Below are positions 1 through 64,000 of a stretch of DNA of 64,000 bases, piece after piece. Each line of letters opens with the position of its first letter. Position 1 is the first letter of the stretch. Source of the stretch: Megalonaias nervosa (lineage: Eukaryota; Mollusca; Bivalvia; Unionida; Unionidae); contig JAECUM010010977.1 of NCBI GenBank assembly GCA_016617855.1, positions 62,001 through 126,000 on the forward strand, written 5' to 3'. A program made the position numbers and the translations under genes. The notes under the pieces are model-generated. The model was given only the letters and a program-made list of their open reading frames with translations. It ran no database searches and was not told the origin of the DNA.

Positions 1-960
1 TGTAATCTTTCCACCATCCAAAGCAGAGAGAAGGTCATTGACTACTTTCAGAAGAGTAGTTTCAGTACTGTGGCAAGGGCGATATGCAGACTGTACATTG
101 CTAAAAGACTGTTTGAATTCAGATGAGATACAAGTTGGGATAGAACAACTTTTTCTAAGATTTTTGACATGAATGGCAGATTAGAAACTGGGCGGTAGTT
201 CTTTAAATCATTATGGTCGAGTGTTGGTTTCTTCAGCAGAGGCTTTACAATGGCAGTTTTGTAAAATGATGGGAATTCCCCAGTTGAGAGAGAGGTATTA
301 ATAACATCAGTTAGTGAAGGCAGTATTGGATCCAAGCACTCTAGCAGCAGTGACGTCGGAATCGGATCCAGTTCACATGACTTTGGTGCACTCTTCATCA
401 CGATTGTACGTACTAAATCCATAGAGACAGGTTCAAATGCTGCTAACGGTTGCCGCTGAAATTCTGTATCGCAACTGTATGGTGACGACGAGTCAACTGA
501 AATTGTGTTGTCAAGTTTATCTCTGATGGTTTGTACTTTGTCACGGAAGAAATTTGCAAACAGGTCCGGAAGGTCGACTAGAGAGAAGGTAGCTGGAAGT
601 GGTGTACATTTGTTCCTTGACATCAGCTTGTTAGTAATCTCAAACAGCTCTTTGCAGCTGGAACTTTCCATGATTTTAGTACTGTAGTGGGCTGATTTAG
701 CTGCATGGACTATGTTTGTGACATTCTTCTTAGCGGCATCATAGATCTGCTTATGAATAGTGAGTCTGGTGGAAAGCCAAAGCCTCTAAGCTTTACGGCG
801 GTCTCTTTTAGCAGTGCAAAGCTGGTCCCTAACACTGCTATACCACGGAGAACACTTCTGAATCGCTACTCTGCACTTGGTTGCTGGGGCATGTTTGTCG
901 AGCAATGAACGCAGGCAGTTATCAAGTTGTTCTGCTGTAGTAGGTAAGCTAGTTGTTAGG
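1..960 (-). pseudogene. LINE reverse transcriptase fragment (CR1/Jockey-like)
   Basis: Read on the minus strand, a 207-codon open frame (671 down to 48) carries the N-terminal part of a non-LTR reverse transcriptase. It includes the conserved stretch ending LKNYRPVSNLPFMSKILEKV, which lies just before the catalytic fingers. Codons upstream of its first ATG (to about 960) continue in recognisable linker sequence (YDAAKKNV, HAAKSAHYSTKI), so the ATG is not the true start. The catalytic FADD box would lie beyond the left edge. No tail or target-site duplication is visible. Family assignment within the CR1/Jockey group is by motif style only. Confidence 0.75.
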
Positions 961-1080
961 TTGAAAAATGAAAAGTTCCATATAAATTCCCAAACCAGAA
1001 ATGTACTGCTCTGCCCAGAATCATCACATTGTCAAGATGGCATCATCAAGAACACAAGATCTAAGTTTGTTACTGTTATT

Positions 1081-1309
1081 GTACGGTTTAATGCCATTTT
1101 TCAGCACAAGATAGGCTATACATGGTGGCCAGTATGATTGGTGGAGGAAGAATCCAGTACACCCCAGAAAGAACCACCAACCCACGAGCAGCTACAGGCA
1201 AGCTTTCTCGCATACCCACATTGGCCGAACCCGATACTCAAACCCACACAGACAGAGGTGAGATTGCAGTGATCCGTAATGGTGAGCGCTTTTGACCACT
1301 CGACCACCA
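1081..1309 (-). repeat. tRNA-derived SINE, copy 1
   Basis: On the minus strand the element begins with an RNA polymerase III A box (TGGTCGAGTGG, near 1305) and a B box of the GGTTTGAGTATC type (near 1245). A non-tRNA body follows, ending TGCTGAAAAATGGCATTAAACC near 1085. The same order and body recur at 2529-2785, so this is a dispersed family. The head resembles type-II (Ser/Leu-like) tRNAs; the source tRNA is uncertain. Confidence 0.7.
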
Positions 1310-2203
1310 ATATCTAAGTACAACATAAAACACATCTGCAGACTTACAACAGGAACACAAGAAATGAAGATGACTCCAAAATCAGAAGAATCTGAAAGCT
1401 CAGTTCTTTCTTCATAAACACCTTCCATTGCTACTGTATTTCACAATATACCCCACTTGATCGATCATACTACTCCTTTTGCCTCAAACTTGCCTATTCA
1501 TGTGACTTTACCCAACCAATGTGAAATTACTGAATTCTTCTGGAATCATCCAAACCCCATCAGCCAATGAAAAATTAAGCCAACAATGTCATTAAGTCTT
1601 CTTATTAAGATTATTATTAGTAACTGTCAATACATACGTAAGCATCTATTTATAGATCCTATGTAATTTTACACTCTGAATAGACTCAGGTCATGTATGC
1701 AAATCTAACTAACAATCTTCTATACAATTTGCAGCCATGAATAAAAATTACAAAAAATTAAATAAAATCATGTAACAGAAGTTAAAAAAATATATAGATA
1801 TACATAATTGCAACATGAATACTATTTCCCCTGCTTTTCAAAACACACACATGGAAAATATGCAGATTTTGAAGATAAAACTAAAACAAGAGTTTACAAT
1901 GGGTAGAATCTACTTCTAAGCTTGTTGGTGGTTTTTGGAACCAAAATATAATGTAAGCTATGTAATACATGTGTGAAAAAATTAATGGGCTCTGATGAAG
2001 TAATTTTATTTTATACATAAACATATTGGATGGAAACAGATGGAAGTAGCAGATTTCTTATGGTATCCTGAACGATAATGTTAGATGCTTATTGTTTATT
2101 TTTTGTTGTGTTTTGTCCATACTTGCATGGAAAATATCAGTGGCAATATAATTATCTTTCAGTGCAAATAAGCACATAAGCAAAAACTGACAACAAAATA
2201 TAC
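1310..2203. other. no gene recognised
   Basis: AT-rich sequence with stops in all frames. I see no coding, RNA or repeat signal that I can name. Confidence 0.5.
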
Positions 2204-2367
2204 AGTGGGCTTTGAACTGGGTACACCTGCATGACAGGTGTTCATACATGCCATCAGACCAAGCAAGGGACAAAATGGCAAATTAAGTGGGATTTGAACT
2301 GGGTACACCTGCATGACAGGTGGTCATACATGCCATCAGACCAAGCAAGGGACAAAATGGCAAAATA
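2204..2367 (-). repeat. tandem tRNA-Asp-like repeat, two 82-bp units
   Basis: Two nearly identical 82-bp units stand head to tail (2204-2285 and 2286-2367). On the minus strand each has an A-box-like TGGTCTGATGG, an anticodon arm CACCTGTCATGCAGGTG (loop anticodon GTC, as in tRNA-Asp) and a B box GTTCAAATCCC. The acceptor stems are not tRNA-like, so these are tRNA-derived repeats and not working tRNA genes. Confidence 0.6.
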
Positions 2368-2528
2368 AGTGTTTTGATCATAATGTTAGTGAAGTCTGCT
2401 GAGCATTATGAAAAAACAAATTCTTTTGTAACTCACTCATTATCAAAATTCTATTGGAAAATGCACTAATTTGCAGGTTTGCAGAATCAAAAATATATAA
2501 GCAAGAGATTGATGTTATTTTAATGGCC

Positions 2529-2785
2529 TGTTGTTGTTGTTTATGTTGTTGTTGCTGTAGGGTTTAACGCCATTTTCAGCACACAATAGGCTATACTTGG
2601 CAGCCAGTATTAATGGTGGAGGAAGAACCTGGGAAAACCAAGGAAAGAACCACAGACCCACGAGAAGCTACTGGCAAACTTTCTCACATACCCACATTGG
2701 CCGAATCCAAGACTTGAACCCACGCAGACAGAGGTGAGATGGCAGTGATCCATAATGGAGAGTGCTTTAGGCCACTTGGGGCCCC
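2529..2785 (-). repeat. tRNA-derived SINE, copy 2
   Basis: This is a second copy of the element at 1081-1309, same orientation. The B box (GGTTCAAGTCT) and the body are well conserved, while the A-box end near 2775 is worn. The 3' end (low coordinates) runs into a GTT-rich microsatellite at 2529-2556, which is the likely SINE tail. Confidence 0.7.
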
Positions 2786-5560
2786 TTTAATGACTTGTAA
2801 TACTGATTTATCTTAAAAAAAAATGGAACATATAAGCAAGAGACTGGTGTTATCTCAATTGCCTGTTACACAGATTTATCTTAAAAAGATGGAACATAAG
2901 GTTGACATTTATATTTCCAGGGAAAAGAAATGTAAGTGCAATATTACAAAAAACAACAAACAAACTCGTAGCTTGCTCAAATAAAACATTCCTTTTAAAG
3001 TTTCTCCATTCACATTTTCCTATTTATTGACAGCCAGGTTACATCCATGGATGAGTCCCATCACAAGAAATAATACTGTTATCCAGATAGGTAAATATGC
3101 TTTATTAAAAATGTGTTTTATTTTACTGATCTGAATCCATCTCTTGCGTTTAACACCAGTGTAGCAGGATGGTCGATGACAATGAGGACTTAGGCTCTGA
3201 CCACTTTCTTGTCTCTTGGAAATCCCAAACAATAAATCTGTATGTACCCCCACTTTGTTGGGGGTGGGTTGTAGTGGAAATTTGGTTATCGTTATCTAGA
3301 GGGTGATCGCCTTCGGTGTTATTGCCCGGATCAAGTAAATATCAATATAAAGTGTGAAACTTATAGGTGGAATAGACAGAGATCTGAGCAGATATATAAA
3401 ACAGAATGACACGAGTCCCCGTACATGAAAATAACAATTTTAATTAATTACATAAACAACCATGATAATGCATTACATTAGGAAGATACACTTCTTTTTT
3501 AAATAAATCATTCACCGAATTTCAAACACAAATATACTTATATAAATAGCCAATCTGTTTTAAATGATAGAATTAGTTCATCACAGAATCAAGTGAACAA
3601 TCGAAGTCATTGCCTTGTACAACTTCATAACCTGATTATTTCCGGTTCATTCCAACTTCACTGTGACTGTTATTCTTGGTCCTTTCCACTTTTCTTTTCA
3701 CTTCTCCCAACTCTCGATAGTCTCGCCTCTTTCAGCCCTCGAACTTTGTGTGGGTAGGTGGATATATAAGTACGTGATATGTAGATACTTCGATAGGTAG
3801 GTACGTGGATACGTTCCGTGGAGCTATTTCACCTTCCAAAAATAAACAAAGAAGCAACCTAAATCTTCTGTAAGATATCCTACTTAGAATAGATCATTAC
3901 TCCCTCTGTCATTATGTCAGATATCGTTCTATCGGAATTCAACATATACCAAAGGCTATCTGGTCAAGCTAAATGTGGCAGACCATAAACAAACTAGTTT
4001 CATAAGATTAATGTACTTCCTAATGGCTATTTCAACCTGACTCACATCATCATCCACCGAGACACATAAAAGTTCTGTTCTCATCTCAATTACACAAATG
4101 AAGGAAATTCTTTACATGGCTTAACTACGTTATTTCTAACGAATACACACATTTAAGTCTCTAGCATATATGAAATCTCACTTCATGGTTTAACAACGTT
4201 AATTTCAGTCAATATGCACTGAAGTCTTTATCATACGTGAAACCATCTAAGGTCGGTCAATTCACACGGATTCTCGTAACTCATATCAACTAAAGTAAGG
4301 CATGAAATTCTTAGATACATATTTTCCTATAACAATCAAGATGACACATTCAAACAATTTGTCAAACTTATATAAAGAATATCACTGTACGGATTCATAT
4401 AGATGAACTCACACAGTTGTATTCATATCAAGAAAATTGATCTACGAATTTAAACAAATAAATTCATGCAAATATAAGCAAATAAATCAAACAAATCGTT
4501 ATATTAATATCAACGAATTACATGAGACTGGCACAAATACCTTGCTTTCAAGCTTCACTCGCTTCTACCGCCAAAATCTTGTCCGTTGACTTTCCAGACA
4601 TCCGATCCCTTGGACAATTATTTACGAGTGAATTTCTTCTAAATTCAAACTCGGAGTCTTCTACCTTTGTTTTCTCTTGCAGAAAAGTGTAGACTGACTA
4701 AAAATTTTGCGATGGGACATATTAAAACCAAGAAATCTCAAGTGGAAATCACGCCCCTTATTTAGCATAACCAATCTGGATTAAATATATCTCCCACCTT
4801 TAATTAGTCGCCAAAATTATAGTCTGCATGACCTCTAAATTCCCAAATAACTAATTCTGGAAAATCTCAAATCTGACAATTCCAATACAAAATCTAAGTT
4901 AACCTTTTTTCCTTCCAGTCTGTCTGACAGTTAAATAAACGAATGTTTAATTAAGAATCATTCTCTCACATGACACAGACATTAACCATCCGTGCATTAT
5001 GGCTATTTAACATGTGCAGGTCCCCATAAATCTAATTAATCGTTCACCTGCCCAAATTAATGTGCTCTTCATAGATCGACAGAAATTTGCACCCTTACAA
5101 AATCAAACATTTCCATTTCACTTTGGGTGGTCACTTATTATGATACAAGTCTTATACTGCAATGGTATGATTGACTGTAAGCATTCACAACACATGGTGT
5201 GGTAAGAAGTCAATTTTTGTAGTGAGTTTATGTGTAATATATTTCCAGATACTGTACTTTCAATGCTTTTTGTAAGCCATTATTTGAAAAATGGTTTTCA
5301 AAGCTCACGCTAATTCAGAACCCATTTTAAAGATCAAAGGACAATCGAACCAATTCTGAAAACATGTCATATACAAAAAATACTTGTATGGGGCCAAGTA
5401 GGAAAAATCAGCCCAAATCAGCTTGCCATTGATTGATGATCAAATACATGATATCTTAGTATGACTTCTTTGAATTCTGTGGCAGAAGGGTTTTGTAATG
5501 TGTATATTATTTAGTTTGTCTTTTGGCAGCACAGTATGATTTTTTTAATTCTTCCATAGT
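2786..5560. other. non-coding stretch, no gene recognised
   Basis: About 2.8 kb of AT-rich sequence with only short chance open frames. The part from about 3260 to 5010 looks homogeneous in texture and could be an old mobile element, but I find no terminal repeats, coding relic or tail to support that. Confidence 0.4.
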
Positions 5561-5561
5561 C

Positions 5562-6024
5562 AGCAGTGTGTGCAGGACAAATGCTATCCAGTCTTCCATT
5601 CCCAGCAGTGTGTGCTGGATAAATGCTATCCAGCCTTCCACAGCCAGCAGTGTGTGTTGGATAAATGCTATCCAGTCTTCCATTGCCAGCTGTATGTGCA
5701 GGGTAAATGCTATCCAGTCTTCCATTCCCAGCAGAGTGTGCAGGATAAATGCTCTCCAGTCTTCCATAGCCAGCAGTGTGTGCAGGATAAATAAATGCTA
5801 TCCAGTCTTTTATATCCAGCAGTGTGTGCAGGATAATTGTTATCTAGTCTTCCATAGCCAGCAGTGTGTGCAGGATAAATGTTATCTAGTATACCATAGC
5901 CAGCAGTGTGTGCAGGATAATTGTTATCTAGTCTACCATAGCCAGCAGTGTGTGCAGGATAATTGTTATCTAGACTACCATAGCCAACAGTGTGTGCAGG
6001 ATAAATGCTATCCAGATGTATATC
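5562..6024. repeat. 42-bp minisatellite, about 11 copies
   Basis: Units of 42 bp begin CAGCAGTGTGTGCAGGATAA and continue with an ATGCTATCCAGTCTTCC-type half. One unit has a 4-bp (ATAA) insertion near 5787. Because 42 is a multiple of three, several frames on both strands stay open through the array. Those long open frames are a by-product of the repeat. Confidence 0.9.
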
Positions 6025-6175
6025 CATCCTGTTCAATAAGTTATAAAATGTTGGATACTCCAAGTTTGTTGTAACTGAGGTATTTGTTTCAGCTGCATTG
6101 CTTCAGGCACCCGACAAGCAACAGGAGTGGATATTGCTGTAAAGTTTTGGGTGGAGGTGTTTTTTGGAGGAAAAT

Positions 6176-6230
6176 TCTCTCTCTATCTCTGTCTCTGTCT
6201 GTCTGTCTCTCTCTCTCTCTCTGCCTCTCC
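6176..6230. repeat. TCTC/TCTG microsatellite
   Basis: Pyrimidine-rich simple repeat of TCTC and TCTG units. Confidence 0.9.
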
Positions 6231-8290
6231 TCATTTCTGTAGTTACTGTGTTTTCTTCAGACTTCAACAAATTCTTGAGGTCATTAACAACAGGTTGTGC
6301 AATCTCATCAAAAGCTTTCTGCTGAAATATCTGAAGATGTTGCAATAATTTTGACACTCTTCTGATCTTTCCAATTCTGATCAATCCATCAAAGACTGCA
6401 ACTCTTTTTGTAAATGACCCACATATGTGAGATTAACATTTGGTTATAGGAAATAAAAATGAAGGGACTAATCTCTAGGGAAAATTCTAAATTTTGATAA
6501 CATATATTTTATAGAAGATGCAACACTTCCTAGATAACCAGGAAGTAGTTATACTGAACACCTGCTATCATTTTACACAATCAAGTACATCACTCAATTG
6601 TCACAACAAAGCAATAGTGTAGTTTTTATTTAAAGCCACTCAATAAACGATTATACCCTGCATAAAGTACACATACATACATGTAACTGTCCTTCCTTAA
6701 ATCTTCTGTTAACAAAGGCTGATATAATATAAAACTAAAGTCATTAATACCAAAAACATCTGAAGTTTAACTAAACTGGGAAACAAGTCTACCACAAAAA
6801 CAAATATCCAATTTCCTTTGAGTTTTCAGCATCTGCATTGAATACTAGGCAACCTACTTTACCCTTTCTGCATGAAAGTTGATTCAATGTACAAACTTTA
6901 ATCATTAGGTACGCTCCTCAGAAACAAATGGACAATTAAGCTACAAGCCAATACATGCATGTTTGCATATTGTCTTAGCTTCATAATGATTCAACTATCT
7001 ATATATAACCAAACACAATCACTCAGTTTACAAACAATGGTGCATATCAAAAAGAGAACAGTCTTACCTTCATGATTCACCATATGTGTCACTGTTGCGA
7101 CTCTATGGTCATAAATAAGTAACAGAAAAGAGCAAAAACCAACAAGCTTTGTAAAATTCAACAAATAATATATTTCTCTAAAATACAAAGTGAGAATTTA
7201 AACTGAACTTACAATATTGTGAATTAAATCCCAAAAGTCCTAAAAGTACAATTGTATAAAGTTTCAACTGAATAGCAGTGGTATTCTAAATAGTTCCAAT
7301 GCTGAATGTGTTGATATGCCTGTTGTCTCAAACACAGTAATGTCCCAGTGGCCTGTATTGTGGCTATGTCCAAAGAGTCTTTTTAAGTATAACAATAATA
7401 TAATACAAAAAAAAATGTTCTTGTCCAAATTCACTAAAATTCCAAATTAATGTTTTTGTCCAAGAATACTATCGACGAGCACAACTGATATTTCCTGTTA
7501 ATAATAACTTGAATAAATAATACCATCCAAATGAAAAAATGAACACAACAGTAAATCTGATTCTGCTTCAACTACGTTAAGGCAAAAATATTTAATCCAC
7601 ACTAAAAAAAAAATATTAACTATGTACTATGTTGTTTACAAAATAAATGTCCCTGGTCAGGTACACAGTGAACTTGATTTTGGACAAGGTCAAGTAAAAA
7701 ATAAAAATGTATATAACATACAGTCATTAAGAAATGCCAACATATTATATGCATTCAATATACATGACAGTCACCAAAAACAATCAGTGAGTTTAGAGAC
7801 AAGAGTGCCTGTAAAAAAAAGAACTGTCTTAGCTTGAGAATGATTCATCTTCTGTGTTACCCAAAAAAACAATGGTTCGTCTTCTGTGTCACCCAAAAAA
7901 TAATGAGGTTAGGAACTCAGGTGCATGTCAAAAATAGAATTGTCTTCCCTTCATAGTGATTTATCTCAAGTATGAAGAAAATCCATCAATGTGTTTAGGA
8001 AATATAAGCAAGTAAAATCACTTTAATCAAAAACGTCGGGTTTTCTAATTTACAACTGAAGTTGTATAGAAGTCTTTGGAAATTTGGGGTAAACTTATGA
8101 CATCTAACGGAATCGTGCCAGGGTTTGACACCGCTTGGTCAAGCAAATACCCCTGGCTTGTAAAAATAAATCTAGACTTGATGTATAAATATGTTCTCTT
8201 TGTCCATGATTTACAAATGGCCTCATTCTTCATGTTTTCTCAATAACTGTGTGCATCCTTAGTTTGTATTGATATTTTTTCTGTCTGTGT
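6231..8290. other. non-coding, with dispersed-repeat traces
   Basis: No gene recognised. Sequence around 6980-7090 and 7790-8030 (motifs such as TTCATAATGATTCA and AAATATAAGCAAGTAAAAT) resembles the tandem block at 22790-23580, so fragments of one interspersed family are present. Confidence 0.4.
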
Positions 8291-8414
8291 AAATGTGTCA
8301 TCGTTGTCTATTGCAAGATGGCGGAGCTATAATACTGTTGTCGAATAGCTGTGCTAATGTTTTAAATAGTTTTAGTTGCTTTCTTGACCTATCCACTGAC
8401 ATTTTAACTCAGAC

Positions 8415-9839
8415 ATGCAGTGTGAAGATTGTGGAACCTCTACTGGTCATTTATGTCAGGGAGATTTATTCCTCTGTAAGAAATGTGAGCTGAAAAGATT
8501 TCCTAGGGTGACGAAAAGCCCTATAAGTATGGCGGCAGATTACCAACGACAGCGGTTCGTTGATAGCCCGTCAATAATGGTGAGTGAACTGCTTTGTTTT
8601 GTACAAAACAAAACAAACACATTGCCATATGATTATATAGTGAAACTGTGTGTGGACACATATTGTGACAGTGACATTGAGGAAGCAAAACGGACCCTGT
8701 TTTCAGTGGTACAAACAGATGAGAGAATGATAAAGAGGAAGGGTACGGATAAATCTTTAAATAATATGAAAGATATTTTGAATCTATTCCTGTCCACAGA
8801 CCCAAATGGCATACCAAGTTTTTGTGCATTGGATCTATCAAAGTTGCCACCTGTCTCTTACAATTATGTGGACATGTCAGTTTTATTGAAGGACATGGAA
8901 AATTTGAGACTTTCAGTGGACATACTTAAGACGGTCCAGGCGGAGATGTTATGTGCAATGCAGCGTTTATGTGAACAGACCCAGCCGTGTTCGACAGTCA
9001 AACGTACTTTGCCACCCCATGTTAACTCGAACACAGTTCAGTCTGACATTGTTCTCAACGAGAATTCATCTGCAAAACAAGGCTACAGTACAACAAATCA
9101 TGAGCTGATTAGTCAACCATGTAGGTCAACGAGGAATATCCCTGAATCCAGTCGTTCAACGGAAAGAACCGTTACTAGTAGCACACACAAAGATATGCAA
9201 TGCACGGACTCAAACAGCAACGAGACTCGGATTAGTGCAACAAAGACCTGCTCTGCCTTATGGGATACAACAGCAGAAATCCATGATAATAATAAATCAG
9301 ATGACGGTAAATTAAACCAAAGCACAACTGCATTAAAAATGGTCGCATTTTCAGAAGACACCAGCGCCCAAGATGAGGATATGGAAAACGATAAAACTTT
9401 TGCTAGAGGAGCAAGTTCTTTGCGGAACAATGACCTCTGTATGGCAACATTTCCACGCAAAACAACACGCACAAATCTGCATCAACGACGGCCTAATAAG
9501 TTTACAAACGTCCAATCCACACACCAGTTTCCAAGAAGGCGTGGAAGTTTTATTATAGGAAAGGCTGCGTCCTCAAAATTGCGTACAGTTCGTCCAATGC
9601 GACACAGATGCATATTCGTGACAAGACTTGCCCCCGAAACCCAGGAATCTGACATTTCCTCACATATTGAGCATTACTCTGGAGTTAAACCAACCCAGGT
9701 GGAAAAACTACAAACGAAATTTAATACCTATGCCAGCTTCAAAATCACATGTGATAACCCTATGCACAATGCAATGATGAAAGTGGATGCGTGGCCAAGA
9801 AATGCATTAGTTAGAGACTACTATCAAAGTCGGAGTTAA
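8415..9839 (+). CDS. LINE ORF1 protein, zinc-finger and RRM-like
   Basis: A 474-aa protein of a LINE. ORF1 products bind the element RNA and act in ribonucleoprotein assembly in this class. The N-terminus holds a cysteine cluster (CEDC at residue 3, then C and CKKC by residue 24), a likely zinc-binding finger of the kind seen in CR1-type ORF1. The middle is polar, Ser/Thr/Asn-rich and probably disordered. The last ~80 residues (RHRCIFVTRLAPET onward, with YASFKI and ALVRDYY) look like an RRM-type fold. The stop is 3 bp before the ORF2 ATG, so ORF2 is probably reached by termination-reinitiation. The ATG at 8415 precedes the cysteine cluster and is the natural start. Confidence 0.7.
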   Translation: MQCEDCGTSTGHLCQGDLFLCKKCELKRFPRVTKSPISMAADYQRQRFVDSPSIMVSELLCFVQNKTNTLPYDYIVKLCVDTYCDSDIEEAKRTLFSVVQTDERMIKRKGTDKSLNNMKDILNLFLSTDPNGIPSFCALDLSKLPPVSYNYVDMSVLLKDMENLRLSVDILKTVQAEMLCAMQRLCEQTQPCSTVKRTLPPHVNSNTVQSDIVLNENSSAKQGYSTTNHELISQPCRSTRNIPESSRSTERTVTSSTHKDMQCTDSNSNETRISATKTCSALWDTTAEIHDNNKSDDGKLNQSTTALKMVAFSEDTSAQDEDMENDKTFARGASSLRNNDLCMATFPRKTTRTNLHQRRPNKFTNVQSTHQFPRRRGSFIIGKAASSKLRTVRPMRHRCIFVTRLAPETQESDISSHIEHYSGVKPTQVEKLQTKFNTYASFKITCDNPMHNAMMKVDAWPRNALVRDYYQSRS

Positions 9840-9842
9840 ACT

Positions 9843-12698
9843 ATGATATCAACAAATTGGACTCAAACATATATAATGGACACTTTATGCATTTCTTTTT
9901 ATAACTGTCGTTCATTAACAAGAAATATACAAAATGTAAGAACTTTATGTGATATTTCCGATATTTGTTTCTTGCAAGAATTGTGGCTTCTCGACAGTGA
10001 GTTAGACTGCCTCTCATCCGTACACGACGAGTTCTATGGATCAGGGGTATCGCCGATTGAATCTTCTAACGATATTCATACAGGTAGACCTTACGGAGGT
10101 GTCGGGGTACTATACCGTAGATCTCTCGCAAGTATTATACAAGTACAACACCTCGATGATCCCAGATTAATAGGTATTACTATCAATACAAGGGATTCCT
10201 CCTTGCTTTTTGTCAATATCTATTTACCATGTGATCTAGCAGAAAATTTTGGGGAATTTGTAGATTATTTGGGCAAAATTAATTCTATTGTAGAAAATGC
10301 TAATACAATAAATGCTTATGTAATAGGAGATTGGAATGCTAATACGCTCAAATCCACTCCCTTTGGAGATGAACTTCGCCTATTTTGTGATGAATATGGT
10401 TATATCATATCGGACTTAAAACTAATAGTTGACAACACAAATAATTTTACTTACATCAGTGATTCACACAATACAGTGTCTTGGTTGGATCATTGTGTCT
10501 CTACACAATCTGCTCATTCTGCTATAAGTGATATGAGTATAATACACACCCTAGTAGGGTCTGACCATCGCCCTACTTTAATGACTATCAAGACTGATCT
10601 ACTTCCTAGATTTGATTCTTGCCACAATGAACTCTTAAACTTGAAATACAACATTAATTGGTCAGACCTTACTTCTGATGAAAAACTGAATTATACTCAG
10701 ACATCTACATTTTTATTAAACAAGATTGAGATCCCACATGGTGTTGCGATCTGTAATGACCATGGTTGCACTAATCAGGTGCATATGAAACAGATAAATG
10801 GTTTATACGCTGATATAGTAAAAGCTTTATCGAAATCCGGTAATAGATTGACTAGAAAATCCAAACGTGGCCACCGGGTTATACCAGGCTGGAATGACTG
10901 TGTCAAAGAACTGCACGACTTTGCACGAAATGCTTACCTAATGTGGCGTGATAACGGTAAACCTCGTCATGGACAATTAAGTAACCGAATGCGTCAAACA
11001 AGAGCACAATTTAGGTATGCTCTTAGATTATGCAAGAAAGATGAAGTAAAACATAGAGCAGACTCGCTAGCACAAAAATTTGAAAATGTCGACCAACGTG
11101 AATTCTGGAAGCAAGTTAAACTAAGTACTACGACAACTTCCAATAAACTACCAATCTGCATTGATGGGAACCATGGTCAAAATAATATATGCAACATGTG
11201 GAAAAATCATTTTGAAGACTTACTCAATAGTGTTAAAAACAATTCAAATAAGAAGCGTGTTACTTCAGCATTGAATACCCCTTCTGCTCATATTGAGGTA
11301 ATCACATTATCTGAGATCCAAAATGCAATAACAAGACAAAAAGGTGGTAAATGTCCAGGATCAGATTTTTTATATGTGGAACATTTTAAATTTTCAGATA
11401 CTAGACTTCACGGGCTATTAATGATTTTATTTAATTGTATGTTTGTGCATAACTTTGTACCAGATGATTTCACAAAAGTTACAATTATACCGCTACTAAA
11501 AAGCAAAATTGGTAACCTGTCGGACAAAAATAACTACAGACCTATAGCTCTTACGACTATTATCTCAAAAATATTTGAATGCATCATACTACAAAGATGT
11601 GAAGTCACAATCTCCGATAATCAGTTTGGTTTTAAAAAGCAGCATTCAACAGATTTATGTCTATATGCCTTTAAGGAAACCGTCAGCTATTATGTAGAAC
11701 ATAGCAGCCCAGTATTTGCATGCTTTTTAGACGCTAGTAAGGCATTTGATAGGGTCAATCATTGGACACTCTTTAAAAAGTTGCTTGATATTAAAATACC
11801 TGTATACATAGTTCATACTTTAGTTAACTGGTATGGCAAACAGTTGTATTATGTGCGATGGGGAAGTGTAATATCCAGCGCTTTCCATGTAACCAATGGG
11901 GTGAGGCAGGGAGGTATTCTTTCCCTTTTGTTATTTAATATATACATAGATGAGTTAAATCGTATCCTGGGCCAGTGTTACGTAGGGTTACGTCTGCCAC
12001 CAAATGTGTTGTTTCTTAACAATTTTAGTTTTGCTGATGATATGTCACTGATAAGTCCTTCTATCACAGGTTTAAGGAAATTATTGAAGATATGAGAACA
12101 ATACGCATTAGAGAATGATATCATCTATAATACACAAAAATCAGTATGCATGGTCTTTCAGCCAACTTCTTTTAAATTACCATCACCTCCCCCTGTACAT
12201 CTTAACGGCAATGCTCTTACGTATGTCGACAGTTATATGTATTTGGGTCATATTTTGAAATCCAATCAGTCAGATAATGAAGATATGATGAGACATTATC
12301 GATATTTGTGTACTAGAACAAACATGCTTCTACGCAAATTTAAGAATTGTTCATTGAGTATCAAAATTAGATTATTCAAATCTTATTGCTGCACTATGTA
12401 TTGTGCTCCACTGTGGACAAACTTTAGTGAATGTATGAAAAGAAAACTAGTAATTGGTTATAATAATAGTCTTCGTTTTCTATTAGGTCTTCCTAGATGG
12501 AACAGTGCCTCCAACATGTTTGTAAATTATAATGTATTCAGTTTTGAGGAAGTAATGAGAAAGTATGTATTCTCAATGATAACAAGACTATCTAATAGTG
12601 AGAACTGTATATTGAAATCACTTTGGAACTATGACATTCATTTAAATTCTCATATTATTAGTAGATGGAACAAATTACTCTTTAAATGTGCCACTTAA
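9843..12698 (+). pseudogene. LINE ORF2: APE endonuclease and reverse transcriptase, one TGA stop
   Basis: A 951-codon frame interrupted once by TGA at 12093-12095; codons before and after are in one frame, so this is a point nonsense change. The N-terminal ~240 residues are an APE-type endonuclease (YNCRSL, LQELW, GDWNAN, WLDHC, GSDHRP). The reverse transcriptase follows, with NYRPIAL, FLDASKAFDRV, NGVRQGG and the catalytic FADD box (FSFADDMSL). The stop falls about 20 residues after the FADD motif, so a truncated product would lack the thumb and C-terminal region. By family pattern, the changed codon was probably Cys. Everything else is open. Confidence 0.85.
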
Positions 12699-12870
12699 TT
12701 TCATTCTTAACAATGCAGGGCAGTCCATTGTTGTAGATGTGTCTGTATACTTGTAAATATGATATATATGTTCTTTTATGTTTACAATGTTTTACTTTAT
12801 ATCCGTATTTTAATTTAGATGTATGGACTATGTAGTCTGAAATAAAGAATTCTTATCTTATCTTATCTTA

Positions 12871-13863
12871 TGCCTGCAGTCTCTATTTTCTCAACATTTG
12901 TATCCTTTGTATTGATATTTGATTATATCTGTTTAAATATATCTTCTTCGACTATGATACACCATAGTCGATAGTCTTCATGATTTTTTAAAATCATTGT
13001 TTTCTTTTGTTAAAGAATAGTACAGAGGATCAATGTAAAAGCGTTCGATAAATTCTTAGGTCAAAGTTAACCAAAAAGTCTTCATACATATTAACTATTG
13101 TGAAACAATTGAATCAAATTCAGTCATAATATCAACAATAAAATCAGTTTCAGATTTCATGAATTATATGATGGTTTAAGATTTAGTAGAATAGGTTCAT
13201 GTCATATATAAATTGTTCTTGATATTATCAATTTATGCACACTTACAATATAACAATAAAGGTTTTGATACATGAGCATATTAACAATCCCAGTACTGTG
13301 CTTCCGTCTAAACACATCTATGAACAGTATGGACTCACCAGCCTGCCACATTGTTGTATGAAGTAAAAATTCAAGACTGATGCCTTACTTAGAGCTGAGA
13401 TAATCATAATGTGATTGGCCTTTTATTCTGGAAATGGTTAAAGATATTTCTGACATGAAAAAAATTAACCACAATTACATCTGAGTGCACCAACCCTCTT
13501 AGTCTGAACAGTTCATGTACGGCTTAATAATGTTTCTCTTCATTTTCATTTTGCAAGACAATGGGTGTCACAGCTGGCCATGATGCCACATTGTCTACAG
13601 TTTCCATGTTGTGGTCAATAGTTATGTGTGTCCTTAGTTTGCATGGATTATGCAGAGTATTTGTGTAAACGTGTGCATCCTCACTTGCATTGCTAAATTT
13701 CATATTCCTTAGAATCGATAATACAGTTCCCTCCTCGATACATCACCATTTGCAATTAATTTACTGCCTCAAACTGTATTTCTTTTTTCTCTAAGATCGC
13801 CAGAACAAATGTCCTCAGTATGCGGTTCCATACCTGAGTCCTCGATATCCACCAAATACAAGA

Positions 13864-13866
<3 letters not shown>
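12871..13866. other. no gene recognised
   Basis: AT-rich sequence. A small perfect palindrome (TCGACTATG, short loop, CATAGTCGA) lies near 12948-12973; nothing else stands out. Confidence 0.5.
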
Positions 13867-13898
<32 letters not shown>

Positions 13899-13911
13899 TG
13901 TGTGTGTCTGT

Positions 13912-13942
<31 letters not shown>
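13867..13942. repeat. (TG)n microsatellite
   Basis: About 75 bp of TG dinucleotides with a few TCTG interruptions. Confidence 0.95.
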
Positions 13943-13943
<1 letters not shown>

Positions 13944-14329
13944 TGGATTTTTAACATGGCTTAAAAAAAGTTTCAGTTATGTCGCAATGATGTTCGCAGT
14001 GTAACAGTTTATAGCAATGTCTAGCACTGGGGCATCATTTTTATGTCTTTGTCTTATTTTTACAGAATTTGAGTAGGTTAATTAGCATTAAATTTAGGCT
14101 TTATTTATACATAATTTTTATAGACTGATTAGGATTTTCATTCAGGTATTGTGTTTAATACATAATTTGAGTAGATTGATTAAATCCAAAAAATAGTAAA
14201 ACAAATGAAGTATGTTACGTTAATATTTTCATGGTAACACAAAACATTTCATTGCATACAAAGGCAGCAAGGCATTTCCTATTAAGTTATGTCTTTTCCA
14301 AAGAATAATGCTCTTATAATTATTACGCA

Positions 14330-15020
14330 TTATAAATGACTTCTGAAATTATCCAGAGTTGTCTGACTTGGCAAGAGAGTGGCATGCTGGCATTAGGCAC
14401 TATAAATCACTTCTGAAAAGATCCAGAGACTTCTGACTTGGCAAGAGTATAGAATACTGGCATTAGGCACTATAAATCATTTCCAAAAAGATCCACAGCT
14501 GTCTCACTGGGCAGGTTATGCAATAAAATAAATTATTTCTGAAAAAAATACATGACTTTGTGACAGGACAGGAGTGTGGGACACTGTCATTAGGTACTAT
14601 AGATGATTATTGAAGAGATTCATGGCTTTCTGACTGAGCAGGAATATTAAATATTGCCATTTGGCACTATAAATCATTTCTGAAAAAAATCCCTGGCTTT
14701 CTAACAGGGCATGAGAATGGGATACTGTCTTTGGGCACAAATAAATCATTTCTGAAAAGAACTATTGCTGTCTCACAGGGCAGGAGTATTGGATACTGTC
14801 ATTAGGCACTGTAAATGATTTCTGAAGACATCTATGGCTTTGTCACAGGGCGGTAGTATAAGATACTGTTGTTAGGCACCATAAATGATTTTTGAAGAGA
14901 TCTATGGCTTTCTAAAAGGGCCAGGAGTATGGAATTCTGAAAGGGTCAGGATTATGGGATGGCTTTCTAAAAGGGTCATGAGTATGGGATGATTTTCTAA
15001 AAGGGTCAGGAGGATGGGAT
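14330..15020. repeat. diverged ~70-bp tandem repeat
   Basis: Imperfect copies of a ~70-bp unit: CATTAGGCACTATAAATCA, then TTTCTGAAAAGATCC, then a TGACAGGGCAGGAGTAT-type segment. Starts at 14391, 14461, 14588 and 14658 show the 70-bp step. The 3' end decays into a shorter ~30-40-bp AAAGGGTCAGGAGTATGGGAT pattern. Confidence 0.75.
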
Positions 15021-15164
15021 AAAGAATAAAATTAGTATATGGATGGGTATTTAACAATATGCAGCATTTCAGCTCATTTTACTTTACTTTTTTGTAAATA
15101 AAACAGAACCATCATTACACTATATTTGATTATTATTGTAATTTCTAAACTTGTTTTGCTTCTT

Positions 15165-17265
15165 ATAGGCAAAAATTAGTAACAATTGCCCATTATCTAA
15201 GCATGTGCCACTGAAAGTACATCGAGTAAAGAATGAAATCCAACCTAATTGGCTTACTATTGAAATCCTAGACACTATGAAAACACGAGACCAACTCAAG
15301 GCTATGGGAAACCATGCATAATATAAGGTATGGAGAAATAAAATAACAAGTATGATTAAAAAAGCTAAAAGAAACTTATTATCAATCATTGCTTGAAAAC
15401 AAAAAGAGTAACACAAACTCCATTTGGAAAGTCTTCAATGAACTCACTGGAGGAACACACAAAGATCAGACAAATAAAATTCACTCACTTCTGGTAAGTG
15501 ACACCATAGTCACTGATGACACCGACATTGCAAATGTTTTCAATGATTTTTCACCAACATTACCACAACTGTACACAAAGTTAAAAGAACCAGTGACAGA
15601 AAACAACTTTAATGAACTGAAAAAGTTCTGCAGCAGCAATATCTCTAAGGAGGTATGTTTCTCTATCCCACCAGTATCAAAAAACTTTGTTAAAAAATGT
15701 CTCAGTGAACTTGATACCAAGAAAGCTACAGGACTTGATCAGATTGGTCCACGACTCATTAAATCTTCTGTCTCTGCTATAGTAGATAGCATAACATTCA
15801 TAATCAATTGAAGTATTGCAACCTCATCATTCCCCAAAATATGGAAAACTGCAAAAGTAACTCCTATTCACAAATATGGTTCTAAGGATGATGCTGATAA
15901 CTACCGGCCAATCTCAATACTACCAAACTTGTCAAAATTGATTTAAAAACATGTCCATGACTCATTCATGTCATATTTAACCAAACACTTGCTGTTACAC
16001 CCTAATCAATCAAGCTTTAGGCAGAAGCATTCAAGTGAGACTGCCTTGATCTCCCTAACTGATAAATGGCTTCAAGCACTTGACCAAGGTAGAATAATAG
16101 GATCTGTATTTGTAGATTTCAGGAAAGCTTTTGACATTGTGGATCATGAAATCCTTTTGAAGAAACTGAAAATCTACCAATGTGATGAGAGCACAATTAG
16201 ATGGTTTACTTCATACTTAAGTGAGAGAACACAACATGTTTATATAAATAATGTTCTCTCTGAACCTGGAACAATTAGATATGGAGCACCACAAGGCTCA
16301 ATTCTAGGTCCATTACTATTTATTTATTAATGACCTACCACTTTTACTAAGGGACTCAATATCATCTATTGATCTCTATGCAGATGACACAACATTGTCA
16401 GACATCCAAAACACAAAGCATGAACTTGAAATTTCTTTACAGAATGCCCTAAACAAACTGGACAACCGGTGCACATGCAATGAAATGGTGGTAAATACTG
16501 GTAAAACTAAAATATTACTTATCTCAACATGGCAAAAGAGGACAAATCTTGACAGTGATAACTATGTCTGACATGGAAGGATAAAAATTTGCAAATGGTC
16601 TGTCATGATAGACTACTTGGTGTTTTGGTAGATAATAACCTGGACTGAACATATCAAACACATCAGTAAAAAAATCAATTCAGGTTTATGGATTCTCAGT
16701 AGGATAAGACATTTTCTCCCTGAAAGGCACAGTTACATACAACCCTATTTAGACTACTGTAATACAGTATGGGGTAATTCAAATGATAAAAACATAGCAA
16801 AGCTGGCACATCTTCAAAAAAGAGCATTTGGGCTAATATCAATCCAGAAACAAAGCAAGGAAAATTTAGATTGCAAGTTAAAAAGTTACCTATTAAAGAC
16901 TGAATCCGTTTGAGAAAAGCCAAATTAATGTACAGGATATCCAATAATAGTGCTCCTGAATATTTACAATCAGTATTCCAGTACAGGCTACCTGGTAATA
17001 CTTCCCACCTGAGATCCATGTCTACCAAACAGTATAAAATTCCCAAACCAAATAAGGAATTATTTTTTAAAAGTTTCCAATACTCTGGAACTTTGCTCTG
17101 GAATATTATTTCAGCTGAGATTAGAAATGCCCACTCTATTTCCTTCTTCCAAACCCAATATATCCAGTGGTTTCAGAGATGTAGCTAAAATAAATAAATT
17201 CCTTTGTATGAGGGCCTCAAGGTAGATTAGTTCTTAGCTAATTGTGTTGCTCTCTTTAAATAAAG

Positions 17266-17307
<42 letters not shown>
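15165..17307 (+). pseudogene. 5'-truncated LINE with (ATT)n tail
   Basis: A broken ORF2 of a non-LTR retrotransposon. Pieces in order: the linker after the endonuclease (15165-15390, NEIQPNWLT); 15389-15811 with TGLDQIGPRLIK; an RT core at 15968-16330 with FRKAFDIVDH and GAPQGSILGPLLF; the FADD-equivalent YADDTTLSD near 16380; and a C-terminal piece (16910-17188). Frames change several times and at least three stops occur. It ends in AATAAAGTCATT followed by ATT repeats to 17307. It is a different and older lineage than the LINE at 8.3-12.9 kb. Confidence 0.85.
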
Positions 17308-17308
<1 letters not shown>

Positions 17309-18771
17309 CTCACAATGCCACCACCAGGTACCACCAGTTTTAAGCTGAGTGAACTACCAACAAGGATGCTAGCATAGCCGGGTGGTTGGGAGGATATTCA
17401 AGCAATGTTAATGGTTAAGAATTCTTGGAAAAACATAATTTACTATAAACTTTGCTTGCTCCTTTGAATATATTTGCCTATCACATTATTATTAGTAACA
17501 TTAGGAGAATATGTAATAAAGAATGTTGAAGATCTGACATCCTATCTATAGTTTAGGTATCCTTCTAGGGAAGAAAGATTGGATTCCTTAAGCGAACAAT
17601 AACCCATTCTCCTACTTAAAGAAACACAGCATATGGTCATATGATCCATGACCATTCTATCAGATGATTATTCAAATCTTCTTGCAGTCAAAATTCACTG
17701 GTGAACCTAAGAGTCTGTATTGGATTATTCAGATCTGGTGGTCTTCTGGGCTGCAATCAAAGAACCCACCAGATTCAGATTTTGTATTAGCAAAGCTGAA
17801 TCCCTGAGATAAAAGCACAAGAAAGTTGAGTCGGCATGCCAGCCAACAGCTTCTGCGATGTTTCAGATTGAAACCTTGTGTTAAAATGAAAGCCTCAAAT
17901 AGATTGTTGTAATTTTATGAGCTGAAATCTTCATGTGGCAACTGTGATCATTTGAGACATCAGAGTATGCCAAGTGTATAGACAGGTCTTGAGAGGTCAT
18001 ATCTGGCTGTCCGGCTTTTGTGCAGAGAAAGAGTCTTTTGCAGTTGTCACAACTTGTCTCTGTGTGCATGAAGTAGTGCTTGAGGGTGCAAACTGGATCT
18101 GGCATGACTGATGCTCTCCATTTATCGATAGATACAAGGAAGTGTATGATGTCTCTCTGACAGCCCACTGATTGTAACAAGTTCTCGATCATGAGGTTAG
18201 GTTGTGCCATGAGAATCACCAAACCATCCGATCTGAACTGAAGATAGTTCAGGTTGGCTGAAAAGGCATGTAACTTGAAAGCCGAAGCTTAAGTTATCAG
18301 GAAACAGGTTTTGTATGATGACAACTTCATTTAGATCCTGGCTAATGGCTCAAACATCTCTCAGTTGAGCCATATTAGGACCCAGGATACATTCCAATGT
18401 GGAAACAGGGTGAGTGACTTAAGTCTATTCATATTAAAATTGGCTATTAGGCAAATCAAAAATGTGTGTTTATGGTGGGCCGACTGTCCCTATTTTTCAG
18501 TGCTGACCCAAGCACTTTTTCCCCACAAGGTAAAAAAAAAAACCCATTTTATAAATCAAAAATTTTTTAAAAAATAAACAAACTGATTTGTGTGTCGAAC
18601 TGAGCCGATTTTGCCCAGTACTTGAAGTGCTTACTAATCATTATAAGATACATGATGTTTAAAAACAAACCAACCTACCCTAACTTTAAACCAGTGCAAT
18701 AGGCCTCAGGTCTGAAAGATCTTTATCATGACCAATATCTCCTCTGCCATGATGCCTGAATGTGTCTAACA
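17308..18771. other. no secure gene
   Basis: Only short open frames. A 113-codon minus-strand frame (17881-18222) is discussed among the rejected items. The stretch is probably intronic or intergenic to the minus-strand ARAP-type gene. Confidence 0.4.
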
Positions 18772-19029
18772 TCATGGAGCAGTAACCTTTAATGGTAATT
18801 GGTGCCAACTTCTTCTCTTCATACAGCCTGTGAAAAAAAAGTCAGCCGGTGGAAAACATGCCACTTTCCCTTGTACACTTTCAGAGTGTAGGATCTTTTT
18901 GCTCTCAAGATTCTCTCTATAATCAAAGATCTGGATTCTTTCTCTCGCAAGACTATCCTGCCAAGAGCCAAGCATGAAGGACAAAATGGTCCAGGCAGGG
19001 GTGAAACACCTGCCACCTTGGTTGTTTGC

Positions 19030-19504
19030 GAAGATTCAGTAATCTTCCTGACAGGATCAAGTAGACCATTGACTGCACTTGTTCCATCTAAGAGGGCTTG
19101 CAATTCTGACCCCATATTTTCTTTATTCATTTCAGTACTAGAACCAGGGTCAGTACAAGGACCAGGGTCAGTACTTGGTCCAGGGTCAGTACAAGGACCA
19201 GGGTCAGTACTAGCACCAGGGTCAGTACTAGCACCAGGGTTAGTACTAGGTCCAGGCTCAGTACTAGGACCAGGGTCAGTACAAGGACCAGGGTCAGTAC
19301 TAGCACAAGGGTCAGTACAAGGACCAGGGTCAGTACTAGCACCACGGTCAGTACACAGACCAGGGGGCAATAAGCAACTGATTGACAACACATCCACAGC
19401 CTCAGCTTCTGGTCCAGGACTGGTGAAACAAAGGTGGACAGAAGCTTGTGGTTCCACCTCGTCACAAACAGACCGATCATTGGATGCACCCAAAGCACAT
19501 ACAC
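19030..19504 (-). CDS. candidate second exon of the ARAP-type gene, with coding minisatellite
   Basis: On the minus strand a strong acceptor (CTGTTGCTTTTTTCATCAG) ends at 19505. The sequence that follows is open in the frame that exon 20846-22541 demands: that exon stops after one base of a codon, and this one supplies the other two. The product is acidic and Ser/Pro-rich, then a hexapeptide array (PGPSTD, PGASTD and PGPCTD units), then a charged segment (NKENMGSELQALL). The donor is not clear; the lower boundary is approximate. Frame agreement plus the acceptor is good but not decisive evidence. A further possible acceptor (TTTTTTTTCACAG) precedes 18827 and would open a short exon there. Confidence 0.4.
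19135..19365. repeat. 18-bp minisatellite
   Basis: About 13 copies of an 18-bp unit close to CAGGGTCAGTACTAGGAC. Eighteen is a multiple of three, so the array keeps frames open on both strands. On the minus strand it would encode Pro-Gly-x-x-Thr-Asp hexapeptides. Confidence 0.9.
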
Positions 19505-20019
19505 CTGATGAAAAAAGCAACAGATGAAGGAACCATTCCATATAGATAACTTTCCCGTCTGTACAGAACATCTCCCAGATTACTGAGTCTGCCTTGAATG
19601 TGATTTGCACTAAGAACTAAAGTTGGTAACACCAACAAAGAAACTGCCAAACAATCATAAACAGGTCACACAATTTGGTGCCGCCTGTTTGAGAAGGCAA
19701 GTCACCACTACAGACTCCAACATAATCAGGATTATGTCCCACAAAGTCAGTCCTTCCAGTGCTGAAAGGCATTTATGATCATTTCTAGAAGGCTGATATG
19801 AAGAGCCCATTCCCGATCCCCATTTGCTGCTGACCATATCAAAGCCCAGCAACAAGTGGGCTCTACAGCTCCATGTACATGTATATTGTCATTTCCAGTT
19901 GTGACTTCTAATGAGGAATTCCTGTCATAAGCCAACCATGGCTGTGCCACTGACAAAGGAATGATTGTACCATGTCTGTGATATTGACAGTCTCATCAAG
20001 TGGACTGCAAAAGCCAGCA

Positions 20020-20160
20020 AAGTCATTTGTAATGGCCATATATAAAGTTATTTGTAATGGCCACATATAAAGTCATTTGTAAATGGCCACATATAAAGTC
20101 ATTTGTAAAGGCCACATATAAAGTCATTTGTAATGGCCACATATAAAGTCAATCCAGTGG
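20020..20160. repeat. ~25-bp tandem repeat, five copies
   Basis: Repeats of AAAGTCATTTGTAATGGCCA followed by CATAT. Confidence 0.85.
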
Positions 20161-20845
20161 AATCAGATCCACTGCCACTGTAATCTAAGGATTTGCAAGA
20201 ACTCTCTCACTGAAATCCATGTTCCGTTGGACTCGACAAGATTGCTGATCCGTAGAACATTCACATGTCAGAGACGTACAAGATTGAGACTGGTAATAAA
20301 CTACATACCATGGTGGACAAAACATTGGAAAGGGTTAAGGTTGGATTTTTTCCCAGTTCCCTTGAAAACTGAGACAAAAGAAGATCGTTTCCGTGGAGAA
20401 TTATACTTACATACATTTTTTGGAGATTGTCCAGATGTGCCACCATTGCTTTAGAGGATGTTTACCAAAAAGACTGACAACACAATCCATAATTTTGGTG
20501 AAGACCCAGGGACTCATATTTAGATGGAAGGGAAGGACTCAAGTTGGCAAACTCTGTCGCTGTCAGCAAGCAAAAACAATTCATTACAATGAGTGAATAG
20601 GGACATGAAAGTAGGCACCTGTGAGATCAACAACTAAGGTCAGTTTCAATATATAACCATATAAAACTTAAGTAAACTTCAGTATACAACTACACAGAAT
20701 GGGGTAAACTAGATTAGATAACCATGTAGAGCTGAGGTAAATTTCAGCATGCAACCATGAAACAATGAGGTATATTTTAGTGTTTAACATGTAAAACTGA
20801 GCTAAACTTCAGTCTCATACCATCTAGTACTAGTGTACGACTTAC

Positions 20846-22541
20846 CTAGTTCTCCTGCAATGGAATACACTCCACTCCTGTCATCAAATGAGACAGTCAC
20901 TCTGAAATCTGGTGCTGGCACATCACTCAGCCATATACTTTGATTGCTGCTACTGGATGATGTGGATCGTTTGTCAAGGGAATGAGAATTGGTAAACTTC
21001 TTCAACCCAATGGGGTCAGTGCCTTTTTCTGGAAGTGGACCAGGATCTTCATAAATAGGATCCTCAGAGTAGCTCTTCTGAAGGTGCTGCGGCTGGTGGT
21101 CTCTTGTTCTGTGAGATAAAGAATTCTTAACCTTCATTTCAAACTCCTGGTAGTCATCTGCTTTGAAAGACCCAAACGGGTCACTTTTGTGAAAGGGGTC
21201 ACTACTTTGAAAGGGGTCAATGTTTTGGAAAGGGTCGAGACTCACTGAAAGTTCACAATTTTGGAAGGTATCATTATTCTGAAATGGATCCTTGGAAACG
21301 TTAGCACTCCCTCGGAGACTGGACCTCATCTCCCTAAAAAATATATCTTCATCCATCCCTGGTTCCTCATTGATGGTGGGTGGCAGGGTCTGAGATTCAG
21401 CTTGAGCAAAATGGCTTGTGTTGAGACTGAAATTTTCATATTTCTGTATAGTCTTCTTTGGTTGGTTATCAGGCCTTGGGGGTATTGGTGGGCAACTAAG
21501 GGGATCAAAGTCTGCCAGCACATCAGCTCTGGATACTTCACAGGGTAAAGGAGGAGGAGGAAATTCAGGAGGGGGTATGTCAAATGACATAGAAGAATAT
21601 CTCCTCTGATCTACATTATCTTCTAGATTAACATTTAATGAGATCACAGAGTCAACATGACTGGGTCTGAGAAGAGACAAATCCATCGGAATGGAAGTCC
21701 TTATATTACCTGCTCTAGTAATTTTTCCCTGAAAATCTGGAGATGAGGAAGAATTCTCATCCCAGATAGGCTCATATATGCTACATTCCCTGTCCTGAGA
21801 GATTTCATCAGTGATATCATCTGTAGCATTTGCTTCCTCAACAAAGACTGCCTGGCTGTTAGAGCCTTTCACTACATTAACATAGGGCAGATCGTTTTTC
21901 AGCGGTTTAGAAATTCCCATCCATTTAGTCTCACTTGATTGTAAAGCTTTTGTGTCCCCTGAATATTTAATTTGGAAAGTCTGACTGCTTTCTTCTCCAC
22001 CACAGAAATCTTGAGTGTAATCTGTGTTTGATGCAGATTCTGTGGCTCTGTTAATCTTTACAGACTCTTTGACAAGTATGGAACTGGTTCTGGGTTTGGG
22101 TGTAGGGCGCTTAACCTTCTGACGAGGTTTGGGAACAGGTCGCACCAGACCATCAGAGTTTGTCTTGGAAGCTATGGGTGAGGTTTCTCTACTGCTCTGA
22201 CTGTGGATAATGCCTTCTATGGATGACAAAGATGTATCAGAATTGCTGAGATAAAGGGAATTTCCCATTCTAGACTGCAGACCTCGTGGTGATATGGAAG
22301 GCGTATTTATCAACTTGTCAGCCACAAGATTCTCATTAACATAAACATCCTCATCGCCAGTTGGTAGGTGGTTAAGGATTCGCTTGCGGTGCCCAACCAA
22401 ACTGACCCCCACTTCCTGCAGCATCTGGTCATCTAAGACACTACACTGTTCCAGTGTGTCAATGTTGTGCTCCAAAAACTGACCAACGTATTGACCCAGA
22501 TTCAGGCTCTCCAGCCATGCTCGGACCATCCCACTGGACAT
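20846..22541 (-). CDS. first coding exon of an ARAP-type Arf-GAP/Rho-GAP protein
   Basis: Minus-strand exon encoding 565 codons plus one base. Residues ~5-65 form a SAM domain (WLESLNLGQYVGQF, DTLEQC, GVSLVGHRKRIL) of the type at the N-terminus of ARAP1-3, PI3K-regulated GAPs for Arf and Rho at membranes. The rest is a polar linker with proline-rich SH3-ligand-like segments (PKPRQKVKRPTPKPRTS; PPPEFPPPPLP), DPF/DPFQ repeats (SDPFHKSDPF) that resemble endocytic-adaptor ligands, and tyrosine-based motifs. The codon before the ATG is GTG; ATG at 22539-22541 is taken as the start. A consensus donor (CTAG|GTAAGT) closes the exon at 20846 in phase 1. The PH, Arf-GAP and Rho-GAP domains must lie on further exons that I did not find. 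The ARAP name rests on the SAM domain and architecture only. Confidence 0.7.
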
Positions 22542-22569
22542 CACTGCAGGCTGGACATTACAATAACCT

Positions 22570-22745
22570 TGAAGTCAACCTGTAATAATACAAGTTAACA
22601 AACTTTAATTTATTCAATTACATGCCACTTGAATCTTTTTGCAATGTAATTAGAGATCTCGAAGTCAACCTGTAATAAAACAATTTAACTTTTATTTATT
22701 CAATTACATGCCACATGAATCTTTCTGCACCATAACTATAGATAT
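22570..22745. repeat. tandem duplication, ~88-bp unit
   Basis: Two copies of GAAGTCAACCTGTAATAA followed by TTTATTCAATTACATGCCAC and ATGAATCTTT lie head to tail just upstream of the ARAP-type start codon. Confidence 0.8.
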
Positions 22746-22789
22746 TACAATATTTCTATGATGACCTTTGGGGGCCAGAAAATACATTA

Positions 22790-23580
22790 CTAACAAGAAA
22801 ACAAGGGCCTGCATGGTGAGCCCACGATCAAAACACTGCCATCAAAAGGCTGCAAGAGCAATGAATCATCCTAGTTTCATAATGATTTATCCCATGCATG
22901 AAGGTCATCCATAAATGGGTTTTGAAAATATAAGCAATTAAAAGCTCTAAATAAAACCATAATGCATATTTTTATCATGTTGACCTTGACCGCAAGGCAA
23001 GAGAGGCAAGCTAGCATGTCAAGGAATGAACCATGTTAGCTTTCTAATGATTACATCCAATGTATTAACAAAATCCATCAATGGGCTTAATAAATACAAG
23101 TAAATGAAACAACTTTAAACAAAAACCTTACACAAATTGTACACAAATGTGGTCTTAACCCCAAGGTCGTCTAAGTTTCATAATAGTTCAACTCCATTTT
23201 GAAGAAAATCTATCAAGGGTTTTATGAAACATAAACACTGAAAATGCATCAACAAAAACTTAAATGCAAACTTTCTTTAACTTTGATATAGATCCCAACA
23301 TCATAGAGAGAAACATGCGATAAAATCAACTTAGCTTCATAATGATTCTACTTCACGCATGATGAGAATCAATCAGGGCCATAAAGAAATATAAGAAGAT
23401 CATTAAGAATATAAGCAACTGAACAAAGTAACTTTGACCAAAACCTAAACATAAATATTCTGTGATTAAGACAAAGCAAAATAGGCAAGACAACACATTA
23501 AAGAACGAATTGCCATCATTTCATAATGATTCAAACCAAGCATGATGAAAGTCTACAAAAAGGTTTAGTAAACAGATTCA
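22790..23580. repeat. diverged tandem/dispersed repeat block
   Basis: About five loose copies of a ~150-170-bp unit with the landmarks TAGCTTCATAATGATT, ATGAAGAAAATCCATCAA and AAATATAAGCAATTAAA. Related fragments occur at 6980-8030, so this is an interspersed family locally amplified in tandem. Confidence 0.5.
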
Positions 23581-23729
23581 AGTAACAAGAGTATCAGAAA
23601 GAACTGACATTACTAATCAGAAAATATTTGGGAATTAAAACTAAGTCCATTTCTTCCTTGTAACTGCCAAGTGTTGAAACCATCTCTGATATTCAAATGT
23701 TTCAAATTAGCTGCTATGGTGTACCTACC

Positions 23730-24470
23730 AGATGTTAGATTTACATGAATGTCATATAGGACCAACAAAATACCTGGTGGAAAACTTGCCACTTTGGAGG
23801 AGCAATATTAACAAGATTATTAATATGGCTGTTATGGTGCCATATTGGATATCAGAATGGCACCATTTCCATTTAAGACCAAACAGACAAGATACAAAGT
23901 CTTTGGGTGAAAACACAATACTGATACAACAAGACCTCTAGGATAAGTATTAAAAACGAGATTTTCTTGGTGACAAATGTGGCAACCATATTGTAAGTCA
24001 GATCAGCACCATTTTCATTTACACGCAATCAGATACTATAAGAAGCCTTTCTGTGAAAACCCCATTCTGATATGAATATTCATTCAGGAGAAATAATGAT
24101 ATCAACATTTTCAAGATGGTCACGGTGGTTGCGATATTCCATGTCTGGGCAGAATCGTATTCGTTTGGGACCAAGTATACATCATAAGAAGTTATTCAGC
24201 AAAAAACCAAATGTTGATACATTCATCCATCCAAAAAGAGTAGCAATAACAAGATTTTCAAGATTAACGCTGTAACAGCCATATCGGATAAGCAACACCA
24301 TTTTTAATTTTGGGACAACTAGACATCACAAGAAGTCTTCCGGTGAAAACCCCTGGCAATACACTTTTGGGGTTCAGGTGGAGTAATAATCACATGATTT
24401 GCATCAAATGGGCATCAAATCAGGACCAATAAAACATCCTATGAAATTGTTTTATTGAAAATCCCATTTT
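23730..24470. repeat. diverged ~120-150-bp tandem repeat
   Basis: Four or five imperfect copies sharing ATGGTGCCATATTGGATATC, GGCACCATTTTCATTT and TCTTTGGGTGAAAACCC segments. Confidence 0.55.
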
Positions 24471-26360
24471 CCCATCCATTCATCATAAGTAGCCATAACA
24501 AAGTCATCCATTCATCACAAGTAGCCATAACAAAACCATCTATTCATCAGAAGCAGCCATAACAAAGTCATCCATTCATGGCCATAACAAAGTCATCCAT
24601 TCATAGCCATAACAAAGCCATCCATTCATAGCCATAACAAAACCATCCATTCACCACAAGTAGTCATAACAGTCATCCATTCATCAAAAGTAGCCATAAC
24701 AAAGTCATCCACTCATAGCCATAACAAAGTCATCCATTCATAACCATAACAAAGTCATCTATTCATTACAAGTAGCCATAACAAAGTCATCCATTCAACA
24801 CAAGTAGGTATAACAAAGCAATCCATTCATAGTCATAACAAAGCCATCCATTTATAGCCATAACAAAGGCATCCATTCACAGCCATAACAAAGCCATCCT
24901 TTCATCACAAGCAGCCGTTACAAAACCATCTATTCATCACAAGCAGCCAAAACAAAGCCATCCATTCATCACAAATAACCATAACAAAGCCATCCATTCA
25001 TCACAAGTAGCCATAAAACAAAGCCATCCATTCATCAGAAGCAGCCATAACTAGCCATCCATTCATCACAAGTAGTCATAACAAAAGCCATCCATTTGTC
25101 ACAAGTAGCTGTAACAAAACCATCCATTCGTCACAAGTAGCCATAATAAAACCATCCATTCAACCACAAGTTCCCATAACAAATTCATCCATTCCTAGCC
25201 ATAACAAAGCCATCCATTCATCACAAGTAGCCATAACAAAGTCATCTATTCATCAGAAGTGGCCATAACAAACTCATCTATGCATAGCCATAACAAAGCC
25301 ATAAATTCAAAGCAATAAACAAACCATATATTCATAGCCATAATAAAACTATCCATTCATAAGTAACCATAACAAAGTCATCCATTCATCACAAGTAGTC
25401 ATAACAAAGCCATCTATTCATAGCCATAACAAAGCCAACCATTTGTAACCATAACAAAGCCATCCATTCATAGCCATAACAAAGCCATCCATTCATAACA
25501 AGAGGTCATAACAAAGCCATCCATTCATCACAAGTAGCCATAGCAAAGCCATCCATTAATAGCCATAACAAAGCCATCCATTCATCACAAGTAGCCATAG
25601 CAAAGCCATCCATTAATAGTCATAACAAAGCCATCCATTCATCACAAGTAGCCATAACAAAGCCATCCATTCATCACAAGTAGGCAAAACAAAGCTATCC
25701 ATTCATAGCCATAACAAAACCATCCATTCATCACATGTAACCATAATAAAGCCATCCATTCATAGCTATAACAAAACCACCCATTCATCACAAGTAGCCA
25801 TAACAAAGCCATCCATTCATAACATGTAGTCATAACAAAGTCATCCAATTGACACAGTAGCCATAATAAAGCCATCCTGGATCCATTCATCACAAGTAGC
25901 CATAACAGAACCATTCATTCATCGCAATTAGCCATAACAAAGCCATCCATTCATAGCAATAACAAAGCCATCCATTCATCACAAGTAGCCATATTAAAGT
26001 CATCTGTTCATCAGAAGTAGCCATAACAAAGCCATTCATTAATAGCCATAACAAAGTCATTGATTCATGGCCAAAACAAAACCATCCACTCATAGTTATA
26101 ACAAGTAGGCAAAACAAAGCTATCCATTTATCACAAGTAGCCATAACAAAGCCATCCATTCATCAGAAGTGCCTATAACAAAAGCCATCCATTCATAGCC
26201 ATAACAAAGCCATCGATTCATAGCCATAATAAAGTCATCCAATTATCACAAGTAGCCATTACAAAGCCATCCATTCATCATAAGTAGCCATAACAAAGCT
26301 ATCCTTTTATCAGAAGCAACAATAACAATGTCATTCATTCATCACAAGTAGCCATAACGA
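24470..26360. repeat. large minisatellite, two interleaved unit lengths
   Basis: About 1.9 kb built from CATCCATTCA and GCCATAACAAAGC, with an optional TCACAAGTA spacer between them. Short units (~24 bp, no spacer) and long units (~33 bp, with spacer) are mixed in no fixed order. Minus-strand open frames rich in MNGWFCYGY-like words come only from the repeat. Confidence 0.9.
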
Positions 26361-26494
26361 AACTTTCAATATGGACACGTCGACTGACACATCAGATGTT
26401 CATACAACCCAATTTTCATTAAAAAAAACAACCAGACCATGTGATAAATGTATATATAAAGTTTCATAGCAATCTTCCAAATAATTTAGAAGAA

Positions 26495-26915
26495 GTAGCA
26501 ATAACAGATGTGTTTTAACAGATGTACAATGGACAAAATACCATCCCAAAGATGGACAACAGACCATCCCATATGCTCTTCAGTATAATAAAAAACTTCA
26601 ACCAAAATTGTACAAACTGCTAATGGTGTCAATGGCATTATCACTATCAAAGCTAGAAAAATTACTTTTACTTCCTGTTTACACAAAGATGTCTCTAGCA
26701 AGTAACTGCCATTAGATAAAGATGTTTCTAGTAAGCAACTGCCATTAGACAGATATGTCTTTAGTAAGCAATTGCCATTAGACAGATATGTCTTTAGTAA
26801 GCAATTGCCATTAGACAAATGTCTTTAATAAGCAATTGCCAATAGACATATGTCTTTAGTAAGTAACTGCCATTAGACAGATATGTCTCTAGTAAGCAAT
26901 TACCATTTGTGTGTG
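26495..26915. repeat. ~36-bp minisatellite, block 1
   Basis: Units of GATATGTCTCTAGTAAGCAA and TTGCCATTAGACA, about a dozen. The block stops abruptly at the LINE inserted at about 26925 and resumes at 31010 and again at 32800. Confidence 0.85.
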
Positions 26916-26924
26916 TATGGGGTG

Positions 26925-29900
26925 TTCAGGGAGGGGTAGTACCTCTGGCGGGGTAGCAGTCGTACTCCCATGGGGTAGCTAGTCCACCTTTGGTCCCCAC
27001 CTGTCACTTAACTCTCACCTGTGGCTCCCAGTAGCTGTAGCATGCACAGCGGCCACACTACGGGCAACGGCTTCGACTGGCCGGCTAAACCAGGTTGAGG
27101 GTAGCCGTCGGGTCTTAAACCCTCGGTGATCTAGGTTTGTCCACCTAAGCATGTGAAGACTGGACCCGGCGGACTGCGCGGAGGAACCTGGTCAATGGGC
27201 AAAAAGGCGGTTACAGCAAGCGACGTGGAACGCGACTAGGGCACAGTGAGACACCATTAGACACTGCTGGCCATCCACTGCATCCCCCCTATCTCCAGCC
27301 GTCTCGACTCTGTCTTGCCACTGGACCCAGATATGCGGAGACGAGAGAGTGAGGTCGACGAGTGCGCAACTCCTCCTCACTGAAATCCAATTCTCACGCG
27401 CAAGTCATGACTTCACCAGATCATTATCCCATTCCATCATCCTGCAAGTCCTGCGGCGACGGGGAAGTGGCGAAGCGGCAGGTGTGGATTCACTGGCAGC
27501 CGTAGTAACAACCCTGCACGTAGGCGGCTCAGGCTATAGGGTCGTCTTCCTATGACCGAAGTAGCATGGGAGTTCGGCAGCCACCTGAGTGTCCGAGCAG
27601 CCCTCTTCAGGACTACACTGCTCGCCTCCACAGCAAGAGGAAGGGACTAGAAAAGGTGTCCTAAACATTGTCTACTTCATCTTACCTTGGCCAGCTTACC
27701 GCGGCTGGCGGGGATCCCACTCCAGCAGTAAGAAAACAAAGAAACAGATCAAGGTGACAACTCTCACCTTAGGCGCATGGAACGTGCGCACACTCATGGA
27801 TCGTGCCGGGACTGAAAGGCCTGAAAGATGGACTGCTTTGATTGCCAGAGAGCTGAACAGGTATAAAGTCCAGATCGCAGCACTCAGCGAGACCCGATTT
27901 GCCGACGAAGGTCAACTGTCAGAGGTAAATGCAGGCTACACCTTCTTTTGGATTGGACGCAGCGTGGAAGAATGTCGCGAGGCTGGAGTTGGGTTTGCCA
28001 TCAAGTCCAACCTGGTCAACAAGACAGTCGGCCCACCTAAAGGCATCAACGATCGTCTGATGACCGTTCGACTTCCGCTCCCAAGAAAGCGATATGCCAC
28101 ACTAGTCAGCGCCTATGCCCCAACACTGACAAACCCTGATGAGATCAAGGACAAGTTCTATGATGAACTGAGATCCACTATTGCTGCCGTGCCCAGAACA
28201 GATAAACTCATCATCCTTGGTGACTTTAACGCCCGGGTTGGCGCAGATCACACCTCATGGGAAGGAGTGCTGGGAAAAAATGGGATTGGCAGCTGTAACA
28301 GCAATGGCCTCCTACTGCTAGAAACTTGTGCAGCGCACGAACTGCTCATCACTAACTCTGTCTTCCGCCTACCACTTCGCAACAAGACGTCATGGATGCA
28401 CCCACGCTCCAAGCACTGGCATCTGCTCGACTACGTCATAGTGCGACAGAAAGACAGGCAGGACGTCAGAGTGACGAAGGCTATGTGTGGAGCCGAGTGC
28501 TGGACTGACCATAGGCTGATCATCTCCAAACTTAACATCAGGATACAGCCTCCTAGACGTCCTCAAGGAAGCAAGACGTTGAAGCGACTGAACGTCTCCA
28601 AGCTGAAAAACGATTCAGTGAAGCAGTCCCTTGCAGACGAACTAGACAACAAGCTAGAAGCCATCACTCTAGGCTCGCATGATGTAGAGTCTGATTGGGC
28701 GTCCCTTCGGGATGTTGTCTACTCCACCACCGCCGATGTGGTAGGCCCTACTACGCGCAAGCACCAGGACTGGTTCGATGATAACGATGATCGCATTCAA
28801 GAACTGCTCGACGAAAAACACCGCACACACAGAGCGCTGCTAAATGACCCGAACTCCACATCTAAGAAAGCTGCATTCGCCAGTATCAGAAGAACAGTGC
28901 AGAGAGAGCTCCGACAGATGCAGGACACATGGCTGAGCAAGAAGGCGGACGAGATCCAGTCGTATGCAGACCGCAATGACATGAAGAGGTTCTACGAGGC
29001 GCTCAAGACAATCTACGGTCCCACTAAATCAGGATCTTCCCCCCTCCTCAGTGCAGATGGGAACGCGCTGATCACTGATAAGGAAGAGATTCTCAGGCGC
29101 TGGGCAGAACACTTCGACAGTGTCCTCAACCGTCCTTCCTCCATCAACGCTGAAGCCATCGCTCGCCTGCCCCAGGTCCTAACCAATGCTTCCCTCTCGG
29201 ACTCGCCAAGTTTCACAGAAGTAGAGAAGGCAATTAAAAGTCTATCCAGTGGCAAAGCCCCGGGTTCTGACTCCATCCCAGCGGAAGTCTACGCAGCTGG
29301 TAGTCCCCGACTGACGCAGAAGCTTACTGACCTCTTCCAGTCTGTGTGGAACCAGGAGAAGATTCCACAGGAGTTCAAAGACGCCTCTATTGTCCACCTC
29401 TACAAGCGGAAGGGGAACCGTCAAGCATGCGACAACCACTGTGGCATCTCCCTATTATCCATCGCAGGGAAAATACTGGCCAGAATTCTGCTAAATCGAC
29501 TGACCGTCCACTTGGAGCAAGGCTTGCTACCAGAGAGTCAGTGCGGCTTCAGGCAGGATCGGGGCACCGTGGACATGATCTTCGCAACCAGGCAACTCCA
29601 GGAGAAATGCCAAGAGCAGAACGTCAGCCTCTACACCACTTTTGTGGACCTCACAAAGGCTTTTGACACTGTGAGTCGTGAAGGTCTGTGGAGGATCATG
29701 GCAAAGTTCGGATGCCCCGAGAAGTTCATCACCATGGTCAGACTGTTCCACGATGGCATGCTCGCCAGAGTACAGGATGATGGAGAGTTCTCCCTGCCCT
29801 TTCCAGTGACAAACGGTGTCAAGCAGGGCTGTGTTCTTGCCCCGACCCTGTTCAGCATGATGTTCACAGCATGCTGACCGATGCTTTCCGTGAGGGTGAC

Positions 29901-31005
29901 ATTGGCATCGACATCCGGTTCAGGACTGATGGGAACATCTTCAACCTGAGAAGACTGCAGGCTAAGACCAAAGTCCAGGAAGACACCATCCGCGACTTCC
30001 TCTTTGCTGACGACTGCGCTTTGAATGCTGGTACTCAGTCTGACATGCAAGAAAGTATGGATCAGTTCTCCAAAGCCTGCACAGACTTCGGACTCACAAT
30101 AAGTACGAAGAAGACCAAAATCATGTACCAGCCTGCACTCTCAGTGCCCTACACCGAACCCAGCATTACCATCAATGGACAGAAGCTCACTGTTGCTGAC
30201 AAGTTCATCTACCTTGGCAGCACCCTGTCGCGCACAATCTCCATCGATGAAGAGGTCACTCTCAGGATTGCTCGTGCAAGTGCAGCCTTCGGTAGACTTC
30301 ACAATACTGTGTGGAACAGAAGAGGAATCAGCCTGCCAACCAAGCTCAAGGTGTACCGTGCAGTAGTACTGCCCTCCCTCTTGTATGCCTGTGAGACATG
30401 GATGGTGTACAGTCGCCATGCAAAACAGCTGAACTCCTTCCACATGCGCTGCCTCAGAAAACTGCTCCACATCAAATGGCAGGACAAGACTCCTGACACA
30501 GAAGTCCTCCAGAGAGCAGAGATGACAAGCGTCCATGCCATGCTCAGAAGGTCACAACTCCGCTGGGCTGGTCATGTCTGCCGTATGCCTGATGAGCGCC
30601 TCCCAAAGAGACTGTTCTATGGGGAACTCACTGAAGGCAAGCGTTCCCGAGGAGGCCAAAAGAAACGGTTCAAGGACACGCTCAAAGCCTCCATGAAGTC
30701 CTGTGGCATTGACCCAGACAGCTGGGAGCAGCTTGCCGAAGACTGCGCTGCCTGACGTCACCAGATCAACTCAGGCGCAGCTGCATTTGAAGAGCACCGG
30801 ATCAACGAGGCCAAGCAGAAACGTCAGCAGAGGAAGAGCAGAGCCAGCGCCGACCTTCAGTCCATCCAGCCCCATGCAATTCCCTGTCCTCATTGCCGTA
30901 GACTCTTTAGAGCACAGATTGGCCTCACCAGCCATCTGCGCACTCACAGACCAGCCCAGATCTGAAGTCATGGTCGTCTTCGAGACCGAAGGACGAACAT
31001 CATCA
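26925..31005 (+). mobile_element. GC-rich LINE inserted into a minisatellite
   Basis: A ~4.1-kb non-LTR retrotransposon, clearly richer in GC than its surroundings. It has a ~660-bp GC-rich 5' leader and one long ORF2. Both junctions lie inside the minisatellite. The hexamer ACCATT occurs just before the left edge and just before the right junction and may be the target-site duplication. There is no poly(A) or simple-repeat tail. Confidence 0.8.
27589..30963 (+). pseudogene. LINE ORF2: APE endonuclease, RT and C-terminal C2H2 finger
   Basis: An APE-type endonuclease (WNVRTL, SETRFADEG, GDFNARVG, DYVIVRQ, TDHRLI; residues ~60-320) precedes a reverse transcriptase with FVDLTKAFDTV, NGVKQGCVLAPTLF and FADDCAL. 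A C-terminal region (LRWAGHVCRMPDERLPK) is followed by one C2H2 finger near 30884-30950 (CPHC then SHLRTH). The gene is broken by a 1-nt deletion near 29869-29871 and by a TGA at 30753-30755, where the family pattern (SWEQLAED, then W) points to a lost Trp. The first 50 codons are probably leader. Clade (RTE-like or other) is not settled. Confidence 0.8.
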
Positions 31006-31009
31006 CCAT

Positions 31010-31260
31010 TAGGCAAAAGATGTCTCTATTAAGTAACTGCTACTACACAAAGATGTCTCTAGTAACAACTACTTCTTCACAAAGATGTCTCAAGTAAGTA
31101 ACTGCCATTATACAAAAATGTCTCTTGTAGCTCCCATTTTTGAGAGATATCTCTAGTAAGTAATTGCCATTAGACAGATATGTATCTAGTAAATAAATGC
31201 CATTAGACAAATGATGTCACTAGTAAGTAACTGCTACTATACAAAGATTTCTCATCCATG
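31010..31260. repeat. ~36-bp minisatellite, block 2
   Basis: The same unit as 26495-26915 resumes at the right edge of the LINE (AAAGATGTCTCTAGTAAGTAA, CTGCCATTAGACA). Confidence 0.85.
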
Positions 31261-31551
31261 CGACAGAGGAATCTAGCTGTTTTGCTAACCTTACTTTTCT
31301 TGTCTCAGTCCAGTCATCTCAGTCAAGGTGTCCACGCGCTAGGGACTACTTTTTAAAAAATAATCCTTTGTTGTCTTCTGCTATGCCTGATGTAGTTGTT
31401 CTAAAATCAAACAACAACAACAAACAATATATAACAAAACAACATAGTAACTTAAGGACACTCTCCATTTTTGAGAAAACACCATACAAAACATTTCAAG
31501 AGAGACAGACACATACACGCACACGATGTTGAGCTTTTTGGTATTACGACA

Positions 31552-31768
31552 GTTCGTTCCACACAGCATAGTCAGTTTTATCCTATCTGCAAGCCTGACT
31601 CAGTATATTTTCAGGTCAGCATCATTAAATGCAGCTGAAGCTACCTAACTAGTTTTAAATACTTCGTGTGAAACAAATTATATACTGTTAGCTACATTTA
31701 ATGACGCTGACCTGAAAATTGACTGTGCTACAGATAGGATAAAATTCTCAATGCTGTGTGAAATGAAC
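31552..31768. repeat. fold-back (MITE-like) element
   Basis: Two arms of ~80 bp in inverted orientation: 31552-31637 (GTTCGTTCCACACAGCAT, TTTATCCTATCTG, TTTTCAGGTCAGC, CATTAAATG) and 31690-31768, its imperfect reverse complement, around a ~50-bp centre. No coding capacity. Terminal dinucleotides and target duplication are not clear. Confidence 0.75.
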
Positions 31769-32650
31769 TATAACAGAAAACACTGATCTATGCACATAGC
31801 CTATAGACCTATACACTTCATAGTCTTCAAACGCTATTAACAACTACAGAAAACTTAGCCAGAAATGTGTTATGTCAAACATGCTTTTTTCTAATTTTGT
31901 TAAGCATCTCCATTGCACCCCAGTTGAATCAAAAATATACCTAAAATATTTAGTGACAAATAATGCACTTACCAGCCAGAAGCAATCATTTATCTGTCAA
32001 CACATTAATCCATAAGCAAATTTCACTGTAACACTTGCCATATTTCCAAGACAGAGAAATAAATTTTCAAAGAATCAGTGAACTTGAAAGCTTAGCACAT
32101 GGTTATCGGCTGGGGTCCGTATTTGGAGGGTCTTTAATACACGGAGGTACTTTTACAATCAATATTAATTAAAACACAAGTATGTCACAAACAGTTTCAC
32201 CTCCTCTAAAGAAAAGGAGAGTTATATATGATAGTGACACAGATCTCTAATTATCTGTTAATAACCCAAGCACGGCCACTCATGCTACATGTATTTACAC
32301 TACAACAGAGCTGTGGGCTGAGTACAGTTTCATTATGTACAATATAATTTTCTAAATTGGAACTAATGAAAATGAAACATTTTCTTGTAATAAATATTAA
32401 CTATTTATTGTTAATTTCATATAACATCCATATATTAAATGTGATAATACCTAAAAACTATGCAACGTTTAATGTTGTTATTTTGTTTTGACTCACGCAT
32501 AAAAACTGTGTACTTCGGATGACACGTCACGCCAGTCCTCATTAACATATCTGTATTAATGCACCGCATGTAAACATTGGCACGTGAACTATATTGCACA
32601 AGGGAGAAGTTCTTTCTTACTTTAAAGGATAATATTGGGTGAGAAAAATA

Positions 32651-32798
32651 ATCTACGTTGGGGTTTGGACAAAGACAAGGAAGTACCAGTCGCAGGGTTA
32701 CATTATATGTCTCCCCATGAGGCAAGCCTCGTAGGGAGACAAATAATGTAACCCCTTGACTGGGATTTCCTTGTCTCGGTCCAAACCCCAACATAGAT
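32651..32798. repeat. long hairpin with ~72-bp arms
   Basis: Nearly perfect inverted repeat: ATCTACGTTGGGGTTTGGAC, AAAGACAAGGAA and GGTTACATTATATGTCTCCC pair with the complementary half, around a 2-4-nt centre. It abuts minisatellite block 3. It looks like a small fold-back element; transcripts would form a stem of about 70 bp. Confidence 0.85.
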
Positions 32799-32799
32799 T

Positions 32800-33245
32800 C
32801 TATATGTCTCTAGCAATTGCCATCCGACAGAGATGTCTCTAGTAAGAATTGGCATTAAACATATATGTCTTTAGGACGTAATTGCCATAAGACAAAGATG
32901 TCTCCAGTTAAGTAATTTCCATTAAACAAAAAAATGTCTCTAGTTCAGTAACTCCTACTATACAAAGATGTCTCGAGTAACTGCCATTTGACAGAGATGT
33001 CTCTAGTAAGTAACTGCCATCAGACAGAAGTGTCTGTAGTAAGTAATTGCCATGAGACAAATATGTCTCTAGTAAATAGCTGCTAGTACAGAAAGATGTT
33101 TCAAGTAAGTAACCCTCATTAGACAGAAATGTCTCTAGCAAGCAAATGAAATTATACCAAGATGTCTCTAGAATGTAATTGCCATCAGACAGAGATGTCT
33201 GCAGTAAGTAACTGCCATCAGAGATGTCTCTAGTAAATAACTGAA
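32800..33245. repeat. ~36-bp minisatellite, block 3
   Basis: Same unit as the blocks at 26.5 and 31.0 kb. The 1.5 kb between blocks 2 and 3, which holds both fold-back elements, is therefore probably inserted DNA. Confidence 0.85.
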
Positions 33246-33344
33246 GGCTGTAAGTAAACCTGTCCCCATACCATCAGGCCAAAAAGTGAAAGTTGATGAA
33301 GACCTTGTCTTCTACTGATTTATCACTCTGTGCATAATGGGTGC

Positions 33345-33545
33345 AGAGCCTCACCTCCCTAACTGGAGGGAGCAGCATGCTACCTCCCTAATGAGACAGC
33401 CAACATGTATTTGCAGTGCTCCACTTCCTTCAATGGAAGGGTACGACCCATTATCACAGCACTCTACCTACCTCATGGGAGGGTGCAACTCACTGTTGCT
33501 GTGCTCTACCTCTCCAACAGGAGGGAGCAACTCACTACCTGAGGC
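33345..33545. repeat. short tandem repeat, ~42-60-bp units
   Basis: Loose repeats of GCTCTACCT, CATGGGAGGG and GCAACTCACT segments. The open frames across it come from the repeat. Confidence 0.5.
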
Positions 33546-36429
33546 ATATAAGCTGTTTGGAACATGAGAAGTGCTCATCTAGTCCTTCCTACAGGGGGAA
33601 GCTGATCAACTCCTCAAACATCTAATCTGTCCCTCTGGAAGGGCTTCACAGGCTGCCAAAGATGCTGGTCCCAATGAATGAGACCTGAAAGAAAATCTAG
33701 AAAAATCTGATGATGAGGGGGAGGAAAGGTTCCTCCACCTTTGATATGTACACTTGTAATCAACTAAATTCCAGGTGCCAGAAGGACATAAATTACAAAG
33801 AGTGCAACTATTTTTCCATGTGCACTTTGAGCACTGCATGCAGTCTGCATGAATATCCCAAAGGCCCTTCTTGTGGCCACACTACCCCACAGACAATCCT
33901 GACATTATCCTGTAATAAAGAATTAATGAATGTCATGTCAAATCACTTGTTACCACAAAACACATCTGGCTGTATGCTGTGTCATACCATGTACACATCT
34001 GTGTATGCATTAAGTACACTATATGCGTGAACACATGATGTAATCAACAGAATTGACCTCATGGTAATTACCTGTAGTTTTTCCTATAGAAAAATTAGAT
34101 ATTTCACTTAAAACTTATTAAAGAAACATGTAAATACCTATGCAATGTCAATACAAGCATGCGCAAACAATAAAAGGATACAATGTGAAATTGAAGACAG
34201 AGGAAACGATACACAGGGCCTGTTGTTATTTTTCTTTAAACACAGAGACTTAACCATATCACACTGTACTTATATAATGAGCATGTGCCCACCCCAAAAG
34301 GATGGAACACAAAGTAGCCTTGGAAGCCCTTTAAAGAACCAAGATCTAAAGGAGAAAACATATCATATGGTTTTTCTTCATAAAATGGAATGGACAGTTG
34401 CAACACTCAGACTAATTAAAACTGCAGTGATGTCTTACTGACCTCACAGATGCTTTACTGGCCACCCCTGATGTCTTATTGGCTTCCCTGATGTCTCACT
34501 GGCCCCACTGATGTTTAACCATTATCCTATTGTTTTATCAGCTCACCTAATGTATTGCTGGTAAACCTCTTGCAACAATAAATCCACCATTAAGAACCTC
34601 AAATCTTCAAACATGACCATTATCCCAAAAATTATCTCCATTACACATGATGCTTTCCAGAGAGAAGCATTCATCTATATTCATCTTTACATCTTTGATG
34701 AACCCTGGATCGTCTTTAAAAATACTCTCTATATGAACATGTCTTTATTCATCACCTTGGTTATTTCAAACAATTTTATATTTGAGATTTTGGTCAAATT
34801 AAACCTGATGCACAATGATTGACTCTCTCATTTTTGTCTACAGTAAGCATGTAAGCACAAGACACCAAGTATTATTAATCTGTGTAATGCTTAAGTTTAC
34901 ATAAATGTACATCATTAAATGGAACGTGATGCATGACTGAACTAAATCAAAACTAACATGACACAAAACTGAGTGGTATTAGGGAGACAGGTTTGAAAAT
35001 ATCAATTGCCTAAAAACCTAGTAATCTTTAGTAATTAGGGATTACTGATAATTCTTTTTGTCAGAAAATGTGTACAGGCTGAATTTTCCATCAAATAAGA
35101 TTTCTTTGAGTATATTTCATTCTTCAGTTGATCAGAAATATGTTACATCACCTGTTTTTCCTTTTTGCCCATGTATTCCAAAAAACAAATACAACCTAAT
35201 ATTCCAAAATACAACTGAAACTTCAAGATACACTTATGCTATATGTTTGATATACATGTCCAGATTCAAAACCTTTTATGTTTCATATGCATATATTACA
35301 AAAAATAAACTTTGGTCTAATGATCCGATAATAAGCACCAACTTATACATATTTTAATTTTCAAGCAAAAATGAGTCATAATTTAACATCTGCTGCCTGT
35401 ATTTAGCTGCCATGACCCACTAAAATATACGGACATATTTGTTCAATTTGTTCCCCCCATACTTCAATTATGCAGATCTATCCATGTTTCTTAAGTCTTA
35501 TTTTTAAACAAATAAATTTTCAACTTTGTATAAATTAATTCCAGAAAACAGGTTGTATTTGAATATATGGGGGCAATAACTAGATCATATCTGCAGATAT
35601 GTGAACAATAATTGCCTTATTTTGGTATGTTCTGGTGTATTTGATTAATTCCACCCACCCACTTCGCTCGAAAACCCTCATGTGAAACAAGATATCATTA
35701 TGATGAAGCATTTAAAGTCTGGTCTGCCTATCTGATGAGGTCAAAAGATTAAGCAAGCTTAAGCGATAAAAACGGGCAAGCCCTCTGTCGTGTCTGCAAT
35801 ATCATAACCAAAGACACCAATGTCAACATAAGTCAGTAGCACTCACAGTAGTACTTACACTTTCTCTCACAGAAGCACTTACTGCATTAGTTTTCAAGTA
35901 CTACAAGACGATATGACTGTTTACACATTTGCACTAAATTCAAAATTTTCTTCTGCATCAGAACAACGTTTAATTTCCGTTTCGGTGAAATAACTACAAA
36001 CGAGTTAACTTTTTGTCTTCCTGATCTGAAAGTAGGAAACTTATCGTTATAAACTTCTTGTCTTATTCACTTCCTAATTTACGGAGTGAAAGCGTTGCTG
36101 TCAGTGATTGGTTCAATTAATTGGCCTTATTATGATACAAACACTTCTGCAATACATGCTTATGGTAAAAATAACATTTTTAAATTCTACGCTCATAGTC
36201 ATATGTTATCTAAATTCATTAAATGTGCATTTTGTGATTTAATGTTTTGTTGGTTATCAACCGCCACCGCCAAAATTAAATCAATATTTCACAGGGGCTC
36301 GTATCGTTGCTTATAATTTATCTATCAGTCATACATGTATATATAGTACATAGTGCTGTTTTTTGTAAAAGTGAGAAAAAAAAGGGGGTTTACCTCGGAT
36401 GGCAGCCATTGGTATCTATGTTTGTGTTG
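33546..36429. other. no gene recognised
   Basis: AT-rich, with only short open frames lacking motifs. A minor run of GATGTCTTACTGGCC-like repeats lies at 34430-34520. Confidence 0.45.
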
Positions 36430-36682
36430 TCACATTGTGTGACTGGCCCTGATGGTCCTGGGCTTAGACCACCTTATATGCTTTGGGGTCCTAGTGAACC
36501 TATTCGCTTTTATGAGGGCCTAACGATCTGGGGTTGTTAGACTTACTTAGGGGCCGTACTTGAGCTTACAGTATTTAGTTGCCACCTTGTGCGGCGGGGC
36601 TTGATGGTCATTGGAGTTAGACCACCTTATATGATACTGTTTGGTCCTATTGTAGATCTTATAGCTGGATATGGCCGACCCT
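36430..36682. repeat. imperfect direct repeat, ~145-bp unit
   Basis: Two related segments, each with GATGGTCnnnGGnnTTAGACCACCTTATATG and TGGTCCTA, at about 36445-36510 and 36600-36660. They lie immediately left of the fold-back element that borders element 2. Confidence 0.55.
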
Positions 36683-36969
36683 GAGCAGCAGAGAGGGTGG
36701 ACAGACCACTTTGCCTGAGACCTTATTTTTGTAAAATAAGGGTTCCTACAAGGGCTGAAAAAAAAACAAGGTCAATAACGTTAAACTAAAGCCTCTAACT
36801 GAACATATTTCCATACTGTGGAAAACAGACCACAATAACGTCAAATCGTCTGGGTTAGCTCATTTTTGTTATTCCATTGTTGATGTATTTTTTTTTTCAA
36901 ATTTTTATGCGACTCCGTTTACTCGCCGGGTCACTCAATAGTGGTCGTTCACCCTCTCTGCTGCTCTAA
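36683..36969. repeat. fold-back sequence at the left edge of element 2
   Basis: GAGCAGCAGAGAGGGTGGAC (from about 36685) and its inverted counterpart GTTCACCCTCTCTGCTGCTC (ending about 36968) bracket ~245 bp of non-coding DNA. It may be a small non-autonomous element or part of the damaged left end of element 2. Confidence 0.55.
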
Positions 36970-37482
36970 ATTAAACAGCTATTATAAATATTATCAATAA
37001 TGAATATTGGAAAACCACACTCAAGCTAAATTAGCTCGAGAGCGACTAGAGGCAATTTAAAAATATTTACCTGTCCGTGATTCTGTCAAGCAACAACTAC
37101 AATCACGTCAGGAATCTCAAGTTGAATTTGAAGAGGATAGAAAACAATTATTTAAACCTATTACAGAGACCACTAAAAGTCTTCTTCCAACGTTAGAGAA
37201 GACCGCTGAAGCAACTGGAAAAATAGCAGAAAGAACTAAGAAAACAAAGAAGATTCTACGAGAACTTCTGACTGAAATAGCTGCCGCGTTACCACCACCG
37301 AATGAACAACCGATTGCAGAACAAGCAAAATTAATAACAGCTAAAAGTAAAATTAGTTTTTTAGATAAGCTTTCCGAAACAGGGATTGAAAAAATTTAAT
37401 CTGTTAAAGACATAGATGAATTAGCTAAACTAGCTGTTAATAGTTATTCAAAACGGAAGGGTTATCTAAAACCCGAATACGG
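36970..37482 (+). pseudogene. element 2 coiled-coil gene, 5' half
   Basis: A plus-strand reading frame, broken by at least two stops (near 37056 and 37399), encodes a charged, helical, coiled-coil-type segment (for example KLARERLEAI, EFEEDRKQLF, TLEKTAEATGKIAERTKKTK). It is the counterpart of the coiled-coil gene of element 1 (50623-51864), which sits next to the ATPase. The frame runs straight into the left end of element 1 at 37482 and resumes at 55121 when one copy of TACGG is discounted. The true start is not identified. Function in Polintons is unknown. Confidence 0.7.
37478..37482. other. target-site duplication, left copy (TACGG)
   Basis: TACGG directly precedes the left terminus of element 1 and is repeated at 55121-55125 directly after the right terminus. 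Polintons usually make 6-bp duplications; here five bases match and the sixth differs. Confidence 0.75.
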
Positions 37483-37486
37483 AGTA

Positions 37487-37526
<40 letters not shown>

Positions 37527-37991
37527 GAGGGTTTGAGCTCAAAAACGGTTTTTAGCCTAGAAAACCCTCGCCCCCTCAAAATAAATATATTATGACATTT
37601 TTTCATCACCTTAGATACCCCCTCTCCATTAAAAAACCACCTTCTTTAAAACCCAAAGAGGATTTTAGCCCAATATATTTTTTTCATATTAAACAAATGA
37701 AATATTATATATAATGTCATTCTCAGTCCGACATGTTGGATTTGATCTGACAAACAGATTTTGTAAGAGATTTAATTCAATCAAATTAGCCTCAAGTTAT
37801 ACTGGTATAAACACTAAAATAATAAGCGATTGTATTTAAAAAAAGTTGGATATCATAAATCACCAAAATATGGGTCAGTTTGGTTATTCGCGACTGAAAA
37901 TGATGTGAGAATAGCGGGTTGGGCAGATGATGTGATGACATTTATTGACAATATGGTTGATATTTTATTTGATAACGATATTACCAAAGCT
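37483..37991. repeat. element 1 left terminal inverted repeat
   Basis: 509 bp, matching the reverse complement of 54643-55120 until the ACCAAAGCT at its inner edge. The terminal AT run (37489-37522) is longer than in the right copy (ATCTATATATACTACT), which explains part of the length difference of 31 bp. Confidence 0.95.
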
Positions 37992-38018
37992 GTAAATATT
38001 TGTTTAAAATCAAAATAA
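37714..38018 (+). pseudogene. small gene inside the left TIR
   Basis: An ATG at 37714 opens ~42 codons (MSFSVRHVGFDLTNRF onward) and ends in TAA near 37840. The next frame then stays open to 38018 (GYHKSPKYGSVWLFATEN, AGWADDVMTFIDNM). The two parts look like one small protein split by a frameshift. The mirror copy in the right TIR (from 54919 down to about 54643) has the same break, with one A fewer in the run. I do not recognise the protein. Confidence 0.45.
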
Positions 38019-38419
38019 TAGTCCCCTTTGAGGACTGTTTCAAGATGATTATATACATATGATTATGATTATATACATATGATTATATACATATGATTAT
38101 GACTATATCTTAATTAAGGACAACACAAAACACAGAATCTTAATTACAGTAGCGTATTTACAGCACAGTTTAACCCCATGTGAAACCCCTAGGTTGCCAA
38201 AGGTCATCCTAGTAGTCTCAGAGGTTATACATAAACTTATCTTATGGACGCATAAACACACACCCCAGCGAATTCCTAATCGAAACGAAATACTAGAAAT
38301 TCAGAGGGCTGTCTAGGCATTATGATTTTATGTAGCCCCTTAAATCAAGCAAGCATACTTACAGTAACGTATTAACATATTTACAGTAACGTATTTACAT
38401 ATATTTATAGGGACAGCAC

Positions 38420-38745
38420 AGTTACATATAAACTTTAACTCTAGGACAGCACAGTTACATATAAACTTATCTTAAGGACAATACTACGGGCCTTCTCTAC
38501 GTTCAACAGAAATTTTTGCACACTCCCCCATCATAATCACCCAGGGAGTGCAAAATTGCACCCACCATGTGACATGGTGGGAAAGTGTACAAATTTTCTA
38601 TTGAAACAATAGACGGGCTAGCTCACGCCCAATAAATAATAAATTTTGGCATCAAATCGCCTTTCGCCCGACAATTGCCGGTCACGAGAATCGAACCACG
38701 GACTTCGAGCATGAAAATCCAACGCGTTAGCAATCGGCCACCGGA
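38420..38745 (-). repeat. tRNA-derived SINE-like insertion in element 1
   Basis: On the minus strand 38745-38676 folds like a tRNA: A box TGGCCGATTGCTAACGCG, B box GGTTCGATTC, and CCGGT/ACCGG closing an acceptor-like stem. The anticodon arm is degenerate. A unique body follows to about 38420, including the palindromic CCACCATGTCACATGGTGG. This looks like a SINE and not a tRNA gene; its ends are approximate. Confidence 0.5.
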
Positions 38746-38854
38746 ATTCATTACATATATATGTTGAAAATGTTATTATATAGTTCCCAAACAGCATTCA
38801 TTTTCCGATTTTAAAAAAACACGTAATTTTACATTATATTATTTAATTCTGAAA

Positions 38855-39111
38855 TAATTATTGTAAATAGAGAAAAAACATAATTTTTGATTTTATGTTG
38901 TACAGAAAAACGAATATTCTAATGCTAGGCTGAAACTATATAAGATCGCCGTTTTTAATTGATACTAACGAGTGGACTGAATGAAATACACAGATGTTAT
39001 ATATATATAAATCAAAGCTAAATTAAAAGATCTAATTCTGAAAACATTATTGTAAATAGAAAAAAAACATAATTTTTGATTTTATGTTGTACAGAAAAAC
39101 TAAATCCTAAT
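38855..39111. repeat. direct repeat pair, ~80 bp
   Basis: ATAATTTTTGATTTTATGTTG and GTACAGAAAAAC with flanks occur at 38855-38933 and 39031-39111, separated by ~100 bp. Confidence 0.8.
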
Positions 39112-39457
39112 GCTTCCCTGAGTTACGAACAACACAATTATCTTTAACAGAAGATCGGCCGTTGCCAAGGATACTGCCTGAATGGCGCATTACTGCAGAA
39201 AAATAATCAATATACTCTGTGTTACGCAGTTAGACTTAAGGGAGAATCTGTAGTAAATATGTTATATCCGTAGGACGAATTTCTAGTTATTTTAACAAAT
39301 ACAGAAATGATACCAGGATTTATAAGTCTTAAAATACTATCAGATTTACAAAATCTATTATATTTCATTAGCAAAATAATACGAAACAGTATATAATGCT
39401 ATAGTTCATTGGAACAGTATTATCTCCCTTTTTAAAAATCAGATATGGTATACAGAG

Positions 39458-39853
39458 TTATATTTCTTGACCAACACATAATGTTTCAACGTTTGATATT
39501 AGGTAAAGCGTGCTATCATGATTATATAGATAGAATTTAATTCTACCAGATACTTTACGGCGACATTCAAATAGTTCTTTCATCGCTATCTTACTGTGAA
39601 GATACTTACTACCTTTTACGTAAACCTTCGACCTATCTAGGTCTATGTTGATTTTTGTATACTGGCATTGACTGATTGGATTATGTAAATTGTTATATTT
39701 TAATGCAAGCTCGTCTCGTAAACTTTCGAGATAACTAAAGTATTTGCTGTCATCTGATTTGATAAGGGAGAGTTTGATTCTGTCAAATTTACTAAAACAA
39801 ATACCTGAAATTTCATCGTTAAATTCAAATGATAATTGTTGGTTATTAACCAT
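39458..39853 (-). CDS. uncharacterised 131-aa protein of element 1
   Basis: Intact frame downstream of PolB on the same strand, 61 bp after it. The protein is soluble-looking and mixed alpha/beta by composition (SFEFNDEISG, LRDELALKYNNL, RRKVSGRIKFYLYNHD), with no transmembrane segment or signal peptide and no motif I recognise. Its survival beside a badly broken PolB, and its position as the last gene before the TIR, are notable. The start ATG follows an A/T-rich leader. Confidence 0.6.
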   Translation of the reverse strand: MVNNQQLSFEFNDEISGICFSKFDRIKLSLIKSDDSKYFSYLESLRDELALKYNNLHNPISQCQYTKINIDLDRSKVYVKGSKYLHSKIAMKELFECRRKVSGRIKFYLYNHDSTLYLISNVETLCVGQEI

Positions 39854-39914
39854 TATTTTTTTTTTATTTTGCTGTTAACTCCATCTGCTAATGTTAAATT
39901 TTTAAACATTATTT

Positions 39915-42900
39915 CTAATGTTTAGAGAAAATTATTTTATAATGTCCAAGCGCTAGTGTGTTAATTCCGTCACTGCAATATATTTTATCATCAAAATTAC
40001 TTAGTCCACGTTTTATGATCATATCAGTTTCAAGTTTATGATGGTTTGTTCTTATGACATTAGTTTTGATAAAACTGATGCTATTGTTTAGCGCTGCTTT
40101 AAAATCGTCAAAATTCATCATCTTTTTCACATATCCTCGAGGAATACCTTTTGCTTTCTTTGTAAGTTTATTGTCATCTAATATGACAGCGTACATTTTG
40201 CTCTTTAGTCCAACAAATTCCCTAACTGGCACAAACATAAACTCATCTTTCATTTTTCCAATAATTTTTTTGTTCGTATTATCTTGAAATCCACTATATG
40301 CTGGATAATCTGATAAATCGAACAGATTTTTATTATTGTAAATATCCTGATAGACATCTTCACATTTTATGTAATAAACTAGCTAGTCCGTATCAGTAAA
40401 TAGCAACTCCGAATCTGGCCACTGCTTTTATGTAAAATTATAGTGAAAATCGTACATCAGCCACTTCGATATATCAAGTACAGCTGCACCAACATATATA
40501 GGTTTATTTAACTTTAAATTTGTCTTTCGTCGCTGTATTGCAACAAGATTTTCATTAAATATTTTCATACTAACAAAACCATCATCGTTAACTAATTTAT
40601 TTCTGCGACTAATATCATTGACAATTTCTATAGAGACCCTCTTTCGAATGTTCTCCATCGTCTTACCGAACACCGAGTTCTTCATTAGCTTGAAAAAGTT
40701 TTTCTCAAATTCGGTTCTAGCCACAGCACCACGTTTTGTATTTAGATCAATATAATTTACCATCCACTTCGACTCATTAAACTTTAACACACGATGTACC
40801 TTTCTCAGAATTAGTCCAGCATCTACTGCTTGTTTTAAATTTTTGTAGTGCATAACATAATTTCTTTTATCCAACAAATTTGGAACTAACTTATTAACAA
40901 TGGAATTTTTTTCTGTCGTCGTTGCTTGTTGTTCAGGCGATAATAAACTATAATTAATCATCATTGACTCTGCGCAAAACGGGTAGTCGTTCTGTAGATC
41001 GTGTAGCCAACTAGGATAATCTAGATCAACTTCAACAAAATATGAGATATCTGAAAAATCGATATTAATTTTTCCAGGCAAATCTTTTTCAGTTTCTCTA
41101 AGAAATTGATCTGGAGTTATCCAATGAAACCCACTGTGTGGCATTGGCTCTGACATGGCCCAGCCATACAAATTCACACAATCTAGATAAATAATATGAT
41201 TAGATGGAAGATTTTTATCATAATTTTTTAAGTACTTGTTATTAGCAGCTGCATATTTTTTTGTTATAACGCTAATTCCGCCACTGATACCTTTTTCAAT
41301 GAAGTTAAACATATCGACATCTGTTAAAAGATCTAGTTCTATTTTGCTCGTTTTTAGTAGAGCGTCCCAAGATAATCCTGGAGCAGAATAATACAAACAG
41401 GGGTCTAATCCATAATTTGTATGACTAACCTGACAAAAACTCTCAAAAACATCTGCAAGCAATAAAACATCTGTTTTCAAATATGGATCATGATAATCAC
41501 CAAATGTTTTACAACTAAATTTATTCCAAATATCTTGCGCATATTTATATTCGTCATCTGTGATATTTTCATTTTTAAGTTGCGAGTAAAATTTATCTTT
41601 GCTAGGTAGAGAAGTTTCATCAAATCTGCTCCAATCGTCGAGATACTCGTAAGGAAATATACCTTTTTTTTGTACGATCGATATAGTTTTCACCGAAGCA
41701 ACTTTTTAGGTTAGCGAAATCGCTGCAACCTTTGACAGGCTCATCTAATGATGCCGCCATAAATTGCAGAGTGTCAATAAAACGTAATTTACCGAGCGTC
41801 ACCGACATATACTTTTCAAAATTATTTGGAATACATTTTGTTACGTTATTTAATTTTAGTTTAGATTTAATTTCCTCATCACCAAATGCTTCAACGATGA
41901 TATGACTATCATAGCCACGAAAGTTATGTAAAACTACGGGAATAAAATCTGGAGCAGGAAATTTTAAATTGCAACCGTTATGAGCTGCTCTACGATATTG
42001 GCCGGTCAAATGACAATGATCTCGCACCTTATCACGTGCTCCGTTAGAATCCACCAGCAACTTTTCACAAATATGACAATCAACTGCTTTATCAAAATCG
42101 AGTTGCTGTTTAGACGTTATTTTTATTGGAGCTGTTTTAAGTAATCTGTTAGAAATTTAATTAACTTCGTCTATTAAATTTTTTAATAGCCATACGGCAG
42201 GATTTTCACCTCTATATAACTTTATCGGAGTTGAAAATTTATCGTTAGCGCAACAAACTACTTTATAAGCTACTCCGCAAGGAATATGCTGTTGTATTTC
42301 TCTAGTACTGGATTTATTCGGATTATTTTCTGCTCCAACCACTGGAACGAGTAGACACTCGAAATCAGCGTAAATAACAAAAGGAATATTTAGTTTATGA
42401 TTATAATTTTTAAATTTTAATATTTTTTCTTTTTCGCTTGGCATACTTATTCTTTGAGCATTGACACAGTATTTGAGATGCTCCTGTAGTCTTCCATCGC
42501 TAGAAAAACCGTGCAAACATCTATAGCAGAAATATTTTTTATTTTTATTTTTACTGTACTGTTTGCCAACTAGGCCGTTAAAGTTTTTTGTCCAGCAATA
42601 ATGTCCTCGATAAAATAATAAATTTATTGTATTTTGCGTAGCATTTTCTGAGATATATCTCAGGAAAATTTTTTCTTTCTCATCTAGTCCGAAAACGTTT
42701 ACTGAGATATTGTTTTGTTTTTCAAGCTTTGGTATATGATTTTCTGCTACTGGAAAAGTTATTCCTAAAAAATTTAATTCGTCCTCGTGCGGAAAATATT
42801 TGTTAACGCGATCAGCATTTTTTTCTTTTGGAAACATCGCAGAAAGAATAGACCATTGAAAACATTTGTCATCATCGTTTTTGACATTTATTCAGCATTT

Positions 42901-43430
42901 TTTGTTTTTAATTTTTTGAGGGAGATCGACGTAGCCAGCGATATTAACGCCGCTGCCGTGAAGTACGTTATATTTTGCTGTGTGAAATAAAACTTCTTTT
43001 ATTATTTCAACTTTCCAACCGGATCCTGACGAAGTAAATTCTTCTAATATTTTGTTTATTTCTTGATGTATTTCATCGGCAACCACGGCAATGTTTGTTC
43101 CAGTTAATATTTTTCTAGATTTTGCTGTTAAATATGGTTCCGAAATTTAGCTGTCAAAACTTTTGTTTCAAAAATTACATCAAGTACATCCTCAACTGCG
43201 TGTAACTTTGATAAAATCGTATGATATTGGACTATAAGTTTGATACTTTTATGAACAGCAAGTTCTCCTGATATAACAGGTTGTAAAAGATGAAATAAAT
43301 TTGTGGAGCTAAAATTTGCTAAAATTTTTTGATCATCAAGTTTGTAACTGTTATCGTAACCAGAAAATGCTGAAGCAATTTTTTCTTATTTGAAAATGTT
43401 CTTTTTAGCAATATCTCGCAATTTTAACAT
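39915..43430 (-). pseudogene. protein-primed family B DNA polymerase of element 1
   Basis: About 1170 codons from ATG 43430. In order: N-terminal region; a zinc-finger-like CYRCLHGFSSDGRLQEHLKYC segment (~42540-42480); exonuclease motif I (YADFECLL); an HNH/zinc-type insert (CHICEKLL, HCHLTGQYR); exonuclease II (HNFRGYDSH); exonuclease III (YHDPYLKTD); polymerase motif A (YLDCVNLYGWAM); motif B (KNSVFGKTMEN); and motif C (LLFTDTD). This is the typical Polinton enzyme that replicates the element. Breaks: TAA 43386-43388, a frameshift near 43145, TGA 42892-42894, TAA 42157-42159, a frameshift in an A8 run at 41664-41671, TAA 40428-40430, and TAG 40383-40385 directly after motif C. It is non-functional. 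Confidence 0.92.
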
Positions 43431-43509
43431 TATATATATAATAATATTTTTATATTTAATTGAATTTTTTAAGATTTTTAATTAGAGATATGAAAAACCT
43501 TATAGTATA

Positions 43510-44331
43510 ATGACAGAAATTTTTAGATATATCGAAATGACGGCGGAAGAGCAAGAAACTTATCATGTACATCCGATGTACAACTTTTATGCTGCAAATA
43601 TTTTAGGTTCTGTTATTAATATAGAATCTAAAAAATCTATCGGCATATCAACACCAGCTGGAATATTAATTTCAGTAAAATGCGATGATGTAGAAAGAAT
43701 TAAAATGTTTCGAAAAGATTTTATTTATACTTTGTTTTGCGGCGATATTCCAGAAGGACAACGAGTATACAGAGCAAATGGCGCAGTTGCTGATGATAAT
43801 ATTGAAAATTTATCATTACAAAATGAATTTCAAACTCATCCAAGATTTGATTTATATGAGGCAAATGATAAAGGAATTATTCGACATATAAAAACAAAAA
43901 AAGATATTGGAAATTTACATGATGCTGGTTATTTACGTATAAATGTTAGAGGAACTAAATCTAACCAAGTTGGTTATTATAATCACCGTTTTCTGTTTGA
44001 AACTTTTAATGGTGGTATTGCAAATAATTTAGTTATCGACCATATAAATAAAATTAAGACCGATAATCGTTTAGAAAATTTAGATCTGGTAACATCAAAA
44101 GAAAATAGTAGAAGAGGAGATGCTGGTAGTAATAACTTTAAAAATCTGGCTAAACAAATAATTTCAATAAATCTAGAAACTGATGAAGAAATGAAATTTA
44201 AATCAATAACAGCTGCTGCAAACCACCTTAAAATTAATCCAAGTGTAGTGAAAAGAGTAGCTGATGGCAGAACTAAATCAGCAACGTCGATGTTGACATT
44301 TGATAGATTTATCTTTAGATACGATAACTAA
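43510..44331 (+). CDS. HNH endonuclease, NUMOD-type
   Basis: An intact 273-aa gene on the strand opposite to its neighbours. The C-terminal half has an HNH nuclease core (YYNHRFLFETFNG, then VIDHINKIKTDNRLENLDLV and SKENSRRG), followed by a NUMOD1/HTH-like DNA-binding segment (FKSITAAANHLKINPSVV). The N-terminal half resembles a second, worn HNH repeat (HPMYNFYAANILGS, NIENLSL). Such proteins cut specific DNA sites and spread as homing or free-standing endonucleases in phages and large DNA viruses. It sits between PolB and a small minus-strand gene, overlapping the latter by 17 bp. Confidence 0.8.
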   Translation: MTEIFRYIEMTAEEQETYHVHPMYNFYAANILGSVINIESKKSIGISTPAGILISVKCDDVERIKMFRKDFIYTLFCGDIPEGQRVYRANGAVADDNIENLSLQNEFQTHPRFDLYEANDKGIIRHIKTKKDIGNLHDAGYLRINVRGTKSNQVGYYNHRFLFETFNGGIANNLVIDHINKIKTDNRLENLDLVTSKENSRRGDAGSNNFKNLAKQIISINLETDEEMKFKSITAAANHLKINPSVVKRVADGRTKSATSMLTFDRFIFRYDN

Positions 44332-44596
44332 TAATATTTTCCAGATCATTCCGAGAAAGACAATTATGACCAAATTCCATAACATCATCGCGATTAAATC
44401 GTAACGTCATCATTTTATTTGTATCAAGTTTTATTTTGTCAGCTGCTGTTAATAAAAATTTGTCAGAATCGCCTAATGTTATCATAACATCAACAAAATA
44501 AAAATTATATCCAAACAAACAAGCTCGAATTGCTTCAGCTAGTTCTTTGTGATTTAATATATTAATTCGCTGATGATATTTTATTTCTCCGAACAT
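44315..44596 (-). CDS. uncharacterised 93-aa protein of element 1
   Basis: Intact small minus-strand frame, mixed charge, no membrane segment (MFGEIKYHQRINILNHKELA, MMTLRFNRDDVMEFGHN). It overlaps the end of the HNH gene tail to tail. I recognise no family. Confidence 0.5.
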   Translation of the reverse strand: MFGEIKYHQRINILNHKELAEAIRACLFGYNFYFVDVMITLGDSDKFLLTAADKIKLDTNKMMTLRFNRDDVMEFGHNCLSRNDLENIISYRI

Positions 44597-44599
44597 CTT

Positions 44600-45093
44600 A
44601 TTATTTATTAATTAGACAAAAGATTATTGTAATACTGAACTTAATTGAGAGACTGGCTGAGCTATATTCGGGAGATTTTGTTTCAGTTTCAAATTTTACA
44701 TCAGAAAATATTACTAATGACAGATTTGCTGATAATACTGAAAAAGATATTTTGTATAACCACGACGACGACGAAGATGATGTTGTCGTTAGTAAAAAAT
44801 TATCTAAGCAGACCAACAACTGGACGATATAATGTTAAGTACCATATTGCTTAAAAAAATATTAAAATTTAATTTTACTGTTGCCCAGCATCAAATATTT
44901 TGGCAACTTATAAAACCCTTTTTAAACGTAAAAATAGCTGGACAACAAAGAAATATAAAATACGATTTTATTTTTGTTAAAATATTTAATTTAATGTCAA
45001 TGGACGGTGCGAGAAAATTACATTTAATTTCTTTATGCAAACCGGTAAAATGTAAGTCAGTACTAATAAAATATGAGGAAAGTTATAATAATA
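44600..45093. other. unassigned stretch in element 1
   Basis: Between the 93-aa gene and the integrase. A plus-strand frame from about 44640 to 44832 encodes an acidic product (GDFVSVSNFTSENI, HDDDEDDVVVSKK), and another plus-strand frame follows to 45167. It may be a broken gene convergent with the integrase. I could not choose between this and chance. Confidence 0.3.
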
Positions 45094-46080
45094 TTATTCT
45101 GTCGATGAAATCGCAGTCGATGATATCGCAGTCGATGAAATTGACTTACTTGGTACCCAACTATTAAATTTATCGCTATACCCTCGCCATTTAACTAAAC
45201 TTTTGTTGCCGCGCTTTTTAATAACTTTTTCAATAACAAATACATCTTGTTCTGTTTTCTGAAGTTCTTGCTCATAAAAACTGCCAGTTATAGGCTCACC
45301 TAATAAATTTTTTAACGAGTATGTAACCGGTATTGTTAAAAGTGCTTTATCAACAACAAATACTTCTTCGCTCCAGTTGTCAGTATAACCTTTTTCAAAT
45401 GTTTTTTTCGTCAAAGAAATTCTAACTTTATCGCCAACTTTAAATTTATGTCGTCGTTACATGTTTTCGTTTGCTAATATTGGATTTGAAATCGCGTACT
45501 TTGGCGACAGTTTAGTGGTTCGATGTTTTGTGTTATTATATTCGTCAACAATTTTCTGTAAATTGTCAATATATTTATTCGTATTTTTAGCTGTCAAATA
45601 CTTGTGGATTTTTTCGTTTAGCGTAAGATTAAATCTTTCGACAATGACACTTTTTCCCTCATTTCCTGTAACATATTTTTTAATGTTATTTTGCTCTAAA
45701 AACTGTTCACATTTTTTATTAAAAAACTCCGCTCCATGATCAGTCCAGATTCTATTTGGTTTTCTTTCTGTGTTAACAACAATTTGTTTGAACGTATCAG
45801 TCATCGATGTCCCTGTTTTATCCGAAACGGGTATACTAAACGCGTATTTGCTAAAAACATCTACAACATTAAAAAATATCTCTTTGGAGCGCCATCAGCG
45901 CCGACGTTATATTCAGCTAGATTTGAAACATCAACTAAGTCTATCGCCCAGATATCATCAACGGCATTTGCGACAACTTTACGTCGCGGAAACTTTTTTT
46001 TTAGGTCTGTGTAGCTCAGTTGCAAGATCATCATATAATTCTCTACCGAGACCAAGTTTATATTTTGCTCCAATAAAACC
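45094..46080 (-). pseudogene. Polinton integrase (DDE, rve) with chromodomain
   Basis: Retroviral-type integrase that would insert the element. Seen in order: KYKLGLGREL near 46065; FPRRKVVANAVDDIWAIDLVD with the first catalytic Asp (~45960); VVDVFSKYAFSIP; TDHGAEF with the second Asp (~45745); VIVERFN with the catalytic Glu (~45640); then GSFYEQELQKTEQDVF and a chromodomain-like VKWRGYSDKFNSWVP near 45170. Breaks: a frameshift in an A9 run (45994-46002), a frameshift in a T run near 45885, and TAA at 45457-45459. A short repeat (SSTAISSTAISST) forms the C-terminus. Confidence 0.9.
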
Positions 46081-46491
46081 CTAGACCAGCCTTCGCTCAA
46101 CACGTTCTCGCATATTTACAGATTTCATATCACGAAGATCGTCTAACATTCCTTTATCGCAGCTGTGTTTATTTTGTTCGCTGTCTGGAAGTTCAATATC
46201 TCTGTAGCAGATATCATAGCGCATTGCTATTGCGTCAACTTGATTGTAAGGTTCTTGTCCTGGCAGCGGATTATCGTTTTCGTCAAGTTGTTTATCAAGA
46301 GGATTATAAGGTCCAGTGTATTTATGGCCTGGCAATGTCCAACCGCCTTTTGGTTTCGGCAATTTTCCAATAAATTTATGTATATCTATACCTGTTCCAA
46401 TTATTTCTCTGTTTTAGCATTTCTGACAATATGTAACAATTTTATTTTGCTCGAGGCATAAATCTCTATCGCAATCGCAGTCGCATGTCAT
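46081..46491 (-). pseudogene. phospholipase A2-like domain, Polinton/parvovirus type
   Basis: Begins MTCDCDCDRDLC (ATG 46491) with a cysteine-rich zinc-ribbon-like head, has TAA at 46414-46416, then a viral PLA2-like domain: calcium-loop-like HKYTGPYNPLDKQL and active-site helix AMRYDICYRD. In the family the active-site helix reads HD; here His is replaced by Tyr, so catalysis is doubtful. In parvoviruses this fold breaches endosomal membranes. The frame ends at TAG 46081-46083, but the next codons in the same frame are integrase N-terminal sequence, so a PLA2-integrase fusion before the stop arose is plausible. Confidence 0.7.
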
Positions 46492-46498
46492 TATTTAT

Positions 46499-46702
46499 TT
46501 AGTCGTCTACTAAAATAATCTCCCTGACAACGTCAGGAGGGTAACCCGCTCCGGACAACTTTGTTTTTGGTAAAAACATACTTTTTTTTCTTCCGCAGAT
46601 TGCACAAATACTTTTCAGCATTATTCTATTATTTTTTGTTTTTTCTGTTTTTTCGTCTTTATTTTCTGTTTTAGTTTTACACTTAAGACAATATGTTCAC
46701 AT
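46499..46702 (-). pseudogene. DUF5679-like zinc ribbon protein
   Basis: A 67-residue frame with a two-knuckle zinc ribbon (YCLKC, then CAICGRKKS) joined by TKNNRIMLKS, which matches the DUF5679 pattern common in large DNA viruses and some animal virus relics. The only ATG in place (46700-46702) is followed at once by TGA, so either the second codon mutated or translation begins elsewhere. Too short to have been listed by length. It lies between the PLA2 gene (7 bp away) and the protease. Confidence 0.65.
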
Positions 46703-46717
46703 TGTTATATTTGTAAT

Positions 46718-47373
46718 TTAGATAAAATTTAATGCAATCTCATCATTAGCGTGAGAAGGTTGTTTGTCAAATTGCAAAATAAACTTTAAAAATTCTGGAT
46801 TTTTGGTCATCTGTTTAATGAACATTACGCAATAATATCCACAAGCGGAAGTTCCAACTGATTGAATTTGATTAGACGAATAATTTATTATTTTCACATC
46901 TTGCATAATGCTCATATACTTTTTACTGCGTCACTTGGTGGAATTCCGAACGAGTCAAAATAATTGTTATCATAAACAGCTACCCAATGTGTGCCAGATC
47001 CGTCGTTAAAATCTTGTATATTTATAACACACGAACCTGGAGACGTTAGCGATGGAATCGCCATAAGTTGATCTTTAGAATAAACTCCACTGAAATTTTT
47101 TACATTTTTTAGTTTATCAAGTATATCAAAATTACTTAAAGCAGATTTTATCTCCTTGTTCCTGGCAACATTAGTCCTCGTCCTACTCCTAACAGATTTG
47201 GCAATAGACTTCCTGCCAATCCCGCTAGTAACGGGGCTATTGGAATAAATCCCCCTTTTCGCCTCTGTCGTGTCTTTTTTTTCGTCGTTGTCTTTTTTCG
47301 TCGGTGTCTTTTTTTTCGGTGTCTTTTTTTTCGTCGTTGTCTTTCTTTTCGTCGTTGTTTTTCTTTTAGGCAT
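46718..47373 (-). pseudogene. adenovirus-type cysteine protease of element 1
   Basis: The maturation protease (Ulp1/adenain fold) that trims capsid precursors. Catalytic His is in SGTHWVAVYD, Asp in YFDSFG, and Cys in SACGYYC. It is preceded by an unusual ~35-residue Lys/Thr-rich tail (TTTKRKTTTKKKTPKKK) that looks like a nuclear-localisation or nucleic-acid-binding extension, and by a spacer (GIYSNSPVTSGIGRKS). A frameshift in an A-run near 46918-46924 separates the His/Asp part (to 46912) from the Cys part (46915-46718). Confidence 0.88.
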
Positions 47374-47398
47374 TATATTTATCCATCATATAAAATTG

Positions 47399-47797
47399 TT
47401 ACCGTTGATCTCGTACGAAAATTTTCTTTATACCACTACCTTCAACTGCCTTTTTCGTTGCGCCAGATACTGCTCCAGACGCTGCTGCTAATCCTAATGT
47501 ACCTAACACTGGCAAAAGTTTTGGTATTAACGTTCTGGCTATTACAGATAATGCCGGACCGAAGAAACTGCCGTGTTTTCCCATTGCAGTTATTTGTGCA
47601 GCGCTTAAATTTAAAACAAAAGGTTTTTTTGCATCGTATTTATTTACTTGTTTTTTGGTTAACATTAATTTTGTTAAAGTACCCGCTGCGTTATGGTTGA
47701 TCTTTAATGATACTTGCCTCTGTTTTGCAACAGCAGCTGCTAACTTTTTAACTTGACCATCAGTCAAATATATTTCTTTTACAATATATTTTGTCAT
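47399..47797 (-). CDS. PX-like hydrophobic virion peptide of element 1
   Basis: An intact 132-aa protein with two short LT..Q / KPFVLNLSAAQI repeats, a long hydrophobic Ala/Gly/Leu-rich helix (ALSVIARTLIPKLLPVLGTL, then AAASGAVSGATK) and a basic end. This pattern marks the Polinton/adintovirus PX protein, compared by others with adenovirus pX core peptide. It sits between protease and major capsid genes and would be a protease substrate. Element 2 has a shorter counterpart at 57853. Confidence 0.75.
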   Translation of the reverse strand: MTKYIVKEIYLTDGQVKKLAAAVAKQRQVSLKINHNAAGTLTKLMLTKKQVNKYDAKKPFVLNLSAAQITAMGKHGSFFGPALSVIARTLIPKLLPVLGTLGLAAASGAVSGATKKAVEGSGIKKIFVRDQR

Positions 47798-47816
47798 CTT
47801 ATATAACGATTACAGA

Positions 47817-49324
47817 TTAAACTTGGACTGACATTTTACCTCCAATAGAGTCAACTGTGACAAATCTATCGCTTATTACTAACGCATACACGTTTAACTG
47901 ATCTGCTGAAGCTGGAGCTGCTCCTAGTGTCCAAGTAATTTCAATATCAGCTGTGATGTCTACAGCTCGCTCGCTATGTTTACTAACATCAAAATAAAAT
48001 ATCGGATAAAGTGTACGAAATTCCTCCACTGATATCTGAGATCCATCTCCAATATCTTCATATTTTGCAGTGCGTCGAGCAGGTACATGTACGGTCTAGT
48101 AATGTTTTTATTAGCGTCATCTGCAAAATTGCATTCTATCGCTCGTTCTGGATATTGCTTTGAATTTATTCTAGCGTATATTCGTCTAACATCAGCGCTA
48201 TCAAATATCGCATTATTTTGTTGTTGGTTACCACGTCGAGCTTGTCTCTGAAATACAACAAATAATTGCCGTGGTTTTTGTTCACTTGGTGCCGTTGTGA
48301 CTCGCCATGTGTAGTCGGTGATATTTGGAACTGCTGTTTGATATATTTTATGTTGCTGAAAATAAATTCTGTTTGTGTGTTTTTCCAGCATATTATTTAA
48401 ATCCGCCATTTTAGTGATAGACAGAGTTATTCTTGGCATCCATAGTGCAAGTTGGTTTATGACAAATTGTACATCGGCTCCACCTGACCTAAAGAGGCAG
48501 TCGTTTTGATCTGATCAATCTAAAATAAGCGTATGTTTAACTCCACGAAATACTTTATTATAGTCCCTGCAAAAGCCAAATATTGTACTTAGTGGCAGCG
48601 TCATTGTAATTTGACGTGATACTGCTGCAAGTGCCTTTCTCTTACCATAACCCTCATTGTAAAATGCACTTTTAAAACCTACTATATGATTGTTAACTAT
48701 AGCTAACATTGCAGTTCCATCAGCTGCTGCTCCTGGTGGTGTTATACCAAGATTATTACAAACTGCAGTAAGTGAGACTCTTGTAGCGTCTGCATCAGCA
48801 GCTGCAGCTGGTGGGTCAATACCTAGCCCAGCTGCATAAACAATAAGAAAATTTCTCACATTTGCGGCACTTGCAGCAGCATCAGCTCCAGCTGGAGCTG
48901 CTGTCCTTGGAATAAATTCTACATATGCCGTATTTCCAATTCCAGTATCTTTAAACCACATCATATTAGCTGCAGTTGACCTGGAATAGTCGTCGGAAAA
49001 TGAAATAATATTTAAGATTGTACTTGCAACTTGTAAGTGATTTGAAATATCTTCGACAGTTTGATTGACCAGCTGGTATTTAGCACTTTTAAATAAACAC
49101 CAACCGTCATTTATAAGAGCTACTCGTGCGTCAGCTGCAATTGCGGCAGTTGGATCAGCTACTGTCATAATCTGACCACGAACTTCCAACATTGCTTTAT
49201 GAGGAAGTAAAAATACGTCCTCGTCTCGAGTATTAAATGTTCTGACGCCAGCCTTATTAGGTTCGTTAGAATTTTCATCGAGATATTCAACGTATTCGAA
49301 TTCTGTTACTGTGTCGTCTGTCAT
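47817..49324 (-). pseudogene. major capsid protein (double jelly-roll) of element 1
   Basis: About 500 codons from ATG 49324. The middle contains the Polinton MCP signature LPLSTIFGFCRDYNKVFRG and KHTLIL, then LALWMPRI, YTWRVTTAPSEQKPRQLFVV and YPIFYFDVS near the C-terminus. An Ala-rich loop (APAGADAAASAANV, PPAAAADADATR, PPGAAADGTAM) in the first half is absent from the element 2 protein and is probably a surface loop expanded by slippage. Breaks: TGA at 48515-48517 and a frameshift near 48050. Double jelly-roll assignment is by homology pattern. Confidence 0.85.
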
Positions 49325-49411
49325 AAATTTCTGCTAAATCGAGATAATTTTTTACAGACATTTTTTTTATTTATTAGGTTATACAAAATTTTGTCATCAA
49401 TGATAGCGAAG

Positions 49412-49777
49412 CTATTGCGGCGCTGTTACTTTAGATATTAATTTTTGTATAATTTGTTCTCCTCGTGGTGATAGAAGTTTTTTTGTAGTTGTTATCATTG
49501 CGCGTTGAGTTTCTTTTGTTGGTGCGATTTCTGAAATAGCTTGTTTGATTGTCGGTATACCACGTTGTGAATCGCCTTTTATTTGATCAGCTATTTTTTG
49601 CCCCACGGTAGTTTCAGCAGCAGATGCAGCTCCAGTTGCAAAAGCTTTTGATGCGTCAAGTGCAATTGGTGCAACTTTATGAGCTATTCCTGGAACATTT
49701 TCTATAATTTTAGCAAATATATTTCCCAAAAATCCTCCTACTATTTTTCTTCGATAAACTTTTTTTTTCTGTTTCAT
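49412..49777 (-). CDS. pVI-like minor virion protein of element 1
   Basis: Intact, 121 aa. It has a basic start (KQKKKVYRRKI), a Gly-rich amphipathic helix (GGFLGNIFAKIIENVPGI) and an Ala-rich segment (ASKAFATGAASAAE). Position next to the MCP, size and amphipathic N-terminus recall adenovirus protein VI, which lyses membranes during entry. The role here is inference. Element 2 has a gene in the matching position (55794). Confidence 0.55.
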   Translation of the reverse strand: MKQKKKVYRRKIVGGFLGNIFAKIIENVPGIAHKVAPIALDASKAFATGAASAAETTVGQKIADQIKGDSQRGIPTIKQAISEIAPTKETQRAMITTTKKLLSPRGEQIIQKLISKVTAPQ

Positions 49778-49839
49778 TATATCTGAGGTTGCATAATTTC
49801 ATTTCGTAATCTTTTAGAAAATATGTTTATTGTTCGCGC

Positions 49840-50600
49840 CTACGCAACGCGTAGGTGTAAATAATAAGTAACAATTCCATTATTAAGATCTAACTGTCTT
49901 CCAGACTGATCTGTCAATTGCATATTTACTTCTGTTATTTGATTTTCAATGTTTAACGGATAATAAATAACTTGACGTGGACTATTTTGCATAAGAGATC
50001 CTGGTGGAACTTCTGGTGAAAAACTGTATATCGTTTGTCCTTTACTACCTTTAGCTGAATAAGATCCAGATGCGATAGAGCAATTTACCAATATTGCGTT
50101 TACTTTAGTTATATTTACTGGCAGTTGGCCGTCATACGTTCGGGATTATCACGATTAAGAGCAGGATATACATAATCATAAAATCCTATCAGTGGTGCGA
50201 TACTTGTTTGCGATACAAGACTATCTGTTATATCTTTTAATTTCATTCTTGCGCGTAACGTATTATAATGTGGTGTAAGCTCAAAATTATCAGCTATACC
50301 TTTATTTTTTGTTATAAGTTCTTTTATTATTTTATTTAGATCAGTAACATTATAAGCTCCTTGTGCAATTTTAATTGTTTTCCACGCGACAAATGGTGGA
50401 GTACGTATAGGAACAGTAAATGTAAGTTCATCATTTACTCCAGTTTTTACATTAGCCATAGAATTCCAACAAGTGCAGGAAATTAGTCCAATTTCATATT
50501 GTTTCTCACGATCTAGTTCTATTGGCGGAATATACTTTACTGAAAAATTTGCGCTATCTTTATCAGATTGACTAGAGTCTAGTAATAATGTTGCTGACAT
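49840..50600 (-). pseudogene. minor capsid (penton-type) protein of element 1
   Basis: About 252 residues in two frames. The first (50600-50115) carries the signature of the Polinton single-jelly-roll penton protein (YIPPIELDREKQYEIGLIS, CWNSMANV, AQGAYNVTDLNKII). The second (50091-49840) has SIASGSYSAKGSKGQTIYSF, PEVPPGSL and ITEVNMQLTDQSGR. A single-nucleotide shift near 50115-50130 separates them; otherwise the gene is clean. It would sit at the vertices of the capsid. Confidence 0.85.
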
Positions 50601-50622
50601 TTATTATTATATTTTTATAAAA

Positions 50623-51864
50623 TTAAATCGCCTTGATTTGTATCAAATCGTGATGTAAAGTTCCGTATTCGTCAGATGTTAATAAATTTTCTGATCTCAA
50701 ATTATCAAGTATGTCAATAATTTCATTGTCAATTTCAGCACCAAGATTTCCAGCTTCTTTTGATGATATCAATAGCATTAATCTGCCTATCATTTCAGTA
50801 ACTGATGAAAATATTCTAGCTCCAGTTCCAGTTTTTTTTTCAGCTAACATTCTATTAAGTTCTTTATAATCATCAACCAATCGACTTAATTCAGTTTGTC
50901 TTTCAATAGGATCCATATCCCTTGGAACAACTTTATCAGCTTTCATACGTTCTTCATCTAGATATTTTGCCTCGGTAATTAAACTATGTTTAGTATCTCT
51001 GTATCGGTTTTCTTTTATTCTGCTAATAACTTTGATATAAAGATCAGCAATAATCCAATGTCGATATCTGTCAGTACTGTTGCGGTAGTTTTCATTTTCT
51101 AGTTTTACGTCGTTAAGATGTACCTTACTTTCTTCTTTTATTTTTTCTAGCTCTTCAATTTTTTCTTCAGATTTGTAATCAGCTTTTTTAACATCTCGTA
51201 CTCTAAATTTTTTTTAAATTATATTTTTCATTAAATTTTTCATACTCATGATCTGTTATTTTGCCATTTATATTTGCCAAATGATTGTCAAATAATTCTT
51301 TTTCTTGAACATTTAATCCATGTTCTTTTCCCCATGCTTCTTTTTTAGCTTTTTCTTCTTCTCTATCTCTTTTAAGTTCTTCTTCTAGTTCTAATCTTTT
51401 CTTTCTTCTAAGTTCTTCTTTTTCTAACCTCCTCTCAATCGGTCCAACTATTATATGAGTTGCTAATCTTTGTTCAAGTGCTAGTGGATAATTTATTAGC
51501 CGATCTATTTCAGCTTGTCTTGCAACAGGATTAGCTATATGCGCTGTAAGTTCCTCAGCTAATCTTTTTTTCTCCACATCAGATCTAGCAATAATTCTTC
51601 CAGCAGTTTCTTCTTGATGTTCTTTAACTAGTCCGAGTAAACCTTTTTCCTATAGTCGCTTTAGTTCTTCCTCTGATAATGGTTTAGTTTCAGGTTGTTT
51701 TCCAAGTAAAGCTTCAGTAACTGGTGTAAGAACGGCGGCTGTTGTTTCTGCTGCAACCACTTGGCCACCTCGTGCTTGCTGTACTTGCTGTTTAAATTTT
51801 GCCTGAGATTGCACAAGTTTTTTTAGATTTTCTATATGTTTTCTGTACTTTGCTTTCTTTCCAT
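50623..51864 (-). pseudogene. coiled-coil protein of element 1
   Basis: A ~410-codon gene between ATPase and penton. It has a charged helical N-terminus (KLVQSQAKFKQQVQQ), a middle of Glu/Lys/Arg heptad-like coiled coil (RRLEKEELRRKKRLELEEEL), and a compact C-terminal helical bundle (NLGAEIDNEIIDILDNLRSE) shared with the element 2 gene. Breaks: a frameshift just after the start, TAG at 51650-51652 and a frameshift in an A8 run near 51212. It could be a scaffold or tail-like component; function is unknown. Element 1 inserted into the element 2 copy of this same gene. Confidence 0.7.
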
Positions 51865-51890
51865 TAATTATATACTATTTTGTATAAAAA

Positions 51891-52568
51891 TTACTGTAGA
51901 TATTTTTCAATACAACATCGAAACATTTTACTCGTATCATTTGTTAGTTTATCAAACAAAAAAAAGTCATATTTATTTGCCGTTGCTTTATGATATAATT
52001 CAATAAATTTATCTTTTGTTACATCGCCACATTGCTCGTTCGCGATATTTCTAACGTCAACATTGTTAAGTCCTGGAAATAATATAAAACCACCAGTATT
52101 TCGCCTAATAAATCTGTCAACATTATAAAAACCCTGGGCGAGATAAATAGAATTACATTTTTTATTTCGCGACAGTGAAAAATATGATCTTATTTTATTC
52201 ATTTCCTCATTGTTTAGCGAAATATCATCAAAAACAACTATCTTGTGTTCGGAAGAATCAAGTTGATTAACTGGAATAAGTTCTTCTGGTTGTTTGATAA
52301 TAAAAAAATCTTCGCCAGCCTCAAGATCATCACGAAGTTTGTTATTATAATTGTTAAGTAGCTCGTACTTATCTTGCTGAGGATTTATCGTATAAATATA
52401 AACGCGATCGTAGTTAAAATTATCTCCTAAAAGTAAATTCATAAGCAAGTTTGTTTTCCCCGATCCAGTTTGTCCAACAATAAGATAATGACAATCTGGA
52501 AGTTCATTGTTATGTTTATGTTTCACTAAACGTTCTGTATCAAAATTTAACATCGATGATTTTGCCAT
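51891..52568 (-). CDS. FtsK/HerA-type DNA packaging ATPase of element 1
   Basis: An intact 225-aa A32-like ATPase that would pump the genome into the capsid. Walker A is LIVGQTGSGKTN (~residues 28-39), Walker B IVVFDDIS (~110), and a sensor-like SIYLAQGFYNV follows; length is normal for Polintons. The ATG at 52568 lies 51 bp from the ATG of the divergent fibre gene, so the two share a promoter region. Confidence 0.9.
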   Translation of the reverse strand: MAKSSMLNFDTERLVKHKHNNELPDCHYLIVGQTGSGKTNLLMNLLLGDNFNYDRVYIYTINPQQDKYELLNNYNNKLRDDLEAGEDFFIIKQPEELIPVNQLDSSEHKIVVFDDISLNNEEMNKIRSYFSLSRNKKCNSIYLAQGFYNVDRFIRRNTGGFILFPGLNNVDVRNIANEQCGDVTKDKFIELYHKATANKYDFFLFDKLTNDTSKMFRCCIEKYLQ

Positions 52569-52619
52569 TATTGTTATATAATTTTATGCTATATAATTTT
52601 GTCAAACGATAAAGAAATA
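52569..52619. promoter_or_regulatory. divergent ATPase/fibre promoter region
   Basis: Fifty-one AT-rich bases separate the two start codons. TATATAAT (52575-52582) and TATATAATTT (52591-52600) could serve as TATA-like boxes. No further element can be named. Confidence 0.35.
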
Positions 52620-54065
52620 ATGAGCTATTTTACAAAATTTGGAACATTAGTGGGAGATTCATCAACTGAAAGTACAACAATAACAGACGGTAAGGTTGAT
52701 TTATCAGGCTATCTAAAAATATCCGGCGACACAATGACGGGAAATTTGTTTATGTCAAATCAACGAGTACTAGAGTTAGAAACAGATTATCCGCCAATAA
52801 ATGTCGTTGATACACAAGCTGTCAGTTATGCACAACTTAAATTAGTCGACAATAATAAACTAGATAAATCTGGTGGAATTTTAAGCGGTAACTTAAATAT
52901 GTCAGGAAAAAAATATATAAATTTGGAGACCAGGTATCCACCAGCAAACTTAAATCAAACTCAAGCGGTAAGTTATTTGCAGTTAAAGTATGTTGATGAT
53001 AATAAACTTGATAAAATAGGAGGGACAGTTACAGGTAACATCAATATGTCAGGAAAAAAACTTACATACATTGGAGACCCAGCTGCAGAATCAGACGCAG
53101 CAACAAAAAATACGTCGACGATCAAGAATCTAAGTACGTATTAGTCAACGGCGGTATAATGCGCGCATTTCTCAACATGAACAATAATGGTATTAATAAT
53201 CTCAGAACACCAGAAACAGATTTCGACGCAGCAACAAAGAAATATGTAGACGATAATAAACTTGATAAAATAGGTGGGACAGTTACAGGTAATATCAATA
53301 TGTCAGGAAAAAAAAATTATAGACTTTGGAAACCCAGCCGCAGATACAGATGCAGCAACAAAAAAATACGTCGATGATCAAGAACTTAAGTATCTGTCAA
53401 TGAGCGGTGGTGTAATATATGGATATCTCAATATGAGCAATCATAGTATTATTAATCTCGGAATACCAAAAAAAGATTTTGACGCAGCAACAAAAAAATA
53501 CGTCGACGATATCAACACTCCAACGGTAACAGCAATAACAACAATCAACGATGGAATGATTACATTCAGAAATGATTTTTCCAATCACATACAAACGTTC
53601 TTAAATTTTCGTAGAAATATAAACAAATCTATTAATGAATTTTTTGGAAGTCCAGCGGTTGTAGATATTAAACTTGCTGACATTAGCATAAAACTAAACG
53701 ATATTATCAACGGAATTCCTAATATCATTGAAAAAACAAATTTGATTAAAATTCCTCACAAGCAGATCATCAATGTGGTATACACAGTAGCATCAGGATC
53801 AGCAACATGGACACCGCAAAATAACACTATCAAACATACCGCAGAAGTCACTAGTGTATATAGGCTGTCCATATTTAGTGGTGCAAAATTTAGTATATTT
53901 ACCACATATCTATGGCGTCATTCAATCGATAGTTTTTCTGGAATTGTATCTTTGGTGTTAAATAAAGATGTCGAGGAAATATTTCTACTGGAACCATCTG
54001 ATGAAAAATTAACCGAACGCCCTACTGGTGGTGTCTGGAATTTGTCGCTGAAACACCTCGGTTAA
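52620..54065 (+). pseudogene. fibre protein with phage-tail-type repeats, element 1
   Basis: About 480 codons from ATG 52620. Six repeats follow one another between 52690 and 53515, each of the form SGGxxxGNLNMSG, then a short link ending in LGxP or LExxYPP, then DAATKKYVDD (or TQAVSYLQLKYVDD). This is the module of bacteriophage tail-fibre repeats. A slender region follows, and then a C-terminal domain (~53770-54060: YTVASGSATWTPQ, HTAEVTSVYRLSIFSG) whose strand-rich look recalls a receptor-binding head. A -1 shift in an A-run (53105-53111) and a +1 shift in the A9 run at 53310-53318 cancel each other; the part between is open in the other frame. Likely a vertex spike for host binding. Confidence 0.75.
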
Positions 54066-54133
54066 GTTAATTATAATAAATCAAACCCATGGACAATTCT
54101 ATTGTATAAAATATGTAAACAAATATTATATAA

Positions 54134-54634
54134 ATGAAAAAACATATAGTTGATTTCAATCATATTACAGAAAAAATTCCAAAACAAGATGTGGAAGCTC
54201 TAATGCAATATTACAGATATTATCATAAAAAACTTTGGTGCGAGAAAAAATGTTACAAATGCTATAACAGAATACTTCGAATGATATCATATTTGCCACT
54301 GTTAATGACTAGCTCTGGTATAATTTAAAGTGGAGCATCATTAAATCCGTTTTTGTTAATAATAATTGGTGTCGTCGTTTCTCTTGCAACAGCGTGTAAA
54401 AAAATTAAACCTCGTCTTGCGACTACAAAAAATGCTTGTAAAATAGCAAGTATCACATATTAAAAATTACTTGATCAAATACGATCTTATTTGCGGGGTA
54501 TAAAATATGATATGGATGATTTAATACGCGAGTTCCGTATTATTGACAGTATGTTAACAGATATTCTGCCAATGAGAGTCAGCAGATATGAAAAAGATTA
54601 TCGTAAAATATGGGTTACAACAGTAGATGTTTAA
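54134..54634 (+). pseudogene. small membrane protein of element 1
   Basis: A 166-codon frame with TAA at 54326-54328 and 54461-54463. The middle is hydrophobic with two transmembrane-like runs (MISYLPLLMTSSGI and PFLLIIIGVVVSLATA) around a polar turn. The N-terminus has a YYRYYHKKLWCEKKCYKC segment and the C-terminus is helical and charged. It directly follows the fibre gene, as the 169-aa membrane protein does in element 2. Family unknown; a virion or exit protein is possible. Confidence 0.6.
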
Positions 54635-54642
54635 TTTTATAT

Positions 54643-55120
54643 AGCTTTGGTAATATCGTTATCAAATAAAATATCAACCATATTGTCAATAAATGTCATC
54701 ACATCATCTGCCCAACCCGCTATTCTCACATCATTTTCAGTCGCGAATAACCAAACTGACCCATATTTTGGTGATATATGATATCCAACATTTTTAAATA
54801 CAATCGCTTATTATTTTAGTGTTTATACCAGTATAACTTGAGGCTAATTTGATTGAATTAAATCTCTTACAAAATCTGTTTGTCAGATCAAATCCAACAT
54901 GTCGGATTGAGAATGGCATTATATATAATATTTCATTTGTTTAATATGAAAAAATATATTGGGCTAAAATCCTCTTTGGGTTTAAAAGAAGATGGTTTGT
55001 TAATGGAGAGGGGGTATCTAAGGTGAAGAAAAAATGTCATAATATATTTATTTTGAGGGGGTGAGGGTTTTCTAGACTAAAACCGTCTTTGAGCTCAAAC
55101 CCTCATCTATATATACTACT
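54643..55120. repeat. element 1 right terminal inverted repeat
   Basis: 478 bp, the inverted counterpart of 37483-37991. It includes the mirror copy of the small TIR gene (ATG at 54919 on the minus strand). Confidence 0.95.
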
Positions 55121-55125
55121 TACGG
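55121..55125. other. target-site duplication, right copy (TACGG)
   Basis: Matches 37478-37482. Counting only one copy, the coiled-coil frame of element 2 continues without a shift. Confidence 0.75.
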
Positions 55126-55762
55126 CGGTGAATATATAAATGATGAAAATTGGGAAAAGTGGTTATATCGTGTGTACACTGGTAAAAAACGAATTCGACG
55201 TAATGATGAAAAATATCCTATCTATATTGGTAGTATAAACAAATATAAATCATCGAAATTACTTCCAGAACGACAAATCGAAATTGGAGCGTTAGAAAGA
55301 ATGTTTGAACAGGGAGGAGCAGGGAAAACAGAACAAAAACGAGAAGAAGAGAGAATGTTGGAACAAGAAAAAGAACGGAGAAAAAAACAACGAGAGGAAT
55401 ATGAGAAAAAACGAGAGGAGGTAAAAGTACGGAAAGAGAAGCAGGAAGCAGAACGCCAAAGAAAACTAGAAGAACTTAGAGGAAGATTATCTTTATCGCC
55501 TGGAGATGAAGATTCATTCGGCGCAATTGGAAGTGGTTTTACTACTCAAGGAAGTGGTCTTATTGCTTGTCCAAACAACGTCCTTGCCGATGTTGAACGA
55601 TTAGAAATTCTGATTGGCGGAAAACGAGCTGGTAATAATTCCCCAGAAATAATTAATGAAGCAGCTGATATTTGTAAACGATTATTTACAGGCGGTATCA
55701 TGGATATTAATGTGTATCGATCCCTCATTAATGAAATCGCCGATGACTACCACAGTGATTAA
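55126..55762 (+). pseudogene. element 2 coiled-coil gene, 3' half
   Basis: An open frame from the insertion point. It starts with a Lys/Arg-rich stretch (VYTGKKRIRRNDEKYPIYIG), continues as a long charged coiled coil (REEERMLEQEKERRKKQREE) and a Gly-rich linker, and ends in a helical bundle (NNSPEIINEAADICKRLF) homologous to the end of the element 1 gene. The 3' half itself has no stop; the gene is dead because of the 17.6-kb insertion and the stops in its 5' half. Confidence 0.75.
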
Positions 55763-55793
55763 GTATATAATTAGATACAGTTACTATAATAAA

Positions 55794-56346
55794 ATGATCG
55801 TACATAATACTCAACGTGGACCGACCATGGTCAGGGTAATAAATTCACGATTACCAGTATACAAAACGACCTACGGAGATGGACTAGGTGATGTTGTTCA
55901 AGGTCTATTTAGAAGGATAGCCCCAAAAGCAATACTGATTGCAAAGCAACTAGGAATGAAGGCTATTGATGTTGTTCGTGAAAAAGGCCCCCGGTGTTCT
56001 TGGTAATCTTGCTGGTAAAGCAGTCTCAGCAATTAAGGATAGATTAACACAATTAGCACAACGAAAACCTCAACCACCAGTGAAACTGGCCAGCACTGAA
56101 ACAATGCCTGCAAATATTAGTAAAATAATAAATCAGGCTGCGAATCAAAAACTATCAGAGTTATCAACGCCCGATATTGGTAAAATAATACAATATGTGA
56201 ATCAAAAAATAGTGGCAATACCAGCAAATATTAGTAAAGCTGCGAATCAAGAACTAGCAGAGTTGGCTGATGTACCACTATCAGAAAAAGAAAAAAATAT
56301 AACCGCTAGTCTGATAGCTGGAAGTGGTCTTCGTGTTAGACGATAA
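55794..56346 (+). pseudogene. pVI-like minor virion protein of element 2
   Basis: ATG 55794 opens a basic N-terminus and an amphipathic GDGLGDVVQGLFRRIAPKAI helix. A frameshift in the C run near 55988 leads to a second frame (from ~55966) with Ala/Asn-rich repeats (PANISKIINQAANQKLSEL twice in related form) and a basic end GLRVRR. Position between coiled-coil and MCP genes matches 49412-49777 of element 1. Longer than that protein. Confidence 0.55.
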
Positions 56347-56360
56347 CAAATATAATAAAG

Positions 56361-57723
56361 ATGTTCAAACGTATATCTGATCATGCATTCGTTATGGACG
56401 CACCAGTACTCAAGGATGTGTCTGTGCGTGATTATCAATATTATTCTTATGACGCACGAATTACAGATCAGCGTGGACGAATTAACTTCAAGTTCAAGAT
56501 ACAAGCAGATATTTCTTACCTGCCGAGGCATTTATTGAAGTCGAAGGTGAGATTATAAAAACAGATAATACTGAATACGCCGCTGATGTTAGTGTTGGTT
56601 TTGTTAATAATCGTATTATGGCGTTATTTGACGGCGCTACGTACATGATTGATGGAAAAAATATTGAATCAGTTCAAAGGGACGTTGATGTTGCTATGAC
56701 AATACTTGGTCTTGCAAGATACAGTGATGATTATTCAAGATCAACTGGTCCATCAATGATGTTTGTGAAAGATACTTCTAACTCTCCAGAGTACCAACAA
56801 TATGAAATAGGACAAACAAGAAATTTTGCCAGAAACGCCAACGTGGATGTACAAAGTATGATTATTAATATAGATCCGGATTTCAACTTAGGATTTAGAT
56901 CACGTTGAGCAATGTTACAGGGTAACAGAAGAGCATTTTCATGTTCAATTCCACTGTCACATATCTTTGGGTTCTGTAGAAATGTTAGAAAAGTCATTTT
57001 CGGAACTAAGCATACAGTTGTACTTGTACGAAAAGCAACCGATAATGATGCAATATGGCGACCCGCTGGTGATGCTGGTAAAGTAATTCTTACAAAACTT
57101 TCATTGTGGATGCCAGTAATGACTCCATCAATATCTGAAGTAGATCGGTTACTTGCTTTCATGGGCAGCAGCGGTAAATCGATGTTATCATGGTTAACAA
57201 TGACCACGGATGCTATCCAGAGTAATATTAATGGTTTATTTACATGGCAAATAGCTTCTCAGCAGGATGTTACTGCACCGCGACATCTATTTATTGCATT
57301 TCAAGATGCTGCACGGGTAAATGATCAAACGCATAGTATTATGATATTTTACAATCTTGGTGTTTCCGAGATTTCGTTGAGAATAAATGGACATCAAGAA
57401 CCACCCGAGGATATTTTATTGAATTTCGAGCACGTGCATATCACCGTCTGATGACATTCATGGGGCGTGATCAAAATGTTGATACTGGTTTACAAATATC
57501 ACAGTTAGATTTTACAACCTTATATCCAATTTATTACTTTTCACTGGAACATTTAGATTTATTCAGACAATCTGTTGTTGACATACATTTTCGAGCTCGT
57601 GTGACAATAGGAGCCATTGCTAATTATAGGGCAATCGCTGTTATACTCAGCGATAAATCAATGTTACTTGAAGGTGTTGGTGGTCGCATGAGAGTAGTTG
57701 ATGCTCCACTAGAAAACATGTAA
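56361..57723 (+). pseudogene. major capsid protein of element 2
   Basis: About 450 codons in three frames: 56361-56558, 56519-57450 and 57400-57723, with a single TGA at 56906-56908. It has the same landmarks as the element 1 MCP (YSDDYSRSTGPSMMFVKDT; IPLSHIFGFCRNVRKVIFG, KHTVVL; TKLSLWMP; FTWQIASQQD; LYPIYYFSLEH) but low overall identity, and it lacks the Ala-rich loop. The two MCPs therefore come from clearly different lineages. Confidence 0.85.
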
Positions 57724-57852
57724 TTAGATCGCTCATGATATTATAAATGTCATATAATCACGTTAATGTCAGTCTGACCTGGTCAGATTAAAATGCTACA
57801 ATCAGCATAAAAAAATAACTGTGGATTAAAAATATCACTAAAAAGAGAACAA

Positions 57853-58113
57853 ATGAGTGGTGCAAATAAATTATCGTTGACCGAGCGTCAGTTCAGAAAC
57901 TTCAATGAAGCCAAAAAATCAAATAAAGGTATAAAACTTAATCTTTCTGCGGGTGCCATCAAAGACATCGCTAAGACTGGCGGAATTTTTCCACTTCTTG
58001 CAGCTATACCAGCATTAATAGCCGCTGCAGCCCCAGCTGTTGCAAAGGCAGCTGCATTAGGCATTGTTGGAACCGCTGCTGGAATGGCATTAAAGAAAGC
58101 AACCGGACAGTGA
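57853..58113 (+). CDS. PX-like hydrophobic virion peptide of element 2
   Basis: Intact, 86 aa. It keeps LSLTERQ and KGIKLNLSAGAIKDI, then a long Ala/Ile-rich hydrophobic helix (LLAAIPALIAAAAPAVAKAA) and a Lys end. It is shorter than its element 1 counterpart because one N-terminal repeat is missing. Confidence 0.75.
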   Translation: MSGANKLSLTERQFRNFNEAKKSNKGIKLNLSAGAIKDIAKTGGIFPLLAAIPALIAAAAPAVAKAAALGIVGTAAGMALKKATGQ

Positions 58114-58168
58114 ATAAAAACCTCCAAAAAAAGGGGAGGGGTCTAAGATTGCCAGGGGCCCCATATTC

Positions 58169-58633
58169 ATGGTACGGAAAGGGTCTAAGACTTCCCGGGA
58201 CAGTTCATTGATTCTGCCTATGTCCAATTTTGATTTACTTGATGCTGCTAAAAAATTAAAAATAAAAAAATTCAGAGGCGTTTTTATGCGTGATCAATTA
58301 CCAAAAGAACCAAACAATATTGAAACTGGCATTATTAATTTCGATAAAAACTCTGGCCGTGGCACTCATTGGGTTGGATATGCAATTGATCCACGTGGAA
58401 TAATTTATTTTGATTCATATGGACTAGCACCACCAAAGGAATTTTTAAAATATGTTAGCAGCATGCAAAGTATTCCAATCTGGTATTCAACGCTACCAAC
58501 ACAAACATTAACTGATCCGCCAATATGTGGTCATGAAGTACTCGCTGTACTTGATACTGTATCAAAATCAACAAAACCACCTCATAAAGTCGTGCATGAA
58601 TATACTACGTTGTCACATTTAAATAGACATTAG
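58169..58633 (+). CDS. adenovirus-type cysteine protease of element 2
   Basis: Intact, 154 aa. Catalytic His in RGTHWVGYAID, Asp in IYFDSYG, Cys in DPPICGHEVL. The N-terminal FDLLDAAKKLKIKKFRGVFM matches the element 1 enzyme, but the Lys/Thr-rich tail found there is absent. It begins 55 bp after the PX gene and is followed at once by the fibre gene. Confidence 0.88.
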   Translation: MVRKGSKTSRDSSLILPMSNFDLLDAAKKLKIKKFRGVFMRDQLPKEPNNIETGIINFDKNSGRGTHWVGYAIDPRGIIYFDSYGLAPPKEFLKYVSSMQSIPIWYSTLPTQTLTDPPICGHEVLAVLDTVSKSTKPPHKVVHEYTTLSHLNRH

Positions 58634-58641
58634 TAAATATA

Positions 58642-59712
58642 ATGGTAGATATTTACGGAAGATCTTCTCGTGGTAAAGCTCAGCAGCAGGGTGATTTATC
58701 TAAATATGCAACTCTTGACCATCTCAGAAATGAAATCGATGATTTATTAAACATTACAAGTGTGGATCAAAATGAAGTTGTTGTTTTTCAGGATAAATAA
58801 GGACGATTAAAGACAAGTAATATACAACTACCAGATGTACTCATACAAATTCCTACCGCGGTTGTTAATAATATCGTTACTTTTACTGATCAAGGTAAAA
58901 TACAAGATTCCGGTAAGTCAGTCAAAGATTATATTAAGAAAGCTGGCGAATCATTCACGGGTTACATTATCATGAATCGAAATAAAATTATAGACCTTGG
59001 AAACCCAGCCGCAGATACAGACGTCGCAACAAAAAAAAATATGTCGATGATCAAGAATCTAAGTACGTATTAGTCAACGGCGGTATAATGCGTGCATTTC
59101 TCAACATGAACAACAACGGCATTAATAATCTTAGAACACCAGAATCTGATTTTGATGCTGCAACAAAGAAATACGTCGATGATAAGGAAATTCCAATAAC
59201 AACTTCGTTAAAAACAATCGGTGATGAAATGACTACACTCAATGCTACTTTTCTACACATGTAGAAACGTTTTTAAATTTTCGTAGAAATATAAACAAAC
59301 CCATTAAAGATTTTTTTGGGGAACAACCAACCGTTGATATCAAACTCTCCGACATTAACATAAAACTAAACGATATTGTCAGTGGAATACCTAAATTGTT
59401 CAAAAAACGAATCTGATTAAAATTCCACATGGACAAATTAAAAATATCGTGTACACGGTAGCATCAGGATCATCAACATGGACACCGCAAAGTAAAACTC
59501 TCGAACATACCGCAGAAGTAACTGGGTTATACAGGCTGTCCATGTACGGTTTGGAAATTACTGCGGCCACTTCATCATCACCGAATGTATATCATAATCC
59601 TCTACTGGTGATGCTAAATAAGAACACCAAAGAAATATTTACGTTGACATCAACGGAAATGCCCCCGAAACGTTACTGGTGGTTTCTGGAATTCGTAGCT
59701 GAAACTCCTTAA
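58642..59712 (+). pseudogene. fibre protein with phage-tail-type repeats, element 2
   Basis: ATG 58642 opens a unique N-terminus (DIYGRSSRGKAQQQGD), then TAA at 58798-58800. Two repeats remain (NRNKIIDLGNPAADTD and NNNGINNLRTPESDFDAATK), followed by a slender region and the same C-terminal head (YTVASGSSTWTPQ, HTAEVTGLYRLSMYG). Frameshifts lie in the A9 run at 59032-59040 and near 59260-59405. The stretch 59043-59185 is about 90% identical to 53107-53250 of element 1, with most differences at third codon positions. The N-terminus, which should anchor the fibre to the capsid, differs from that of element 1. Confidence 0.72.
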
Positions 59713-59736
59713 TTAAATACTCAACGTCATTGTATA

Positions 59737-60246
59737 ATGAATCAAAACCAAGGACCACAGTCCTACATCGACGTTCAACGTCACAGATACAGTCAAATAT
59801 GTAAGTGTCAGACTGAACTAAAAAATATTATTGACGATTATACACTAAAAGTAAAAAAATATCGCAGACGTTTGGTTGTCATTGATATAATTGTTTACTC
59901 AGTTTCTGCTATTATTGCTGGAACCGGATTATTATTATCGACAATAACAATGACGGCGCCTGCAGTTGTAACAATTAACGTTTCAACTTCAACGACTATC
60001 GCAAGCATTCTCAGTATTATCGCTAAGAAGATATCTGCATGTACAAATACTAAATTACACGAGTATATAATAAAATTACATACAGCAACAACGACGTATT
60101 CTAAACTATCGTCATATATTTCTTCGTACCTCAGCGATGGTAAAATATCTGATGAGGAGTTCGCAACGATAATGAAAACCTATGATGAAGCATTCCTTGA
60201 CAATAGCCAAGGCGAAAGGGCGGAGGATCAAAAATTCCCGATTTAA
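59737..60246 (+). CDS. small membrane protein of element 2
   Basis: Intact, 169 aa. A helical, Cys-containing N-terminus (HRYSQICKCQTELK) and a basic KVKKYRRRL precede two transmembrane-like segments (VVIDIIVYSVSAIIAGTGLL and a Thr/Ile/Val-rich one), then a helical tail (ISSYLSDGKISDEEFATIM). Layout and position after the fibre match 54134-54634, although the sequences differ. Confidence 0.65.
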   Translation: MNQNQGPQSYIDVQRHRYSQICKCQTELKNIIDDYTLKVKKYRRRLVVIDIIVYSVSAIIAGTGLLLSTITMTAPAVVTINVSTSTTIASILSIIAKKISACTNTKLHEYIIKLHTATTTYSKLSSYISSYLSDGKISDEEFATIMKTYDEAFLDNSQGERAEDQKFPI

Positions 60247-60265
60247 AATAATAACAATAATAATA

Positions 60266-60849
60266 ATGTCAACGTCCTTGACTGAGTCAAGAGAATTACT
60301 TCAACAGATCGTCTCTAATACAGCACCGTCAAAAACTACTATGATATCATTAAGTTCGACCAATCCTGAGTTTAGCGTTAACTTTCCAACAGCAATTCCT
60401 GCAAAAGAAATAGCATTAGCGCAATTACGAGTTTATCATAGCTTTCCAAATATTAGATCAAAACCATTTGGTGGACTGCAACCGAATAATTCATTAGTAT
60501 TTGCAAATAAGAATAAGCCTGATGGAACTCCTGATTGGCAAGTAGTTAGTATTCCAACGGGTAGTTATCAAATAGAACAAATCAACGATGAGTTCCAACG
60601 CAGAATTAAATCTATTACAGGTAAAGAATCAAAAATAGCAATTACTGTTTGTTTATTTATTTATTTATTTCAATAACCGCTGATAATGTTGTATCAGCGG
60701 TTATTGAAATAAATTCTCCTGATTATTCTGTAGATATTTATCAAAGTTCGATTAGATCAGTACTAGGCTGGCCTGAAGTTGCGCCAGTTTATCAAGGACC
60801 ACCAGAACCACAACGATCTGATTTCGTTACAGATATCAAAAATTTATAA
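60266..60849 (+). pseudogene. minor capsid (penton-type) protein of element 2
   Basis: ATG 60266 begins a penton-type protein (FSVNFPTAIPAKEIALAQL, VYHSFPNI, SIPTGSYQIEQINDEFQ). The frame is broken by a short templated insertion at about 60645-60684 that ends the first frame at 60676; the remainder (NVVSAVIEINSPDYSVDI, SVLGWPEVAPVYQGPP) reads in another frame to 60849. Counterpart of 49840-50600, weakly similar. Confidence 0.75.
60663..60714. repeat. perfect 22-bp hairpin inside the minor capsid gene
   Basis: Left arm 60663-60684 (ATTTATTTCAATAACCGCTG plus AT) is the exact reverse complement of 60693-60714, with an 8-nt loop. The right arm belongs to the coding sequence; the left arm looks copied from it. 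Confidence 0.9.
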
Positions 60850-60881
60850 AAACACCAGAATACCGAAAAACTTATCCATTT

Positions 60882-63800
60882 ATGGAGAATCCGGCTTATG
60901 CTGGTTATAAACATTATACTCATTTTATAGATTTCATTGATGGTAAGAAAGGTACAACAAGAATAGCAACAATTAACGTCGAAGAAATTAACTCAAAATC
61001 TAGTCCAATCAAATCTGAACATGAACGTGTACTTAATGATCTAAGAAATTTATTTTCCAGCGTCAACACTTTTTATGACGATGATTTAAAAAATCAGATA
61101 ATTGAAACAATACAACATTTGAATCAAGTTGCATCAGACTTAGAATATGCAAATAAGGCCATCGTTGACAGAGAAAAAACATTAAACGTACCAGTAGATA
61201 GATTTTTTAATAGTTATATAGTTAATGAAGACGGCCCAACTCAACGTGTAAGTCATAAACGTCTATTTAAAACAGTATTTCTTAAACATTATGGAATTAC
61301 AGAAGAACAGCTACCAACATTTTTAATTCCGGGATTTAACTCTGAAGAGCTAAAGAAATCAGTTAATGATCTTATCAATAATAAATCCAAACCCGGAGTA
61401 CTCACTGGTATTGACAAACCATATTATGAACGAGAGTACCCTGTGACTGCGGTTGTCTATGCAATATATCCGCTGAATAATAAACCTAACGTTACGGATC
61501 TCAAATCGATGAGACTGTCAGAATCAAGAATAAACTGTGTAGCTGAACGAGTTACAGAACACTTCGCAAACGCCATACGTGGTAATGGTTTAACAGATTT
61601 ACGACGTAAAAAAATAAATACATGGGCAGAAGCAGTTAAAGATACTGGAGCGTCTATTAAAGATGTTGCTGAGCTGGGAAAGATATTAAAATTTCCAATA
61701 ACAGTGAAGACATTAACCGGAGAGATTTTGTATAAATCGAAATATGAATCAAGAGGAACTTCGATAGACATTATTGATCATAACGCACATGCATGGACTA
61801 TGTCAGTAACAATATTTCCACGAGACAGAACGGTCAAATTTTTATGATGGTTATATATTTGATTTTATCAGGAATATCAGTAAAAGTGACCCTGTGTCTG
61901 TTTGGTTGTTTCAAAGTTCAGAGTATGATTATTATGATCAGTTTGTACGGCCCGGTGGTGACATTTATCGTACAGAATCTCTTCATGGAGAAATGAAAAA
62001 TCTTGCGCTGAAATATACTTCTGACGATGTCAAGGTTGGACAATTACTAAATAACTGTTTTACCGTTCCCTCAGTTGCTGCTCATGCTGCTCAGGAGAAA
62101 AATTCATGGAAACCGACACGATTGGAATTTCTTGAAGATGTCCAGAAAAGTTGTATTGAATATGGGCACGGTGGATTATGGAATACTAAATACAAGTATA
62201 GCGACGTTATCTCCGTTGATATGGTAGCGTGTTATCCTGGAAGTTTTTTTGGATACGGAGAATGTTCTAAATACTTTAAGAGATTTGGACATCCATCACA
62301 TGAGATGACCAGAGTTGCGATAAACGGACCCTTACCAGATTTTGACCTGACTGGATTCGCCTATATAGAATCATTCGAGTTTACAGAAAATCTCCATCGA
62401 TCACTTATGCTTGGTTTGGAAAACATTTTTCAGAAAAATGTTGGGTTCCAATAGTACTATTACGATATATGCTCGATGCTGAAATTTTAATATCATCAAA
62501 GGTAAATGAAGTGATTATATCGTATCGTCCACAGAAGCAAGTTTGGTTACCAGAACCGGATAGATTTAATATTGATGATGCCAGGAAAGAATTTCCTGAT
62601 CTTAACGAGGAGGGTATTGTTAAAATATATAAATACAGGAAAGAAAGCGATGAGAAACTTGCAAAAGATCTTGGTAGAAAGATAATCGGTAAATTTACAC
62701 AAGGAGGATCATATAACCATAAACGACACTGTACAAGATTAATTATGGACGATGCTGAACTTGATTTTATAATCGCTGATACATCGGAAAAAATACATTT
62801 ATAAACCGATGTAATGCTTATTTATCAGACGGGACCAAACTAGGTACAATTGTGAGCTATATTGATGGTGACTCACCGCAGCTTACTCATTTAAGATCTT
62901 CGATGCTAGCCTACGTTTCGATAAATCTACTGTCTATGATAAATAGATTTCCTCGTTACGCTGTCAGAGTTGCTACGGATTCGTTTTATATAAATAAAAA
63001 ATATACGGATTTGTTAAAACCGCTACTTGGCAATGGTGAATGGGGATCATGGAGAATAAAACAAGAAAATATACTCAGTTATTCTGAATCTGCCGACGTT
63101 GAAATTAAGGAAATATATTACAAAAATAATCAAATATCAGAATTGTCATCAGCACCATCTGTACATGATCCTGTGGCTAGACATAAGACTGTTTATCTTA
63201 ATGGATGTGGTGGTTCAGGTAAAACAACTCGTGCGATTAAATTATTCCTGAACAACCATTCAGATATAATTGTTTTGACACCGACACATAAACTCGCCAG
63301 AGAAATAAAAGAACGAGGAGTAAAATCATGTACATGTCATAGTTTCTTCAGATGGTGCGGAGACACATGGACTTCTGAGCGAATGGGCGAGAAATATATG
63401 CCTAAGTATATTATCTGGGACGAGATAGACACGGTACCGTTAGAAATATTAAAAATATTGCTTGAATGGTTATTGACTAAAAAGACTGCTGTAATTATGT
63501 GTGGCGATCATGGTCAACCACCACCCCTCGTCGGTCAATCTCCTCATGAATGGTTAAAATCATTTGTAGATTACTACGAAGAAATAACTGATGATCATAG
63601 AGCTATTGATGAACCTCTGAAAGAGTTTAAAAGGTTAATAAGACTACAGCCAGAAGAAAAAATACAGTGTGAGATAATACGTAAATTAATTCCAGAAACT
63701 TCTATGAACGATTTTTGGACTTTATGGAGACCTGCTGATTTGATAGTCGCAAGTAGAAAAATAAGTTCGTGATGAACTTCAAGAGAAATTATTTACGTTA

Positions 63801-64000
63801 CATAAAGAAAAGTTTTCAAATCTACCTGTACCATTATGTTATCGCCCAGCAGATACTCGACGACAGAATATTGAAGTTAAGATTCGTGGTGGTGGAATAC
63901 AAAATCTTGTCTTGAATGATATTGTTCTGGTTGCTGTTGGTGTTGTTGAGAGTGCGTTGAGCATGGATAAATCTCCGTGGACGTTAGGATACGCTATAAC
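60882..64000 (+). pseudogene. family B DNA polymerase joined to an SF1 helicase (element 2)
   Basis: Seen in order: a 321-codon N-terminal part (60882-61847: YPVTAVVYAIYPLNN, RRKKINTWAEAV, IDHNAHAW); polymerase motif A (SVDMVACYPGSF, ~62220); a motif-B-equivalent region (SPQLTHLRSSMLAYVSINLL, ~62875-62935); and motif C (VRVATDSFYI, ~62970). In the same open frame (62852-63772) an SF1 helicase follows: Walker A NGCGGSGKTTR (~63205), motif Ia LTPTHKLA, motif II IIWDEID and motif III CGDHGQPPPL. The helicase runs off the window edge. I see no clear 3'-5' exonuclease DxE motif. Frameshifts: ~61846, ~62435, ~62805 and ~63760. This is not the polymerase type of element 1. Confidence 0.8.

What the first reader, a model, noticed from the sequence alone, without database searches (positions are those of the whole stretch)
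36970..64000. One Polinton inserted in another, inside the homologous gene
Element 1 (37483-55120) has ~0.5-kb inverted termini and is flanked by TACGG on both sides. The flanking sequences are the two halves of one coiled-coil gene of element 2, and the reading frame is continuous across the join when one TACGG is left out. Element 1 has its own copy of this gene (50623-51864). The nesting gives a relative age (element 2 is older) and a clean record of integration.
Basis: partly seen in the sequence, partly recalled or inferred. Interest (0 to 1): 0.88.

Follow-up and report, generated by a model that had tools for sequence, protein, structure and literature searches.

The report
Virus-like element nested inside another
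A 17.6-kb virus-derived mobile element (a Polinton) has pasted itself into a gene of an older, related virus-like element, leaving a textbook insertion scar; the nesting itself is ordinary, while a fibre-like gene shared by the two is the more interesting part.

Summary
The insertion is real. Element 1 (37483-55120) begins AGTAGT and ends ACTACT, has near-identical inverted termini (468 of 486 aligned columns) and is flanked by TACGG on both sides. Leaving out one TACGG joins the flanks in one reading frame. Tested apart, the left flank resembles the N-terminal and the right flank the C-terminal part of element 1's own coiled-coil gene; the left match is modest and tblastn misses the right one. 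Best explanation: integration of element 1 by its rve-chromodomain integrase into an element already present.

Corrections. (1) Element 2, as far as visible, has a Polinton-type capsid but a replication protein that reads as an OTU-palm-SF1-helicase fusion, as in Polinton-like viruses; the helicase is profile-supported, the rest motif-based. (2) Element 2 is truncated at 36966 and its right end lies outside the window. (3) Both coiled-coil copies are broken, and hitting the homologous gene is compatible with chance (12% of visible element 2).

Further: blastn between the elements matches mainly the fibre module (77-86% DNA identity), while capsids are 30-44% alike in protein: probable fibre sharing between two lineages. 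The own-genome search for an empty allele did not complete.

The parts
37483..55120 (.). Element 1: decayed Polinton/Maverick (adintovirus-like), 17.6 kb, ends AGTAGT...ACTACT
   Evidence: gene content
37483..38000 (+). left terminal inverted repeat of element 1 (aligned part 37516-38000)
54633..55120 (-). right terminal inverted repeat of element 1 (aligned part 54633-55115)
37478..37482 (.). target-site duplication TACGG, left copy
55121..55125 (.). target-site duplication TACGG, right copy
37000..37482 (+). element 2 coiled-coil gene, left (N-terminal) part, with two in-frame stops and an ATG in another frame
55126..55762 (+). element 2 coiled-coil gene, right (C-terminal) part, open
50623..51864 (-). 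element 1 homologue of the coiled-coil gene, split by a stop and a frame change
45094..45894 (-). element 1 integrase: rve core (45460-45894) and chromodomain (45097-45456), same frame, split by an in-frame stop
   Evidence: PF00665 1.6e-11, PF00385 7.9e-07; frames
39915..42891 (-). element 1 protein-primed PolB in pieces (motifs by recall; Endonuclease_VII-like stretch inside, just below Pfam's cut-off)
   Evidence: no polymerase family matched in Pfam or NCBIfam
43486..44331 (+). element 1 HNH endonuclease with NUMOD1-like part, homing-endonuclease type
   Evidence: (PF13392 2.4e-17)
46081..46413 (-). element 1 phospholipase A2-like
   Evidence: PF08398 1.3e-09
46912..47385 (-). element 1 maturation protease candidate
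   Evidence: tblastn to element 2 58175-58456, E 6e-12
47817..49333 (-). element 1 major capsid protein, double jelly roll, in pieces
   Evidence: PF21738 1e-07
50115..50600 (-). element 1 penton/minor-capsid candidate
   Evidence: similar to element 2 60176-60673, 0 of 500 shuffles; name by recall
51891..52583 (-). element 1 A32-type packaging ATPase
   Evidence: Pox_A32 5.9e-07
52560..54065 (+). element 1 fibre gene(s), phage tail-fibre-like repeats
56486..57723 (+). element 2 major capsid protein, in pieces
   Evidence: PF21738 9.2e-17; tblastn to element 1
58118..58633 (+). element 2 maturation protease candidate
   Evidence: Peptidase_C5 E 0.011 only
58801..59712 (+). element 2 fibre gene, parts 77-86% identical in DNA to element 1's
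60176..60676 (+). element 2 penton/minor-capsid candidate
   Evidence: name by recall
60822..63772 (+). element 2 replication protein in pieces: OTU-like motifs (Cys 61533, His 61776), palm motif A 62218, motif C 62969, SF1 helicase motifs 63203-63500; the last palm motif and the helicase share one open frame 62780-63772
   Evidence: (AAA_19 6.1e-13); palm and OTU by motif only
36683..36966 (.). 284-bp unit with about 28-bp inverted ends directly left of the truncated end of element 2

Best explanation
A Polinton/Maverick (element 1) was integrated by its own rve-type integrase into a coiled-coil gene of an already present, related element (element 2). Staggered cutting by 5 bp at TACGG and repair left one copy on each side. 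Both then decayed. Shown: termini, duplication, frame restored at the join, likeness of each half to the matching part of element 1's own gene. Inferred: that the integrase encoded by element 1 did it; that element 2 was chromosomal at that time; that the chromodomain helped to steer the insertion into silenced chromatin. Element 2 is best described as a mosaic: Maverick-type virion genes with a Polinton-like-virus type polymerase-helicase. The two lineages exchanged or share a fibre module.
For: Exact ends AGTAGT/ACTACT, the (AGT)2//(ACT)2 end-motif listed for vertebrate Mavericks in PMC8097293 (passage). 5-bp duplication; mavirus and Maverick-Polintons give 5-6 bp according to PMC8547959 (passage). 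Inverted termini 468 of 486 columns. Frame continuity. Likeness of each half apart. rve and chromodomain, A32 ATPase, double-jelly-roll capsid in element 1. Capsid of the same family and SF1 helicase in element 2.
Against: Duplication is 5 bp where 6 is usual for rve integrases in this group (PMC12220804 and PMC8097293, passages). N-terminal likeness of the coiled-coil halves is modest (score 60 against shuffle maximum 58; tblastn E 0.16 or 3e-4 by setting) and tblastn misses the C-terminal one. No uninterrupted relative of element 2 was found: four viral-contig scans gave none, and the own genome could not be searched. Element 2's left end is missing.
Confidence: 0.9

Rival explanations
1. 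Element 1 entered the element 2 gene by recombination between the homologous coiled-coil genes, not by integrase.
For: The two elements do carry homologous genes there.
Against: No blastn match of either half of the interrupted gene to element 1 at E 1e-3; element 1 keeps its own copy in its interior; precise termini and a target duplication.
Confidence: 0.02
2. Element 1 integrated into element 2 while element 2 was an extrachromosomal viral genome, and both entered the chromosome together.
For: Nothing in the window dates element 2's own entry; its left end is missing.
Against: Would need packaging or transfer of at least 27 kb as one unit (inference); integrases of this type usually act on chromosomal DNA (general knowledge).
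Confidence: 0.06
3. One or both junctions are assembly joins.
For: No reads were available; a TA repeat sits at the left end.
Against: A false join would not be expected to give a 5-bp duplication, matching ends and a restored frame together. Open frames of 751 and 762 codons of LINE type in the same window argue against generally poor sequence.
Confidence: 0.03
4. The fibre likeness arose by gene conversion between the two neighbouring copies after nesting, not by exchange between live viruses.
For: Same orientation and about 5.7 kb apart.
Against: Difference is skewed to silent sites: dN/dS 0.20 (bootstrap 95% 0.12-0.33) over 150 codons in three blocks, and 0.29 (0.17-0.52) over the 100 codons outside the repeats, which suits divergence under selection. 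A further block that compares a second repeat of element 1 with the same element 2 stretch gives 0.63 (0.29-1.34).
Confidence: 0.15

Closest known systems
Polinton/Maverick, adintoviruses (Adintoviridae)
   Same: Element 1: rve integrase with C-terminal chromodomain, A32 ATPase, double-jelly-roll capsid, inverted termini about 0.5 kb, AGTAGT ends, duplication within the 5-6 bp range.
   Different: Duplication 5 and not 6 bp; an HNH endonuclease gene and a phage-like fibre module; genes broken. PolB seen by motif only.
Polinton-like viruses with Tlr1-like helicase (Tlr1, TvV-S1) and transpovirons
   Same: Element 2 replication protein order: OTU-like motifs, palm motifs, then SF1 helicase in the same frame; only about 440 bases lie between the OTU-like His and palm motif A, too little for an exonuclease domain (inference). 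This order is described for these groups in PMC11071308 and PMC12721341.
   Different: Element 2 carries a capsid module alignable with the Maverick one beside it, and sits in what looks like an animal genome; palm and OTU not confirmed by profile or fold.
Retrotransposons nested in PLVs or virophages (cryptophyte PLVs, Tyrannomonas regina PLVs, Cafeteria EMALEs)
   Same: Mobile element nested in an integrated virus, sometimes inside a gene (PMC12220804, PMC12747079, PMC8547959, passages).
   Different: Here the inserted element is itself a virus-like DNA element of the same broad group as its target.

Membership tests
Polinton/Maverick (element 1) | retroviral-type integrase | tested here: met
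   PF00665 1.6e-11; PF00385 chromodomain 7.9e-07 in the same frame after an in-frame stop
Polinton/Maverick (element 1) | protein-primed DNA polymerase B | tested here: inconclusive
   motifs readable (recalled motifs) but no polymerase family matched in Pfam or NCBIfam and no PDB match for the largest piece
Polinton/Maverick (element 1) | double-jelly-roll capsid protein and packaging ATPase | tested here: met
   PF21738 1e-07; Pox_A32 5.9e-07
Polinton/Maverick (element 1) | terminal inverted repeats and short target duplication | tested here: met
   5 bp, not 6
Polinton/Maverick (element 2) | retroviral-type integrase | tested here: inconclusive
   no integrase match among the pieces scanned and no tblastn match of element 1's integrase, but the element is cut on both sides
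Polinton/Maverick (element 2) | double-jelly-roll capsid protein | tested here: met
   PF21738 9.2e-17
Polinton/Maverick (element 2) | terminal inverted repeats and target duplication | tested here: inconclusive
   no element gene found left of 36967; right end outside the window
Polinton-like virus with Tlr1-like helicase (element 2) | SF1 helicase | tested here: met
   AAA_19 6.1e-13, AAA_30 2.4e-09, both above cut-off; RecD2 model 1.1e-08, below its curated cut-off
Polinton-like virus with Tlr1-like helicase (element 2) | pPolB palm fused upstream of the helicase, OTU domain before it | tested here: inconclusive
   motif strings in place and palm motif C in the helicase frame; no polymerase or OTU profile match, no usable model (mean pLDDT 34)

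The most novel reading that the evidence does not exclude
Two virus lineages with different replication machines (a true Polinton and a Tlr1-type polymerase-helicase element carrying a Maverick-type capsid) lived in the same animal host and traded a fibre (attachment) module; one then integrated into the other, so the locus preserves both the exchange and the order of arrival.
Probability: 0.45. Interest if true: 0.62.

Novelty: new member of a known kind. Interest (0 to 1): 0.42.

Why it matters
Nested insertions order events without a molecular clock. If element 2 is a mosaic of a Maverick capsid and a Polinton-like-virus replication protein in an animal, it narrows the gap between two groups that are usually kept apart. 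A fibre module that is far more alike than the capsid points to sharing of attachment genes between lineages with a common host.

Tried and rejected
Homology-driven insertion: rejected (no blastn match of either half to element 1). A 6-bp duplication: not present in register; a 6-bp duplication with one base lost on the right cannot be excluded. Element 2 genes left of 36967: none by tblastn of 44 element protein pieces over the whole window at E 0.01.

Pairs that did not match or only weakly: element 1 49415-49798 against the element 2 gene after the coiled-coil gene, best frame 4 of 500 shuffles (z 3.1), other rows 28, 398 and 37 of 500; element 1 49843-50145 against 60500-60830 in three frames, 228, 300 and 117 of 500.

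Relatives: phages collection, no match; viral-contig scans with the coiled-coil right half, element 2 capsid, element 1 ATPase and element 2 palm-helicase frame, no relative; with the element 1 fibre, one weak 31% match on a 70-kb contig (L001), not pursued. Structure models of the fibre open frame and of the palm-helicase open frame were poor (mean pLDDT 32.5 and 34.2), so no fold search was made. PDB searches of three replication pieces: none.

Own slips: the left half was in a wrong frame (replaced); the 'tail' row was out of frame (replaced); the N-terminal coiled-coil query of element 1 was out of frame (repeated); the first fibre block included 17 codons read in a shifted frame and one element 2 stretch was used twice, giving 0.36 over 237 codons (replaced); the DNA comparison left out the left half of the interrupted gene (added).
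Full report
Observation. The finding's coordinates are correct to the base. Element 1 spans 37483-55120 and begins AGTAGTATATA and ends TATATACTACT, with TACGG directly outside both ends. Its terminal repeats align over 486 columns with 468 identities, 14 mismatches and 4 gap columns, K2P 0.030. A TA run is 36 bases long at the left end and 8 at the right. The end motif (AGT)2//(ACT)2 is one of two listed for vertebrate Mavericks in PMC8097293 (passage read). PMC8547959 states 5-6 bp duplications for mavirus and Maverick-Polintons (passage); 6 bp is the number given in PMC8097293 and, as typical, in PMC12220804 (passages).

The interrupted gene. Joined with one TACGG the left frame reads into the right open frame; with both copies it does not. 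That alone has a chance of about one in three. The stronger evidence is likeness to element 1's coiled-coil gene, tested on the pieces apart: the left half matches its N-terminal piece (score 60, 0 of 500 shuffles as high, shuffle maximum 58), and the C-terminal 90 residues of the right half match its C-terminal piece (score 71, 0 of 500, z 10.4). The right half also resembles the coiled-coil middle piece (2 of 500 shuffles as high), which may be composition. The stretch right of the join matches none of the three pieces. Against this reading: tblastn at E 0.01 listed no coiled-coil match; repeated in frame, the left half finds element 1's 51844-51506 with E 0.16 with composition correction and 3e-4 without, and the right half finds no C-terminal match at E 1 in either setting. 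Both copies are broken: two stops in the left half and an ATG in another frame, a stop and a frame change in element 1's copy. So the frame is continuous at the join, not throughout the gene.

Element 1. It carries an rve integrase core and a chromodomain, A32 ATPase and double-jelly-roll capsid, phospholipase A2 and an HNH endonuclease, a protease candidate, PolB pieces known by recalled motifs only, and a fibre module with phage tail-fibre matches. This is the Polinton/Maverick set; adintoviruses are defined by rve integrase with chromodomain, OTU-bearing PolB and a hexon (PMC11071296, section 16 read). Several genes are split by stops or frame changes, so it looks like a fossil.

Element 2. 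Visible parts are 36967-37482 and 55126-64000. Its capsid is of the same family (PF21738 9.2e-17) and alignable with element 1's (30-44% identity in pieces). Protease, the small gene after the capsid (0 of 500 shuffles) and the penton candidate (0 of 500) are also similar; the gene after the coiled-coil gene is doubtful (4 of 500 in the best frame). Its replication protein differs. The open frame 62780-63772 holds a polymerase-palm motif C-like string at 62969 followed by SF1 helicase motifs at 63203-63500, the helicase supported by Pfam. Upstream lie a motif A-like string (62218) and Cys and His strings that look like an OTU protease (61533, 61776). PMC11071308 (passages and section 10 read) describes that order, N-terminal domains, OTU, palm without exonuclease, SF1 helicase, for the Tlr1-like helicase of Polinton-like viruses and transpovirons; PMC12721341 (abstract, sections 15 and 20) describes polymerase-then-helicase without exonuclease for Tlr1 too. 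The palm and OTU assignments here rest on motifs and recall: profile searches and a structure model (mean pLDDT 34) did not confirm them.

Limits of element 2. No element gene is found left of 36967 (tblastn of 44 pieces over the whole window), and a 284-bp unit with inverted ends (36683-36966) abuts the truncated end. Its right end is beyond the window. Whether it has an integrase, and how it entered, is unknown.

Does it matter that the homologous gene was hit? The gene is 1,120 of 9,391 visible bases, 12%. blastn finds no DNA match of either half to element 1 at E 1e-3. Chance suffices. A chromodomain could steer integration to silenced repeats; the paper on that (Gao et al. 2008) was seen only as an entry in a reference list, and the idea is untested here.

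Fibre module. A blastn of element 1 against 55126-64000 at E 1e-3 gave five matches: four in or at the end of the fibre module and one of 58 columns in the protease. The two longest fibre matches are 77% over 571 and 86% over 207 columns. Over 150 codons in three ungapped blocks dS is 0.62 and dN 0.13, ratio 0.20 (bootstrap 95% 0.12-0.33); the 100 codons outside the repeats give 0.29 (0.17-0.52); a second repeat of element 1 against the same element 2 stretch gives 0.63 (0.29-1.34) (an earlier run, with a partly misplaced block gave 0.36 over 237 codons). Capsids of the same pair are 30-44% identical in protein. Fibres usually change faster than capsids (general knowledge), so exchange or a later common origin of this module is the simplest reading.

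Host. LINE-type frames with endonuclease and reverse transcriptase and a SAM-domain frame whose PDB matches include ANKS1B and ARAP2 point to an animal genome; no call names the organism.

Literature. Nested retrotransposons in PLVs and virophages are known (PMC12220804, PMC12747079, PMC8547959, passages). A Polinton inserted in a Polinton or PLV did not show in the titles and abstract starts listed (17 of 17 papers listed; 20 of 63; 15 of 149); these are open-licence papers only and supplementary files were not read. A Tlr1-like helicase element in an animal did not show in the listings (15 of 2,256; 2 of 2; 15 of 29), nor in the passages I read of PMC7805220 and PMC10120064; two papers likely to tell (PMC5499653, PMC11426020) and the adintovirus paper (PMC8502044) were not held. 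This is weak evidence of absence.

Verdict. A confirmed nested insertion with a clear order: a new example of a known kind. The mosaic nature of element 2 and the shared fibre raise its interest, but the first rests on motifs and both need the rest of the genome.

Noticed in passing
53054-53111 and 58980-59037: At the same poly-A stretch of the fibre gene the run length differs between element 1's first copy, its second copy and element 2, so the reading frame changes at the same place in both elements; slippage, decay, or frameshifting during expression could explain it.
   Followed up: partly
37840-38001 and 54633-54790: The inner part of element 1's terminal repeats holds a short coding-like stretch, nearly identical in both copies.
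   Followed up: no
36683-36966: 284-bp unit with about 28-bp inverted ends (93% over 28 columns) directly at the truncated left end of element 2, possibly a small non-autonomous transposon.
   Followed up: partly
36426-36496 and 36578-36652: Two direct copies of a unit of about 75 bp, 76% alike, just left of that unit.
   Followed up: no
43486-44331: HNH endonuclease with NUMOD1-like part, similar to phage HNH families, encoded on the opposite strand next to the PolB pieces of element 1.
   Followed up: partly
59713-60246 and 54060-54640: A small gene follows the fibre in both elements (score 65, 0 of 500 shuffles in one of three frames), so the shared module may be larger than the fibre itself.
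   Followed up: partly
9840-12095 and 27589-29877: Two long open frames of LINE-type retrotransposons, endonuclease plus reverse transcriptase.
   Followed up: no
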